From positions 186,001 to 250,000 of the forward strand of contig JAHDVF020001020.1 of the NCBI GenBank assembly GCA_022606425.2: a DNA stretch of 64,000 nt. The letters are read 5' to 3'. Below the pieces are notes generated by a model, which was not told where the DNA came from, made no database searches, and was given only the letters and a program-made list of their open reading frames with translations. The DNA comes from Lepidostoma basale. Lineage: Eukaryota; Arthropoda; Insecta; Trichoptera; Lepidostomatidae. Shown in pieces: positions 1 through 64,000 of this stretch. The number at the start of each line of letters is the position of its first letter. Positions within the stretch are counted from its first letter, which is position 1. The position numbers and the translations under genes are program-made.

Positions 1-1212
1 AAGGAAAGAATTTTGTATTAATAATAAATTCACGCGTAGCAATTTTCTTTTATTATCGAATCAATTTATATCATGGAAGCTGCTTTCTGTGAACATGCTT
101 GTGAAATCTGCCTTATTTTTGGTTACGAGAATTTTTCAGTTAACCAAAACGATTCCTTATGAGGAACCAATTTAACGTGTACACACGACTCGACTCGTGT
201 GGGCGCCTTGTTAATTTAAAGGAAAATATAATGTACTTGAGTATACACTATCGGTACAGTTTAATAGGCTGCATAAGCGAATCCTTGTGGAGCCAATTAA
301 CCATATTTGGACAGATTTATAATCGCTATTTGGCTACGATATATATATTTATACAAATTGTTTACATTAACAAATATTATAATATGCAATTTACACGGAA
401 GTAAAGTAAAGGTAAAGTGAAATTGGGTGGGTGCTATATGCAAGCTTAATGAAACATTGGACTTTTATTGTTATTTTGGAAGGATATTGAAACATTCTAG
501 GTAAGCAATCTTAACTGTTAAATGTGTGAAGTACTCGTCATTATCAAGCATGTTCATTTCCAATAACGAATTAAATACTGAAAAAAGATAGAAAAATAGC
601 AGTGCGTTTTTGGCTTATTTTTGTAATAAAATAAATATGTAACATTGTATATGGCGTGTGAAAAGAAACACATTTAATTTATATTCAAATAAAAATTTAT
701 AACATCACGTATAGGCATATGCGAATTTGAGAAGTAATTAAAAGCTCCAACATTAAAAACAAAATAGCAATTAAACCAGAAGGATGCTCAAACTATTTCA
801 GTTCAGATGAAAAACATCAATATTAATAAAAGACTTGTTGTAACTGTCAAATATACGATATATCGCCGCGTTTTGAGCGTAGTTCGTGCGGTCATCAGAA
901 TATGAATATTTAGTTTATAATGCATGGTATAAAATAAGATTTTATTTTATTTTAGGGTTGACTGTGTCTCCCTTTACTTCAAAGCCAAATGTTATAATTT
1001 GTCTGGCGCATGCTTTTTTAAATTCTAATAATACAAATACAACTTTGAGCTATCTCGAAATTTTAGAAATTAAATAAGGAATTAAAAATAAAGTAAATAT
1101 TATAAATAATCAAATAAATTTAACTTCAAGACCAATTATTACCCGAACCCCAATAAAAACATTAAATTATTATTTTAAAATTTTAATTGATTCATTATAT
1201 TTGTTATAACAA
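1..1212. other. AT-rich DNA without a recognisable gene
   Basis: Only short frames occur (159-404 and 886-1077, plus strand). They have no recognisable motif and look like chance frames. I see no repeat shared with the rest of the window here. Confidence 0.5.
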
Positions 1213-1395
1213 AAGCATAAACGTTCCAAAATAAATCTTTATAACATATGTCAAAACTGATCATATTTGTTAACAATTTGATAATATTTTAAATATGTAT
1301 CTTTATAATATATATCACTGAAGAAGGACTAATATTTAATTTAAATTGTAATAGTTAGTGTTGTACATACGAAGTAAATAATAAAGAAAAAGGCG
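1213..1395 (+). repeat. Partial copy of hammerhead foldback family B
   Basis: This matches the right half of the better copy at 3350-3535: both carry AAATAAATCTTTATAACAT, then a TATCACTGAAGA block, then the TAGTGTTGTACATAC-type end. The hammerhead core CTGAAGA is at 1318-1324 and GGAC follows, but the closing half of stem II and the GAAAC box are lost, so this copy is a relic. Confidence 0.6.
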
Positions 1396-1576
1396 AATAA
1401 TTTATAAATTCTCATCTAAATCTTAATGGTCATATTTATTTTCTAGATTCTGGACATTTCTTTAATATTAAATATTTACATTAGTTTTTTTTTTGCAAGT
1501 ACTGTCTTGACTTTATTCATATTAAAGGATCTTTTTATTTAATCAAATTCAATAGAATATTTCCTCCTTCTGAGAA

Positions 1577-1910
1577 TATTATGTAAATTGAAAGTGCTCT
1601 GAACTGTACCCAACTCTTGTATACCGCGGATCCCATTCATCCCAACCTCTCAATACATCAGTTCACGTTTGCTCTTTGATCAATTACTGAGAATCGGGGA
1701 CCAATACGGCATGAGAGATACTTATACCATTACCGAGTGAATGGATGGTGTCTCCCACCGCCCATTTTGCTCCGAGCTCGCAACAAATGCAACTGCGGGT
1801 GCTCCGTGGCGCGGGTATCTCCAGACACGTAAGTCTGCCTGGGTTAATGTAAGGCGACCGTAACAGGGAAACGATCTTTGAATTTCTGCTAGTGAGACCC
1901 ATTTTCTCAT
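1577..1910. other. GC-richer unassigned patch upstream of the mariner element
   Basis: Base composition is clearly less AT-rich than its surroundings. Two overlapping minus-strand frames cross it (1684-1977 and 1722-1910). I recognise no domain, and no second copy was noticed in the window. It could be a degraded element or an ancient exon. Confidence 0.3.
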
Positions 1911-1922
1911 TAAGTTGTTTTA

Positions 1923-2549
1923 TTAGGTCCTTACATATGAAATTGGCGTTTTGTCGTACTGGCAACTTTGATCTCAAATATCTTCTCTTTGGTTAGGAAT
2001 TCCAAATTCAAATTTATACAGCTATTTACTCAAGTATTTGTGTTTCGAAAATTATAATTAATTTGCTTTTTCCTCAATTGTTTTTTTTCTTTGCGTCACT
2101 CAGTTTATAAAATGGAAAACATGAAATATCGCGTTATTTACGAGTACGAGTTCCACCGTGGTACCAGTGCTGCTTCATGATAACGCTAGACCACACACTG
2201 CACAACAGACGGCTACCAAATTAGAAGAGTTTCAATTGGAATGTCTAAGACATCCATCGTACTCTCCGGACCTTGCCCCAACAGATTACTATTTTTTTCG
2301 AAATTTGGATAACTTTTTGCAAGGGAAAAAATTCAACTCCGATGGGGCAGTCCAAACCGACTTCAAACATTTTATTGATTCCCGTCCGAATGTTTTTTTT
2401 AGTAAAGGGATCGATGAACTACCTATGAGATGGCAAAAGTGCATAGATAGCAATGGTACATACTTTGATTAAATAAATATATTATATTAAAAAAAATCAA
2501 CTTTATGTTCCTCCCATTCAAAACGCCAATTTCATATGTAAGGACCTAA
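1923..2549 (+). mobile_element. Internally deleted mariner transposon with both terminal inverted repeats
   Basis: The ends are inverted copies of each other over about 30 bp, beginning TTAGGTCCTTACATATGAAA, and each is flanked by a TA dinucleotide (1921-1922 and 2550-2551), the target duplication of Tc1/mariner elements. The element is 627 bp, about half the usual 1.3 kb. A mariner-like start codon region at 2112-2159 is joined directly to the C-terminal catalytic part at about 2160, out of frame. It is a non-autonomous deletion derivative that could be mobilised only by transposase made elsewhere. Confidence 0.93.
2158..2472 (+). pseudogene. Mariner transposase, C-terminal catalytic remnant
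   Basis: The frame encodes the last third of a mariner transposase. LLHDNARPHTA holds the second catalytic aspartate and HPSYSPDLAPTDYYFF the third. I count 34 residues between them, the D34D spacing that defines mariner (DDE/D transposase cutting DNA at the terminal inverted repeats). The N-terminal helix-turn-helix region and the first aspartate are missing. The frame ends in the conserved mariner-type tail around WQKCIDSNGTYFD. The listed start is a GTG, not a real initiation codon. Confidence 0.92.
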
Positions 2550-2743
2550 TATGTTTGGCTGCAGATATTGTTTAGCAAAACATTTGAAAGACTTATTATA
2601 AGAAATAAAAAAATACACTCATTCTGCAAACGTGATTACGTAAAAAATAGTTAAAAAAAATAATTAATTGATATTTGTCTATTTCTTTTTTATAAACTTT
2701 ATATATACAACACTTATATTAAAAAATAAAATTACATAGACAT

Positions 2744-3294
2744 TGGTTATTGGAAATTACATAGTTATTGGAAACAAGAATTTATCAATGAAAGAAATGA
2801 GTGCTGGTCCCAACCTTAATGAATGGAAGCGAAGCATGGAACTGGCAGAAGAAAGATGAGAGCAGAATAAATGCGGTAGAGATGAGGTACCTAAGACGTG
2901 TGTGTGGTAGAACAATATACGACAGAATCTCAAATGCAGATATAAGAAAGGAATGTAGAGCAGAAGAAGGTATTATGAACAAAATTATGAAAGGATCACT
3001 GCGTTGGTTCGGACATATGGAACGCATGGATGGAGAAAGAATGGTTAAGAAAATATACGTAAATGATGAAATTGGGGTACGAAGTCGAGGCAGGCCGAGG
3101 AAAACATGGCATGACCAAATTAATCAAATTTTAAAGGTTGGTCGTGTTAGAAGTCGGAGGAATCGACGTGCGTGTATGACTCGCTGTATGAATGTGGAGG
3201 AATCTAGAGAGGTTCGCCAGGATAGAGTAGTGTGGTGGTTCATTTTCTCTGCCTACCCCTGCGGGAAAACGGCTTGATTGTTTGTTTGTTTGTT
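2744..3294 (+). pseudogene. RTE1 LINE, 3' fragment with GTTT tail
   Basis: The open frame 2801-3277 encodes the RTE1 C-terminus: LVPTLMNGSEAWNWQKKDES, LRWFGHMERM, RSRGRPRKTWHDQINQ and a terminal AYPCGKTA before TGA. It is followed by a (TTGT)n tail. The codons for the preceding stretch (VIGNKNLSMK) are at about 2763-2792, after which a short deletion shifts the frame. 5' truncated, with the 10-bp target duplication ACATAGACAT, it sits in foldback family B. Typical dead copy from target-primed reverse transcription. Confidence 0.9.
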
Positions 3295-3298
3295 ACAT

Positions 3299-3330
3299 AG
3301 ACATGTTTCGGACAAATAGTCCTTCTTTAG
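3299..3330 (-). ncRNA. Hammerhead-like motif (family B, left arm), one core base changed
   Basis: On the minus strand: CTAAAGA (3330-3324, against the hammerhead consensus CUGANGA), an extra A, a stem GGAC/GTCC with a 5-nt loop (3322-3310), GAAAC (3309-3305), AT, then GTC. The G5-to-A change would be expected to destroy cleavage. The stem is intact. Confidence 0.5.
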
Positions 3331-3432
3331 TTATACATACTCGTATTATAATTTCCAAAATAAATCTTTATAACATCTGTCAGATCATGTAAACAATTTT
3401 ATAATATCATTAAAAATGTATCTTTATAATAT

Positions 3433-3469
3433 GTATCACTGAAGATGGACTGTTGGTCCGAAACACGTC
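3433..3469 (+). ncRNA. Hammerhead-like ribozyme motif (family B, right arm)
   Basis: CTGAAGA (3439-3445) matches the hammerhead core CUGANGA. An extra T follows, then stem II GGAC/GTCC closing a 5-nt loop (3447-3459), then GAAAC (3460-3464), AC, and the cleavage triplet GTC (3467-3469). Stem III would be two pairs. Stem I is weak in this copy, unlike the copy at 60595-60638. Confidence 0.6.
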
Positions 3470-3535
3470 TATGTTATTTTATTTTTTAATATAAGTGTTG
3501 TATATACAAAGAATATAAAAAAGAAAAAGAGAAAT

Positions 3536-3844
3536 AAACCACCATAAGAACACAAAGTATGGCGTATATAGAATAAATTATTTATTATGTTAGATTTTTA
3601 GGAAACACATTTTTTTGTCTATAATATATTTCAATTGACATTAAAAGCCTATCTTTTATTATTGATTTTTTATAATGCGCCATTTAAAGAATGATCACTT
3701 CAATATTAATTAGTTATTTCATTAAAAGTTGTGGTTTTTATTTTGAAAAACTCCATTATAGATTATAATGAAAACGCGATTGCCCTATCGGTTTTAGTAC
3801 ACTAGTTATAGTACAAATAAATTTGTAATATATATTTATTTATT
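3536..3844. other. AT-rich spacer, nothing recognised
   Basis: No open frame of note, no motif, and no repeat shared with other parts of the window. Confidence 0.4.
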
Positions 3845-3889
3845 TGTTTATTGGAATGTTAAGGCGTTAATACTGCGGAATTCCGCAGT
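3845..3889. repeat. Terminal motif of repeat family F with perfect 18-bp palindrome
   Basis: AAGGCGTTAATACTG runs into the palindrome ACTGCGGAATTCCGCAGT (3872-3889). The same layout ends family F copies at 50400-50434 and 32155-32190, with different but still self-complementary bases. The RTE1 fragment starts immediately after it. Confidence 0.6.
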
Positions 3890-4380
3890 CTTCCCAAAGG
3901 GGTAGGCAAAAATAATGGACTACCACACTTTTCTTTCCTTACATATTTCTCTCGCTTCCTCAACATTCATACATCGTGTCATGCACGCGCGTCGATTTCT
4001 CGGACTCCTTACACGGCCGACATTCAATATTTGGTTTATTTGATCGTGTCACGTTTTCCTCGATCTTACTCTATTTCTGGTTCCATTTACATCGTTAACA
4101 TAAACTTATTTTACCATTCATTCATTATTCATTCTTTCCGTATGTTCAAACCATCTTAATGATCATTTAATTATTTTGTTCATAACACCATCATTCGTAC
4201 CGCATTCACTTCTTATATTTTTATTCGACACTCTATCATATACAGAGTATCCATACATTCATCTAAGAGATCTCATTTCTACTGCATTTATTCTACTTTT
4301 ATCCTTCTTTTGCCAGTTTCATGATTCGCTTCCATACATAAGGGTCGGTAGAAGAACACTATTTCCTTACATTCTTACAA
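3890..4380 (-). pseudogene. RTE1 LINE fragment, degenerate
   Basis: Read on the minus strand it gives the RTE1 C-terminal half, from the tyrosine-rich YGSEAW region through the MERM motif to the AYP terminus at the low-coordinate end. Stops and frameshifts are frequent, and the usual GTTA tail is missing because the end abuts the family F palindrome. The plus-strand frame 4176-4457 is only its antisense shadow. Confidence 0.8.
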
Positions 4381-5349
4381 AAAAAAGACTAGCGTTAAAA
4401 CAAATTACACAAGTATTTTTTAATATTTTTAATAATGCTATGCCACAAACTAATTGATTTTTTATATTGCGAAAGTATGCAGTTTATTCTAAAGGGACAT
4501 TTTTATGTCGTGTAAGAAGGGTCTGGAATCCGAATCGAGGGAAGTTGCGAGAAATCTTATTAAATGATATTATCTGTTGTATCGCCGTAAAAACCTACAT
4601 ATAACGGATTGTATATTAAAACTGATTGGGTCCCACATATCATTTTATTATGCCATCAACAAAACACTGAAACCATTGACATTCATTCGTTTTACGAACA
4701 TTTCCAGAACGCATCGTTTGTTTCGGGCGAGGAAGCCAGCGGCGCGTTTTCATATTTTATGTTCCGAGTTGCTAATAAAAAATTGGAAAATTATAAATGT
4801 ACGTGAGTGAGATATAAAGACACGTTTCCTTCAAACAATTTTACTTTTATTCCTCCCATAAAAGCGGGCGATATCTTTTATTTCTTCTCGTAAAAGACTA
4901 CCTTGCCTGGTCAACCGAGAGTAAGGGGTATGATTCGAATTTCGAAGATCAAACCGTCAAGTTCGAAAAATTTCAAACATATTTACGAGTATTATAAGAC
5001 GTTATCGTTGATGCGGTAAGTAAATTATTATTTACATAAAAATTCTTTAATTTTATTTGAAGACTATACCATATACATTAAATTCAATTCGCAGCTTCAA
5101 TACGGTGTATGAAAAATAATGAGTGAGCATTTTATGAATAAAATTATACACTGATATGATACTGAACGCAATGAGCTTTTTTGCATTTGAAATAATGCAT
5201 GTTTTAGTTTCTTTAAAAAAAAATTAATACATATCATTTGAAAAAAAAATTGATCAAATGACACTTTAAAAATCCTATTCTGTTCCACAAAAAAAAATGT
5301 TCAGAAAAATTATTAAAAATAGTACAGGTAGTTCTCTTTTAAGGGGTTT
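4381..5349. other. AT-rich spacer, nothing recognised
   Basis: Short frames at 4577-4810 (plus, two overlapping) and 5097-5288 (minus) have no recognisable motif. The stretch around 4680-4760 is somewhat GC-richer. No repeat partner was seen in the window. Confidence 0.4.
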
Positions 5350-5624
5350 ATTTATGGTTTCTTGAATACTGATACAAATTCTTTATTAAATACTTAATAT
5401 TAATGAAAACGTGTATTTTCTATGAGTTTTATTATATCATATATAAAGGACATGTTTCGCCTTTCTAAGGCATTATCAAATGTAGTTACATTTGATAATG
5501 CTATATGTCTAAGGCGAAATATATCATCCACAAAAATAATATTAAAATTTATTGAAAACAGATATTTTCATTCGTTTTAATTATTTAATATGGAGTTTTA
5601 CATAACTGTTCAAGAAACAATAAA
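5350..5624. repeat. Foldback MITE family A, copy 1
   Basis: Arms of about 130 bp face each other around 5480-5500. The outer end reads TTTCTTGAA...AATATGGAGTTTTACAT and the inner part GACATGTTTCGCC, TCTAAGGCATTATCAAATG and its complement. Both arms carry the hammerhead-like block TTGATAA, T, GCC-loop-GGC, GAAAC/T. At least a dozen full or half copies occur in the window. Confidence 0.8.
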
Positions 5625-5724
5625 TATGGAATATTCAAAACTTCGGAAAGAAGCTATTACTTGGTGGTTTGACGTTTTTAAAGTTAGAATTAAACACTTT
5701 TTAAAACGTTGTAAAAACCACTTT

Positions 5725-5885
5725 ATTTTGAGTCATGAGCGCCAACCGGTTTCACTCTGTAACGAGCTTTGTCAGGGCTATACACAAACTGTGTATAGAC
5801 ACAATGTTTATGTATAGCTCTGAAGAAGCTCGTTACAGAGTGAAACCGGTTGGCGCTCCTCACTCAAAATAAAGTGATTTTATAC
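5725..5885. repeat. Foldback family C with hammerhead-like motifs in both arms
   Basis: Left arm 5733-5780 and right arm 5815-5880 are inverted copies (AAACCGGTTGGCGCT and its complement, flanked by CACTTTATTTTGAG). The right arm, plus strand: CTGAAGA (5820-5826), extra A, stem GCTC/GAGT with a 6-nt loop, GAAAC (5842-5846), CG, GTT, with stem I of three pairs (5817-5819 with 5852-5854). The left arm, minus strand: CTGACAA, the same stem, and a perfect 3-bp stem I (5776-5778 with 5741-5743). Confidence 0.7.
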
Positions 5886-6848
5886 AACGTTTAAAAAAGT
5901 GTTTAATTCTATTTTTTATAGAATATTCAGATTACTTTTAATCGAGCTTTGCGGTAGAATAGTATGTTAGTTTTGGATAATTCAGAAACTATAATAGGTT
6001 TATTTTAATTGTTAGGGTAGAGTTAATCTTCAGTCGGCACAAGCCACTGCATAAATTTCCTCGACTGCAAAAATATTGATGCAACACAGAACTGTGTCGC
6101 AGAGATAACAGAACGAGAAAACAACATGGCGCCCAACAGACGCCATCTAACGGCACCAGGTGCAAGCAGCCCCCTGCTCCCCGCCTAATAATTTACTATT
6201 TTTGTTGCCCGAGCTTGCGTACTTCCAAACAATAAGTTCAGTTTCTCAGAATAATTCGTCCCAGAAGCGAAGTTTCTCCCAGAAAGTTCGACCATCAAAT
6301 CTTAAAAACTTTCTTTCCCTTGTATCTTTCCTAAGACATTAGAATAAACTTCAATTCTCTAAAATAAGCTGGGATAATCAGCGTTATTCAGCAAAGCTGA
6401 CAAAGGCTTTTTCATGCTGGCTGACATCTTAAATAAGACATAATGAATGCGGCGAATAAAAAAATATCGCGAGTTTTAAAACACAGATTTAAGGAAACAT
6501 TTTTTTGAGGAAAATAAATGAGAAACATTTTAATATAATAGACTCTGTGTTCTGTTCATTACATGACTTGTAACTTCTTATTTATCTTGGAACTTTATAC
6601 AGATATGGTCTTATGGCATTAGGGGATGTAGATGTCTGTGTATTGTTTGCGTCACCAAACTCTTATATTAAATAGATGTGACACTAAGTTCGACTTACAT
6701 ATAAATATATAGTAAAAAACATATTTACAAAGAAAATTAAAATGGAAATGCAGTCCTAATAACTATAATTGAATTGTAATTTTTTTTGTTAAATGTTTGA
6801 ATGAAAGCTTAGTTGAATTAATAATCGTCTGTTTATATAAGTTTAATT
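5886..6848. other. Spacer with a GC-richer patch at 6010-6180, unassigned
   Basis: No motif is recognised. The frame 6160-6342 has no domain. The hairpin ATGGCG...CGCCAT at 6126-6146 is short and isolated. Confidence 0.35.
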
Positions 6849-7006
6849 ATAACTAACTAACCATCACGCCATTTCCCCGGAGAGAGGATGGATCGCCACA
6901 CTGGCCTGTCCTGGCATACCTTTCGGGCTTCCTCTACATTCATAAATCGTACCATGCACGCACGTCGATTGTTCCGACTTCGAAAGTGGCCACCTTTTAG
7001 TAATTA
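6849..7006 (-). mobile_element. RTE1 LINE, 3' end only, GTTA tail
   Basis: The forward strand reads CTAACTAACCATCACGCC, the complement of the RTE1 end GGCGTGATGGTTAG. About 130 bp of C-terminal coding sequence (RSRNNRRAC-like region) follows before the truncation point near 7006. It resembles the 15893-17107 copy closely. Confidence 0.85.
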
Positions 7007-7534
7007 TATATTGTGTGAATGGTATATTTTACCTTGCGAAAGCATTTGGCATAGAGGAGACTCTATTAAACATATTAAAATTTTTAGAAAAAAATAGATG
7101 GCTAAATTAAAGCTGGTTTAAAATGTTAAAAAGCATTTTAACGGATTACAACTATGCGGTGACTAGATAAACTTTTATTTATTATAAAAGAAGGATGATA
7201 AACATTTTAAATCATCAAATTACATTATAAAAGTAATGAGTGGATTTCTCGTGTATAATTTTTAACTTTGTTTCTAGATATAAATAAACAAGTGTTCCGA
7301 ATTTTATAAATTGTACATTAAAAACAAGTCTGACTTTGAAGTGTTGTAATATTATGATTTGATATATAAACCAACTAACCATCTATTATAAAATATTATT
7401 GTTAAATACATAAAAAAAACGACAAACAACATTTATATTCATGTAAAAAGGGAATTTTCAACTCATATTCATCGTCATGTTAATGGCAAGGTAGTTTTTT
7501 AGGAATGGTAATAAAAATATCATATCACTCCTCT
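7007..7534. other. AT-rich spacer, nothing recognised
   Basis: No motif or repeat seen. The stretch ends where an RTE1 fragment begins. Confidence 0.4.
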
Positions 7535-7998
7535 TCTCTTTCCATTGTTTGGCCGACATTTTGTCGCTTCCGACTTCTAATTTTTTTCTTATTTGATTGA
7601 TTTGGTCATACCACGTTATCCTCGGTCTACCTCGACTCCGTACTACATTTACATCGTTAAGGTATACTTTCTTAACCATTATTTCTCCATCCATGCGCTC
7701 CATATGTCCGAACCAACGCAGCGATCCTTTCATAATTTTGTTTATAATACCTTTTTCCACTCTACAATCCTTTCTTATATTTATCCTTTCTGTTGTACAT
7801 AATTCTTTATTCTACTCTCATTCTTCTTCTGCCAGTTCCATGCTTCGCTTCCATACATAAGGGTTGGGACCAGAACTTCATTGTGAACGGCCGTTTACGC
7901 TTTTATTGATTAATTCTTGTTTCCGATTCCCTTTTTTAACTTTGTTATCCGCACCAACCCTTCTTTCGACGTCACAATCCGTTTTCTGTGAACATATA
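7535..7998 (-). pseudogene. RTE1 LINE fragment lacking its 3' end
   Basis: Minus strand: VLVPTLMYGSEAWNWQKK (about 7880-7830), then a deletion, then the frame 7458-7760 with IMKGSLRWFGHMERMDG and RSRGRPRITWYDQINQI. The C-terminal RRACM...AYP block and tail are absent. After DQINQI the frame continues into unrelated sequence, so this is a broken or recombined copy. Confidence 0.8.
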
Positions 7999-8837
7999 TA
8001 GTCTATGAAGCATTATAAAACAATTAATAGCAATATTATATTTATACAATAATAATGTCCGAAAGTTAAAAGAACACATTTGTGCTTAAAAATACGTAAT
8101 GTGTAAAAACGCTGCTATCAGCAAAATTTTATTCAACACGTCGATTGTTCGAGAAGGCACCTATTAAGGGTCGATCGAAAACAATTTTTCACTCAAAATC
8201 CGCCCGTTTCTTCTTCCTCTCCCTGATTGGAGTACTTGCCCATGTGTGAAATATCGCTTATTGCTAAGTGCCTGCGATTTTTCTTTTCCGCGACCACTTG
8301 AAGACTGCGCACATCCATCACGTGGAGTTGTTATTGATGGAGGAGTGAGTATTAGTGGGCTTATTCGACAGTGAACGTCAATAAAATGACTATAAAAACC
8401 GGAAAAAGGAAAACTTTATGGCCGAATGCTGACGTCAAAATACACGCTGGACAATCATAATTGACCGATAAATTCAAAATTATTTAACGCAAAAAATACA
8501 TCCTTCTTTTTTATATTATTCATTAAATAATACACTTTAATACAATGATACTTTCCTTCTCATAAAACACTAAATTTTATCACATTTTAATAAATAAATT
8601 AAACACTTCAATATTTTATTTATATACTATTAAATAATTAAATCAAAACAAATCAGTTTATTTCTCAAATACATTTCAAACAAAAAGTTAAGTTTAAGGC
8701 ATCTATTGAGAACAGGTAAAATACAATATACGAGTACAACACCAGGAACGCATGAGAGATGGTTTGACTTTAGGAAAACAAGATACTCTCTCATATATAA
8801 GACGTCGATCTCCAAAGCGACCATGTTCAGAAGTTTG
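7999..8837. other. Spacer, unassigned
   Basis: GC content rises at 8150-8400 but no domain is recognised. No copy elsewhere in the window was noticed. Confidence 0.35.
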
Positions 8838-9035
8838 CTTGCTCTCCCCACTGGCATCACCGGGGGCAGGTTGGTTCTGATGATAACAATCCGGAACATA
8901 AAGATGGATTCCCTCCAAGTTTACGGAATTCTCAAAGAATCTCCTGATAAGTCTGAAGAAATAGTAAGTGTGAACCGGTCCTTCTTTATTGGAGACTACT
9001 GGTCTCCAGCATGTTTAAGAGGAATGCGGTGGGAT
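8838..9035. repeat. Dispersed repeat R1, copy 1
   Basis: Begins TTGCTCTCCCCACTGGCAT and is clearly homologous to 48726-48950. Shared blocks include TGGAT.CC.TCCAAG, GGA.TTCTCAAAGAATC and AGAGGAATGCG. The frame 8706-9065 crosses it but is not preserved in the other copy, so it is probably not a protein. Class unknown. Confidence 0.65.
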
Positions 9036-9088
9036 AAAATCACGGATAACTATCAATCTCAATAATGAAAGCCACAATAATGTGTGTT

Positions 9089-9130
9089 TTGTTATCCCGA
9101 GAAAGCTCCGTTTTGAGCGAAACCGGTCGG
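9089..9130 (+). ncRNA. Hammerhead-like relic next to R1
   Basis: AAAGCTCCGTTTTGAGC forms a 4-bp stem (GCTC/GAGC) and is followed by GAAAC, CG and GTC. The upstream core reads CCGAGAA rather than CUGANGA. The layout matches families C and D, but the core is degraded. Confidence 0.35.
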
Positions 9131-9429
9131 CAGTGTTAAAACAAAATATTGAATTGTTTAATTTATTTATATAATCCGTTATTATATTTGAAAACAACAA
9201 TGAGAAAATAAGTTTTTTATGTATGAAAATTGTACTGTATTTCTGAAGATATTTTATAAAATACGTTACTTTTACCGGTTGCGTGAGTCGTCACAAAGCA
9301 TACCAATTGAAAGTACGAAATTAAACTACATTTTTTATAGATTCAAGTTAAAATATTTTGAACGGACTTAGCTAAATGTGGTAAATAAAATTTTTGAGAA
9401 TGAAAAATCCGATTATTTCCAAGTTGAAG

Positions 9430-9510
9430 CCTTGTTCTACCTACCTACCTAGAGTATCTACCTTGAATACCTACCTAGAGTACAGTAGAGCCTACACTAC
9501 CTAAACTAGA
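9430..9510. repeat. CTAC-rich low-complexity patch
   Basis: Repeated ACCTAC and CCTAGAGTA units, several copies, imperfect. Confidence 0.6.
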
Positions 9511-9649
9511 GTGGAAAGGGTTTGATAAAGCCTGTGTGTATCATTTAAAATGCTAAAGGACTTGGGACTTGGACTTGGATCTTATGGCTTACAGAGGTTC
9601 AGCTCATGTGGCTATTCCTCTTACGTCTGATGGGAACATTGTTGGAAGG

Positions 9650-10125
9650 TGATTTGGTGGGTTGTTAGTTTATTCGGGAGCATGATTCGTGTGGCCCGGA
9701 GTGTTCCTCTGAAGGATAATCGATTTTGGGCGCTTGTGGCGGCTGGAAGTGTTTGGGTCGTAATTAGAGAGGTCTTTTATTGTGGGGTTGGGATGTGAAG
9801 GGAGTCCTTTGTAAAAACGTTCGGCAAGTTTCAGAATGAATTCATCTATCATCGGGATTCCCGATTCTAGGTGCAGTTGTGTAATCTTGGTCCATGAAGG
9901 TGCACCAAGCGATAAACGGATAGCCTTATTTTGCAGGATTTGGAGTTTTTGTATGTGACTCGAAGCTGCATAGCCCCAGATTAGGGCTGCATAAGTGAAG
10001 ATCGGCCTTATAACCGTTTTGTATATCAGGAGTTTATTGTCGATGCTTAGTTTACTGTTTCTAGCTAACATTGGGTAGAGGGCTGAGATTGCTTTTGACG
10101 CGGCTTTGACTTTATTTGTAGGCGT
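9650..10125 (-). pseudogene. Jockey-like LINE reverse transcriptase, C-terminal fragment
   Basis: The minus-strand frame 9670-10071 reads LLIYKTVIRPIFTYAALIWG, HIQKLQILQNKAIRLSLG, and a C-terminal part with GIPMIDEF and HPNP. This is the thumb/connection region typical of Jockey-clade ORF2 proteins, which reverse transcribe and integrate their own RNA. The frame continues upstream to about 10120 (SKAISALYPM) and then runs out. Only about a seventh of a normal ORF2 is present, so it is 5' truncated. Confidence 0.9.
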
Positions 10126-10590
10126 TCATTTTATTCTTAGGTACACTTTTCATTTCTGTAGATACTTGTATAATAAAAACATGCATTATCAGCTTTGTAT
10201 TATTGTATTTAAAAAAAATATAATAATTTAAATAATACTTATTATTAACGATTACCGTACGAGTACTGAATTTTTACTTATGATAAGGTTTTCTCATTAC
10301 AGATTCAATAAATTCATAGAGCCTCTTTTGCTTATTTATAGAGATAATGACTTTCAAATGTTATATCTGCAAAATAAATTTAATTGAAAAAATATTATAT
10401 AATAATTAGCCATAAACCAAAATAAAAAAAATATCAAAAGTTTTGACTAAGTTTTGACTTTATTGTTCTAAAAAGTATATTAAATATTTTTATACATCTG
10501 ACGCGCAAGGATATAAATAATTAACATTTATGTGATCCTGGAATAAAGTTTTTCACTGGAAGTGACCCAGGTAAAATAAGTTATAATAAT
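10126..10590. other. AT-rich spacer, nothing recognised
   Basis: No frame, motif or shared repeat seen. Confidence 0.4.
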
Positions 10591-10594
10591 ATTG

Positions 10595-10720
10595 TAATAT
10601 GCTAACTTTTAAAGCGCCGTTTTTGTGATGTAATCACCTCAAGGGCGCATTAAGACGTGTTTTAAATCTAAAAATCTAAATGTGACCGCTTAAAAAGCGA
10701 TCGGTTAAAAAGTATAGTAG
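10595..10720 (-). mobile_element. L2/CR1-like LINE 3' end
   Basis: Contains the hairpin GCGCC...GGGCGC with TGATGTAATCACCTCAA in its loop, matching the 3' untranslated end of the L2/CR1-like copy at 17758-18110 (forward 17763-17804). Only the 3' terminus is present, as expected for extreme 5' truncation. Confidence 0.55.
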
Positions 10721-10794
10721 AACAAAGTATAAATGTTTAAATTGGGTATGAAATATGAAAAAGATGGGTTTTCAATTTAGATCTGAAATCTGTC

Positions 10795-10990
10795 GGATCA
10801 TTTATGTATCTGAGGTGTGAAGGGTGAGTAGAGGAAGATCTCCTGCGCGGTGGTGTGACCGTATTTAAGAGATTGCCTTTACTCGAAGGTGCGAGCTGCG
10901 AAGAATCGAGAGGATTGGAGGCGTTTCATTTTAGCCACGGGCTGCTCCATGGATCATGACCCTCAGTATTGAGGAAACGGATAAAGAAGA
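10795..10990 (+). mobile_element. RTE2-like LINE 3' end, degenerate
   Basis: The plus-strand translation, with frame changes, resembles the end of an RTE-type ORF: an ARWCD segment, an RIERIGG segment, then PWIMTLSIEETDKEEYE. The closing ATGGATCATGACCCTCAGTATTGAGG is a familiar LINE end. No tail repeat is visible. Confidence 0.6.
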
Positions 10991-11463
10991 ATATGAAACA
11001 CAATAAAAAAACGTAGGAAAAATCACTCTCACATCATTCGTAAAAATTGTCACGTGTTGTTTAATTCGCAATTTGAAATGATAACGGTTTATTTTGATAC
11101 AAATCGGTTTTACTTTTCACATTGTCATTTTTGCTATTAACATGGCAGCTATCGTCTATACGTCATCTGGCGAGGCCTTGATAGGTGCGAGAAGAAAAAA
11201 ACACGGCACGTGGAGGCAATATCTCATCTATGCGTACGGTGTGAATGTGTTTCAAAACAATATTACTATTTCTGTCACCGTAGTCGAGAAAATATATTTT
11301 CATAAAATATTTCAAGAAAATTTTCATTACATATTTGATAAGTGATAATTTTTTATGTTAAGCCGGATAAAATATATTTATTGTTTTTTTCTAATTTTTA
11401 AATATAAGTTTTTTTATTTCGAATGCAGTATTATGTATAGTCGAAGCAAAAATGTGACTCCAT
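10991..11463. other. AT-rich spacer, nothing recognised
   Basis: The frame 11094-11345 has no motif. Confidence 0.35.
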
Positions 11464-11700
11464 ATTTATTGTTTCTTGAACTATAAAACAGTATAATTAA
11501 ATGTAAAACTTTATAATTCCAAATTTAACTATATCATATGAATGAAAAAGAGTTTTTCTAGAAGTTTTATTACATTTGATTTAAATTACACTTTTCGCAT
11601 TGCCAAGGCATTATCGAATGTAGGATGTAATGTTCAAAAACATTTGACAATGACTTAGCAAGGCGAAACTTGCTATTGCTATAAAATCTTTTAGAAAACA
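11464..11700. repeat. Foldback MITE family A, copy 2 (old)
   Basis: Recognisable from TTATTGTTTCTTGAA, TTCTAGAAGTTTTATTA and AAGGCATTATCGAATG with an inverted second half ending TTTTAGAAAAC. It is the most diverged full-length copy and suggests that the family has been present for a long time. Confidence 0.65.
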
Positions 11701-12244
11701 TATTATAAATTAAGGTGCCTCCATATGTAGTGTTACAACTAATACCCTGCACTTCTGAAAACTGAACGTGGTCGGTCAAACCTTGCACCAAAATGGCGTG
11801 GGAAAGAGGAAAGATAAGTTCCTTTTTAAGGGCCAACCTTCGCATTAAATGAGACTCGCTGGCCATTGACGGAAAGATTAAGAAGACGACAGGATATAAA
11901 AATTATTTGAATAGTTTTTTATTGTTTTTTGAAATGAAGGTAAATAAACGGCCGGTATGCAATCTATGATGTCACTGTCGGAGAAATCTATTGGGAACAA
12001 AAATACTAACACTCCAGAATGGCCGAGTTCTCGAAACATCCCACGATAAACCTCAAGAAACGGGTTTTGAGATACCCATCTGTTCAAAGCTGCAGAGAGT
12101 TGGTTCCCAACATTACCAAATACAATGCCACGGAATAAAGCCACGGATAGTAGTGATAACATGTAAGTGGAAAAAAAAATTTTAATTCACAAAAAAATCA
12201 GATGTTTCATTGTCTGAAATTATGATTCATAAATATATTTTAAC
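11701..12244. other. Unassigned stretch with a minus-strand coding-like frame
   Basis: The frame 11878-12162 (minus, 94 residues) is less AT-rich than its surroundings and contains ALNRWVSQNPFLEVYRG. I do not recognise a family. A second minus frame (11570-11866) overlaps MITE A2 and is not credible as a gene. Either element debris or a lone host exon is possible. Confidence 0.25.
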
Positions 12245-12360
12245 AATCAAGGATCTGACTGGTCTCTCATTAGCTGCAGCCTGTAGACTGACGGGTGACA
12301 GGAGCGCATGGCGTGCCATGGTCAATGATTTACAGGATGGACACGACCCTCAATAACATA
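12245..12360 (+). mobile_element. LINE 3' end fragment (RTE2-like)
   Basis: IKDLTGLSLAAACRLTGDR, then WRAMV and a stop. This matches the recurrent C-terminal pattern of RTE-type LINE ORFs (a DLTGLSLAEA...AxDRxxWR style end). Plus strand, about 35 codons. Confidence 0.6.
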
Positions 12361-13870
12361 CACATCGTCCATTTTATTGGTATAAACATATTTTTGAACA
12401 CAAAAACATACAAACTTTTCGCCTAGAAAAGTCATTTGTTCAGTCGAACGGTAATTTAAAGTCGATACAATGCATTCTCCCTTGAGAATAGTCCGCTCTA
12501 GACATCGCCAAAGATCAATAATGATTAATTGTCGCCCGCAACTCTTGCAGTTACAAACAACTTTTACGGCCATAACTTTTCTTCCATTCTTCTATCGCTA
12601 CGTGACCCAAACTTAATTCAGAATAAAAGCAATAAAAAACATTTCTCATTTGCCCGCGGAACTGGCCTCAAATTTAATACAACGGAGACCTTGTTGATAC
12701 GATATTGTCCTCGAGACATCGTATGAAGAGACTTCATTATGGTCAGAAACTTTTTTATCGACTCCGCAGCGAATTTAGCACCTATTCATCAAAATATAGT
12801 AATGTCACACAACTCGAGATTAAGAAACACATCCGTGGATCTATATATTGCGAAATATAACAAGATTTATATATATAAAACAAATTATAACAAGATTTAT
12901 ATATGAATCCACATATTTTTTTTACAAATGTTGAGTATAAAGTATGTATCTCAGCACATTTCGAAGATTATCGTTGGGATAACTAAAAAACTAGCTAAAA
13001 GAAAAATTGAATGAACAGAAATATTAAAATCGGTCAAACTAGGTGAAAATATTATAAACAACTTAATTATCTATTCCCTAAATAAACGTTTTATTTGTAA
13101 TTATTGTACTACTGTTAGTAATTCAACTAGTTTTTACACCATTTGATTAAAAATCGATTTTGCTCCCGCTAGAGTTTCGCCAGGACTACAGAACAGACTG
13201 AAAATTTTCCTTTTACAAAGTGACTAAAAAATTATTAAAATATAAATATTGGAATTTTTACAGGATTAATCCAGAGTTTTTGCGAAACCTATTTCGTTTG
13301 AAGAAATATAAATGGGTTACATTGTTTATTTCTTTATTCCAATTGTTTAAAAAAAAATAAACAAGAGCACAGTTTAAATATTCCCGATTTTTAGTATTTT
13401 ATCCAATTTATTTTAGAGAAAATTTTGATATATGACGTGACGATCGCGGCGTAAAATGGCCTGAATGTGACAAGCTCCCCAATGTTCTGAGCCCTTTACC
13501 AGTTTTGAGTAAAACAAAGTGACATTTCGATTTACTGGGCGCCAGGTGATCGGGAAGAGAGAAAATTGAAATTCGCGGTGACGAATTTCATTTGCTAATT
13601 TCCCCACGTCCCTTCCGCGCCACCTGTCACTGGATACCCCGCCGGAGTTCTTTTGTTATTGGTTTATGCTAAATTGTAGGCTTCATTTGGTTCCATATAT
13701 AAATTTGAATTGGGAATTAATAGAAAATCTAGATTCTCGTTAAGTAGAAAATGGATACAATGGGTCATTGCGAGGGATAATAAAGACGAATTTGTGGACC
13801 GATTTATATTTTAAACCAATGCAATTATCTTATACATTATTTTGTGACGCAATAATTTATGTGTAGAGAT
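12361..13870. other. Unassigned stretch
   Basis: A minus-strand frame 12322-12573 (83 residues) contains CNCKSCGRQLIIIDLW and is not recognised. Another minus frame at 13413-13607 lies in a GC-richer patch (13430-13640). Nothing else was identified. Confidence 0.3.
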
Positions 13871-13919
13871 TTAGGTAGTATATTTGAATGTAGTTTTTAG
13901 GTAGTATATTTGAATGTAA
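13871..13919 (+). repeat. Two-copy tandem duplication, 26-bp period
   Basis: TTAGGTAGTATATTTGAATG begins at 13871 and again at 13897. Confidence 0.85.
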
Positions 13920-13940
13920 TTCTATTAACTACAAATAGTA

Positions 13941-13998
13941 ACTAACTAACTAACTAACTAACCATCACGCCGTCTCCCCAAAAGGGAAGACAAAAATA
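13941..13998 (-). mobile_element. RTE1 LINE stub (3' terminus only)
   Basis: AACTAACTAACTAACC then ATCACGCCGTCTCCCC, the complement of the RTE1 end and GTTA tail. Only about 35 bp of element plus tail was copied. It abuts hammerhead family K. Confidence 0.8.
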
Positions 13999-14009
13999 CT
14001 GTTACTACT

Positions 14010-14105
14010 GTAACACCTGATGATGCTAACAACGGTTGGCGAAACAGCTGTCGCGATACTCTAAGTAAATAAAAATAAATTGTGATATTATAACAGTGTT
14101 TTAAA
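14010..14105 (+). repeat. Hammerhead repeat family K, copy 1
   Basis: Shares CACCTGATG, GGTT.GGCGAAA.AGCT, the GATA.TAATAAGTGTTTTAAATTTAA-type end and position next to an RTE1 tail with the copy at 15655-15850. Confidence 0.6.
14017..14052 (+). ncRNA. Hammerhead-like ribozyme motif (family K1)
   Basis: CTGATGA (14017-14023) is an exact hammerhead core. An extra T is followed by stem II, six consecutive pairs between 14025-14030 (GCTAAC) and 14035-14040 (GTTGGC) around loop AACG. Then GAAAC (14041-14045), AGCT and GTC (14050-14052). Stem III can pair as AC/GT. Stem I is weak (two of the first four positions). This is the best core and stem II match on the plus strand. Confidence 0.65.
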
Positions 14106-15044
14106 TTTTAACAGTAATAAATATGTATTATAAATACATTTTTTATAAAACAAATATTCTCTATAATTATATATTCTTTTCAATACATATTTAAACATTT
14201 GTAGAAAAAAGACCTCAATAAACGCGTTATAAAAACATATTCGTTTATAAAACTTCAATATAGTGGATAAGGTATACGTTTCTATTTATGCTTATATAGA
14301 AAAATTTCAGATATAATATACATTCAGAATATATACCTCCTCGTTTTTCGTACATTTTTCACGCGGATCGCATTTCTCTAGCATCCATCCCACTTTCGCT
14401 CCTCTTCTCTTCTCCTGTCACAGCCGCTAGTTTGTTATGACGCCCCAGATATTAAGTATTGTTTGAGGTTCAGGTGCTGTGACAACTTTAGTGTTACGTG
14501 TGAGTAACACATAATAATTTCCACGAAAGGATTTCTCCAAGTGATGAATTTTACACCCTGCCGGAATGTGTAAATGGGTCAGTATAACGTGCTCCTCTGA
14601 GTAAATATAGAGAGTAAAGGGTTCCTTAACAAAGCATACACAATACAAAAAATAACTGCGTACTCTGTCCAGAATGAACGTCCTTTCGGATATCATATCC
14701 GGCTACAAAAAGCTCACGTTTTGTCGTTATTTAGACACATTGCTGCCCAGATATATTACCGAGATATTCAGGAATACACTTTTTTTGGGATGTTTTTATG
14801 TTAAAAACTCCCATTAAGTAGTGTTATCTATTGTAGGATATTTCAGGGACTTACAACGTTTATATCATTAATTATTTTTGTAAGAATAAAGAGAAAAATG
14901 CTTTCGCTCTCAACTACAATTACAATTTATCACAAGTATCACTTTATAAATTAAATATTTTTTATCAGCAGAAATAATCAATTTTGCAACGTATCTTATC
15001 TTAAGTATGAAGAATAAAGTAACAATAATTTGTCAAAAAACACT
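14106..15044. other. Unassigned stretch with a minus-strand coding-like frame at 14427-14696
   Basis: The 89-residue minus frame contains LTHLHIPAGCKIHHLEKSF and RNTKVVTAPEPQ. Composition is more balanced than its neighbourhood. I do not recognise the family. It could be a retroelement polyprotein scrap or a host exon. No splice or promoter evidence was found. Confidence 0.3.
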
Positions 15045-15220
15045 ACGTATGGAAGCGTAGCATAAAACTGGCAGAAGAAAGATGAGAGTAGAATAAATGC
15101 GGTAGAAATGAAATCTCTTAGACGTGTGTGTGATAAACAATGAATTGATAGAAGTCGGATTAATTGACGTGCGTGTATGTCTCGCTGTATGAATGTGGAG
15201 GAATCACGAGAGGTATGTCT
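15045..15220 (+). mobile_element. RTE1 LINE fragment with internal deletion
   Basis: TATGGAAGCG, then CTGGCAGAAGAAAGATGAGA and AGAATAAATGCGGTAGAAATG (the YGSEAW...KDESRINAVEM region), is joined after LRRVC to the GTATGAATGTGGAGGAATC (CMNVEES) block. The MERM and RSRGRPRK parts are missing. Confidence 0.8.
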
Positions 15221-15430
15221 TTTATCTTTGTTTACCTTTTCGGAGAAACAGTGTTGTAAATTTTAAAATGACGATACCTAGAAATGGCGCGAATGATCCG
15301 AAAAATCCGAAAGTGCAAAAAAGTATTCCGAAAATACAACATTTTTCAAACTACAATTTTTTATTTATTTAAAAATAAATAATGCTTTGGCAAATATCAA
15401 TTAAGCTTCTTTACAACGTATCTGTCTTTT

Positions 15431-15480
15431 TAGTGATCGGTTTTGTCAGCATGGCTAGCATCGACAGACTGACCTGAAAA
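15431..15480 (-). repeat. Hammerhead family G relic
   Basis: Minus strand: CAGTCTGTCGATGC...CAAAACCGATC, the family G layout (CTGTCGA, T, stem, AAAC, CG, ATC). Stem II is partly lost and GAAAC has become AAAAC. Confidence 0.5.
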
Positions 15481-15654
15481 ACGCCAGTATTTTTGCTATG
15501 GTATCAAATACTTGTGTTCATTTGATTTAATTTATCAAAAGTTGGGTTCAAAGCTTAACTTTCGTAAACTTATTATAAGATAATCCATTATTTTAGTCGA
15601 CACACTATGATACATCAATATACCTATCGGTTAAAATTTAAAGCACTCTTATTA

Positions 15655-15850
15655 CGTATCACGATTTATTTATAGTTTGTCGCATTGACTGATTCGTCAT
15701 CATCAGGTTGTTTGTAACACCTGATGGTATCAACATTTGTTGTTTATAATACCAAATGATGTCAACATAGGTTTGGCGAAATAGCTATCGCAACAAACTC
15801 GTCTAAAAATACGTGATACGTAATAAGAGTGCTTTAAATTTAAACATTTT
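15655..15850. repeat. Hammerhead repeat family K, copy 2 (foldback)
   Basis: TTTGTCGCATTG...CATCATCAGGTTG on the left is the inverse of CCTGATG...CGCAACAAAC on the right. In the right arm, GTCAAC/GTTTGGC forms stem II, followed by GAAAT, AGCT and ATC (15778-15789). Compared with copy 1 (GAAAC, AGCT, GTC) both partners of a stem III pair have changed (C-G to U-A). The right-arm core (CAAATGA) is degraded. Confidence 0.55.
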
Positions 15851-15892
15851 ATAAACATGTTACATATAATCATTGCCTTAGAAAATTATAAA

Positions 15893-17107
15893 AAACTAAC
15901 TAACTAACTAACCATCACGCCATTTCCCCGGAGGGGTAGGCAGAGAGGATGGATCGCCACACTGGCCTGTCCTGGCACACCTCTCGGGCTTCCTCCACAT
16001 TCATACACCGCACCATGCACGCACGTCGATTATTCCGACTTCGAATGTGGCCGCCTTTTAGTAATTGGTTAATTTGGTCATGCCATGTTTTCCTCGGTCG
16101 TCCTCGGCTTCTTTTCCCACTCACACTGCTTGTGTACAACTTTTTAACCATTCTACTCTCATCCATTCGTTCCATATGTCCGAACCATCTCAGGGATCCT
16201 TTTTTAATTTTATTCATGATGCAGTCATCTGTCTTACATTTATTTCTTATTTCATCGTTCGGTATTCTATCATACAGCGTTTTCCCGCACATTCTTCTTA
16301 GTAATCTCATTTCTACGGCGTTTATCCTGCTTTCATCCTTTTTTTGCCAGCTCCAAGCTTCACTTCCATACATGAGGGTTGGCACTAAAACTCCATTGTG
16401 TACAGCCATCTTTGCTTCTGTGGATATATTTCTATTTGCAGTAATGACTTTGAGTGCGCCATTTATTTTATTCCCAGCACCAACCCTCCTTTCGATGTCT
16501 TTCTCCATTTTTCCGTCTCTTGTAAACATGCTTCCCAGATACGTAAATTCAGTAACTTGCTCCAATTTCTCGCCCATCGCACTTATATCACAAATCGTCA
16601 TACATTCTTCTTTCTCGAAAACCATCACTTTAGATTTAGACACATTCATCACCAAGTCACTCTTTTTGCATGCCTCATACATCCTTGCCACTAAGACTTG
16701 CAAATTGTCTTTACTGTCAGCGATTAACACAGCATCGTCTGCATATAACAAACAGCTGACTGACAAACAATTCATCTTAGCACCAGCGTCTATGCCTTCA
16801 AGTTCTTTCATACACTTGTCCAAGTATAGATTGAACAACCACGGGGACATCACACAACCCTGTTTGACACCTTTGGTGATGTCAAACCAAGATGTGACAG
16901 CCCCATTAACCCTGACACAAGCGGTGCTTTGCTCATAGAGGGATGCGACCGCGCCCACTTTTGTGCCCACTCCATACTCGGCCAAGACCTTCCAAAGTTT
17001 TTTCCTATCAACTCGGTCATACGCTTTCTGCAGATCCACAAACGCACAGAAAAGTTTTCGGTCCTTGGCCAATACCTTCTCTGTTAGACTGCGGAGTGCG
17101 AAAATCT
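15893..17107 (-). mobile_element. RTE1 LINE, longest uninterrupted copy, GTTA tail
   Basis: The 3' end (low coordinates) carries four GTTA repeats after GGCGTGATG. The 5' end is truncated inside the reverse transcriptase gene near 17107, at the IFALR motif. About 1.2 kb remain, and the reading frame is intact throughout, so this is one of the youngest copies in the window. Family K foldback lies directly beyond the tail. Confidence 0.93.
15915..17072 (-). pseudogene. RTE1 reverse transcriptase, N-terminally truncated open frame
   Basis: The frame has 385 residues. FVDLQKAYDRV (from residue 11) is the first palm motif, GVKQGCVMSPWLFN (68-81) the template-grip region, and YADD (110-113) the catalytic site of reverse transcriptase. 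YLGSMFTRDG and DIERRVGAG follow, then VLVPTLMYGSEAW, LRWFGHMERM, RSRGRPRKTWHDQINQ and the AYPSGEMA terminus. Family knowledge: LINE polymerase for target-primed reverse transcription. The endonuclease domain and the first part of the polymerase are missing, so it cannot retrotranspose alone. The ATG at 17072 is internal; coding continues upstream to about 17105. Clade assignment as RTE-like is tentative. Confidence 0.92.
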
Positions 17108-17404
17108 TATTATAAAATATCGTACTAATTAAATATGTGTTTCAAGGTGATGTTTTATGAAATTTAATATTTTATGTTAAACTATATAAAAAAGTTGTAA
17201 AAGTGATTTTAGTATAAATTATATGATATTATTTCTTATACGTATTACATCAAACGAAAATCAAGTCACTTGGTGTGATAATTAATACAAGAAAATAACA
17301 AATGAGAAATTATTAACTTTAAATAAAATATCGTACGTGTAAGAAAGGATCTTAAATAGCGGTTGTATTAAAAAAAATAGCGCAATTAATTAATTTCAAA
17401 TACA
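17108..17404. other. AT-rich spacer, nothing recognised
   Basis: No motif seen. Confidence 0.4.
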
Positions 17405-17757
17405 GTGGAACCTCTCAACAAGCACTTATTTTAACGATTGTGAAAAAAAATGCTTCCTTAACGAGCGAAATTTGGCATAACGAGTGAGCTATGGCCAGAA
17501 AACGTTGTTGATCTTGATTTTGATGGGTTTGAAACAGTACCTGTGGAGTATATAGTCAACGAGATTGTGTCTTTGGCCAATAGTATGGGACTAGAGGTGG
17601 ATAACAACGATTTTGATGAGCTTGTAGAAAAGCACAGTCAAGAGCTGACTACCGAAGAGCTTATGTTCGTTAGTGAAGGAGGAGAAAGTAGCAGAGCAAC
17701 AATCTTCTGCAGTGTGAAAAATGCTGAAAGCAAAAGAAACTGTTATTATTATTTTGA
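17405..17757 (+). pseudogene. pogo/Tigger-like transposon, 5' end joined to a transposase C-terminal fragment
   Basis: Starts with the terminal motif CAGTGGAACCTCTCAACAAG, which matches the inverted end at 58330-58461. The coding part from about 17490 to 17757 reads WPENVVDLDFDGFE and IVSLANSMGLEVDNNDFDEL, then EKHSQELTTEELM. This is the acidic C-terminal segment common in Tigger/jerky-type DDE transposases. The catalytic core is deleted. The downstream end is not visible, so the copy is also 3' truncated. Confidence 0.8.
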
Positions 17758-18110
17758 TGACTTATATCTTAAGTGCGCCGTTTTGTAAAATCAATTACTC
17801 CAAGGGCGCACTAGGAAATGACTGACCGAACAGTGCAGTATTTAGAAATTTCTTAAATTAACGTCACTATCCTCATACATAATACAAACATGAAGGCTAT
17901 TAGACGCCAACGGACCCGCAACGCTGAAAGCACGATAATAGAAACTTGCTTTATTGGCTCTGACTGGAATTATTATGTAGTTTGCACTTGTTTCTACTGA
18001 TCGGAGTGAATGTTGCCTTTCCGTTGGCATGGGTGTCACGCAGAGGTCCGATATATACGCTGGCGCTCTCTGATGTCGAGCCTCAAATACTGTCAAACAC
18101 AATTCGTATT
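17758..18110 (-). pseudogene. L2/CR1-like LINE, C-terminal fragment and 3' end
   Basis: The minus-strand frame 17842-18102 reads TVFEARHQRAPAYISDLC, LRSVETS and YYRAFSVAGPLASNSLH. This is the end of L2/CR1-type reverse transcriptases (consensus of the APSYLSDL, LRS, RAFSVAAP-WNSLP type). Beyond the stop, 17763-17804 can form an 8-bp hairpin (AGTGCGCC/GGGCGCACT) shared with 10611-10650, and a short AATAAT tail follows at 17740-17760. Confidence 0.85.
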
Positions 18111-18114
18111 TTGC

Positions 18115-18260
18115 ACTGTTGTATCGTACGAAAAATGGACAAGAAGGCTGCTGATTTGGAGTAGGGCGACAGCAATAACGGTGGAAAGATGACCTGAACC
18201 GACACGTCGGGATAATCTGGATACAGTCTGCATAAGACAGAGTAGCGTGGACTCGATTAG
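18115..18260 (+). mobile_element. RTE2-like LINE 3' fragment
   Basis: The nucleotide sequence parallels 59250-59420 (ACAAGA.G.CTGCTGA.TTGGA, GGTGGAA.GATGA.CTGAACCGACA, AGACAGAGT). It therefore belongs to the same RTE2 family, with stops in every frame. The end is A/G rich. Confidence 0.7.
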
Positions 18261-19355
18261 GTTGAAGAATAAAAAGAAGATGTTTTTTGTATTATAATAA
18301 AATTTTCTTTTCTGTAGACCGAATGTTAAAGGTTTCCACTAGAGCCAAAGTAATAGTTTTCATCGTTATGCCACAAGATATTAATGAACGGCCTTTAGTG
18401 TCTAAAGTACGCGTCTTAACGTTATTAAAAATAAGCGAGTAGGCACAATGGAGGCCGATAATGAATTTTCACGAAAAACTTTTAATACAATATCTGCCAG
18501 TCGGTAGAAGCAAATACTCCAATCTGGGGGAGGGAGACCTCCTTATAACGAATTAATAAGCGAGAAAGAGCGGGCGTGTATTTAAAATCAGCTTAACACG
18601 AGGCCTATCTATTTAAATCATATTATTCCATTAATCACGCTGATTAATTATTCATAAAAAGGTGATTAATTAATTAACTGAGAATCATTTCGCGATATTT
18701 CATAGTCACGAAAGTGTGCTAAAGTACAATATCCGACATTATGACGGAATCCCGAACACGTGTCGGCTCTTTGGAAGATTTCAAGCTCTGTAGCTAAAGT
18801 AGTAACAAAGGCAAGTTTAATTACTAAACAACTTAGCGGGAGCTTCCGGTCTGAGGCTTGGGGCGGGTAGCAGGGCGGCGAACGCGAGCCAAAAGGTGTA
18901 CGGCGGTGCCTTGGCGAACACCAGAGGACGCATTGTTAAAGTCCCGACGGTGCCTAATTCAAGAACATAATGTCTGTATTTAAAAAAATGAAGAAAAAAC
19001 CTTCAGACACGTTAAATAATTAACTAGGGCGAATGCTTACATGCCGCAGTGATTTCCTGCGAATTGTTACTGGAGTGGTTTCCCGTTGCTTTCTCCAGGG
19101 ATGTTATATGTATGGGTTAACTTTCCTGAGTTGGTGGATTTCGGTTTTGTGGCGCTGAAGATTGGCCATACGCCCTCTTCCTGTCAGCTATTATTACATT
19201 TTAAATCTATTATATCGACTACAAATCCCCTTAAATAACTTTAATACCAATTTTTGATTTTCTTGAATGTTACCAATACTTGTAGACAAATACTGAATTT
19301 TACCCATTGTGTTTTTTTTTACCCATTTTACCCATGTAAGATACCTTTCACATTG
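18261..19355. other. Unassigned stretch with GC-richer patches
   Basis: 18836-18960 is clearly GC-richer than anything nearby, and 19025-19185 moderately so. No reading frame or motif is recognised and no second copy was seen. A host exon or regulatory island cannot be excluded. Confidence 0.3.
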
Positions 19356-19650
19356 CATTAATAAAGGTTTTCTACTTAATGCTTACACCTTATCCTAATA
19401 GATGGCGCTAGTGTAGATTGAACAAAAATGTGAAGTGTTTCCCAACATTGTAGCATATATACATACATCTTCCAAAAATCTGTCAGACGTGGTGGTCGTA
19501 AGAAGGGCATGGGAATGTTGTTAACATAAAGCGATCGCTCAACCCAACCAATGACAGGTCATGAGTCCTGTAAACGCCTCAACCACCATATTCTGTTTCC
19601 TAAAAACAATTTACATCTTCGTCTCTATTGAGATACAATCAATCCTTTAA
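19356..19650 (+). repeat. Dispersed repeat R3, copy 1
   Basis: Homologous to 35650-35974. Shared blocks include AGATGGCG.TAGT, CAACCCAACCAATGACAGGT, CTGTAAAC.CCT, CAACCA.ATTC.GTTTCC and TTCGTCTCTATTGAGATACA. The second copy sits in a 600-bp insertion with an 11-bp target duplication, so the family is mobile. Its class is not clear. Confidence 0.7.
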
Positions 19651-19845
19651 TACCAATATTTAAAATTAGTAAATTTTACAAAATTATTTTAAGATTATTT
19701 TTGTATAAAATCATGTTTGATCTGTATGTATATAAAGGACTCAGTTTACAATAGTGTCACCACTCTGTCAATCCCATCGAGCCTGGCGAAACCGGTCGCT
19801 GTCGAAATAAAGACGGTGGAAGTAGTTAAAAAACCATCGTTTTAT
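19640..19845 (+). repeat. Hammerhead repeat family G, copy 2
   Basis: Matches 30625-30830 in inverse orientation, including TCTGTATGTATATAAAGGAC, AGTTTACAATAGTGT, CCTGGCGAAACCGGTCGCTG and AGTGGAAGTAGTTAAAAAA (allowing mismatches). The hammerhead block (19765-19797) has CTGTCAA, a partly lost stem II, GAAAC, CG, GTC, so it is less intact than the 30.6-kb copy. Confidence 0.75.
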
Positions 19846-19849
19846 TCAA

Positions 19850-20175
19850 TTATTATTCTTATTTTAAAAGATCTGACGATCTGTGGCACAGAAGTCGTGT
19901 CTTCTGGGATGATGAGTTCCAACGTCTCTCCATCTTTTAGGTGGACTGTGTCTGGAAGGGATTTGCTAAGCGGCTGTATATGTGAGTCTCTCACCAGTAT
20001 CGTCTTCTGGATCTACTCCACCAAACGATATCCTCTATTTCGCAAGTTTTTAGCTAATGCCTGCGTTACGGACACGATCTCGGAGAGTTTTTCCAGTAAA
20101 GCATTTTACGATCTTCAAATGTTCTTAGCAGACCCTTGGTTCGTACAGTGTCGGCCCGTTATGAGTACTTAATAT
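19850..20175 (-). other. Degraded coding-like segment of unknown family
   Basis: On the minus strand one frame runs LEKLSEIVSVTQALAKNL, NRGYRLVE, stop, IQKTILVRDSHIQPLSKSL, then DGETLELIIPEDTTS. The amino acid composition looks real and there is only one stop. I cannot name the family. It lies directly downstream of family G copy 2 and could be part of the same larger element. The plus-strand frame 19717-20172 is its antisense. Confidence 0.35.
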
Positions 20176-20699
20176 TGTGTTGTTAAATTTATTAATTTTC
20201 AGGTATTTAATTAAATTCTTAGATAAAAGCAAATTCTTTCTCTTTTTTAAGTTCCATTATGTAGAATGATTTTTTAAAGTTATTCCACGATAAAAAGAAA
20301 AAAAAATTCTTGAAGTTTAATTATAAAAAGATAAGAGGGAACCAATATTTAATTATAATTACAAAATTTTAACTCGATATTTAAACAATAATGAATTCTA
20401 GCATATTAAAATTTAAAAATAAATGTACAATTTTCGATTTATAACGCCATTGATGTTTTGTTGTTAAAAAAAGTTTAAAGATTAATTTTACAATTAATAT
20501 AAGCATAAACGTATATATGCTTAGTATTTTATTGCGTTTTATAGGAATTCCAAGTTTCACTGTGCAAAGATATAAATCGAGCAAATATTATTACCACAAA
20601 ATAAAACAAAAATTTGAGAAAACGAACGTTTTCATAAATATGGTATTTATATCATTCTTCAACACACAAAAAATAATAAAAAGTGTGCACCTTTATGAT
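20176..20699. other. AT-rich spacer, nothing recognised
   Basis: Short frames at 20381-20584 and 20517-20789 have no motif. Confidence 0.4.
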
Positions 20700-20790
20700 T
20701 TAGCTTTCTTCTTCTTATTTTTCTTCTGCGGTCTGTTATCGTCTACTCCAGGACAGTGGCCTCCTCCTTTCGCTTCCACACCACTCTAAC
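20700..20790 (-). mobile_element. RTE2-like LINE 3' end with GAA-rich tail
   Basis: The forward strand runs from TTTCTTCTTCTTATTTTTCT into GTCTACTCCAGGACAGTGGC and a CCTCCTCC block. This is the complement of the RTE2 end seen at 59400-59450 (GTCCAGGAGTGGACGGGAAT and a GAAGAAGAA tail). Only the last 90 bp are present. Confidence 0.65.
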
Positions 20791-20825
20791 CTATAAAAAA
20801 AATTATAAACATAACAATTCTTGAA

Positions 20826-21060
20826 CATAACAATTCTTGAACAATGATGTAAAACTCCATATTAAATAATTATTTTGAATGAAAACGTCAGTTTTCTAGA
20901 AGATTTATTATATTTTTTTGGGAATGACGTGTTTCGCCCTTCTAAGGCATTATCAAATGATAATTTTGATAATGTCTTAGAAGGGCGAAACATATCATTC
21001 CCATAAAATATAATTAAACTTCTAGAAAACTGACGTTATCATTCGTATTAATTAATTATA
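20826..21060. repeat. Foldback MITE family A, copy 3
   Basis: Well-preserved inverted arms with CGTCAGTTTTCTAGAAG on the left and CTTCTAGAAAACTGACG on the right. Each arm carries TTGATAATG, a short stem and GCGAAAC.TRTC. A tandem second copy follows after about 10 bp. Confidence 0.85.
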
Positions 21061-21069
21061 AACATATTG

Positions 21070-21312
21070 ATCTTTCTCGAACAATAATGCAAAACTCCAT
21101 AATAAATAATGAATACGAGTGAAAACTTCTGTTTTCTAGAAGTTTTATTATATTGTATGTGAATGACATGTGTCGCCTATCTAAGGCATTATCAAATGCA
21201 TTATATTATTAATTATTTGGTAATGCCTTAGACAGCCGTAACATGTCAGTCACATAAAAGATAATAAAACTTCTAGGAAACGGACTTTTTTATTTGTATT
21301 AATCATTTTAAT
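21070..21312. repeat. Foldback MITE family A, copy 4
   Basis: Directly repeated neighbour of copy 3 but more diverged (TGTGTCGCC, GACAGCCGTAACATGTC). Independent divergence suggests two insertions or an old tandem duplication. Confidence 0.8.
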
Positions 21313-22345
21313 ATAATTATTTCCTATTAGTACATTGTTAACAGGAACATAATTTGTTGTGACTATTAACTATGTTATATTTATATTGCTACGCGCGGGG
21401 CTTACATTTATTTGTTGACATAATTTATGCCTCTTTATACTGGATTTAGGAAAAATTCTACAGAATAAAAGAAGAAGACTTTTGAATTCAGTCTTATTTA
21501 GGTGCGGAGTTACTCCAAGAGCGTTACTTCATTGATATATTTGCCTTAAGATAATCGACAATACGGTCCGCAGATTCTTTAGTACATTTTCCTCGGTTTC
21601 TTCTTTTACTTTTCACCTTTAAAAATCTTATTCGCTTGAATGTATTGGTTTGTTCGCTGGGTGGCGCACTAATGACTGCCCCCATTCGTTACAAGTGATC
21701 CGTAAAGAGCGAATAAAATAACAATAAATCAAACCCAACAATAAAAGTGTACGCGTTATCTATATAAGCAACATTTCAAATTATGTGTTTAATTTATCAC
21801 TTTTTATTATTTCGATTATATTTCGGTAGCTTTTGTATAGTCGCGTTTTCTGAAATTATTCTTCGAGGTCTCCTCTTCAATTTTGTTCGTTTTCTTCCTC
21901 CGTCTAACTGTAGTCGATATATTGAAATAAATGGTTTGGAATTCATTATTCATAATGGTCTGTTGCCAAAACACGAGAGGAATGCGCTTTTTGTTCGCTT
22001 TTTAACAGGAAATTGGTCGACTGAACATTTTTAAGGGTATACAAAACACAAAAATGTTTCTCCAACAACGAAATTTATAATAATTGGTACAAAAAATTCA
22101 GAGATAAACTTTTCGGGTTTCAAAGGAGGTGCGCAGAAATTGCGCATAATTATTCGAAATTTGAATTATTTTAAATTTAATTTTCCAAAACGTTGTCTTT
22201 CTGTTTCATTTTATAATTCTTATTAAAAAAATACGATTAACATTAAAAAAAAGATAACTGATGGTTGCGGTTTTATTATGGTAAAACTCTATTATATAAT
22301 TAATGTTTAATGAAAGTTCGAATGCTTTTTGGTTTAAATTTGATT
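21313..22345. other. Spacer, nothing recognised
   Basis: The frame 21783-22034 (plus, 83 residues) has no motif. The rest is AT-rich. Confidence 0.35.
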
Positions 22346-22585
22346 GACTTAACTGACTAACTAACTAACCATCGTGTCATGCACTCGCGTCGATTTCTTT
22401 GACTCCTCACATGGCCGACATTCAATATTTGATTTATTTGATCATGCCACGTTTTCTTCGGTATTCCTCTATTTCCAGTTCCTTTTAGATCGTTAACATA
22501 TAATTGTTGTACCATTCTTTCTTTCCATATGTCCAAATCATCTTAATTATCCTTTCATTATTTTGTTCATAACACCATCATTGAT
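22346..22585 (-). mobile_element. RTE1 LINE fragment, GTTA tail, deleted terminus
   Basis: The tail CTAACTAACTAACCATC is followed directly by GTGTCATGCACTCGCGTCGA, so the last 25 codons of the ORF are deleted. The remainder corresponds to the RSRGRPRKTWHDQINQ to MERM region, with stops. Confidence 0.8.
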
Positions 22586-22799
22586 TGATTTATGTACAAA
22601 AATATATTAAAAAAAAAAAGTGACAAATTTGATTTTATATTTATGTACTCGTATATGAATAAATCAACGTAAAACCAAAAAGCAATCTAGCTTTCATTAT
22701 CATAAATTAAAAAAAAAAGGTTATGACTTTTCACAATTCTCATGAATTTTGTTGACCTTTTTAATCATTAGCGAATTAAGAGATGCACATATTGTATAT

Positions 22800-22872
22800 T
22801 TACAATTTTTTTTTCATTATAATATTTTATGTGATTGACATGTTTTGCCTGTCCAATGCATTATCGAATTTT
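22800..22872 (-). repeat. Foldback MITE family A, half copy 5
   Basis: GATTGACATGTTTTGCC and CATTATCGAATTTTA mark one arm. The other arm is missing. Confidence 0.5.
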
Positions 22873-23516
22873 ACAATTAAAAAGGTTTTTAAAATACCAG
22901 ATATAATTATTATTATTTTTTTAAATCTGAGCGAATATCGTCCGTGCAAATTTTAACAGATTAAAATATTTCTGATATCATTATTTAGGCAACATCCCCA
23001 TTCAATTATTTTTTTCAAAGTAGATCAGCATCAAAAATCACGCATGATTTGATTCGTTATTTTAATGAGACGCGATTTGAATACAGAGTACTAAGGCGCG
23101 AGGAGGGGGTCCGAGGCGGGTGTTGTCAGGATAGCATTGATACGGGCTTGTTATTCCTCTCACGGGCTGGATGTTTAGAGACGGCCCTATCCGTCAGCCG
23201 GGGCTGTCAGCGATTCCCGATATTCGGGGAAAATTCCCCGCAAGATGCCGTGACGGTTATCATATTACACATTACCGAAGACGTTGGCGGAATCTCCTAA
23301 AGTTCTATTTCTGGACACCCACCCACAGCCCGGGTTTCTCATTCTTATTTCAAGATTTTAAGATGAGTGAATGGGCAATAAAAAATGTTAATATTCAGAG
23401 TTCTGAAATTGTTGAAATTGAAATAAACGCCAAATATTTAAAGTGTCCTTTAAGATAAAATATCTTATAAAGCAAAATATATATAAATATAACGATTAAT
23501 AATATTAATTTTAAAC
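22873..23516. other. Unassigned stretch with a GC-rich patch at 23080-23340
   Basis: Two overlapping plus frames (23049-23300 and 23171-23458) cross the patch, and neither shows a known domain. A short inverted pair, ATTCGGGGAAAATTCCCCG, lies near 23221-23240. No second copy was seen. Confidence 0.3.
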
Positions 23517-23765
23517 TTATTGAACGCTTAGGCATTAACACCGTGGAGTTCCATAGTAATATACTTAGAAAATTCAAAATAATTTTATTTAATCCACTAA
23601 TTATTAAAAATACATAAAAAAACACGACATGTTTCAGAAGATACATTAAATTGTAAAAATATAATGAAAAATATAATGAAAACTAAACAAAGAAAGACTA
23701 ATATAAAAACGCATTTAAAATTCGATACAATAATTCAAATTTAAAAATTAACGTGGACTATTTGT
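23517..23765 (-). repeat. Repeat family F, copy 1 (single arm)
   Basis: Begins TTGAACGCTTAGGCATTAAC with a degraded palindrome, then AAATACATAAAAAAACACGA and CATGTTTCAGAAGATACATT, then AAACTAAACAAAGAAAGACT and AAAAACGCATTTAAAATTCG. The same order occurs at 24390-24600. Confidence 0.7.
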
Positions 23766-24389
23766 TATATGCACTAAAAATATTTTATTAACAGTAAGAA
23801 CTAATAAATAATATTTAATAATAATAACGCATGATGATGATATAAAAAAAAAATGTAATTTAGAATTTTTTTACCATTAATAAAATCTTAATACATATAT
23901 ACAAATTCTCCTTCAAACTAAATAGAGTAATTCCACAATGTTTACGCCTTAAGTTCTAATGAACTTATTTTTTTTTGAAACTTTTCCTTTGTTATATTGA
24001 TACCAATAAATTTTAAATAAAAGTAGCCTCCATTTGAAAATACAAATTTTGGACCACCTTGTATAAACTTAATATAATGTGACCTTCGTATAAATAATAA
24101 ACATACATAAGTAACAAGTTCGTACAACCTGTATATTCATTATGGACGTAAACAACATGCATGATGTATTGAAGGAATTTGTATGCAAGGGATCATTCTC
24201 CCTGATGGCTCACGGGAGTGGGTCCAGAATACAGGCGGGCGGGAGAATACTAACCAGCACTGTTTGACAAACATGAACTTTATTCCGCTTGTATGTTGGT
24301 ACATATCTACATATACGTATAGCCTCGGTTAGTATTGACTTTACTAGCTTAAAGCGTTTATATAATAATTAAATGAAACAATATTTTAT
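23766..24389. other. AT-rich spacer, nothing recognised
   Basis: Short frame 23942-24127 (minus) without motif. A GC-richer patch at 24180-24250 has no recognisable content. Confidence 0.35.
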
Positions 24390-24945
24390 TTACGAAATTG
24401 AAAAAACTTTGTTTAATCCACTAGTTATTAAAAAAATATATTAAAAAAACACGACATGTTTTGGAGGATACCTCCATTTTCAGGTGTAAACATATAATAA
24501 AAACTAAACAAAGAAAGACTAATATAAAAACGCATTTAAAATTCGATACAATAAATCAAAATTTAAAATTTACCTGGGCTATTAGGAACTTATATCAAAT
24601 AACCCAGCTTAATTTTTAAATTAGAATTATTGTTTCGAATTTTAAATGTGTTTTTATTTTTTCTTTTAAATGTGCCTTTCTTTGTTTATTTTTATTATAA
24701 TATATTTTCACACCTGAAGTTTTTTTTTTTTTAGGGTAACAAACAGTGAATAAGGAAATATATAAAAATACACAAAGAAGTACTCAAATAAGGCCAATTA
24801 CATGTTACCACAAAATAAATGAAGTTGGAGGTATCCTCCAAAATATGTCGTGGTTTTTTAATTTTTTGTGGATTAAACAAAGTTATTTTAAATTTTCTAA
24901 GTATATTACTATGGAATTCCAGTGTTAATGCCTTAGCGTTCAATT
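24390..24945. repeat. Repeat family F, foldback copy with two arms
   Basis: The left arm (24390-24600) and right arm (24600-24945) are inverted copies, from ACTTTGTTTAATCCAC to GTGGATTAAACAAAGT and the terminal GGAATTCCAGTGTTAATGCC. The right arm is interrupted at about 24733-24825 by a short unrelated segment bounded by GGTAACA and TGTTACC. The left arm carries a hammerhead-like block. Confidence 0.7.
24449..24487 (-). ncRNA. Hammerhead-like motif (family F)
   Basis: Minus strand: stem I ACAC (24487-24484) pairs with GTGT (24452-24449) over four positions. The core is CTGAAAA, then an extra T, a perfect 5-bp stem II GGAGG/CCTCC around TAT, AAAAC, AT and GTC. Helices are intact but two core residues differ from CUGANGA...GAAA (G8 and G12 to A). 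The copy at 50496-50533 keeps CTGAAGA and GAAAC with the same ACAC/GTGT stem I but has a damaged stem II. Confidence 0.55.
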
Positions 24946-25045
24946 AAAACGATATTGTTTAAATAATTCCACGTTCGTCTTTATTTCGATAGTGACCGGT
25001 TTGGCCAGGTTCGATAGTATCGAAAGACTGGTCTGTCGATGCGTA
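24946..25045 (-). repeat. Hammerhead repeat family G, copy 3 (relic)
   Basis: TAGTGACCGGTTTGGCCAGG and AGACTGGTCTGTCGATG match family G. The core and GAAAC box are both mutated (CTTTCGA, CAAAC). Confidence 0.5.
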
Positions 25046-25265
25046 TTTCAGTAAAATCATTCGATTTCAGTAAAATCTTTCGATTATCTAAGTTTTCATT
25101 AAAAATTTCAGTAAAGAGATTTTAGTAAAATCATTCGATTATCTAAAAGCTTTTATAATTTAGATTATAATTTCTATTGTAATTTAATCATTTAGATTTT
25201 TATTTAAATTGTAATTTAATCATCAAGATTGTAACACTTCATTAGTAAGCGTGTATATTATAAAA

Positions 25266-25310
25266 CTAGCTGACCCGGCAACGCTTCGCTATTGCTATAT
25301 TAGAGTATAT
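25266..25310. repeat. Possible Helitron-like terminus
   Basis: ACTAGCTGACCCGGCAACGC resembles a terminus I associate with widespread arthropod non-autonomous repeats. With the Helitron helicase scrap 600 bp downstream it may mark one end of a Helitron. A possible opposite end lies near 28480-28502 (CTGCCTTTTATTTATATAG). From memory only, so low confidence. Confidence 0.3.
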
Positions 25311-25879
25311 AAATACACCCAATATATATTAAAGAAATACAATTAAAGTTCAATATCAATTATTTTATTGGATAAAATGACATGTGTATAGGTGTAAGAA
25401 TGTGTGTATCCTAATTCAGTTCATATCTTTAAAACATTTGTTTAATCCAAGTAAACTTGCTGTGAACTTGAATAATACTAATGTGAATTGAACAATTGAA
25501 GGCTGGGCATTACCAAGGTGGCAAGTTTACAAAAAGTCTGAAATGAGTTTTTGATGCCAATTGGTCTTAAACATAGCTGTGCAAAAGCGCGTTATGATTT
25601 AATAATATAGTGTAGTTAAAACGTTACCCTAAAGATACCACCCAAAAAAAAGTTAATATTTATCTTTTTCAGCTTTATTTTTAAACCATTTTTATAACGT
25701 CCAGTCTTAATTTTTTCCTTAATATTTTAAGTGAAATTAAAAAAACAAATAAATATACTATATCACATTTGCATAAAACATTCATACATATATCATTCAA
25801 GGTCTTAATAATGCTCTTAGAAATACAATGTTTAGAGAAACAAAAGTCTTGATTTTGATGTCCATTAGATGAAGCTAAT

Positions 25880-26020
25880 AATGCACATTCACTTAACCAA
25901 TGACGAAATTTGTAAATTTGTGTGATGTCTGGAAATATACATTGAATCAATTCTCCTTTCGAGTGTGATTCTACAGAAATCAGTTGATAATTTAAAGCAT
26001 TCATTCCATACAATGAACAT
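25880..26020 (-). pseudogene. Helitron-type Pif1-like helicase scrap
   Basis: Minus-strand translation within 25681-26013: KGELIQCIFPDITQIYKFRH then WLSECALLASSN. This matches the FPDI...WLSERAILAxxN segment conserved in Helitron RepHel helicases, which unwind DNA during rolling-circle transposition. The frame after the match turns into unrelated residues, so only about 40 codons are informative. An RTE2 fragment follows at 26085. Confidence 0.6.
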
Positions 26021-26084
26021 TCATTGTTGCAGAATTTTACCCATTCCAGAAATATTTAAAATGTTGCATGTAGGTGTTTCAATG

Positions 26085-26565
26085 TTTTGTATCATCATCA
26101 TCATGAGCCTATATCCGTTCACTCCTGGGCGTAGGCCTCCTCCATCTGATTCAATGTCTGTCGATCCTGGGCAACACGCATCCAATGTCGTCCCTCCATC
26201 GAAGTTGAGGACGTCCCGGGTTTCGGGTTACAGTTCATCTATCATCAGGGCTGCAAGCGGCATGCCATTTTAGCGCTGCCACTCTTCCGATGATGTCCGA
26301 CACTCCTGTTCTGCCTCTAATAGTGGAATTAAACCAATTAATCCAACCTGTACATACCATTTCAAAATTAGTTCATAAATATAACAATCTGTCTTGCACA
26401 TATCGAGGTGTGGGATCCATCTATGCCAGTATCTTGCGTTGCGTGCCCTATCTCACGACATCTTCCACCTTGGAGATATCGTGGATAGCCGTGTTCCTCA
26501 CTCTATCTCAAAGAGTCTTTCCTGGTATCATCCTTAGCGTCGGCATCTCTGCAAAAATCAAATAA
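26085..26565 (-). mobile_element. RTE2-like LINE 3' portion with (ATG)n tail
   Basis: The low-coordinate end reads CATCATCATCATGAGCC, the complement of an ATG microsatellite tail. Above it the minus strand encodes degraded segments such as RVAALKWHA, GRPQLRWRDDI and EDVVR. Stops and frame changes are numerous. Confidence 0.75.
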
Positions 26566-26772
26566 TTATATTAAAATGAGCAGTATATTAAAAAAAAAAA
26601 CACTCGAGGCTCTTGATCGATCATTGTAAGATTGGCGTGGGAACGTCAGACCATTTGGAAATGTTATATTACTGGATTTTTCCAACTGAGGCAGCTAATG
26701 CTGTATGTAAGGATATGTTTACCTATCACAGCATTTTTTTTTCAGAGAAAAACTAAAACAGCTGAAGTAAAT

Positions 26773-26862
26773 CGTCTAATCCAAAAGATATAGGTTATCG
26801 CCCGTCTAATCCAAAAGATATAGGTTATCGCCCGTCTAATCCAAAAGATATAGGTTATCGCC
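26773..26862 (+). repeat. Exact tandem array, 3 units of 30 bp
   Basis: The unit begins CGTCTAATCCAAAAGATATA. It starts at 26773, 26803 and 26833, and I see no difference between units, which implies recent slippage or duplication. There are no spacers, so it is not a CRISPR array. Confidence 0.95.
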
Positions 26863-27290
26863 CTGCCAGAACAATTTTACATTAAAATAACATTATTAAA
26901 ATAGATTATACCAATTCATAGAATTGTTACTTAGAATTTAACGTTTTTCCATGTAGAGTCATAACATAACCTAAAATAATACGTAAGTAAAACGATATAT
27001 AATTTCATTTCTATTCGATATAATTTGGAACTACAACTTTGAAATATGTAATGCGGAAATATAATCTGTATTCATTTCAACGGCAAAATAGAATAAACTG
27101 AAGATATATATGAATTAGAAATATAAATATTTTACTTACTAAACAGTAACACGCAAATCATTTTTTTGACAGATCAGAGATAGGGATGGGCAATCCGCTC
27201 ACGAGTCGACTCAAAGATTCGAATCTTTTTGGTGAGCGGGTGAGCGATGATCCATAAAAAAAGAGCGGCAGCTCAATGATCCGCTAGGTC

Positions 27291-27440
27291 AGGGGGGTCG
27301 GCAAACTTATTAGCCAAAGAGCCAAATGCGTACTTTACAACGATTTAAAAAAAAATTGAGAGCCAAATATGTTTATTGATTTAGATAACCTTTATTATAA
27401 TTTTTGCACTTCATTCAATTACGGGTACACTGAATAAAAC
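27291..27440 (+). mobile_element. Second hAT-like end nested in the first
   Basis: CAGGGGGGTCGGCAAACTTA then AGCCAAAGAGCCAAATG has the look of a hAT terminus (CAGGG...GGCAAAC). The opposite end was not found. Confidence 0.45.
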
Positions 27441-27830
27441 ATTATTTCATACTTCTTCCTGTGATGAAGGCGACCAGCCTTCTCTCCATCTCTTTGGTGG
27501 TCATCCTGGTGGTCGACGGCCCTCTGGAGTCTCTTGCATCACGATATTAGGAATTCTTGCTGGATCCATTCTCTCGATGTCTCTGCCTACTCCATCTCAC
27601 TATGTCTTCAATGTTGCAGGATTTGCGAATTTATTCGTTGGGTATCCTATCTCTAACGGTTCTCCCCACAATAGGTCGCAGTCTGGTTCTGACAGTGTCT
27701 GCTCTTGCTTTGATTCCGTATGTTATTATGGGCGTGATGCATGTTTGTTTGTTGTTATTCTTAATTTTAGGCACAATTCCAGGTTCTCATCAATAAGACG
27801 ACTTCGTAGTTTACTCTTGTTAAAATTCCG
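27440..27830 (-). mobile_element. RTE2-like LINE fragment inside the hAT element
   Basis: Minus strand, with frame changes: TYGIKARADTVRTRLR, GRTVRDRIPNE, NIEDIVRWSRQRHRENG, then GRRP-like and KEMERR segments. This is the C-terminal region of RTE-type LINE proteins (a YxxETRADT, TLRDRIR, DVVRW, RPPKRWxE order). The plus-strand frames at 27557-27834 are antisense shadows. Confidence 0.7.
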
Positions 27831-28191
27831 GTGAATCGTATATTATTGCAAAAGAGTCGACTGTTTTTAAGGGATCTGAGCTGAATGGTTCCGCTCAGTA
27901 AAGTGAGCCGATTCTTCTTGATAATTATCGAGTCGTTTGTCAAAAAAGTTGTTTGTCGTTGTGAATTTTTTTTTTAGCTCATCAACAAAAAATTTATCCT
28001 GGTGAATTTTTTTTTTTACCGGAATCAACTTTTTTGGTCGAGGAGCAAAAAAAAAAAGGTCACTAAAATAATTTCAAACTTTGAACGACTCAAAATGGTG
28101 AACCGTGGATCGTTAAAAAGAGTCGGCTCACTTTGCTGAGCGGAACCGTTCAGATCAGATCCCTGAGATGAGTCGTTTTGCCCATCCCTAT

Positions 28192-28570
28192 ACGTGCGTA
28201 TATTTTTCAGTTCAAAAGAGCGACTAATTTCATATTTGACCACGCAAAGAGTCAAAAAAGCCACTAATTTGCATCTTATCACGCCAAGCGAATATAGACT
28301 CTAAACATGAAGGTCTATACTCGCTCGCACTACGAAAATTTATAAATTTACAAAGTTAATTAGAGCTCGATTAATAACAAAAATATGCCTATGACCACCG
28401 CCGTCTATCTATTAATGAAGTGTATCAATTTGAAAACGATCTGCTCAGGAATAACCCCGGAATCAGTCCACACACAGAGCGAAACTGCCTTTTATTTATA
28501 TAGATGTAAATCTAAGGTTTTTATTATTTTATAAAATTGCATAAGGATTTTTCATGATTTAAGACACTAT
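28192..28570. other. Spacer, unassigned
   Basis: No gene or shared repeat, apart from the possible Helitron-like end near 28480-28502. Confidence 0.35.
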
Positions 28571-28574
28571 TGTT

Positions 28575-28720
28575 TCCATATTTGAGTTTATTTTCTAGAG
28601 AAGTTTCGAAGATTGCACGCCTTCATCATTGGTGGAACGATATGTATATCTTTATTCCATTCTGCAAAATTTTCTGCGAGACCTTCGAAGCATGTCTAGA
28701 AAAATAAGCTCAATAGTGAA
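28575..28720. repeat. Foldback family O with GAAAC box
   Basis: TGAGTTTATTTTCTAGAGAA (28582 onward) is inverted near 28686-28715 (CATGTCTAGAAAAATAAGCT). The minus strand of the left arm has AATGATGAAG, a CTTC stem partner, then GAAAC, resembling the hammerhead layout. The match is imperfect. Confidence 0.4.
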
Positions 28721-28794
28721 AAAGATATTTTAATTCATAAAAAAATACAAACCGAAAGCATTTAAAACAAAATACACGATCAAATAATCAAATG

Positions 28795-28965
28795 TTGAAG
28801 GTTGGCCAAGTACATAAGTAGTCGGAAGAATCGACGTGCGTATTTGACTTGCTGTATGCATATGAAGGAATCTAGTAAGGCGTGTCTGAATAGAGTAATG
28901 TGGCGTCCATTCTCTCTGCTTACTTCTGCAGAAAAAGCATGATGGTTTGTTCGTTTTGTTTGTTG
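28795..28965 (+). mobile_element. RTE1 LINE 3' end, GTTT tail
   Basis: Corresponds to KVGHVRSRKNRRACM through SAYPC-like end and GCATGATGGTTTGTTCGTTT. Several point mutations and small deletions. Confidence 0.8.
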
Positions 28966-29075
28966 GAATTAATTTGTTGAAATAATGTTCATTAGAGCGC
29001 AAGTCAGGTCTAAGTAATTTTTTTCAAAAAAATGATTTTTTTGAAATTAAGAAATGTGGAAATTCGAAGAATTTG

Positions 29076-29295
29076 CTATACTACAGACATTGTTAGATAG
29101 AGGCGCCAAAAGCGAAGATAGTAGAACGAGCGTGTCTCCTGTATGCCAGAAAATATGATCTTAAACCTAGCCCTAGACAATCTACCGGAGGGTGGCCGAC
29201 CATCGAAGAGAGAGGGAGAGAGTTGGCAGTCCAAATCCCAAGAGGACAGAAATGCAACCAGCAAGAGATTATCAGACATATAAAAATAAAAATAA
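29076..29295 (+). mobile_element. Dispersed LINE-like repeat R4, copy 1
   Basis: Inverse of 49690-49900. Shared blocks include TGTATGCCAGAAAATATGAT, GAGAGTTGGCAGTCCAAAT and CCCAAGAGGACAGAAATGCA. Plus-strand translation fragments (DLKP, TGGWPTIEERGRELAVQIPR) suggest the C-terminus of a LINE protein. RTE1 with a CAA-complement tail lies next to it. Confidence 0.6.
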
Positions 29296-29327
29296 TATTA
29301 AGAAGATTATAAAAATTAAAATGTATA

Positions 29328-30603
29328 AACAACAACAACAACAACAAACCATCACGCCGTTTCCCCGCAGGGGTAGGCAGAGAAAATGGACCGCCACACT
29401 ACTCTATCCTGGCACACCTCTCTAGCTTCCTCCACATTCATACATCGAGTCATACACGCACGTCGATTTTTCCGGCTTCTGACATGACCAACTTTTAATA
29501 TTTGGTTAATATGGTCATGCCATGTTTTTCTCGGTCTACCTCGACTCCTTACTCCATTTACATTGTTAACGTATACTTTTTTAACCATTCTTTCTTCACC
29601 CATGCGCTCCATATGTCCGAACCAACGCAGTGAACCTTTCATAATTTTGTTCATAATACCTTCTTTCGCTCTACATTCCTTCCTAATATCAGCATTTGGG
29701 ATTCTGTCGTACATCGTTCTACCACACATACGTCTTAGGGATCTCATCTCTACCGCATTTATTCTGCTCTCATCTTTCTTCTGCCAGTTCCATGCTTCGC
29801 TTCCATACATAAGGGTTGGAACCAGAACTCCATTGTGAATGGCCATTTTCGCTTTCATTGATAAATTCTTGTTTCCAATAACTACTTTTAAAGCTCCATT
29901 CGCTTTGTTACCCGCACCAACCCTTCTTTCAATATCACTGTCCGTTCGGCCATCCGCTGTGAACATGCTACCTAAATACACAAATTCGCTCACCTGTTCC
30001 AAGTTCTCTTCATTTACACTTATATTACAAACTGTCATTTGCTCTTCCCTTTCAAAAACTAACACCTTTGACTTTCCGACATTCATCATTAAATCATTCG
30101 ACTTGCATACCTCATACATTCTCGACACCAAGACTTGTAATTCGTCCGCACTATCCGCAACGAGATCGGCGTCGTCCGCGTAAAGCAGACAGTTTACAGA
30201 CAGATCACTCATCTTAGCACCAGCATTTATACCTTTAAGTTCATTCATACACTTGTCCATGTACAGATTGAACAACCATGGGGACATCACGCAGCCCTGC
30301 TTAACACCCTTCGTGATATCAAACCAGGGCGTGATGTCCCCATTTACCCTAACACTGGCAGTGCTCCCTTTATTATTTTTGTGCTCACTCCGTATTCGGA
30401 CAAGATTGACCACAGTTTTTCTCTGTTCACTCGATCATAGGCTTTTTGCAAATCGACAAACGCACAGAAAAGCTTACGGTTTTTGGCCATAAACTTCTCC
30501 GCAAGCGTTCGAAGTGCAAAAATCTGATCCATACAATCTCTTCCGGTCATAAAAGCGCCTTGAACATCCCATACTCTTTCAGTCGTCGTCTTTTTTACTC
30601 TTT
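29328..30603 (-). mobile_element. RTE1 LINE, longest copy, GTT tail
   Basis: The tail is (CAA)n on the forward strand at 29328-29349, that is (TTG)n on the coding strand. The 5' truncation point near 30603 abuts hammerhead family G copy 1. This copy extends further 5' than the 15.9-kb copy, to the segment RVWDVQGAFMTGRDCMDQIF. Confidence 0.93.
29352..30550 (-). pseudogene. RTE1 reverse transcriptase, frameshifted
   Basis: Two frames cover it. 30344-30550 holds GRDCMDQIFALR and FVDLQKAYDRVNREKLW. 29352-30413 holds GVKQGCVMSPWLFNLY, LLYADDADLVADS (catalytic YADD), YLGSMFTADG, VLVPTLMYGSEAW, LRWFGHMERM, RSRGRPRKTWHDHINQ and AYPCGETA. The break is near 30367-30375, where about five codons before GSTASVRVN are missing and the frame shifts. 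No endonuclease domain remains. LINE polymerase by family knowledge; inactive by sequence. Confidence 0.92.
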
Positions 30604-30604
30604 C

Positions 30605-30830
30605 TATTAAATAATAATTAAATAAAACGATGTTTTTTAACTACTTCCACTTTTGTCTTTATTTAGACAGCGACCGGTTTCGCCAGGCTCGCTGGCATCG
30701 ACAGACTGGTAACACTATTGTAAACTTAGTCCTTTATATACATACAGATCAGGGGTGGTAAACATGATTCAATACAAAAATAATCTTTTTCTGAATTTAA
30801 CTATTGGTATTACAGGTATTCTTGGAGGTT
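30605..30830 (-). repeat. Hammerhead repeat family G, copy 1
   Basis: Best copy of family G (see 19640-19845). On the minus strand it runs from the TTGGTATTACAGG-complement end through CTGATCTGTATGTATATAAA, the hammerhead block and TAAATAAAGACAAAAGTGG to GTTAAAAAACATCG. Confidence 0.8.
30668..30708 (-). ncRNA. Hammerhead-like ribozyme motif (family G)
   Basis: Minus strand: stem I CAGT (30708-30705) pairs with GCTG (30671-30668) over four positions. The core is CTGTCGA (30704-30698), then an extra T, a perfect 5-bp stem II GCCAG/CTGGC around CGAGC (30696-30682), GAAAC (30681-30677), CG and GTC (30674-30672). The core has U where the consensus has A6, the same variant as family E, and this may prevent cleavage. 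Confidence 0.6.
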
Positions 30831-31163
30831 CGTATTTAATACAATGGGTTTTTATTTTTATTATCTCTTACATATTCATATATAATGTTTGAAAAATGGT
30901 AATTTTGTTTTAATTATTACTGAATTTAAATATTATATGTTATAATTCTTGGTCCGCGGCACAAAAAACAAAGTTGTTTAATTTAACAGTCTAAGAAATT
31001 ATTTTCCTTTTATATTTTTGAGTATTGAAAAGTTCGACTATGTAATTTATCTTACGTCTCTATATTTATCCAAAATAGTGTATTCAAAATAAGGGTAAGT
31101 AAGTATATACTATATGTATGTCGTAGCAATCACATACCATTAATTTCCTTAAGCCCTGTGACT
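30831..31163. other. AT-rich spacer, nothing recognised
   Basis: No motif seen. Confidence 0.4.
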
Positions 31164-31385
31164 GGTAGATAATTAAATGATCTATTTGGAGAGTGATAAC
31201 AAAAAGATGAGGCGGGTCTGCTGAGACAGGCAGTCTTCATGCGGTGGACGCTTAGATCCATTGAGTTCCCGCAGACCTCGGGCCTGTGACGTCATTGGCA
31301 GTGACGTGTGACCCGTGTCACAAAATGGCGGGCATATGATATATCTAATCGCCTCATTTCAGGGGTAGATAATTATTATTTATTA
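31164..31385. mobile_element. About 200-bp GC-rich insertion with 12-bp target duplication
   Basis: GGTAGATAATTA occurs at 31164-31175 and 31374-31385. The 198 bp between are GC-richer (tracts such as GCAGACCTCGGGCCTGTGAC) and bounded near the ends by ATGAGGCG and CGCCTCAT. A direct repeat of this length suggests a retrotransposed short element (SINE-like). A convincing tRNA-type A/B box is not visible. Confidence 0.5.
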
Positions 31386-32150
31386 CCACATTATTTAGTG
31401 TATATAATGTAGAACAATACGTCATTAAGGTGACCCTAACTCAGAGGATAGATCATGAGCCAGAAATAGAAGGGTGGATGGTTGAGAGGGATGGAGGATG
31501 TAATATATTGGTTGTTCCATGAGGAGTTTTGTTTTCAATAAAGGCACAAGAGGCAAAGAAGAAGACACACAATAATTTGTTTTGGCAATAGAATATACTG
31601 GCGTTCCCCCCTATAAGAAAACTTCAAACAAAACTTTAAACATCGTTGAGTTGTTTGAATTGAAACAGACAAAGAGTTATTGTATCGCAAATATATTTTA
31701 ACGTTGCACAAAATAAAATAATAATTATAACTCATACAAAAGCCTTATAAAAAACGTTTTTTCACATAAATAAATATTATGTTATTGTTGGTTTTATGGA
31801 CCGTTTTTATATTATTATTAAGTAAATTAGAAAGTTTGACTTTCATTTTAAAGTGAAATAAAATTACTAAATTATTTAGTAGGTGCGGGATGGAATTGTA
31901 CAAAATAAGTAGAAGACAATTTGTGTATGTCTTATACTATTGCCTTATTTCACTTGATTTGAGTATGTTGAAGGGTGGTGCAAAATAATTGCATTACCAG
32001 TATGACAAACTTAGTATATACAATAAAAGTGTCTAATCTGATATAATACATGTTTAAAAACTTTCGAATTTGAAACACAACACCATATATTTTCAATTTA
32101 ATTTAAATTAAAGTGGAAAATACACAGTGTTGTTTTTCAAATACCAAAGT
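31386..32150. other. AT-rich spacer, nothing recognised
   Basis: The minus frame 31535-31735 has no motif. Confidence 0.4.
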
Positions 32151-32190
32151 TTTTACACTGGAATTTCCCAGTGTTAACGCCTTAAAACCA
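32151..32190. repeat. Terminal motif of repeat family F with 7-bp dyad
   Basis: ACACTGG (32155-32161) and CCAGTGT (32168-32174) flank AATTTC, followed by TAACGCCTT, the inverse of the family F end. The dyad differs in sequence from the other copies but is again self-complementary. Confidence 0.55.
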
Positions 32191-32239
32191 AATAATATAT
32201 GTTGTTTTACGTATTACTACTATTATAAATTAAATTGTA

Positions 32240-32455
32240 AATAAAACACTTGTTTTTCACCACTTGAGTTTTATATTTTACACGACTAGTTTCGAAAGCT
32301 ACAGATGCTTCCATCTACAGGTTTAAATATAAACTGTACATGAGTTTATATTTAAACCCGTAGATGGAATTATCTGTAGCTTCCGAAACTAGTCGTGTAA
32401 AATATAAAACTCAAGTGGTGAAAAAGTGTTCTATTTACAATTTAATCATGTCCTA
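32240..32455. repeat. Foldback family E with hammerhead-like motifs in both arms
   Basis: Arms of about 95 bp (CACTTGAGTTTTATATTTTA outward) are almost perfect inverses. Minus-strand left arm: CTGTAGA (32320-32314), extra T, stem II of six pairs (32312-32307 with 32299-32294), GAAAC, TA, GTC (32286-32284). Plus-strand right arm: CCGTAGA, T, GGAA/TTCC, GAAAC (32385-32389), TA, GTC. Stem I is only about two pairs. Confidence 0.75.
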
Positions 32456-33495
32456 CCACACAGTGAATGCCGAAACAATAAATATTATAAATTAAATGAT
32501 TTATTTGTGTACTAAAAAAAAAAGGAAAGGAAATATGGACCAAATTGAGAGTAAAATATTAAAGAATTTTCGAGAGGCATTAAAAATGCAGGCATTTTGG
32601 AAGGTTTTATTAATTAAAGGCGTATGATTTTTAAATACTTAAACTGCTTCACAAATAAAATATACAATACAAGAAATCAAGAGAGGAACTGAAAATAAGC
32701 GAATATTTTGAATATTCCAAAGCGTTTATTAATTTAAGCGATCACAGGATACCGGAATAATTTAAATAATCTTAATTTAATATTTCAAACAAAGCTAAAA
32801 GTTATGTTATTTTAAAGTTGTCTTTAAATGATGTTTTAAACTTTGTATTAATAAACTATTGTTAATAGTTCGATTATTTCAAGCATGTTTCTTACCAAAT
32901 GAAAGGTTGTTTTAGTTAAGATAAAATGACAGTTCTGGATATTTGCATTGTGCAAATTCGATAAATACACTATCTCGTCTATTGACATTCGAGCTACAAT
33001 GCGTTTCCGATGCAAAGGGCAACTTCCATCCAAACGTACAGTCTGACGATCGTGTGCCAGTTGTGGTACTTCCAATGTACATGGACTCAAAGGGTCGCCC
33101 CGGTCCCGTTTGAGCATGTCAGATGACAAAGCGGCCAACTCCGCTGTCAAAGTTTAGTTCCCACCATGCGGGTCCGGACCTAACTTCGGATCGGTAATCC
33201 ACAAATCTATTATGCGAACATCAATTTATAGAAGGGGCGTCATAAATGCTGAAAGCTTATCCGATCTTTTCCGGTGATAAGGAGTTATATTAATGGATAT
33301 GCTGATTTAAAATCTGCTTTTATTAACTAGAATTTATGGCTATGTACCCTCCTTATATAATGTTCCTCTTTGTAGATGTCGTCATAAGAAAATTATTCAA
33401 ATTTGAAAGATGTTACAATTCGATAGTTAGATTACGATAAATGATTTTTTAAAATAAAAATTTAAGATTACGATAAATGATTTTAAAATAAAATT
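32456..33495. other. Unassigned stretch with a GC-richer patch at 32990-33190
   Basis: The minus frame 32848-33150 (100 residues) uses fewer AT-rich codons in its first half but has no recognised domain. It could be element debris or an old exon. Confidence 0.3.
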
Positions 33496-33955
33496 CTTCA
33501 CATGAAACATATCATTTTTTCTTCTTCTATTCCTCTGCCATTTACTATCATCTGGAGTCGGCCTTCCTCGTATGAAGACGCCAAGCTTCCATCCTGTCTC
33601 ATCTACACTATTACGTTCTCGTGTTGCAGCTTCTTTTTTATGTTGGCCTACCATTTTATCATTTAGAGGCCTATTCCTCTTGGTTTTGTGGGAATGCTGA
33701 GGGCATTTTGGACAATATTTTCAATGTCTCTTCGCATCACATGACCGTACCATCTCAGTCGAGATTTTCACTTGTCCGTTTTTGTAACGAACTTAAAGCT
33801 ACTCCTCACGTATTCGTTCCATACACGATCCAACCGTGGGATGCCTCTGGCCCACCTCAGCTTTCTCAACTCGGCAGCATGGACTCGACGTTCGTAGACT
33901 TTTGTGTTGGTTCAGCATTTTGCTCCATATAGCATGGCGGGCCTCACTATATTAT
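33496..33955 (-). mobile_element. RTE2-like LINE C-terminal fragment
   Basis: The minus strand, over frameshifts, reads IVRPAMLYGAKC, KVYERRVHAAELRKLRWA, GIPRLDRVWNEYVR, LRWYGHVMRRD. This is the connection/C-terminal region of an RTE-type LINE (family pattern GSECWxxRKxxERRVHxAEMRMLRW). Plus-strand frames at 33621-34033 are antisense. Confidence 0.85.
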
Positions 33956-34042
33956 TTACAAACGATATTTTTAGGAATTAATAAAACAATAAAATATTTC
34001 ATTAGCACATCACTTTTAAAAGAGTTTTTATAACAAAAAATT
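33956..34042. other. Short AT-rich spacer
   Basis: No motif. Confidence 0.4.
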
Positions 34043-34200
34043 CATCATCATCATCAGCCGTCTGTCATCCACTGCTGAACGTAGGCCTCTCCCAAAGCAC
34101 GCCACCGCCTCCTATACATTACTGCTCCCATCCATCCACGTCCAGCAATCCTTTTCAGATCGTCGGTCCAGCGGGCAGGGGTACGTCCATCTCTATGAAC
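34043..34200 (-). mobile_element. RTE2-like LINE 3' end with (ATG)n tail
   Basis: TCATCATCATCATCAGCCGT is the complement of an ATG/TGATGA tail. CCACTGCTGAACGTAGGCCT and the CGTCCATCTCTATG block follow the usual antisense 3' end of RTE-type LINEs. A short TATG microsatellite lies at 34201-34216. Confidence 0.7.
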
Positions 34201-34443
34201 ATGTATGTATGTATGTACGAGTATGTCTCAACAAAATATTACATTTGAGTAATTCGTTGATTTATATAAAGCATTTGATTTAATATGAATGAAAACGTCC
34301 GGACACAAGAAGATTGATTAAAATTTTAGAGCTGACATGATTCAACTTGCTTCTTTTCTAATTATAAGACTTTGAGAGAACGAACGCTTTATTATAATAA
34401 ATATTGAGTTTTGAGTTCTACGTGATTATTTCATAAATAAAAA

Positions 34444-34662
34444 AAGAAACCGAGGACGACCGAGGAAAACATGGCATTACCAAATTAATCAATTACTAAA
34501 AGGCGGTCACATTCGAAGTCGTAGACGTAGCGAAGTCGCAAATTCGAAGTTTGAATGTAGAGGAAGCCCGAGAGGTATGCCAGGTCAGAGCATTGCGGCG
34601 ATCCATCCTCTCTGCCTACCCCTCCAGGGAAATGGCGTGATGGTTAGTTAGTTAGTTTTTTT
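34444..34662 (+). mobile_element. RTE1 LINE 3' end, GTTA tail
   Basis: RGRPRKTWH...NQLLKGGHIRSR, with an extra repeated GTAGACGTAGC segment, then EEAREVC and GGCGTGATGGTTAGTTAGTT. 5' truncated, one short insertion. Confidence 0.85.
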
Positions 34663-34812
34663 GCCATAATTGTGTGCCACTCACCTATAAAATGCACATA
34701 TGGATCATCTTAATAAAATATTTGGATAGAAAATAAAATGTTAAAATCAAACGTAAAATGCTGAAATACAAGTTAAAACGGTTGGCTGAAAAAGATAAAA
34801 AATGTATAAAAT

Positions 34813-34930
34813 TTTAATGATGCTATTAAAATAAACAAAAGTTGTTTAAAAATAGAAGATCTAAAAATTCTCTAAGTGATATGAAATATTCACGACACGT
34901 GTTTCGTTTATTTTAATAGCATCATTATGG
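34813..34930. repeat. Foldback family N with GAAAC box
   Basis: The 22-bp arms 34815-34836 and 34906-34927 are perfect inverses. The minus strand of the right arm continues into GAAAC, ACGT, GTC (34905-34894), the hammerhead 3' layout, but the core reads TAATGA and stem II is weak. Confidence 0.55.
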
Positions 34931-35329
34931 AATTCTATACACTTAATCATACATCGATTAATATAAAATTTTAGTTACAACATTAATACAAAAAAACGCA
35001 TTTTAAAACACTCAACACTATGGAAAATTAAAAAAAAAACCTTGGCTTAAAGTTGATTTCGTAATACCGTGAATTTTAACGTACGGTAGAATTACGTGAA
35101 TTCATGTGTTTTAAATGAAAATTTCCTCTTGGTTAAACGATTATTCAAATACAGAATTTCGTGCATAATTTTATAATATAAGAGTTCAAGGAGCAACTGG
35201 AACAAATTTTCAGTAATCTTCATATTTAATAAACAGAATGATCCGAAGCGTATTACTCGATTGCTTCAGATCTGATAATACGAGTATATCCATTGTTGTT
35301 TCTTCCGTTATATAACATCATTTACCATC
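34931..35329. other. AT-rich spacer, nothing recognised
   Basis: No motif seen. Confidence 0.4.
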
Positions 35330-36395
35330 ACGCCTTCTTCTCAAAGGGGTAGGCAGAATAAATAGACTGTCACAATATTTTTTGTGAATGTATACTAATA
35401 CTTGTATACGAATACTAGATTTCACCCACCGTGGGTTATCAATTCACGATTTAATGAATTAATACCCCACGGTGGGTGAAATCCAGTATTCGTATACAAG
35501 TATAAGTATACATTCACAAAAAATATTGTAATTATATCTGGTCTATTGTTTGGCATATAGATAGGAGTGTGACATCTCCAGGCGGCTTCCAACAATGCGC
35601 TAATGGCGGGTTAGCCATTCACATTGAGTTAAAAAGATGTTCTGCTTAATGCTTAATAAACATAAATCTCCATAGATGGCGTTAGTATGTAGATTATATA
35701 TAGAGTAATCTTAAAAAGATTCACATATGTAATCAAAATCTTCATAGATGACACATTGAAACTGACATGTGAAATCTGGCATAGGATTTTAACAAATATA
35801 CGACTTCCAAAAATTTGTCATACATGGTCATAAAGAAAGGTGGAATAGGGAATGTTGTAATTACATAAAGCGTGCGCTCAACCCAACCAATGACAGGTCA
35901 TAAGTTCTGTAAACACCTTGATCAACCATATTCGGTTTCCAATTTGCATCTTCGTCTCTATTGAGATACAATTAAGACTGTCACACTTTTCTTTCCTGTC
36001 ATAATTATCTCGATTGCTCAACATTCAAAAATCGTGTCATGTATACACGTCGATTTCTCCGACTGCTCACGTGGCCGACATTCGATATTAAATTTATTTG
36101 ATTGTGCCACGTTTTCCTCGATCGTCCTCTATTTCTTGTTACATTTTCATTGTTAACATATATGTTTTTTACCATTCATTCTTCATTCATTATTTCCATG
36201 TGTCCAAACCGTTTTAATTTTTTCTTTAATTTTTCTGTTCATAACACTTTCAATCGCACTGCATTCACTTCTTATATTTTCAATCGATACTCTATCATAC
36301 ACAGATTTTCCACACATTCGTCTAAGAGATCTTATTTCTGCACTTTATATTCTACTTGTATCATTCTATTTCCAGTTTCATGCTTTATTTACAAA
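35330..36395 (-). pseudogene. RTE1 LINE fragment split by a 600-bp insertion
   Basis: The 3' terminus is at 35330-35374 (TACCATCACGCCTTCTTCTC, GGGGTAGGCAGAATAAATAG). The element resumes at 35975 with CTGTCACACTTTTCTTTCCT and runs through the RSRGRPRK and MERM regions to the YGSEAW region near 36395. Many stops. The plus frames 36102-36422 and 36356-36571 are antisense. Confidence 0.85.
35375..35974. mobile_element. 600-bp mobile repeat (foldback plus R3) with 11-bp target duplication
   Basis: AGACTGTCACA is duplicated at 35364-35374 and 35975-35985 inside an RTE1 copy, which proves insertion. The first 155 bp form a foldback with arms of about 65 bp (CACAATATTTTTTGTGAATG outward, TTTCACCCACCGTGGG inward). 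The rest matches repeat R3 at 19356-19650, ending TTGAGATACAAT. No coding capacity. The combination of a foldback head and a unique body is reminiscent of Penelope-type or other non-autonomous retroelements, but the class is unproven. Confidence 0.75.
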
Positions 36396-36927
36396 CACGA
36401 GGGAAATTCTTTTGTACGTTAAATTCACGTAAATATGAAATCATTTTTACGACCGGGTTATTTTTTTTTATCTTTCCAAATAATTTTAAATTTTTTATTA
36501 ATATTTATGCAGCACAGTCTGTGAAGAATAATATGAATACACCTCTTTTGGAAGGCGAACTGATTCTTTGATGATTATACGCTTAGATCTGACGAAAAAA
36601 AATAATGACTTTCGGGGTTGTGCTTTTCTTTTACTGTTTGGCTTGAAGGTGACGCTGTTTTATATTTTACAAGGAATAGGAATAAATGCCTTGAATATTT
36701 AAATACGTATTAAATTACCGTCTGCGAAAGGTAAAATGTATGTTGGGAATATTAAGAAGTACGTGACTTTGTAAGGGAGAAGAAGTATAAAACAAAGTGT
36801 GTCAGGCGTATGAAAGTAGGGAGCGACCTAGAAAAACGATTTTTCTGTCTAAGAGTGTAGAATATTCTCCGTTAGTATACTGTCAATGGCAATAAGCTGG
36901 GGTGTCCAACCTTTGAGTTTCCCTGGG
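36396..36927. other. AT-rich spacer, nothing recognised
   Basis: No motif seen. Confidence 0.4.
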
Positions 36928-37108
36928 CTACTTGGCATGATCAAATAAATCAAATATTGAATGTCGGCCACGTGAGGAGCAACGTAACGACAACGCATGT
37001 TGAGAAATCGAGAGAAGTATGTCAGGAAAAAAAAATGTGACAGTCCATTTGTTATGCCTACCTCTTCAAAGAGACGGCGTGATGGTTAATTAGTTAGTTG
37101 GTTACTTA
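36928..37108 (+). mobile_element. RTE1 LINE 3' end, GTTA tail
   Basis: TGGCATGATCAAATAAATCA then a CGGCCACGTGAGGAG block, REVCQ and GACGGCGTGATGGTTAATTA. Small deletions remove part of the RRACM region. Confidence 0.8.
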
Positions 37109-37135
37109 CAAGCGAAAAAAAATATTTATTAAATA

Positions 37136-37395
37136 TTATCTGCAGGGAGTTAGAGCCAACAAAGAGCTGTAGTCGAGTGTGAAGATTAGAAAGGTCTTAT
37201 ATAATATTTGGGTCATGTGCTAAGGGGAAACAAAAACCACATCTTTCGGCTGATAATCATGGGTAAGAATTAGAGATGGCGGGGAATTGGCAGAAAGGAG
37301 TTTTCCTGGTTTTATAAGAGATTGGACCGGAATGATGAGAGTTGAAAACCTGTTCCGAATAGCGTAGGACAGATATGCTTTGGCTGCAGTGATCG
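37136..37395 (+). mobile_element. LINE C-terminal end (DWTGM type)
   Basis: Plus strand, with frame changes: RDGGELAERSF, FIRDWTGMMRVENLFRIA, DRYALAAVIANV. This is a common LINE terminus (WLxNxRDWTGxxxxxLFRxAQDRxxFAxVIANV). The 44100-44320 fragment ends in a related way. Confidence 0.75.
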
Positions 37396-37790
37396 CCAAC
37401 GTTGTGGGGACCTGACCTGGGAGATTTAAATATTTATGAAAAGAATGAGATCATCAAATATTGCCAGAGAATGATCAAATGCTATGTGTGGTCTATTTTA
37501 TTGTATGGATGTGAAACGTGGACCTTGAAAGTCAACTCAATGAACAGCCTGGAAGTGTTTAAAATATGGCTTCATCGCCGAATGCTCAGAATTTCCTGGA
37601 CAGACATGGTTACCAATACCGAAGTCCTGAGGTGAACTAGATTCGACAGGGAACTGTTATCAACTATCAAAGTTCGGAAGAATTCACATCTGGGTCATAT
37701 ACTGCGTGGGGAAACTCCAACTGATATTGGAGGGGAAAATTGAAGGACGCCGAGAGCCCGGTAGGAGACAAATGGAAATTTTCAATAAAT
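37396..37790 (+). pseudogene. LINE reverse transcriptase, connection-domain fragment
   Basis: In frame 37402-37635: ILLYGCETWTLKVNSMNSLE, FKIWLHRRMLRISWTDMVTN, then a stop. Past the stop come VRKNSHLGHILRG and GRREPG-type remnants. Family pattern: LYGCETWTL...MWxxRRMLRISWTD. Since 37136-37395 is the terminus of a similar protein and lies upstream on the same strand, two copies are in tandem. Confidence 0.85.
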
Positions 37791-38150
37791 CAAATTAATC
37801 TATAATGATTTTTTAAAAACTTATTTGGAACACAAACAACGCATTTAATATATGAAAATTAATAACTTATAATTTTTTTTTTTAATATTTCAATCAGATA
37901 AATACCAAGTTTATTGGCAGTGCAATTGTTATTGACTGGGGAACATCAGTGTTAGCCTAAGTAAGATAAATACATAAATGTTTACAAATATTTATTAAAA
38001 TATCAGTTGTTCATTAAATATTAATATTTATCTAATAATTAATGTTTTTAATTGAAATTTCTTGGTAAAAGTTCATTTGAAATAATGAAAACCAAAAAAA
38101 AAAATTGATACAAAATTTCTTAAGCATATGAGCATAAATACAAGTCGAAT
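37791..38150. other. AT-rich spacer, nothing recognised
   Basis: No motif seen. Confidence 0.4.
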
Positions 38151-38213
38151 TATTTAGTGTGCTTCCACTTGTGTTTATGTTCGACATAAACACAAGTGGA
38201 AGCACACTAAATA
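38151..38213. repeat. Perfect 30-bp hairpin with 3-nt loop
   Basis: 38151-38180 and 38184-38213 are exact inverses, separated only by TCG. The inner arm is GTGCTTCCACTTGTGTTTATGT. No other copy was noticed. Without mismatches it must be recent or under constraint. Confidence 0.95.
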
Positions 38214-38327
38214 CATAATAATAAAGAAAATTAGTATAATTTCTTTGTTTTTATTATTTAATATTAATCTACTTCATTAAATAGAGAAGAATCGTTAAAA
38301 TGTTGTATACAAGCAGTGTGTGTGGTA

Positions 38328-38520
38328 AAGAAGTCGTGGAAGGCCAAGGAAAGCATGGCATGACCAAATTAATCAAATACTGAAAGGCGGTCACATTCGA
38401 TGTCGGAAAAATCAACGAAAGTGCATGTTACGATGTATGAATATAGACAGAACGGTAAAGTGGTCTATCCTCTCTGGCTACGCCTCCGAAAAAACGGCGT
38501 GATAGTTAGTTTAATTAGTT
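38328..38520 (+). mobile_element. RTE1 LINE 3' end, GTTA-like tail
   Basis: RGRPRKAWHDQINQILKGGH-like segment, RCMNID, then an AACGGCGTGATAGTTAGTTT end. Contains a deletion in the EEAREVC region. Confidence 0.8.
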
Positions 38521-38758
38521 ACACAAATACTATTTACAGTACCATGTAGCCTGTTCGAAAATTAAAATTAATTGGATTATTTAAATGTGGTTGATACCAA
38601 ATGTGAATTTATAATCAGTTATTTAGAAAGTCGTCTTTGTAGAGAAAATTTGGCTATTTATTTGGTGAACACTCATCAAATATATCCATTTTCTGGAGAA
38701 TGATAAACACACAAATTGAAAAAAAGTGTTTGAAATAGGGTTATGTTTTACAAATATA

Positions 38759-38860
38759 TGTTGAGGAAGCGAGAGAAGTATGTCTGGAGAGGACAGTGTG
38801 GCAGTCTTTCTGCGTATCCCTTAGGGGAGACGGCGTGATGGTTAGTTAGTTAATTAGTTT
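38759..38860 (+). mobile_element. RTE1 LINE stub, GTTA tail
   Basis: Begins VEEAREVC (GTTGAGGAAGCGAGAGAAGT) and ends GGAGACGGCGTGATGGTTAG. About 80 bp of element. Confidence 0.85.
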
Positions 38861-39837
38861 CGGATTGTTTTTTGTACCAAACGAAGATAGTGCGAAAAAT
38901 TATTTGTTAAATACGAGTATATTTAACACGGTCGACAATTGGTTAAATATCTAATTGAACACCACAGTGTAAACATTAATATAAATCTGTATTAAGATTT
39001 TCTACATAACTCTGATTAAAACTATTATAGTTGGCATAATTACAATTCTGGTTATTATACAAAGTATTGTATTATTTTATTTCATAACATACTCGTTTAT
39101 GTGATAATTAGAAACTATTCTAAATTAAACCTTATAATATCAAATAATTCATTAGTTTAAATTGTTTGACATGTTTAGAAAACAGACGTTTTTATCAATA
39201 TTAAAAAAAAAAGATTAGTTACAAATTACACTTCTATCGCACTAGAAAAAACAAAATAGCAAGGGGTTGGATAACAAATTGTGTTTGTTTCTTCGCGATT
39301 GGGGTGTTTGGTGTTATGTTCTGCGGATAGCGTGACCTTTCGGTATGTTAAAGAGTATGTCGGGATTTTTAAAGAACTACGTGACCCCGGGCCGGGAGGC
39401 GGCAGTTCTTATCAGGATTCCGTAATAAAGAGAGCCTCATCTCCAATATACGGGGATTTTTCCTGGACCTTTCACTGCCTCACGATATGGACAAAATTTA
39501 CTACTTGATCCCACCATAAGGGGTAACGGTGGACCTTTTTAAAGGATATTCCAGATCTCGTGACCAAATGGGACATCAAATGAGACAAAGAGATAGCGGG
39601 TACTACAATCTTTCGTACGAATTTTCTAATATGAAAAAACTTACTCATAGATCGGAGATATTAGATACAATAAATTTTGCTAGACGTTTGAATTATACCG
39701 AAAATATATACCTCAAGACACATGAATCACAAATATAATATTAACCATATATCAAATCGAAGTTTGTATTTATGAATATACATAGATAATTGTATTTGTT
39801 GTACACGGGTCAATAAAAAATACTTCTTATATCTTAG
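38861..39837. other. Unassigned stretch with frame 39281-39508
   Basis: 39270-39500 is GC-richer. The 75-residue plus frame contains LRDPGPGGGSSYQDSV and no known domain. A second frame (39529-39738) has none either. No partner repeat was confirmed. Confidence 0.3.
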
Positions 39838-40247
39838 ATGATGTCCCTAAGACGTATGTGTGTTTAGAACGATGCACGACAGAATCTCAAATGCTGATAT
39901 TAGAAAGGAATGTAGAGCGAAAGAAGGTATGATGAACAAAATTATGAAAGGATTGTTGCGTTGGTTCGGACATATGGAGCGCATGGGTGAAAAGAGAATA
40001 GTTAAAAAAGTATACGATAACGATTTAAATGGAGTACGGAGTCGAGGTAGGATGAGGAAAACATGGCATGACCAAATTAATCAAGTTTTAAAGGTTGGTC
40101 ATGTTAGAAGCCGGAAGAATCGACGTGCTTGCTGTATAAATGTGAAAGAAGCTAGAGAGGTATGTCAGAATAGAGTAGTGTGGCGGTCCATTCTCTCTGC
40201 CTACCCCTGCGGGGAAACGGCGTGATGGTTTGTTGTTGTTGTTGCCT
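39838..40247 (+). pseudogene. RTE1 LINE 3' fragment with open frame, GTT tail
   Basis: Frame 39860-40225 encodes DRISNADIRKECRAKEGMMN, LRWFGHMERMG, RSRGRMRKTWHDQINQ, VWRSILSAYPCGETA and stop, then (GTT)n. It is one continuous frame but lacks all polymerase motifs. Closely related to the 29.3-kb copy. A two-codon-scale deletion shortens RRACMTRCMNV to RRACCINV. Confidence 0.9.
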
Positions 40248-40500
40248 TATCTTATCTTTATTAATTGTTTATTCTTCGTCGTCTTCTGTTTTCCCTTAAG
40301 GGTTGCCCCTTCTATGCGGTGGATCTCCAGTTGTCTTATATTTAACGAAGTCTTCCACGAGGAGTCCCGTGAGGTTGATAATGTACTGCAATATATACCA
40401 GTCTGGTGGTGTTGATTCTTTGGACATGACCTTACCAGTCCTTACTCACATTAGTCTACTCTAACTTATGATGTCCACATCCCAGTACATACATCATTCT
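40248..40500. other. Spacer, nothing recognised
   Basis: No motif. Ends at the ATTCT target copy of the MITE below. Confidence 0.35.
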
Positions 40501-40724
40501 AAAGGCAGAAACACACTATTAACACGTGACGTGGCGTGTTTACTCCCACCATCGGCAACACGTCGATCTAACTCGTCTGGATCGGGTGGCGTGTGCTCGC
40601 ATGGCGTCGCGTCGGGTGTTCATAGTGTGATTCTGTCCATAGAAAACAATACAATTTGATTCGACTCAACACGCATCACGTGGCATCGGGTGGCGTGGCG
40701 TGTTAATAGTATGTTTCTGCCTTT
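40501..40724. mobile_element. 224-bp MITE with 26-bp terminal inverted repeats
   Basis: The ends 40501-40526 and 40699-40724 are inverted with one mismatch, beginning AAAGGCAGAAACA. ATTCT flanks both sides (40496-40500 and 40725-40729). The interior is GC-richer with repeated GTGGCGTG and CGTCG motifs. No coding capacity. The 5-bp target duplication does not by itself identify the superfamily. The frame 40468-40659 is incidental. Confidence 0.85.
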
Positions 40725-40729
40725 ATTCT

Positions 40730-42251
40730 GGTGTTGCCCACACGATCTCTTAGAATGTTTACCTGCTATCATCTCCATTGCCCGATTTTTTTATTGAAAT
40801 ATTGAGTAAACCGTTATAAATTCAATGTGTAAACATAAATACATGAAAATTTTAATTTTTTTATTTTCATACTGAATTTGAAGTTTTTATTATAGACGCA
40901 TTGAATAATTATTCTTATTTACTTTAGACTACCTTTTCGAAATTATAAAATAGCTTTGAAGTAGAGGTCTTCTATGATTTCAATTATGCAAAATGAAAAT
41001 ATCAAAAGTTTTAATTTAAAATCTTTTAAATCATAAAAATGTATACTTAAAATAATTATTGATACAGTTGAAAGTTAAACAAACTATATAAATAGAAAAG
41101 ATGTACATATTTATTTTCAAGCGCGAATGATCTATTTGAATTGTTTGAAATGGAATAGAAAGAGGATTTTTTGTGTACGTGGGAATGGAAACTGTAAGAA
41201 CTTATATTATAAAGGTGAACATTGCTGAAGCAATTACCTTCTGAATATTTGGAGTACAATAATCATGCTCGGCATTACGAGTAACAATGGACTCTTGTGC
41301 CTAATATTGCTTGGAATTCGATACTGCTGAGTGTACGTGCGAATTGTATAGACATTCCAAAGATATACAATACCAGCGGCATACAAATAAAGTAAAATTA
41401 CATTATATACAGTACGTCTTGTATTTATATTGGTTTAATATCTCTCCGAGGTGTTTCCTAGCACTGGTAAATATATTTGAGTGTATATACATTTATGAAA
41501 TGAATACGTGAGCGCACGTGGAAAGCATTCCGGTGAATTATTGTAGTCAGCGGAATATCTGCTACATATTCCAATAAATGTTCGTGCCTCCAAATTGAAT
41601 CAAAAACCCTCGGATCTGGCGTGATCTCGAGTCGCAGTCGGCACAAGCCCTTCTGATAACGAAATGATAAGTTTTCCTTTTGGTAATAGAATTATTCTAC
41701 AATGTCGCGGTGTTTTGCGGTGATATAGAAGAGATTCGGAGTGTATTATTGAATTTGAGGCAATTCCGGAAAATGCGAAGACGCCCTTGTCCAATAATAG
41801 TCGAAAAGATGAGAACTGAAAAAGCAATAAGATGTTAATTCCTGTCAGCGGATCGAGGGAACTCGGCCCGAAAGTGTTATAACCGGTTTATTCCTGAATT
41901 TATTGAATGTTCTTTTATAGAAACCTTTCAAAAGAATTTCATATAAAAAATAATCGAGTTACAAGGAGGGTATGCATACCAATAAATGTAACGAAATTAG
42001 TTTAAAAACCTTTTATGCTCAATTTTATTAAGTAAATTGGTACTCAGTACTCTAACCCTCATAAAAATATTTCTGAATGTAAAATAATGCAACAAACAAT
42101 GTTTAAATTAAAATATGGCACTTGTCTCAGAATAAGATTTTTTATAATGAAAAAAAAAATTATGAACAAAATAATTATTTAATGAATACAAAATATTCAA
42201 AATTAGATTAAGGAAATCCCAGAAAGGCTAAAATAAAGAATAAATGAGATG
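40730..42251. other. Long unassigned stretch
   Basis: Mostly AT-rich. 41580-41880 is more balanced, with minus frames 41458-41646 and 41600-41827 that show no domain. No shared repeat was noticed. Confidence 0.35.
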
Positions 42252-42526
42252 ATACGAAGAAAAACGTGTGTTTACTAGGAACGATTTGTTTTACCTTTCT
42301 AAGGCATAATGCTTTAGAAAGCTTAAACAGAATGTTAATAAATAAAGATTGAATATTAAGAATGTTATTATCAACTATATTTTTAAGGGAAAGTCATTTG
42401 ATATTGCCATAGATAAGCGAAACACGTCATTCCCATTAATTTTAGTAAAACTTCTAGAAAACCGACGTTTTTATTCGTATTAGTTATTAAATACAGAGTT
42501 TTACATCATTGTTTAAGCAACAATAA
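42252..42526. repeat. Foldback MITE family A, copy 6
   Basis: Right arm well preserved (TTTGATATTGCC, AAGCGAAACACGTCATTCCC, CTTCTAGAAAACCGACG, AGTTTTACATCATTG). Left arm shortened and diverged. Confidence 0.7.
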
Positions 42527-42894
42527 AACTGAGAAATGGAAGTCTCAAAAAACACGAATGCAGAATAAATGCAGTGAATGTAATATAATATTTTTAGATG
42601 GATGTGTTGTCTTCATACGATCATTTTATTAATTTGAGTTTTTCTTTTTTTTAAATTCACGAATGCAGTCTGTTTTGATAGATATTAAAATGACCGGTCA
42701 AATTAGTCAAGCGAGTAGTCAGAGAAATGAATGTGCGTGAACGGAATATTTTTATAACCTACTATACATATCTTGGAAAATCAGTTTCTTGCGCATGCAC
42801 GTCGATTTATCTATTTTCTAAAGTTTAATTGATGATGAAGTCATGTTTTCTCGATATTTCTAGATTCCGTGTTCTATTAACATCGAGTGATTAT
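42527..42894. other. AT-rich spacer, faint RTE1-like traces
   Basis: CACGTCGATTTATC near 42798 recalls the antisense RTE1 segment CACGCACGTCGATTTTTC, but the surrounding sequence does not align well. Confidence 0.3.
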
Positions 42895-43030
42895 CATCAG
42901 CCATTAGTTGTCCAGTGATAGACGCAGGTTTCCCTTCCCGACCTCCACAACTCTATGTGGCCGGTTCACGGTCGCCATTCCATGGTGCGTCTGGTCCACC
43001 GATCATGCGTGTTGCATGCACGTCAATTTT
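42895..43030 (-). mobile_element. RTE2-like LINE 3' end, degenerate
   Basis: ATTATCATCAGCCATTAGTT and CCAGTGATAGACGCAGG resemble the antisense ends at 34043 and 26085 (tail complement, then a GTAGGCCT-like block). Strongly diverged. Confidence 0.5.
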
Positions 43031-43041
43031 TATATTTTCTA

Positions 43042-43286
43042 ATTTATTGTTTCTTGAACAATGATGTAAAATTCCATATTAAATAATTAATACGAATGAA
43101 AACGTCAGTTTTCTAGAAGTTCTATTATATTTTATGGGAATGACATGTTACATCCTTCTTAGGCATTATCAAATGCTTAGTCAAACATTTCAAACATTAG
43201 ATAATGCCTCAGAAGGGCGAAACATGTCATTCCCATAAAATATAATAAAACTTCTAGAAAATTGACGTTTTCATTCGTATTAATTG
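43042..43286. repeat. Foldback MITE family A, copy 7 (good copy)
   Basis: Outer ends TTTATTGTTTCTTGAACAAT and CGTTTTCATTCGTATTAATT, inner hammerhead-like blocks in both arms. One of the best copies for building a consensus. Confidence 0.85.
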
Positions 43287-43953
43287 CATATTTTCTAATG
43301 ATTAATTGATGGTTAAGCCGTGTTTTCTCGATCTGTATAGATAAAGATCATGTTCTATTTACATAGAATACTATTAAAAAAAAATTGTTACATATTTTTT
43401 AACTGTCAAAAATATACTCGGATAATTCATTCTACTCAAAACATTTTAAACAAGTTCGTTATCACAAAGTGAACTTAAAATTCTTGCCGTAAAGTTCAGA
43501 GTTGTAAAGATACTTAGTCTTAAATGTGCAATTAATAATTTCTTTAAATGTTATAATTAAATTGAAATAACAGTTAAATGAATATAGAGCTTATTTCGTT
43601 GGGGATTGTGAATAAATTGAAAATTTGATTAAGAGGGGTTTCCCGTCCAGTGCCTCCAATCAAAATCAATTTGAAACGCACCAAAGTTTGAAACAAGGTC
43701 TATTCGTGGTGATGCGATAAATTATTATTCGTGCTGAGAATGAGATTCATGAATTTTCTGAAAAACAGGGATCATTTGGTCTTGAAGCCTTGAACCCTTA
43801 GTCCATTCGAGCCCGACCCCTTATTAATATTTATATATTGCTTACAAAAATTCCTTACGAAGTATATTACAATTCTTCGCATTCTATTTTTTATTTGATT
43901 CTAATGCTTTATGAGATTCCTTTGAATGAACTCAACTGATTATTAACCATACA
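43287..43953. other. AT-rich spacer, nothing recognised
   Basis: No motif seen. Confidence 0.4.
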
Positions 43954-44428
43954 AATTTGTTTCTTGAAAAATGATATAATACTTCACATAAAATAATTAA
44001 TACGAATGAAAAACGTCTGTTTTCTAGAAGTTTTATTATAATTTATGAGAATAACATATTTAGCCATTCTAAGGCGATGTCAAATTATATTATTATATAT
44101 ATTTTATCAAGGAGAATAGTATGAGCTGCTGCACTTGATTATTAAGGTTATAATAGAGGGTCGTCGAAGTATGCGAACAAGACGGATCTCTTGGCTCTGG
44201 AACATTTGTGACTGGACTGGGATTGGAAAAGTTAAGGCACTATTTAAAACTGCGCAAGACATGCACTCCCAAGTAATAGTTGATGTCGGAGGAACCGACA
44301 AGATACACGAAGAATAAAAATATCAAATTACAAATGGACATTTGAAAATGCCTTAGAAAGGCAAAATACGTAAATCTCAAAATTATTATAAAATTTCTGG
44401 AAAAACAGACGTTTGTATAGTATTAATT
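43954..44428. repeat. Foldback MITE family A, copy 8, interrupted
   Basis: Left arm 43954-44084, right arm 44336-44428. Between them lies a LINE fragment, so an insertion split this copy at its loop. Confidence 0.75.
44100..44320 (+). pseudogene. LINE C-terminal fragment inside MITE A copy 8
   Basis: Frame 44135-44317: MIIKVIIEGRRSMRTRRISW, LWNICDWTGIGKVKALFKTA, then VDVGGTD. This is the WLxNxxDWTGxxxxxLFKTAQD terminus of a LINE ORF, the same type as 37136-37395. Confidence 0.75.
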
Positions 44429-44449
44429 AAGTATTATATAATTGAATCA

Positions 44450-44660
44450 GACGCCAGACAAAGCCTGTCGTTAAGATGGTAGAAATGGGCAGGGAATATC
44501 GTCAGACAGAGAACAGATAGATGGACATCCATAGTCTAGACGTAGAAACCTTGGGAAGGAAAATGAGTCATCGAAGAAGATGGATAGGAGTCACACAAGA
44601 TAGAGAAAAATGGAGACTGTTTGAAGAGGCGTACATCCAGCAGTAGAGAGATAGATAAAT
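44450..44660 (+). mobile_element. RTE2-like LINE terminus, degenerate
   Basis: Plus-strand remnants SHRRRWIGVTQDREKWRLFE and EAYIQQ stop, the familiar RRRWxDDV...AQDREKWRxLEEAYxQQ end. Many frame breaks upstream. Confidence 0.7.
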
Positions 44661-44712
44661 AAGGAGAAAATATTTTTATTTTAATTAATTTTAATTAAAC
44701 AATATTTTTTTT

Positions 44713-44790
44713 TACTTTATAACACTTTATTCAAAACAAACAAGTTTCCAAAAACAAAAATCTTTCATCAGTGTTTTCATAGTATTATAT
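44713..44790 (-). ncRNA. Hammerhead-like motif (family L)
   Basis: Minus strand: CTGATGA (44771-44765) is an exact core. The six bases before it, AAAACA (44777-44772), pair perfectly with TGTTTT (44738-44733) directly after GAAAC, TT and GTT, giving a 6-bp stem I. Stem II is A/U-rich and weak. Only a single arm is visible. Confidence 0.5.
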
Positions 44791-45621
44791 TATACAAATA
44801 TTTTTTTCGAATAAATCTAAAATATTTTTTAAATTTCTAATTTGAGTTCAGGTAACTCGCGACATAAAAATTATATCAATAATTGGATTTGAACTCAAAA
44901 TTTATGTGAGTATTGATAACATATTTTATATTTTTAATTGCTTTCTTGTATCTGAAATTCCTCCATTATTCGAAGTCATATTTCTATTATTTGCATGTAT
45001 ATTCAACGCCATTATCAAGAGTGATCGAAAGATCTATCAAAACAGATCATATAACATACATGACATTAAAAAATATATTATTTAGGATATGTATTATGTA
45101 AATATACTAATGAAGGGCTTCTGTGTTCCAAAATATGCTGGTTTATTTTTTTTCTATTGCATAAAATGTTGTGTTACAAAGTAATAAAATATTGTTCAAT
45201 TTGTTATTTGATAATTATATTTTGTTTTTCCTGCCACGAAAGTGTTAGAGTTTGCGAAGATAAAGCGAGCTAGGCCAGGACTAGGTATTATATATTATAA
45301 AAGGATAAGTGTAACAAGGCAAACGTGCCAAGTTGGTTTATGGCCTTACATCAGAAGGGCGGGGTCATATCTCAACTCGTGATTTTTTTACACATCTATG
45401 CTGCTTTAGTAAAGTGATCCCACTAGACTGATAGGTGCCTAGTTTATAAACACCTCGTTTAGAATAACCAACATATGTCAAGCTTATATTGATTTCTTTA
45501 TTAATTCAAATTCTTTAAACAACTTTAAATTATGTGTAACGCATTTCGTACATTTTAATTGATGACGAAATTTTCAAGGAATTATCAATTATAAGAAAAA
45601 CATATCATCATCTTCTTTTAA
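44791..45621. other. AT-rich spacer, nothing recognised
   Basis: No motif. The frame 44913-45101 is not credible as a gene. Confidence 0.4.
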
Positions 45622-46075
45622 GCCAATTTTACTCTAAAACCTATGTATGGAGTATTTTGATGTACGGCTGCGAGACGTGGTGCCTATCCGAAAGAGGTAA
45701 GCAGAGACTAGAAGCTTTTAAGATGTGGTCCTATAGAAGACTATTAGGAATTTCCTGGAGAGACCACCTCACGAATGAGGAAGTTCTTCAAGGAATCGAA
45801 GGAGGAAGGCACCTGCTCAGGACCTTGTCCGAAAGGCGTGTAAAATGGATCGGCCATGTAATACGTCAAGAAGGTCTCTTGCATGCCATAATGGAGGTTA
45901 TGACCGAGGGGACAAACTCTAGAGGACGCCCATGCCGAGAGTACCTGGAGGACCTGTTGGTGGACGTGCGCTGCTCATCATATGCATATTTCAAAAGAGC
46001 CACACAAGACAGGGAAGAATGGAAGAGAAGAATAGAAGAAATTGTTGTAAACCAATCCCAGGATTGAAACTTTCT
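45622..46075 (+). pseudogene. LINE reverse transcriptase C-terminal fragment with open frame
   Basis: Frame 45657-46067 (136 residues): MMYGCETWCLSERGKQRLEA, FKMWSYRRLLGISWRDHLTN, RRVKWIGHVIRQEG, SRGRPCREYLEDL, RATQDREEWKRRIEE. This is the C-terminal part of an RTE-type LINE ORF (zinc-knuckle-free connection region). The frame is open for the whole fragment but lacks the catalytic YADD. No tail is visible. A second LINE end meets it tail to tail. Confidence 0.88.
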
Positions 46076-46410
46076 AACTAACTCCACTGCTAGATATAGA
46101 CCTCTTCTAAGCTCTTCCAAAAATTTCTGTCTTGCAATATCTGTTGTCAACTACGACCCCCATGTTGGATAACATCATCCGTCCATATTTTCTATTGTCT
46201 TCCTATTACTCTTCTGCTGTTCCAAAGTTTCCACTTCAAGATTCTAGGTGACCACCTGAGCTCATTTGTCTCGCCATATTTCCCGCACATTTTCATTTTA
46301 GCTTTGCTGTTTTTTCTGCGATTTCGGTAACCTTTGTTCGATGTCTTAACTCCTCATTTCTAATTTTATCACGGAGACTTACGCCAGACATATGTCTTTC
46401 CATTGCTTGT
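46076..46410 (-). mobile_element. RTE2-like LINE 3' portion, tail to tail with the previous one
   Basis: Minus-strand remnants MERHMSGVSLRDKIRNEELR, HRTKVTEIAEKTAKLK and a CAGNMARQM block match the RTE2 pattern (MERxMLGxSLRDRIRNxExRxRTKVTDI). No microsatellite tail between the two copies. Confidence 0.75.
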
Positions 46411-46489
46411 GAACACACTCAACCCTTTGTAAGTATATTTTTGGAGCTTTTTAAATTATTCCAGAGTGAGTCAAATCGTTGTAAAGGGT

Positions 46490-46665
46490 AAGGCTATTAT
46501 ATTGATTCTCATGATAATTGATAGCTAATCTATCGCTATTTTATTGTCACGTAAATTTTACACCAGACCAAAGACAGTGTGACAATCACATCGAATGCGG
46601 GATTTTCAGTGTGGCAGTCATAGCTGTTGCCACTCTGCCACGAAGATTGACAATATAAAGTTCGT
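46490..46665 (+). repeat. Dispersed repeat R2, uninterrupted copy
   Basis: Inverse of 58960-59530. Shared blocks include ATTGATTCTCATGA, TTTTATTGTCACGT, GTGTGGCAGTCATAGCT and CTCTGCCACGAA. The other copy is interrupted by a LINE insertion. Confidence 0.75.
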
Positions 46666-47639
46666 CAATATTTAAAAAAAAATAGAAACAAAAAAAATGG
46701 AGAAATTATTTTGTAAAGGAAATGTAAAATGAATCAAATTTATTCTGGAACTGAGCTTATAAAATAGCGATTATATTTGAAGTTTGAGATAACAATTTGA
46801 TAACCATTCGTTCAGTCACTTTTTAATTTTTTTATGTTACTTGATCAAGTGTGTTATTTATTTACGTGTTTTGTGTTTTTTTATATAAACTGTTGTAAAA
46901 CTCACTAATTTTATTAAGGCGATTAGTCTTGTGGTATTCGAGATAGCCATCTTTAGAAGTCGCTTTAACTAATTTGAGAACACCATATTTTTTAAAAAGC
47001 AACAAAAAGGGAACTCCCATTTTTCTATTTACTGGGTTCCGTGCATATTTCTTTTGATGTTCTTTTTTTTCTTTGTATCGATTTGGCTCACACTGTGATG
47101 ATGTAAAAATCTTTTTAACAAAATAAGATGAGTAAAATAATATATAATATGTAAAAAAAGTTATAATATTAATTTTAACGGATAAAATGATTTCATAAAT
47201 ATTTTTATACATTTAATTTTGTCCCAATTATTCGTCATAATGATACGACTAGTTTTAATTATTTTATATTATACTACCATATTAGAACTATTTTACGCTT
47301 GTATCAGTATTATAGTTTCGTAAAACCATGTTATAATAATCAGAAATGTAACTAATATGAATGATGTTTCCTAAATGTACATTCCTAAGTAATATGTGAA
47401 ATATGAACATTAATTATAACTGAAAACGTTTTATCTTGAACTAAAATGTCACGTATGGTAGTAAAGGCATGTTCAATAATGTAAGATGTAATGGATACTT
47501 ATTATATTAACAGGAACGCGTAATGGGAAATTGGTAGGCATTGTTCAAATAAACAAAGTACTGAAATATTTAATATCACGGATAGTATAATTTAAGTTTA
47601 ATAGTTAATAGTTAATTTAAGTTTAAGATTAATAAATTC
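46666..47639. other. AT-rich spacer, nothing recognised
   Basis: The minus frame 46862-47212 (116 residues, lysine/tyrosine/asparagine rich) has no motif and fits the AT-rich composition. Confidence 0.4.
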
Positions 47640-48110
47640 AGACTCATCCAATGGTTCAAAAGGTACAAATATGGACGAGATCAATCTGTGACACTTCGAA
47701 TGTTGCTTAGTGATATCAACCAGTTAATTTTGGTGTACCTCAAGGTAGCATACTTGGACCACTATTGTTTCTCGTATACCTACATCGAATGTTGTGCAGA
47801 CTTGTAACTGAAGACGAAACTATCACATTTGCAGACGACACAGTACTCCAGTTTAACCTGGGAAGAATGGCTAAAAAAATGAGCTTTCTAGAAGGAAAGG
47901 ACTCAAATCTGTGAAATATCTGACTGGAAAACAATCTTTTGACTTTAAATACAAAATAAAATAAATAATCATTATACATAACGGCTGTAACTGCAAATGC
48001 CTGCTGTTGAATTAAATTACTTCTACTAAATACTTAGGGATCCATTTAGATTTCGATACTAAATTATACCTATTGCTTAGGTTATTATTGAAATTGGTTC
48101 CAGAAAAAAC
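47640..48110 (+). pseudogene. Jockey/LINE reverse transcriptase palm fragment
   Basis: Plus strand, over frameshifts: NFGVPQGSILGPLLFLVYLH, then ITFADDTVLQF (the catalytic F-A-D-D), then STKYLGIHLDFDTKLY. This order (GVPQGSxLGP, FADD, KYLGIxLD) is the reverse transcriptase palm and thumb of Jockey-type LINEs. The minus frame 47740-47979 is its antisense. Confidence 0.88.
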
Positions 48111-48675
48111 TTTAAAAAAAACTCCTAAAAGACAGCTTTTTCATTTATTTAAATAAAATTGGTCGTTTTTTGTTCTATCTAACTGTTTGAAAACACCTGA
48201 AAGTTTACGAAGTTGTAAGTTCACCTAACCTTTAAGTACACGATACGAGTATTTCTTGATGCTAAATTTAATTTCAGTACATGTGTTTCTGTTGAATACA
48301 TTCATGTAATAATATCGTAAAATTTTGCATGTTATTCAAAATAAAATATGTTTTCGTTACCTCTTTTCTATAATTTGATTAACGCGGGAGAGGCTTTTCA
48401 AAATTCGAAAGCAGATAAGAGAATAGAAACTGTGCTTCGATTTGTTATTTATTAAAAAATGTTACTAACTAACAAAAAAACAAAAAGTTGATAGAAATAT
48501 TTTTTTATCATTTTATATAGTATTTTTAAGAGTTTTAAATGCACATTGGATTTATTAAATTTCCACAATTATTCCGCAGCTCGGTGAATCGAAACTTTAT
48601 TTCTTCTATTTCTTCTGTATACGCCATACTTTGTGTTGTTATGATGGTTTATTTCTATTTTTCTTTTTTATTTGA
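48111..48675. other. AT-rich spacer, nothing recognised
   Basis: No motif seen. Confidence 0.4.
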
Positions 48676-48725
48676 GTTGAGGAAGCGAGAGAAATATATC
48701 AGGAAAGAAAAGTGTGGCAGTACCT
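48676..48725 (+). mobile_element. RTE1 LINE internal scrap
   Basis: GTTGAGGAAGCGAGAGAAAT and AGGAAAGAAAAGTGTGGCAG correspond to VEEAREI...QERKVWQ. The 3' end is replaced by repeat R1. Confidence 0.65.
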
Positions 48726-48950
48726 TAATTGCTCTCCCCACTGGCATTACCAGAGGCAAGCGATAAAAGCGTTTTTGTTGACGATGTCGAAGATTACAAT
48801 CCGCAAAATAATAATGGATACCTTCCAAGATAGCGGAGTTCTCAAAGAATCCCCTTAAAAGTCTGATGAAATGGATAAATGTGAACTCATCCTTTCTTAT
48901 CTGCAGACTATTTTGGTCTCCAGTATGCCCAAGAGGAATGCGATGCCTAA
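48726..48950. repeat. Dispersed repeat R1, copy 2
   Basis: Homologous to 8838-9035 from TTGCTCTCCCCACTGGCATT to AGAGGAATGCGATG. It runs directly into a tandem array. Confidence 0.65.
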
Positions 48951-48960
48951 ACGCAAATGA

Positions 48961-49393
48961 TGAAATTTTTAATTAAATTCCGGTTATTTTGACTCCGGAT
49001 AATTGGGAGTTTATTGTACAGAAAAACCGTGTAAAAGAAAACGTGTTATTGGAGGGATGCTTTCTTGATAGGTTAGTTTCTTAATGCTGTTGGTGTAATT
49101 TTTAATTGCCATGATTAAACCGCATTCTGGTTATTCTTATCCTGGATAATCAAAAAATTATTATAAAGAAAATATGCGTAAAGGATTACATGTCATTATT
49201 GGAGGAATGTGTTTCTGACAGATTGGTTTCTTAATGCTGTAATTTTTAACTACCACGATTAATTCGCATTCCGATTATTTCGACCGGATAATAAACAGTT
49301 TATTATAAAGAAAAAACGTGCAAAGGAATACGTGTTAATAGAGGAATGCGTTCCTAACAGGTTGGTGCTTTAACGCTATTGGTGTAATTTCTT
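48961..49393 (+). repeat. Diverged tandem array, about three units of 120-146 bp
   Basis: Units start with CCGGATAAT or CCTGGATAAT at 48995, 49141 and 49273. Each contains AGTTTATTATAAAGAAAA-like, CGTG..AAAGGA, GGAGGAATG.GTT and TTGGTTTCTTAATGCT blocks. A partial unit precedes the first. Divergence between units suggests an old array. Confidence 0.75.
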
Positions 49394-49689
49394 GTCTTAC
49401 CTTGGCTTCGAAGAAACTCCGGTAAAAACGTTTTCATCTAATTGTAAGCAATTTTCTCTCACAACTCTGTTTCGGTAAGGGATTTGTTAGTATAATTCAG
49501 CTTAAATAAATGTTATGCTGTTGGGTTAGATTACAAAAATGTTTTCTTTCTAGAAAGTAATAATGTGAGAGTTTTCATGTTAACCCATTATTACGAAGGA
49601 GAGAATTAAAGACTTAATATATTCCTTACTTTAAATGGTTGCAAGAAAATTTAAAATGAAACAAGATTTCTTTACATATTTATCGAGGA
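49394..49689. other. AT-rich spacer
   Basis: No motif seen. Confidence 0.35.
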
Positions 49690-50130
49690 ACGTGTTTTTT
49701 TTTATAGGTCTAATGACCTGTTGTTGGTTGCGTCTCCATTCCCTTGGGATGTGGACTGCCAGCTCTTTCTCCATTTTTTCGTTGTTCGACCACGTGGTCA
49801 GGAATCAACTGGTAAACGATATCGGGATAAATTTGGGATCCATTTTCTGGCATACGAAAGATATTTTTCTTTAGCACTCTAATTTGACAATGTCTTCATC
49901 CAGGCAAATTCTTTAGATTTTTGTATTACTTATTCGGTCATGAAAGTTTTGCCAGATTTACATTGTAGAACTTTCATCTGATTGAGGCGTAGGAGTTGCT
50001 TGGTAGGCTCTGGATTCTATTGCGTATGTCAAGATAGGTCTGATATGGGTTGAATAGATCTTCATTTTATCCTTGAAGCTCACGTGCTTTTTTCGATTGA
50101 TTTCCCTTAATATTGGGGGAATTATATGTT
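49690..50130 (-). mobile_element. LINE-like repeat R4, copy 2
   Basis: 49690-49900 is the inverse of 29076-29290. Beyond it, 49900-50110 on the minus strand gives FKDKMKIYSTHIRPI-like and YAIESRAYQA segments with frame changes, the LINE pattern KxxxYxTxIRPIxTYAxE. The plus frame 49635-49874 is antisense. Confidence 0.65.
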
Positions 50131-50394
50131 TAAAGTATTTAAAACCAACGTTTTTCCTATAAGGAACAAATAGGAAATTAAAAAAAAAAGGTTTTAAGTG
50201 AAAACGCTAAAATTACGAAGTGTTGATATTTTTTGCATGTTTGTAGAATTATTTAATAATAGTTTTTACTTGTTTCCAGATAATAAGTGATTTTTTCTTC
50301 GCAAGCTTTTGTAATAATTTTTCTATATTAAAATAAAGTAACACTACAATTTAATTAATTTAGATCGATAAAATAAATACATAATAATATATCT

Positions 50395-50640
50395 TATTGA
50401 ACGCTAAGGCATTAACACTGTGGAATTCCACAGTATTGTACTTAGGAAATTGAAAAACTTTGTTTAATCCACAATTTAAAAAAATATATTAAAAACACGA
50501 CATGTTTCTGAGAATACATCCATCTTCAGGTGTAAAAATATTATGTTTTTCGTGTACTCCAAAATATATCGTGTTTTTTAATATTTTTTATTAAATAGTG
50601 AATCAAACAAAGTTTTTCAATTTCTTAAGTATCTGTAAAT
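50395..50640. repeat. Repeat family F, foldback copy 4
   Basis: Starts TTGAACGCTAAGGCATTAAC and the perfect palindrome ACTGTGGAATTCCACAGT (50417-50434). Then come TTTGTTTAATCCAC and the hammerhead block (50496-50533, minus: CTGAAGA, GAAAC, AT, GTC, stem I ACAC/GTGT), then the inverted arm to 50620. Confidence 0.75.
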
Positions 50641-52235
50641 CTTAAGTATCTGTAAATCAAATGCATAAATGTATTCGTTCTATTTTTACAATATTCGTCG
50701 TTAACAAAATGAAGATATGAAATGATTTATGAAGATAAGCACATAATCGTAACCTATTGGCATTCGAATATATCAATAGTTGAAACAAAATAAAAAAATA
50801 TCATTAAGAAAATAGGTTTTCATCATTTTCATAGTAGAATATAAATTGGTAGGGGGACCTTCGATATGAGGCACTGGTACTTATTTTGTGCTCCAAGGGA
50901 CTTCTGAAACACATAAATCAGGTTTCTACGAATCGGTTTTACATCATTAAACATTAGGTGACACCCTACGCTAAGCTATATTTGGGTAGATATCCGTTGC
51001 CTGGTATCCCGATGATATTTTTAAGTAAGTTTTTGATTTTCATTTGAATCACTAGTTACTTCTGTTAATTACACATTATTAATTATTTAATTTGAAAAAC
51101 TAGTTAAACAACACAATTTATTTTTTAAAGTACGACGAAATAGTCTGGATGGCTGTTTCTTCAATCGATGTTGGCATCATCATATATGTTACAACTGTAA
51201 ATCAACATACTATTTAATACAAAATAAATTGATATATAATAATAGGTCAGGTACACGGCGATGAAATAGGCCGGAGCGTCGATAGGACACCTTGGATCGC
51301 CTTTTCCCCCCGATCTTCGGTGATCGTTGACGCTCTTTTCCCGCGCTTTTATTTCTCTGCCTGTTCTGTTTGGGAGGGAGGATGACATACGCAATTATTG
51401 CTTCTTAAACAATGACTCCCAACGTTCTTAAAATTTTAGATTCTGCAATGTATTTTTATCGTAACAGAAATGTAGACGAGGATACTATCAATTAAGTCTA
51501 CGTAACACAGAAAAAATGTATGAGTTTCATAAAAACACGAATGTATTTTGAATATGTAAAATCATTAAAAATATAAACATGTTTGCTTTGATGTATTATC
51601 AAAACATGTTAATCTTTCATAATTGAAGGAATACTCGCCACACGGTAGTAGATACAGAGAGACTTGCGAAGTCTTCCCTGTCGCGACTGTCGCGCGGGCA
51701 AGACGTATATATGTTGCGTGTATACATTTCTTCCAGCTATTTTATAATACTCGACGTGTAATTTGTGCTCAATAGTTTAGTAAAGATAATAATAATTATT
51801 ATTATAGAATAGTAGTGTTATATTAATTTAAAGCACGCATTTTAACTGGATTCTAGTCAGATAACAATTCCAGCACTGTGGGTAAAGAATGAATTCGGCA
51901 CCGTTAAAGCGAGTGTTAGAGATGTTTTTTTTAATCACGTTTACCGAAGGGTGGCGTTATGCGGCTACCCGGCGGGTAATAAAACAGAGTTCGTCTCCAA
52001 GAGAATTATTATGGTTGACGAGTTAAAGTTAAAGTTTAATTAAAATTATACGTCATCATGGGTGATATGGGTACAGTCCTGGTTCCTGGCTGTTGGCTGC
52101 TAACGCTAAGGGCTTTTGGCCAATCGTTAAACTGTTCATTCACTCTTAGGGGTAGTGGGAATGGGTATTGAGAAGGGTTGATATAATACTAAGTATTGAA
52201 ACTAAATTTTGCAATATAGAAAAATAAATCCATAA
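50641..52235. other. Unassigned stretch
   Basis: 51250-51400 and 51640-51720 are GC-richer. 51770-51810 has an AATAATAATTATTATTATAG-type palindrome. A possible LTR-like segment (51620-52060) was considered but there is no second copy. The minus frame 51161-51394 has no domain. Confidence 0.3.
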
Positions 52236-52303
52236 CAACGATTCATTGTTTCTGTATTCTGTAACAATGATGTAAAATTACATAATAAATAATTAATACA
52301 AAT
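52236..52303 (+). repeat. Foldback MITE family A, end only (copy 9)
   Basis: TGATGTAAAATTACATAATA and AATAATTAATACAAATGAA match the outer end of family A. The rest is replaced by RTE1. Confidence 0.55.
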
Positions 52304-52317
52304 GAATTTTTTTTTTA

Positions 52318-52430
52318 GAATTCGACACTCTACTATACAAAGGTTTTCTATACATTCGTCTAAGAGATCTCATTTCTACTGCATCTGTTCTACTTTCATC
52401 CTTTTTGCCAGTTGTAATCGCAAACAAAAG
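52318..52430 (-). mobile_element. RTE1 LINE internal scrap
   Basis: Antisense of KDESRxxAVEMRSLRRM and the CGKPLY segment (forward TTCGTCTAAGAGATCTCATT, TCTACTGCATCTGTTCTACT). Confidence 0.75.
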
Positions 52431-52584
52431 CCTATAGTAAAAAATCAACCCTTTCCATACAAACCAATAACCGAAAACTATTATGCAATGAAATGAATAT
52501 GACAAAGACAAAAAAATGCCTTAAGCACAGATTTAAGACATTAAAATCCACAATAAAAATGTAGATGTGGTGGATATTTATGTT

Positions 52585-53145
52585 TACCTTGGTCATCTGC
52601 TGGCTTTTGGAAGAGGGGGTCAAATCAAAAGATTGATAGAAGAACACAGCTCGGTTGGTCTGCATTTGGGCAACATCTTCAATTGGGACATGTCATAAAA
52701 TTTAAAAACTGGAACAGTGCAGTGTGTGTTACCTGTGATGAATTATGGATGCGAAACATGGACGTTCACTAAAGAAACAATGCACAAAATAAAATTTGCA
52801 CAACGGGCCATGGAAACATCCACGTTGGGTATCTCGCTTAGAGACTATATACCGTAGTGGAGATTAGAAGACGGACCAGGGTTACCGAAATAGTGATACG
52901 CATTGCAAGGATGAAGTGGCAATGGGCTGGGCATGTGTGTCGACAGAATGATGGAAGATGGAGCCAGAGGGTTACTGAATGAAGGCCAATTTTTTGCCGA
53001 AGAAGTGTCGGGAGACAGCCTTCCAGGTGGAGCAAAGTATTGTGCGGACAGCGGGAATGGCCTGGAGAAAACTGGCGAGAGACCGAGAGGGATAGCGTGG
53101 GTGGAGAGGCTTACATCCAGCTGAAACAAGCTGACGAAGATTATG
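52585..53145 (+). pseudogene. RTE2-like LINE C-terminal half, frameshifted
   Basis: Plus strand over three frames: YLGHLLAFGRGGQIKRLIEE, VLPVMNYGCETWTFTKET, FAQRAMETSTLGISLRDYIP, RIARMKWQWAGHVCRQND, RDREGW and EAYIQLKQAD. The order matches RTE-type LINE ORFs from the YLGQ block to the C-terminus. The minus frames 52838-53129 are antisense. Confidence 0.88.
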
Positions 53146-53929
53146 CATTCACAACTGATTTCATATTCTACTTATCACGTATTTTATAACGGGAACCGGA
53201 AATAGCATTCTTAATTAAAAATATGAAGGAATTTAATAATACAAGAAAATGAAAACTTTTATACGAAGCATGTATGGTTATACCATATTTTTTCATTAAA
53301 TACATAAAACATGTTAACTTACATATTTTTACCATTGGCCGTAACGCTACAAGCTACCTTTCGATATAACGCGAGATTTAAAAGCGTGGTGCAAAGGCGA
53401 TAGGAACTTATCATTAGTTCGAGATTGTCGTTTAGTTTGAGATTGTAGATTGTCTGTGCTCCTTGGGGTAGGGTGAGGCTCTGCGGGATGGGATGGGTCC
53501 CGGGGCAGGGGCGGGGGTGATATTGGATCGATCCTCCCTGTAATTAGGCGCATGATGGAACTGAGGATACGCTAATAAGGGATGCTTTGACAATGCATGA
53601 AATAACCAATCAATACCCATCAATGAATAGACCCGACAAGATTAAAGACGTCGGAAGTTTAAGCAAAGTCTTACGTTTCAATGTCTTTAGTTAAAACTTT
53701 AAATCGATACATATATAGGCGTGTATTACATTCTCAATTAATAAGAAACTTTAGATCTTACAAGTGGAATTTAAATTCTAGTTCCTTTGATTGTCTTTTT
53801 ATTTTTTGGTTAATAATTGTGTCGATGATGGTAAGTAATTGTGTAATGGATTTATGGTGAGTTATTGCGTGATGAAAAAAAGTCTTTTAATAATACATCT
53901 CCATTGTTAGAAAGAGTTTATATTTTTAA
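53146..53929. other. Unassigned stretch containing a G-run cluster
   Basis: Mostly AT-rich. 53450-53530 is G-rich on the plus strand. Minus frames 53347-53553 and 53432-53623 are proline-rich by composition and not credible. Confidence 0.35.
53485..53517 (+). other. Predicted G-quadruplex motif
   Basis: Six runs of at least three G (53485-87, 53490-92, 53495-97, 53502-05, 53508-11, 53513-17) separated by 1-4 nt. This satisfies the usual four-tract rule several times over. It is isolated in AT-rich DNA. Confidence 0.8.
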
Positions 53930-54195
53930 TTAATTAAAACATATAAAAACTCTGGTTTCTATTGTAGAAAAGTAATTATATTTTATGAGAGTGATTTGTT
54001 TGTTAGGCTCTTCTAAATTGTTATAAAATATTTAAGAACATTTAAAAAGACATGTGATAATCTTTTTGTAAGCCAAAATGTGAACCTCCCATAAAATAAA
54101 ATAAAATCTAGAAAACAGATGTTTTATATATGACAGAAACATGAATGTTTCTTTTTTAATATGGAGTTTTATCATTGCTCAAGAAATAATAACTA
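53930..54195. repeat. Foldback MITE family A, copy 10 (old)
   Basis: Recognisable by TATTTTATGAGAGTGATTTG, CCTCCCATAAAATAAAATAA and TTAATATGGAGTTTTATCAT. The inner blocks are strongly degraded. Confidence 0.55.
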
Positions 54196-54490
54196 ATTAA
54201 AATCACCCTTCTAATGATGCGATTGATGAGAAAAATAGCCGAAAGAAACATTGTTGGGTCAATAAACATGTTGAAAATCCCACAGCGTTCGCCAAAAATG
54301 CGAGCTAAGCTTCCCATAATACAGATCGTGAGTTATCTTATGATTTGGACCATAGAAGATATTGTCTTCATGCTTGATTTGTATTAATTTTGGTACAGAA
54401 CTGAGATAAAACGTAAGTAATATATGGGAATAGAATTACATAAAAAAACGAAAAATTTCATATGAAGCACTCACTTTGTGGTTAGTCATT
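54196..54490. other. AT-rich spacer
   Basis: No motif seen. Confidence 0.35.
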
Positions 54491-54600
54491 TTAAAAATCG
54501 TGGCAGTATAACAGGGCAGTTGTTATACTGCCCTGATGATTCTTGGGTTCAAGCGAAACTAGTTGGAATCAATTATAATAACCATACTGTGGTTTAATAC
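54491..54600 (+). repeat. Hammerhead-like family M
   Basis: CTGATGA (54533-54539), an extra T, CTTG/CAAG stem (54542-54545 with 54550-54553), GAAAC (54555-54559), TA and GTT (54562-54564). Stem I is about two pairs. Just upstream, GGCAGTATAACAGGGCAG is inverted by the following CTGCCCTG segment, so a local foldback also exists. Confidence 0.5.
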
Positions 54601-55555
54601 AAAATTTATTATTTATTTTACATATAAAAAAACCATTATCTGTTTCCATAAAGGCAATATTTGAGCATTAAAAAACAATCAAGGAACAGAAACAAGTTAA
54701 TAGTGTACGAATAATCATTTGTCTAAGTGAATGATATTCACCGATTTTTTAGTATAAACTTTGAAATATGATTGAATAGATTATTGTGTGATATCTGTTA
54801 TCTTGATGATTTAAAAAAAACATTATTATACTTTTTTATAAATCCTTCCAATTTTGTTAATTTCACTCTATATTTAAAAAATGAACTTGAAATGAAAAAA
54901 GAATTTAAACAGTAACATTTCGATAATATTTTGCAATGTTTATTATTTCTGGAACGAGATAAAAGGGACATTTTTCGTTGAAAAGAAAATGCTTGTACAA
55001 TAACTGCCTACTTAAATTAAAAACACATTTTGAAATTAAATCTGGAAGTGACAGACCGTAAATTTTTTTACAGTTTTCCAGGTAAAAAAATTGCCTGCCG
55101 GATAAGGGAGTCGTCCATTTTGAATATCACGTTCTTCTGTTTCCGTTAAAAAGGTTAGCTACCTTGTTCTCTTTACTCTCCTTCGTAGTGACACTTAATT
55201 TTGTTTTTCGGAAATAATTAAGGTACTTTAACGTGTTAAAAAATAAAAATATTTTGTCCTATTTATAATTGGTAGACGAATTTACGAAACAGGTATGATT
55301 TGTAATGTGTTAAATATTCTCATATTGCAAATGGAAGTACTCTCACAATTTGAATGAATGTTCTAGTGGTATAAAATTCCTCTTCACGCTGTAATTTCAT
55401 TAAAAACTCTTAAAATATTTTTTTGTTTCTGAAACGGTGAATATTCGGGCATTAAGCAAATAGATATTAGGTTAATTGGAAATCTTAAAATAAAGAGAGA
55501 AATATTCCAAACATTCACGATTTTTTTCAAATAAGATAATATTTATGTGTAGAAA
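54601..55555. other. AT-rich spacer, nothing recognised
   Basis: No frame or motif seen. 55090-55180 is slightly GC-richer. Confidence 0.4.
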
Positions 55556-56085
55556 TAGAGCATGGAACTGGTAAAAATAATAATAGAAGTAGAATTAACG
55601 CAGTAGAAATGAGATCTCTTAGACGAAACTGTTATAAAATCTATACATGATAGGGTATCAAATGCAATGTTAGATATGAATATAGTGCGAATAATACTAA
55701 ACTTGTGAACAAAATCATGAACGTTGAGAAGTAATTAATACGAATGAAAACGTCAGTTTTCTAGAAGTTTTATTATATTTTATGGGAATGACATGTTTCG
55801 CCCTTTTAAGGCATTATCAAATGTCATTTGATTTGCCTTGACATTTTTGCCTTTGCATTTGATAGTGCCTTAGAAGGGCGAAACGTGTCATTCTCATAAA
55901 ATACAATAAAACTTCTAGAAAACTGACGTTTTCATTCGTATTATTTTTTTAATATGGAGTTTTATATCATTGTTCAAGAAACAATAAATATATCGAGAGA
56001 AGTATGTTATGAATGAAGGGTGTGGCGTTCAATTCTTTATGTCTACCCCTTAAGGAGACGGCGTGATGGTTATTCAGTTCATATA
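55556..56085 (+). pseudogene. RTE1 LINE fragment split by MITE A
   Basis: 55556-55731 corresponds to the SMELV...SRINAVEMRSLRR, DRVSNA and NKIMN region. 55988-56085 resumes at the RE-VC region and ends GGAGACGGCGTGATGGTTAT. Part of the coding region between them is deleted as well. Confidence 0.75.
55732..55990. repeat. Foldback MITE family A, copy 11 (good copy)
   Basis: Well-preserved arms. Minus block: TTGATAA (55820-55814), T, GCC, loop, GGGC, GAAAC (55799-55795), AT, GTC (55792-55790). Plus block: TTGATAG (55859-55865), T, GCC/GGGC, GAAAC, GT, GTC (55887-55889). Inserted in an RTE1 fragment. Confidence 0.88.
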
Positions 56086-56106
56086 ATTCTTTAAAACTTA
56101 TTTCAT

Positions 56107-56145
56107 ACTGATAAAACTGCCAGTTTTCTAGAAGTTATATTATGC
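56107..56145 (+). repeat. Foldback MITE family A, scrap
   Basis: CTGCCAGTTTTCTAGAAGTT and ATATTAT only. Confidence 0.4.
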
Positions 56146-56554
56146 ACTATTTATTTTAGATAAACTAAAGGTGTTTATTATTCACTATTAGACAATTCAA
56201 CTTGCTAAATATTCAATTCTTGTACAATTTTTAAATAATGCCATTACAATGCAAATAATACCACTCTCATAAAATACAGTTAAATTTCTGTTAACTTGAA
56301 TAAAATAATTACTTACTTATACAGGCGATGTGTCCACTGCTGGACAAAGGATTCCTTTAATATTATTAAATACTTTGGGAAAACAATTCTGTAACTATTA
56401 TACATCTGAATAACTTTTCGAAATGAAATCTATTTTAGAATGACACACATGCTCTTATTCAGTAAATTTTAAAATAAAATAAATCCCCAATAATATGTGA
56501 TACTTAATGACAAAATAAAATCTGAAACCATTATGCAACTGAACATCTTTTTAA

Positions 56555-56757
56555 AAATATCGTTTTTTTAATGGAATAACATGTATCGCCCTTTTAAGGC
56601 ATTATCAAATTAAATTAATTTGATAATGCCTCAGAAGGGCAAAACATGTCATTCCATATGTATGGTATATAAAAGAAAACACCTTAAAGACAGACATTTT
56701 CATTCATATTAATTATTTAATATGGAGTTTTGCATCTTTGTTCAAGAAACAATAAAA
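56555..56757. repeat. Foldback MITE family A, copy 12
   Basis: ACATGTATCGCCCTTTTAAG to its inverse TCAGAAGGGCAAAACATGTC around a short AATTTAATT-type loop. The right outer end TTAATATGGAGTTTTGCATC is intact. Confidence 0.8.
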
Positions 56758-57904
56758 TAATACGAAAAAAATATTTTAATAGCTAGGTATTCTTGCAAAA
56801 TAACCGCATTGTGTTTTAGACAATCGACATGTATCAATGTATTGAAGTGATAACAAAGAACTATTGTTTGGCGGATTCCCTGTGGATAATACATTGTCCA
56901 CTTAAACCGTCTTGTAATAGAGATTATACAAAAACTATATTCTTTGCAGAGAAGATGTAAGGAGAACTAACAGTCGGATAAAATTAATCTTCCTCTTACG
57001 AATCGAGCCCCTACTAGGGGATTAATGTTCGCTCTATTGTCTGCTTATTAAGATGTGTTTACAATTTGGGGGTGGCGCCCGCGATGCTTGGGAATGGCTC
57101 GTTTCCCGTAAAATGACTTACTTCGCCAACTATTTCAATCATGTAAGCCACCATGTTTAGCAAGCCTAACCTAAATTATTTACTTTCTTCGTGGGAACGG
57201 ATTTATAGCCCTCCATTTTAATGAGATAAGTTAGCTGAAAGGAGGTGATGTACGGGGATAGAGAAATCTTAGGATGTGATTAACGTCTAAGCACACTTTA
57301 CTCTATTGTAAGGTATCAGGTTCTAATTGATTAGTTGTAAGTTATAGTGTGAGTTGCCTCAGGGATGCAATATCAATGTTATGATTAGTTTCTTACTCTT
57401 AAGCTTAATTTTTATTTTTTTTAATGCTTCTCTGTTTATAATGTAATTGCAAATGATTTGGAATTGTATGTCTGTAATGTTTGTGATTATTAGCAAAATA
57501 AATTAAATAAAATGAAAATAAATGAAAAAAAATGAAAGTTACGTAAATATCTACGTTAGCCAGTACTTAACAAAAGTTTAATCAAATCATACAAGATAAA
57601 GTTTGTTAAATGATTTAATTTTGAAGCACTGTTATTATATTGACCAGAAGATGTAATTATGCGGACCAATTGTTATTATACAAAAAATGAGATGGCAGTT
57701 AGCTGCCGAAACCAACCGAAGCCATAAAGCTAAGTGCAGTTAAACTATATATATACCAAAAAAATATTTTTAATATTTTTTCTTTCATTAAGAAAAATAT
57801 TTTCGTATACAACAGGTCGTTTGAACCCAATTACTCAATACAATTTGTTTTTAACGATTACATTAATTCTCATGACATATGATGAATATGATCACAATAA
57901 CATT
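56758..57904. other. AT-rich spacer, nothing recognised
   Basis: 57040-57130 is GC-richer without motif. No shared repeat. Confidence 0.4.
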
Positions 57905-58232
57905 TTAAACAAATAAACAAATCATCACGCCGTTTCGCCGCAGGGGTTGGCAGAGAGAATGGACCACCATACTACTCTATCCTGGCAAACCTCTCTAGCT
58001 TCCTCCACATTCATACAGCGAGTCATACACGCACGTCGATTCCTCCGACTTCTAACATGACCAACCTTTAAAATTAGAATAATTTGGTCATGCCATGTAT
58101 TTCTCGGTCTGCCTCGACTCCGAGTCAATTGATATTATTAACGTATACTTTCTTAACCATTTTTTCGCCATCTTCTGCTGGTTCCATGCTTCGCTTCCAT
58201 ACGTTGGGTTGGGACCAGAACTCCAATGAAAA
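57905..58232 (-). pseudogene. RTE1 LINE 3' fragment, GTTT tail, internal deletion
   Basis: Frame 57925-58128: SRGRPRNTWHDQI, KVGHVRSRRNRRACMTRCMN, VWWSILSANPCGETA. After MVKKVY a deletion joins GSEAW-type sequence (GSQPN-like, forward GGTTCCATGCTTCGCTTCCA) near 58180-58230. Confidence 0.85.
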
Positions 58233-58329
58233 ACAATAAAAAAATCGAAATAAGTAGTTCAATATTTACGATGTTATGACAAATAATTCTTGAACCACCC
58301 ATGACTTCCCTCAAATTGTATTTCTTTTT

Positions 58330-58461
58330 TGGCATTTGATGATCCGTCACTCGTAATGCCAAATTTCGCTAGTTAAGGGATCATTTTTTTCACAATCTGT
58401 TTTGCTCGTTCTGTGAATTACTTAACATGAAAGGTGCTCGTTATGAAGGTTCAACTGTAAT
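58330..58461 (-). mobile_element. pogo/Tigger-like terminal fragment
   Basis: On the minus strand it starts CAGTTGAACCTTCATAACGA and continues TGTGAAAAAAATGATCCCTT and GCGAAATTTGGCATTACGAG. It aligns with 17405-17495 and adds a possible transposase start (MPKKKY). Only the terminus remains. Confidence 0.75.
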
Positions 58462-58955
58462 GAATTTCGATTGTAATATTTATAAATAAACAAGATTCAT
58501 TTTTAAATAAATAAAAATACATCATTTGTATTTTACATACTAAAATGAAATACATAAAAGATCATCGTTTACTTTTATAATAAAAATAAAATTTCTAATA
58601 ATTGTTGATGTTGCTTTTAGAAATTAATGGTAAAATTACATAATGTTTAAAATGTACTATTACAAAAAGCGTTTATTTAAATCATGATTAATACAAGCAC
58701 CCGTGATAAAATTTTAGAAAAATGTACGTAATCATTCATGTATTCGAAACTTTTTTGAAAGCATATAATATTATAATATATATGGCCGATTAATGCTTGT
58801 TGGCTTATTTTCCGTAAGTAGGTCAAACTGTTAGGCTTGTGTATAGTTTGACTCACCACTGTTTGTGTTGAATAAATTTGTAAACTATCTAAACCAAATC
58901 CCAAGGTCCAATTTACACGTTCAACTTTGGTGACCGCCAATAGTAAAATGATTCC
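58462..58955. other. AT-rich spacer, nothing recognised
   Basis: The frame 58677-59072 (minus) overlaps R2 and has no motif. Confidence 0.4.
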
Positions 58956-59530
58956 CATTGTACGTAACATATTGGAACTATAATAAAACTTTCGTGGCAG
59001 AGTAGCATGAGCTATGACTGCCACACCGATAGTCCCGGAATCCATTCCCGGCGATGGTAGTATGACTGTCACACAGTTTTTGATCGGTGTAGAATTTACA
59101 TGGAAAGAGCCATGTTCGGAATAATCCTAAGAGACAGAGTCAGAAACGATACGGTGAGAGAAAAAACAAAGGTCACTGACATCATCCACCGGGTAGCGAC
59201 TCTAAAATGGCAATGGGCAGGTCACGTAGACAGAAGCTCAGATAAAAAGTGAACAAGACGACTGCTGACTTGGAAACCATGGACGGCAAAGAGAAGTGCA
59301 GGGCGACCGTAACTACGGTGGAAGGATGATCTGAACCGACATGATCTGATATAGTCTGCACAGGACAGAGTGACATGGAAGCGAATGGGGGAGACCTTTG
59401 TCCAGGAGTGGACGGGAATAGGGTGAAGAAGATGAAGAAGAAGAAGAAGTAGAATTCACGTGACAATAAAATGGCGAAAGATTAACTATTACATGTCATG
59501 AGAATCAATAGCTAAAGAATTATGTACAGT
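58956..59530 (-). repeat. Dispersed repeat R2, interrupted copy
   Basis: 58980-59102 and 59449-59530 together match 46490-46665 in inverse orientation. The interruption is an RTE2 LINE. Confidence 0.75.
59103..59448 (+). mobile_element. RTE2 LINE 3' end with GAA tail and 14-bp target duplication
   Basis: Plus strand: MERAMFGIILRDRVRNDTVR, KVTDIIHRVATLKWQWAGHV, RPW-type remnants, LRWKDDLNRHD, DRVTWKRMGE, then a GATGAAGAAGAAGAAGAAG tail. It is flanked by GTAGAATTTACATG (59089-59102) and GTAGAATTCACGTG (59449-59462), a duplication with two mismatches. 5' truncated. The minus frame 59182-59466 is antisense. Confidence 0.85.
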
Positions 59531-59689
59531 AATTGATGTTTAATAACCTGCTGTATACAAATGTATAAAGCAACGAGAAAATACCTCATTAAAGGCCCAA
59601 GTGGCATACCAAGAACCAACATAAAAAAATGTTACACTCTCGTGCAAACCAATCCCTTAGATTGAAAAATAGATATATATCAAGTTATA

Positions 59690-59860
59690 TTATAATACCA
59701 ACTCTTATTTATGGAAGTGAAGCTTGGAGGTGGAAAAATAATTATAAAAGTCGTGGAAATGAGATAACATAGATGAATCTGTGGTAAAACGAAATATAAT
59801 AAACATTTTAGTATACCATTCCTTCATAAGTTTAATAAATATAGGATACCTGAGATGGTA
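59690..59860 (+). mobile_element. RTE1-like fragment, highly diverged
   Basis: ATACCAACTCTTATTTATGG then AAGTGAAGCTTGGAGGTGGA gives IPTLIYGSEAWRWK, the RTE1 signature, followed by KSRGNEI and stops. Confidence 0.6.
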
Positions 59861-60540
59861 TGGATATACGTCATCCGCTTCACCCACTATCTTCTTTCGC
59901 CTTCCACATTCCGTCACCCTTCCCTAACATTCATTAAGTCGTTGGGATGCATCCTTTTTAATGTCCCAGCCATGGTCTATTGACCGTTTTTCTACCTCCT
60001 GGGTGCCCATTTAATTTTTGTTTGGGATTTGTTACGATAGCATTAGCTCTAGACTAAAATATCACGGGTATGCTATTTGGCAATTTTTAAAGATATTTTT
60101 GAGTCAGTTGAACTATCATTATAGTCACCACCTCACAAAAACGAATACAATGTTTTAAGAATTTGATGAGGTGTTAATAATGGATTTAGTATTACAAATG
60201 ATACAATAGATTTATTCTGAATACGATATAATTAACAAAACATGACCTTATGTAAAGGTTATGAAACAACACTGTTCGAATGTTATGTAAGTTGGATACG
60301 TGTATGTAACACTGCAAATTGAAGTTTATCGAATAATTCCCACGGGAGTTTATCGAAAGCCCGTAGTTTTTACGGGTTCTACACTACTAACCTAACTTGT
60401 CTGCGGACAAATTCCACAGAAATTCTGCCTTAAAGTATTTCAGTAGAGTAAGATAGAAAATATTTCAAGATTTGAAACTTTTATAGTTATGTTGAAAAAA
60501 TGTAGTAGGTACCTATTAAAACATATAAGGATTTGTCATT
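59861..60540. other. Unassigned stretch
   Basis: 59860-60010 may be the antisense of another LINE end but is too degraded to name. The rest is AT-rich with no motif. Confidence 0.3.
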
Positions 60541-60594
60541 TTCTTTTTTTATATACTTTTTTTATATACTTTGTATACAACACTATTAAAATTA

Positions 60595-60638
60595 CATATC
60601 AGACAGGTTTCGGACAACCAGTCCTTCTTCAGTGATAC
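60595..60638 (-). ncRNA. Hammerhead-like ribozyme, most complete copy (family B)
   Basis: Minus strand, 5' to 3': stem I GTATCA (60638-60633), core CTGAAGA (60632-60626), one extra A (60625), stem II GGAC/GTCC around TGGTT (60624-60612), GAAAC (60611-60607), CT, cleavage triplet GTC (60604-60602), and TGATAT (60601-60596). TGATAT pairs with stem I over six positions, the outermost a wobble. All invariant core positions are present. Stem III can form only two pairs (AC/GT), as in the minimal hammerheads of Penelope-like elements, which are thought to cleave as dimers. The extra nucleotide after the core recurs in every family here. Confidence 0.75.
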
Positions 60639-60645
60639 TAACTCA

Positions 60646-62778
60646 AACTAACTAACTTACCATCACGCCGTCTCCCCGGAGGGGTAGGCAGAAAGAATGG
60701 AATGCCACACTGTTCTGTCCTGACATACGTCTCTCGCTTCCTCTACATTCATACATCTTGTCATGCACGCACGTCGATTTTTCCGACTCCTCACGTGACC
60801 GACATTCAATATTTGATTGATTTGATCGTGCCACGTTTTCCTCGGCCTTCCTCTATTTCTAGCTCCGTTCACGCCGTTTACATATACCTTCTTTACCATT
60901 CTGTCTTCACTCATTCTTTTGATTGGTGGGATAGTTGCCTTATGAAATGAGTTAAAACAATATTTTTAATGTATTATTTTATTTTGTCACAATTATGTCA
61001 CAATCATTTTCGGCCCTTAAAACTAACATTATAATTCAGTTTAGCAATTTTATACCTAATATTTTATACGAAAGTTTTTTTTTTCATTTGCAAAAGTTTA
61101 GCCCGTCTACATTGATTACAGATATTTCCGTACAAAGTGCAACTCTTGAAGCCACTTCCTGCATATAATACGAGTACATTGTATCCAATCCACCTAAGAT
61201 TTTTCCGGTAATTTTCAAAACATTCCACGCATTCATGGTTACTTTATTCATCTTCATCACTATCTTCTGAAACTACTCTAGGTGTTTTTTTGACAGTAAT
61301 GAAGTTATCTGCACTTCAGATAAGGTACGTTGTTTGCTATTTTTGCATAACAAGCGTGGGTTGGCTTTACCATTAACTTTATTTTCCTTTGCAGAAATAT
61401 TTTCTTTAGTGGTCAGTAGGTACTGCAGCCGATTGCTTCCCTCTCTTGTATAATGGCATATAGCGTTTTTAAGAACATCTTCGGTCCATATGGCTCTTGG
61501 TCTTGCTCTTCCAATTTTGCGTACGTATTTGCGTAGAATTGCTGGAAAATAAAAACGCTGAATTAGTGTGGGATAGATGCCCCTAAGGGCAACTATACTC
61601 ACGAAGACTGGGGCATCTATCCTTTTTGGAGGGGATAGACGCCTTTAAATATATAAAATAAGTTAACTGAAAAAAATACTAAATCACAGTACAATCTTTG
61701 CATTTAGTGTATACATTGATCGTAAACATAAAAATATTATCACTTACCTCATACGCTCAAAAGTTCCGAGCGAAATGATAAAGTAGGAAATCGGAATCCA
61801 GCAATCGTTCGAGCGTAATCACCTATTTAACAAGTTCCTCACTCACACGACCGTCACAACGCGATTCACTGGGCACCCTGGCGGAGAGTGGGGTAGAGCT
61901 TTGTTATAAAGTCAAAATCGGCAGTGTTAGTATGCATAATAGTTATGCATGTCTCGATATGATAATCGTGGCATCTATCCCCCTGTGGCATCTATCCCAC
62001 TTTTACCCTACTTGCATTTGTCACTCTATCATATACAGATTTGCCACACATTCGTCTTAGAGATCTCATTTCTACTGCATTTATTCTACTTTCATCCTTC
62101 TTTTGCCAGTTCCATGCTTCACTTCCATACATAAGGGTCGGCACAAGAACACCATTGTGCACTGCCATCTTAGCTTTTTGGATAGGCTTTTGTTTGCGAT
62201 GACAACTTTAAGTGCACCATTTATTCTGTTGCCTGCCCCAACCCTTCTTTCAATATCCTTCTCCACCCTCCCATCATTTGTAAACATACTTCCTAAATAA
62301 ACAAATTCATCCACTTGTTCCAGATTTTCACCGTTTACACTAATGTTGCAGACTGTCATGCTTCCTTCTTTTTCGAAAATCATTACCTTAAACTTATTCA
62401 CATTCATCATCAAATCGTATCGCTTGCATACCTCATACATACTAGACACCAGGGCTTGCAGTTCATGCTCGTTGTCTGCAAGTAGCACAGCGTCGTCCGC
62501 ATACAACAAACAGCTTACTGACACACCTTCCATTTTTACACCTGCTTCCAACCCTTTCAGCTCTTTCATACACTTGTCCATATATAGATTAAACAACCAT
62601 GGAGACATTACACACCCCTGTTTGACACCTTTATTGACATCAAACCAGGCTGTAAGATCCCCATTTACTCTGACACTAGCAGTGCTTTCTGTGTACAGCG
62701 ATGTAATTGCCGTGATCAGTTTTGTGTTTATTCCATATTCCGACAATATTTCCCACAGTTTACCTCTATCTACGCGAG
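60646..62778 (-). pseudogene. RTE1 LINE, split copy, GTTA-type tail
   Basis: 3' part: 60646-60918, with frame 60663-60914 (RMVKKVYVNGVNG, RGRPRKTWHDQINQ, AYPSGETA). 5' part: 62010-62778, with frame 62081-62746 (GVKQGCVMSPWLFNLY, LLYADDAVLLAD, YLGSMFTNDG) plus KSVYDRVTNAS. About 30 codons between the parts (KGSLRWFGHMER) are missing where the pogo-like element sits. Truncated at the DRVDRGKLW motif. Confidence 0.88.
60919..62009 (-). pseudogene. pogo-like DNA transposon inside RTE1, internally deleted
   Basis: Terminal repeats: GTGGGATAGTTGCC (60926-60939) and, inverted, GGCATCTATCCCAC with TTTTACCC (61987-62008). GGGATAGATGCCCC-like motifs recur just inside (61567, 61607, 61635, 61969). The minus frame 61273-61602 has RKYVRKIGRARP and IWTEDVLKNAI, a psq-type helix-turn-helix start. 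61060-61290 gives HECVECFENYRKNLRWIGY then CTLYGNICNQC, the cysteine-rich C-terminus of pogo-type transposases. The DDE catalytic core is deleted. Confidence 0.78.
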
Positions 62779-62833
62779 TGATACATATTATAAAGATACA
62801 TATTTAATATTTTAAATATGTATTTTTGTAATA

Positions 62834-62862
62834 TGTATGACGGCGTGATGGTTAGATAGTTA
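62834..62862 (+). mobile_element. RTE1 LINE stub (3' terminus only)
   Basis: GACGGCGTGATGGTTAGATA then GTTAATAAATTA: about 15 bp of element plus tail, ending the family B arm. Confidence 0.6.
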
Positions 62863-62917
62863 ATAAATTAATAAAATAATAATTAGTAATTTGTATTAAC
62901 ACCACTTTATTTGGTAA

Positions 62918-62957
62918 CACCAACCGGTTTCGCTCCCACCGGAGCTTCGTCAGAGTG
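62918..62957 (-). ncRNA. Hammerhead-like ribozyme (family D, left arm)
   Basis: Minus strand: stem I CACT (62957-62954) pairs with GGTG (62921-62918) over four positions. Core CTGACGA (62953-62947) matches CUGANGA. An extra A is followed by a perfect 5-bp stem II GCTCC/GGAGC around GGTG (62945-62932), GAAAC (62931-62927), CG and GTT (62924-62922). GUU is an allowed but slower cleavage triplet by family knowledge. Confidence 0.7.
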
Positions 62958-63007
62958 AGAGAATAAACCGTTCAGTTTATAATCAGAGAATAATCAGTTA
63001 ATTCTCT

Positions 63008-63047
63008 CATCCTGACGAAGCTCCGGCAGGAGCGAAACCGGTTGGTG
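63008..63047 (+). ncRNA. Hammerhead-like ribozyme (family D, right arm)
   Basis: Stem I CATC (63008-63011) pairs with GGTG (63044-63047). Core CTGACGA (63012-63018), extra A (63019), stem II GCTCC/GGAGC around GGCA (63020-63033), GAAAC (63034-63038), CG, GTT (63041-63043). The stem I strand differs from the left arm (CATC against CACT), yet both pair with GGTG. Confidence 0.7.
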
Positions 63048-63090
63048 TGACCAAATAAAGTGGTGTTAATACAATTTATTAAAAGTGTAT

Positions 63091-63844
63091 TATAATTTTA
63101 TTCAATAATGTCACACCACAAATTATTAATTCATGGATCAAAATGAAGAAGAACACAGAAGACATATTAATATAAAATTTGGCAAAAATAACAGAAATTA
63201 TTTCGATTTTATACTTATTTCATTTCACGTATAAAGGGTAATTTAATTGGTACGATACATAATAAGACAAAATGTTCTATAATTTTAAAGTAATATTTCA
63301 TCCAATAAGTCACTTTTTACTTTACAATCAAGGTTTAAGTGTTAATTACTTGAATAAGAATCTCCATTATCTGTACTTAATTTTGCTAAATAAATTTATT
63401 AATGAACAAATAATCGTCAATTTAATTTCGGGTCTTAAAACATTGCCGACCTTGTTATCCAAGGTGCTTTACATTCTGATTGGGGGAACATTGATGCTTA
63501 TAATCACAAAATATAAATTAATTATCAGCGACAGGTAATCGTTGCAAAATGCTACGGGGTGATTTATGGGGCGAAAGTTTGACGGCAATAAATATAATTG
63601 GTTTAGAGCGGCCGCAGCGGAGAGAGAGATCTAATCTGGACCGAGTTACCCTTAACGACAGCCGGATAAATTTACTACCCTCTCTGTGAACTACTTTTGA
63701 CTTTGGCATAAATGATTCTGACCACTTCTTGAAACTTTATTCTTCCGATGTCTTCATTGCATTTAGAGTAGCTGTTCTTATGTTTAGGGGAAGTTGTCAC
63801 GAATTAGTTTATGTAGACTTTAAAAATTGTATAATATTATATAA
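63091..63844. other. Unassigned stretch
   Basis: The frame 63272-63538 (88 residues) is AT-biased with no domain. 63540-63670 is GC-richer (contains AGAGCGGCCGCAGCGGAGAG), and the minus frame 63518-63709 across it is not recognised. Confidence 0.3.
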
Positions 63845-64000
63845 CTCACTAACTAATAAATTTAATATTTGATCGATTTGATTACGCCATGTTTTTCCTC
63901 GTCTTCATCTATTTTTAGTTTCTTTAACGTCATTTAAATATACTTTATTTTTTATTCTTTCTTCATTCATTCATTTCATATGATCAAACTAACTTATTGA
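63845..64000 (-). mobile_element. RTE1 LINE fragment at the window edge
   Basis: The tail complement CACTAACTAATAAATT is followed directly by the antisense of the TWHDQINQILN region (TTTGATCGATTTGATTACGC) and of VKKVY...MERM. The C-terminal block is deleted, as in the 22.3-kb copy. It continues beyond the window. Confidence 0.75.

Follow-up and report, generated by a model that had tools for sequence, protein, structure and literature searches.

Hammerhead-bearing foldback repeats in Lepidostoma basale as likely ends of Penelope-like elements

A stretch of 64,000 nucleotides of the Lepidostoma basale genome (contig JAHDVF020001020.1, positions 186,001 to 250,000; hereafter the window) carries numerous foldback repeats with a hammerhead-like motif, which raises the question of what these repeats are, how they are formed and whether the ribozyme is needed for their spread. 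A preliminary description had proposed at least nine unrelated foldback families built on one hammerhead blueprint. Eight families (A-G and K) fitted this plan, and a ninth, H, was weak and deviated from the arrangement of one nucleotide followed by a stem (Table 1). The letters A, C and H were assigned in the present analysis, and the loci previously labelled A, C, L and M were not matched. The foldback form was confirmed for many copies, but copies of G, K, B and A also occurred singly in the window. Moreover, the motif was broken in both arms of the K foldback and had a second core change in the right arm of the E foldback. Paired hammerheads mostly pointed outward.

Table 1. Foldbacks, single copies and arms located in the window (positions counted from its first letter)
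Feature	Position	Strand	Details
B single copy	1213-1400	+	reaches upstream of hammerhead; 3' half of hammerhead absent
B foldback	2672-3536		hammerheads 3300-3330 (-) and 3439-3469 (+); right arm longer; tail right only
LINE fragment interrupting left arm of the above	about 2741-3290
A foldback	5349-5627		arms 5349-5482 (-) and 5486-5627 (+); both tailed, exception to one-tail rule
C foldback	5680-5916		hammerheads 5744-5775 (-, one core mismatch) and 5820-5851 (+)
A single arm	11512-11620	-	decayed
K single copy	14011-14140	+	hammerhead 14017-14052
K foldback	15630-15845		motif broken in both arms
G single copy	19644-19857	+	PLE-G 3' end (reference 3623-3848)
A foldback	20834-21053		tail left arm only; arms begin at positions 22 and 24
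A foldback	21064-21314		tail left arm only
F arm	23495-23666	-	with tail; decayed hammerhead
F foldback	24378-24944		arms 24378-24498 (-) and 24820-24944 (+, tailed); cores decayed; part of centre resembles stretch upstream of PLE-F hammerhead
G foldback	24942-25148		left arm stops at reference 3748, where the RNA is predicted to start; right arm consists of tail only
G single copy	30607-30956	-	370 nt of PLE-G 3' end; hammerhead 30672-30704
E foldback	32229-32446		hammerhead 32284-32320 (-, U6); right-arm motif with additional core change
H palindrome	35372-35529		weak hammerhead-like motif (TTGATAA, GAAAT)
A single arm	42395-42527	+	with tail
A foldback	43042-43285		tail left only; flanked by an exact 12-bp direct repeat, ATATTTTCTAAT
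A foldback	43957-44428		tail left only; 253 nt centre
F foldback	50361-50631		hammerhead 50499-50529 (-); tail left arm only; left arm is the F reference
A foldback	55733-55990		tail right only; right arm is the A reference
A foldback	56567-56756		short left arm; tailed right arm
B single copy	60531-60638	-	hammerhead 60602-60632
D foldback	62862-63102		hammerheads 62922-62953 (-) and 63012-63043 (+); 20-nt D-tail match, right only

The strict hammerhead descriptor (CTGANGA, 0-1 nt, a stem II of at least 3 bp, GAAAC, 2-4 nt, GTH) gave 7 exact matches in the window, and 11 when up to one core mismatch was allowed, the two arms of a palindrome counting as non-independent matches. In 20 first-order Markov shuffles, each contained no exact match and 0-2 matches with one mismatch. 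Genome-wide, 24,847 strict matches were counted versus 2 for the reversed pattern. Based on the shuffle and reversed-pattern counts, chance resemblance was rejected as the source of the motif. A bare motif, for which stem II was not required and in which C4, N6 and U3/A8 core variants were admitted after being seen, was searched in the window and 27 fetched loci (258,759 bases, L006 being left out because of overlap). This search yielded 77 matches, 51 of them distinct, versus 0-2 in each of 6 shuffles, and 36 of the 51 had a stem II of at least 3 bp whose first pair was separated from A9 by one nucleotide. In the present hammerheads, an extra A/U sits between A9 and stem II. No Rfam hammerhead model matched the window at gathering score or at E values up to 5, or the region 62870-63100 at E values up to 10, and two exact motif patterns gave no match each in viral contigs.

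Covariation between families had been put forward as evidence of an RNA structure, and the pairing counts bore this out. Stem II differed between families but still paired (B at 3439 (+), D at 63012 (+) and 62922 (-), E at 32284 (-), F at 24435-24482, G at 30672 (-) and K at 14017 (+)). In a set of 16 rows, with two or three rows for some families and H omitted, 63 of the 64 stem II positions were paired versus 36.9 with partners permuted, and 46 of the 64 stem I positions versus 27.5; none of 20,000 permutations reached either value, and stem I had played no part in picking the matches. These pairs were counted by script on hand-placed stems, because a MAFFT cross-family alignment put K in the wrong place. 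Across the set, the type I hammerhead core was thus accompanied by pairing well above permutation in both stems, with a weak stem I in A (2/4) and in the B copies of the window (1/4).

The same was observed when the first 100 genome places listed, which lie on two contigs, were reduced to their 63 distinct stem-loops: 165 of the 189 pattern-free pairs formed versus 99.4 on permutation (maximum 123). Covariation within the U3-A8 families was weak (147 of 174 pairs versus 136.4 permuted, reached by 1 of 5,000 permutations), because one family makes up most copies. In minimum-free-energy folding, stem II appeared for D and A and was absent for G, and single arms of D, G and A did not fold clearly better than shuffles (z of -0.49, -0.14 and -1.17, respectively).

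The CUGANGA-like core ascribed to the families in the preliminary description was present in B, C, D, F and K, which have the conserved C3, A6 and G8, but it reads TTGATAA in A and H and CTGTNGA in G and E. A, G and E are therefore hammerhead core variants, with U3 and A8 in A and U6 in G and E. U6 was present in all 30 G matches of the window and the fetched loci (27 identical and 3 near-variants), and A6 occurs at another genomic position that resembles G (C49:60175). The U3-A8 pair replaced C3-G8 in 18,501 counted genome copies, versus 1,871 copies with U3-G8 and 2,101 with C3-A8, which represents large natural support for pairing between positions 3 and 8 of the core. The C3-G8 pair is known from mutants and from crystal structures.

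An ORF for a Penelope reverse transcriptase (RT) with a GIY-YIG domain, flanked by these repeats, had been suggested as a search target; it was found, in full for G, and as the endonuclease part for F and, more weakly, for B. At locus L027, a single 758-aa frame contained RVT_1 (E 1.3e-13) followed by GIY-YIG; its homologs share RT and GIY-YIG and include a 1,283-aa protein of Phthorimaea operculella (43% identity). RT, endonuclease and G hammerhead occurred together at L027 and L011, and the single ORF of Penelope-like elements (PLEs), with RT and then a C-terminal GIY-YIG, was associated with the G ends. Among 20 stretches hand-picked from 62 GIY-YIG matches, inverted pairs being taken first, the G hammerhead lay 3' of GIY-YIG on the same strand in 14, and 9 of these had a further G hammerhead, in antisense, beyond the opposite end of the domain; none was found near the GIY-YIG domain in the other 6.

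For F, the GIY-YIG domain was enclosed by inverted F arms in four loci (L004, L005, L025 and L026), and at L028 the F hammerhead lay 3' of it on the same strand. F and the type seen at L033 were linked to the endonuclease part only, and B to a PLE gene by two weak matches only (L035, E 1.5e-4; L036, E 3.4e-5). Two further genome families also adjoined RT/GIY-YIG-type genes. No adjoining PLE ORF was seen for A, D, E, H and K, and C was linked only via a look-alike (C2 in L019). A search of the window with 122 queries revealed no remnant of PLE coding sequence; a strict scan of L001-L008 revealed hammerheads in L004 and L008 only, and a search of solved structures gave a single weak RT match. 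Since the hammerheads lie 3' of RT/GIY-YIG in G, or of the endonuclease part in F and, more weakly, in B, the foldback families are likely the ends of PLEs, for A, C, D, E, H and K by inference. They had been described as unrelated and without sequence similarity outside the motif; however, C and D resembled each other (68.6%, E 2e-5) along 118 nt that include the motif, and the families have the appearance of PLE lineages that diverged and would have inherited one motif.

How the foldback form arises was considered from the ends of the arms. Arms of A and G stopped at two fixed outer places, about 45-50 nt apart. With bins for these two ends fixed after the ends were seen, one tailed and one tailless end were observed in 16 of the 17 classed G pairs and 9 of the 13 classed A pairs; the four A exceptions comprised two tailless and two double-tailed pairs, and 8 more A pairs and 4 more G pairs were unclassable. 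One-tailed pairs were also observed in F (6/7) and, using tail queries defined from L029 and L036, in D (4/4), B (4/5) and the L033 type (1/2); L039 carries both tails. Inverted terminal repeats with an optional single tail, as in PLEs, were thus present in G, A, F, B and D, with a TSD in part only.

Palindromic form, high copy number and direct repeats at some flanks are also what MITE-like DNA transposons with terminal inverted repeats would give, with the hammerhead as a passenger or a chance resemblance. Outer ends that differ by 45-50 nt between arms argue against this origin, as does the exclusion of chance for the motif, and the G and F ends adjoin RT/GIY-YIG or GIY-YIG genes, which contradicts it for these two families; we regard it as extremely unlikely.

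Self-priming, in which one cDNA molecule (or antisense RNA) forms a hairpin and is copied into a head-to-head palindrome, was offered for rotifer Penelopes (PMC3846280). It would account for palindromes that are nearly perfect, for example L009 (2,282 nt), for the turn at L010 and for the very short centres common among A copies (several of 1-20 nt). The truncation points of the two arms, 2 to 920 nt apart in nine PLE-G inserts, were nearly equal in three (L009, L010 and L013), as self-priming would give. However, they were clearly unlike in the other six (316-920 nt apart), and a self-copy must give an identical outer end on both arms; the one-tailed G pairs, which include L009 and L010, therefore oppose this explanation, and it is unlikely. 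Both snap-back copying and a DNA transposon were rejected on the grounds given for each.

We consider it quite probable that the foldbacks are PLE ends, each made by the PLE enzyme priming reverse transcription on both cut strands of one target. The two outer ends would correspond to two RNA sites at which reverse transcription begins, each DNA strand would use a different one, and the two cDNAs would then be joined via short homology or filler. A cDNA begun in the terminal repeat's second (3') copy would enter the coding region and give a long insert, while one begun in its first copy would soon reach the RNA 5' end, located upstream of the hammerhead by a few nt, and would give a tiny foldback.

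The inner ends were also shared: 27 of the 56 A arms ended at positions 22-24, and 7 of the 33 G arms ending within the query stopped at 3747-3748, which is 30 nt after the start of the TATA box TATATAAA (3718) and 6 nt before C3, the PLE-G transcription start being predicted from the TATA box alone. Short arms ending just upstream of the hammerhead core are likely cDNAs that got to the RNA 5' end. A shared inner end may partly mark where decayed copies stop aligning, yet the arm at 3846-4001 of L024 is 99.4% identical. The more specific proposal, to which we give an even chance, is that each target receives two reverse transcriptions, one per strand and from distinct fixed RNA starts. If the two begin within the 5' leader, both would proceed as far as the capped end, which lies immediately upstream of the hammerhead, and tiny ribozyme foldbacks would result as a by-product in thousands, the core having evolved a natural U3-A8 active-site pair.

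Direct repeats of about 11-13 bp (score of at least 11) surrounded 9 of 29 hand-picked inserts versus 2 of 600 random placements; at a score of at least 9, the numbers were 13 of 29 (11 of 19 G and 2 of 10 A inserts) versus 7 of 600. A clear TSD was absent at most palindromes of the window. Using BLAST arm ends as boundaries, the TSD test remained at background level at nearly all of them, and it performed better with the two known kinds of outer end.

Animal retrozymes sit as tandem units. They are non-autonomous repeats with type I hammerheads and give small circRNAs (PMC7229834). A retrozyme-like origin, in which hammerhead cleavage would yield small circular RNAs that are then reverse transcribed, the ribozyme being required for spread, is thus consistent with the animal type I hammerheads known in such elements and with L044, where hammerhead units of 134-135 nt are arrayed in tandem. 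In contrast, outward-facing pairs were the commonest neighbours here (10 of the 15 neighbouring pairs less than 2 kb apart among the first 100 listed genome places on two contigs, versus 3 direct), and a circle is not expected to yield inverted copies. Moreover, the units did not end at the cleavage site but downstream of it on one side and upstream of the core on the other, and U6 in G and U3-A8 in A also argue against this origin, which we hold to be very unlikely.

The preliminary description suggested the ribozyme as the common requirement for this mode of spread. Cleavage in this role is not supported, given U6 in G, the abundance of U3-A8 copies and the normal insertion in vitro of Anolis PLE hammerhead mutants (PMC11167929). 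Since U6 occurs in PLE-G, whose inverted arms are near-identical (97.5-99.8% in nine inserts), it is questionable whether cleavage is the selected trait. Instead, the hammerhead would be conserved within the leader and terminal repeat of PLEs, perhaps with a role in protein recognition, and would not act as a cleavage needed by each insertion.

Little is known about the PLE insertion mechanism (PMC11167929), and the favoured origin from two primed strands addresses several open puzzles: the inverted ends, the single tail and the retained hammerhead. In PAc, a PLE of Anolis carolinensis, the protein cuts and extends both target strands, reverse transcription begins at two adjacent internal sites bounding a 'tail', and the hammerhead sits where pLTR and ORF meet, stem II marking the start of the ORF (PMC11167929). 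The present elements resemble PAc in the pLTR hammerhead and, under the favoured origin, in two internal starts bounding a tail and in both strands being cut and extended. However, the strands do not differ in start site in PAc, whereas most classed inserts here have one start of each kind, and the main text of PMC11167929 has no mention of tiny inverted inserts. The Anolis enzyme in vitro had no strand preference between start sites, unlike the rule proposed here, which speaks against the model (PMC11167929).

In the available portion of PMC3846280, Penelopes of Adineta vaga are similar in their inverted head-to-head pLTRs, the 31-bp tail on one of them, TSDs of 8-10 bp, the TATA box and initiator in the pLTR and the palindromes at junctions, but self-priming is the explanation given and tiny-foldback families are not described; the word 'hammerhead' does not occur in the main text. 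The PLEs of Cervera and de la Peña (2014), as presented in parts of PMC6155905 and PMC7229834, share a minimal type I hammerhead with almost no helix III in the terminal repeat. In L. basale, by comparison, a single genome holds the motif in tens of thousands of copies, many of them in short foldbacks without coding sequence, and includes a swapped U3-A8 core pair. With so many countable copies, the rule of one start per strand and of inner ends at the RNA 5' end is testable. Most of the Rfam matches listed for the window were to microRNA families on palindromes, and no listed match reached its cut-off; such palindromic pieces draw microRNA-family matches and could be filed as MITEs.

A strict hammerhead descriptor was applied to the window, which holds many short palindromes. 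It gave seven exact matches, versus none in any of 20 Markov shuffles, and 11 matches when up to one core mismatch was accepted (0 to 2 per shuffle), the two arms of a palindrome being non-independent matches. All the stem II pairs quoted in the preliminary description for repeat families B, D, E, F, G and K were present in the window. A bare motif search, which did not demand stem II and permitted the core variants C4, N6 and U3/A8 (chosen post hoc), was performed on the window and 27 loci fetched from the genome (258,759 bases; L006 left out for overlap). This search returned 77 matches, 51 of them distinct, versus 0 to 2 per shuffle (six shuffles). A stem II of at least 3 bp was separated from A9 by one nucleotide in 36 of the 51 distinct motifs and by zero nucleotides in four. 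No match to the Rfam hammerhead models was obtained in the window, and free energy folding of three single arms gave none clearly better than shuffles.

Pairing was counted in 16 hand-placed rows, with two or three rows for some families and with the exclusion of family H, which does not fit. Stem II was paired at 63 of 64 positions, versus 36.9 with permuted partners (maximum 53; reached in 0 of 20,000 permutations). Stem I, whose pairing played no role in selecting motif matches, was paired at 46 of 64 positions, versus 27.5 (maximum 44; 0 of 20,000). With one row per family (ten families), the values were 40/40 for stem II and 30/40 for stem I, the latter being reached once in 20,000 permutations. 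In the 768.8-Mb assembly, to which all genome-wide figures refer, we used the first 100 listed places (two contigs) of a pattern fixing only the first stem II pair; the three free pairs were formed in 165 of 189 cells from 63 distinct stem-loops, two shorter ones being left out (permuted mean 99.4, maximum 123, 0 of 5,000). Because stem II was itself required in the search behind some of its rows, the stem I figure and this genome-wide test are the cleaner evidence. Pairing far above that of permuted partners in both stems bears out the earlier proposal of an RNA structure, and the motif is conserved as such. Helix III, as judged by eye, is reduced in most families to A-U and C-G enclosing a loop of 2 nt (4 nt in K). 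An additional hammerhead family (L021 7351 and L023 6420) had C in place of U4 (core CCGANGA), GAAGG(U)/(G)CCUUC as stem II and, in L021, a stem I of 5 bp. In several families, an ATG overlapped A9 of the core (CTGANGATG), which resembles the Penelope-like element (PLE) of Anolis, whose ORF starts at stem II.

Core variants at positions 3 and 8 were counted genome-wide by exact pattern on both strands, with G copies (CTGTCGA) and K copies (longer loop) left out by the pattern.

Genome-wide matches to hammerhead cores differing at positions 3 and 8, with the reversed pattern as control
Core	Genome matches	Control matches
C3-G8	24,847	2
U3-A8	18,501	6
U3-G8	1,871	12
C3-A8	2,101	3

The matched pairs C3-G8 and U3-A8 together made up 43,348 of the 47,320 matches. 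The U3-A8 core was found with at least two stem II sequences, GCCUU/AGGGC and GGUUAC/GUAACC, one family being dominant, and covariation was weak within the U3-A8 families alone (147/174 versus 136.4 permuted). Cleavage is abolished by C3G or G8C and partly restored by the double change (PMC11167929). Among the papers listed by our literature search, mostly without subscription papers, there was no description of a natural U3-A8 hammerhead or of hammerhead foldbacks of this kind; both are weak negatives.

A search of the genome for the GIY-YIG endonuclease domain yielded 62 places, several of which were inverted pairs, and 20 surrounding stretches were fetched with priority given to such pairs. 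In 14 of these 20 stretches, the endonuclease was followed on its 3' side by a G hammerhead in the same orientation, and nine of the 14 had a further G hammerhead, in antisense, on the other side. L027 contained one 758-aa frame with RVT_1 followed by GIY-YIG, and both domains were present in L011 and L014; such an order within a single ORF characterizes PLEs (PMC11167929). Among the best 120 of 1,327 homologs, the nearest named ones of the protein were from Lepidoptera (moths and butterflies: Phthorimaea operculella and Euphydryas editha), then from other insects, which makes a moth the probable source of the genome. The window G copies at 30607-30956 (91% over 370 nt) and 19644-19857 correspond to 3' ends of this element, hereafter PLE-G. 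Inverted F arms flanked a GIY-YIG domain in L004, L005, L025 and L026, and an F hammerhead lay downstream of GIY-YIG on the same strand in L028; the F loci showed no RT domain. For family B, the hammerheads of L035 and L036 were preceded on their own strand by an endonuclease C-terminus (weak matches, E 1.5e-4 and 3.4e-5), and both 662-nt arms of L033, from a B-like family, encoded the endonuclease end (99.8% identical). L019 showed a C-like hammerhead after the endonuclease of another PLE, itself among PLE-G pieces. The anticipated association with a Penelope-like RT/GIY-YIG ORF was found for G with both domains, for F with the endonuclease and for B with the endonuclease on the two weak matches; families A, D, E, H and K showed no adjoining gene.

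Of the 15 pairs of neighbouring hammerheads within 2 kb in the first 100 listed genome places, 10 faced outward. In bins drawn up after the ends had been seen, the outer ends of PLE-G arms clustered in two spots separated by about 50 nt (29 of 58 arms at reference positions 3838-3862, 22 at 3885-3910, 7 elsewhere), and those of family A at 100-122 (20 of 56), 145-160 (23) or elsewhere (13). Both ends could be classed in 17 of the 21 outward-facing G pairs, and 16 of these had one of each end, that is, a tail on one arm only; the exception, L024 2979-3208, had no tail on either side. For A, 13 of 21 pairs were classed, comprising nine with one of each end, two tailless and two both-tailed. In F, one arm extended past 150 with its partner at or before 121 in 6 of 7 pairs, L026 deviating. 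The one-tail rule was also kept in D (4/4 inserts), B (4/5) and the L033 type (1/2), using tail queries derived from L029 and L036. Families A, D, E, H and K are classified as PLEs on the strength of the plan they share, with this rule as a further ground in A and D. In Penelopes, one of the inverted pLTRs is known to bear a tail (PMC3846280), and the Anolis enzyme begins reverse transcription at two adjacent sites bounding the tail, with both target strands extended (PMC11167929). One RT start site per DNA strand would be the simplest reading of the one-tail pattern. By our own count, the A9-overlapping ATG is followed by the putative start sites after about 80-90 and 125-140 nt, similar to the 111-118 nt given for the Anolis element.

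Alternatively, a single cDNA could be copied back on itself (self-priming). Arm truncation in nine PLE-G inserts differed by 2 (L009), 231 (L010), 920 (L011), 316 (L012), 31 (L013), 532 (L016), 870 (L017), 327 (L018) and 736 nt (L024); an extra 31-nt inverted piece renders the turn of L010 symmetric, so that three inserts (L009, L010 and L013) were near-symmetric and six were not. Self-priming cannot yield outer ends that differ within an insert, and these ends therefore argue against it even for the symmetric inserts. Flanking direct repeats were scored in 29 hand-picked inserts and 600 random placements: scores of at least 9 occurred in 13 inserts (G 11/19, A 2/10) versus 7 placements, and of at least 11 in nine versus two. 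The window insert 43042-43285 had an exact 12-bp direct repeat at its flanks; most other window palindromes showed none.

Inner ends also recurred. Of the 56 family A arms, 27 began at 22-24, at most 3 nt before the core, including the two single arms (42395 and 11512). In additional loci, chosen because they held adjacent hammerheads or a tandem array, 24 of 31 A matches began at 22-25. Among PLE-G arms, 25 of 58 extended past the query and 7 of the other 33 began at 3747-3748, which is 30 nt past the first base of TATATAAA and 6 nt upstream of C3. One such arm, L024 3846-4001 (99.4% identical), had as its partner an arm that reached into the ORF. The common inner ends likely correspond to the RNA 5' end, the transcription start being a prediction. 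A cDNA begun in the first terminal repeat would soon exhaust its template and one begun in the second would copy the gene, which would account for tiny and long inserts by one mechanism. In L044 (G000:C1:1463500-1465200), family A hammerhead units of 134-135 nt, about one full A arm including the tail, formed a tandem array, which might have arisen by template jumping or from circular RNA.

The initial suggestion that spread has ribozyme cleavage as its common requirement was not supported, for the following reasons. In PLE-G, whose inverted arms were 97.5-99.8% identical (nine inserts), U6 occupied all 30 G motif matches in the window and the 27 loci; A6 was found at one G-like place elsewhere in the genome. 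In other hammerheads, a natural A6C strongly reduces magnesium-dependent cleavage (PMC7151607), and Anolis ribozyme mutants equalled the wild type for insertion in vitro (PMC11167929). When most of the D foldback was folded in silico, its arms paired with each other in place of forming hammerheads. The PLE protein may recognize the hammerhead structure. PLE hammerhead variants reportedly act as dimers (a 2017 paper).

Other repeats were observed in the window. Non-LTR LINE 3' ends, RTE-like by eye, were located within or beside hammerhead repeats at 2741-3290, 13944-14001, 15883-15942 and 60646-60755, the first having an approximately 12-bp repeat (TTACATAGACAT) at its boundaries. A remnant at 2125-2472 resembled, by eye, a mariner-like transposase. 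Two palindromes, 38144-38219 (nearly perfect, with arms of about 30 nt) and 27870-28164, were hammerhead-free. Finally, 62870-63100 and other window palindromes matched Rfam microRNA families below the curated cut-offs, a possible origin of false miRNA annotation.
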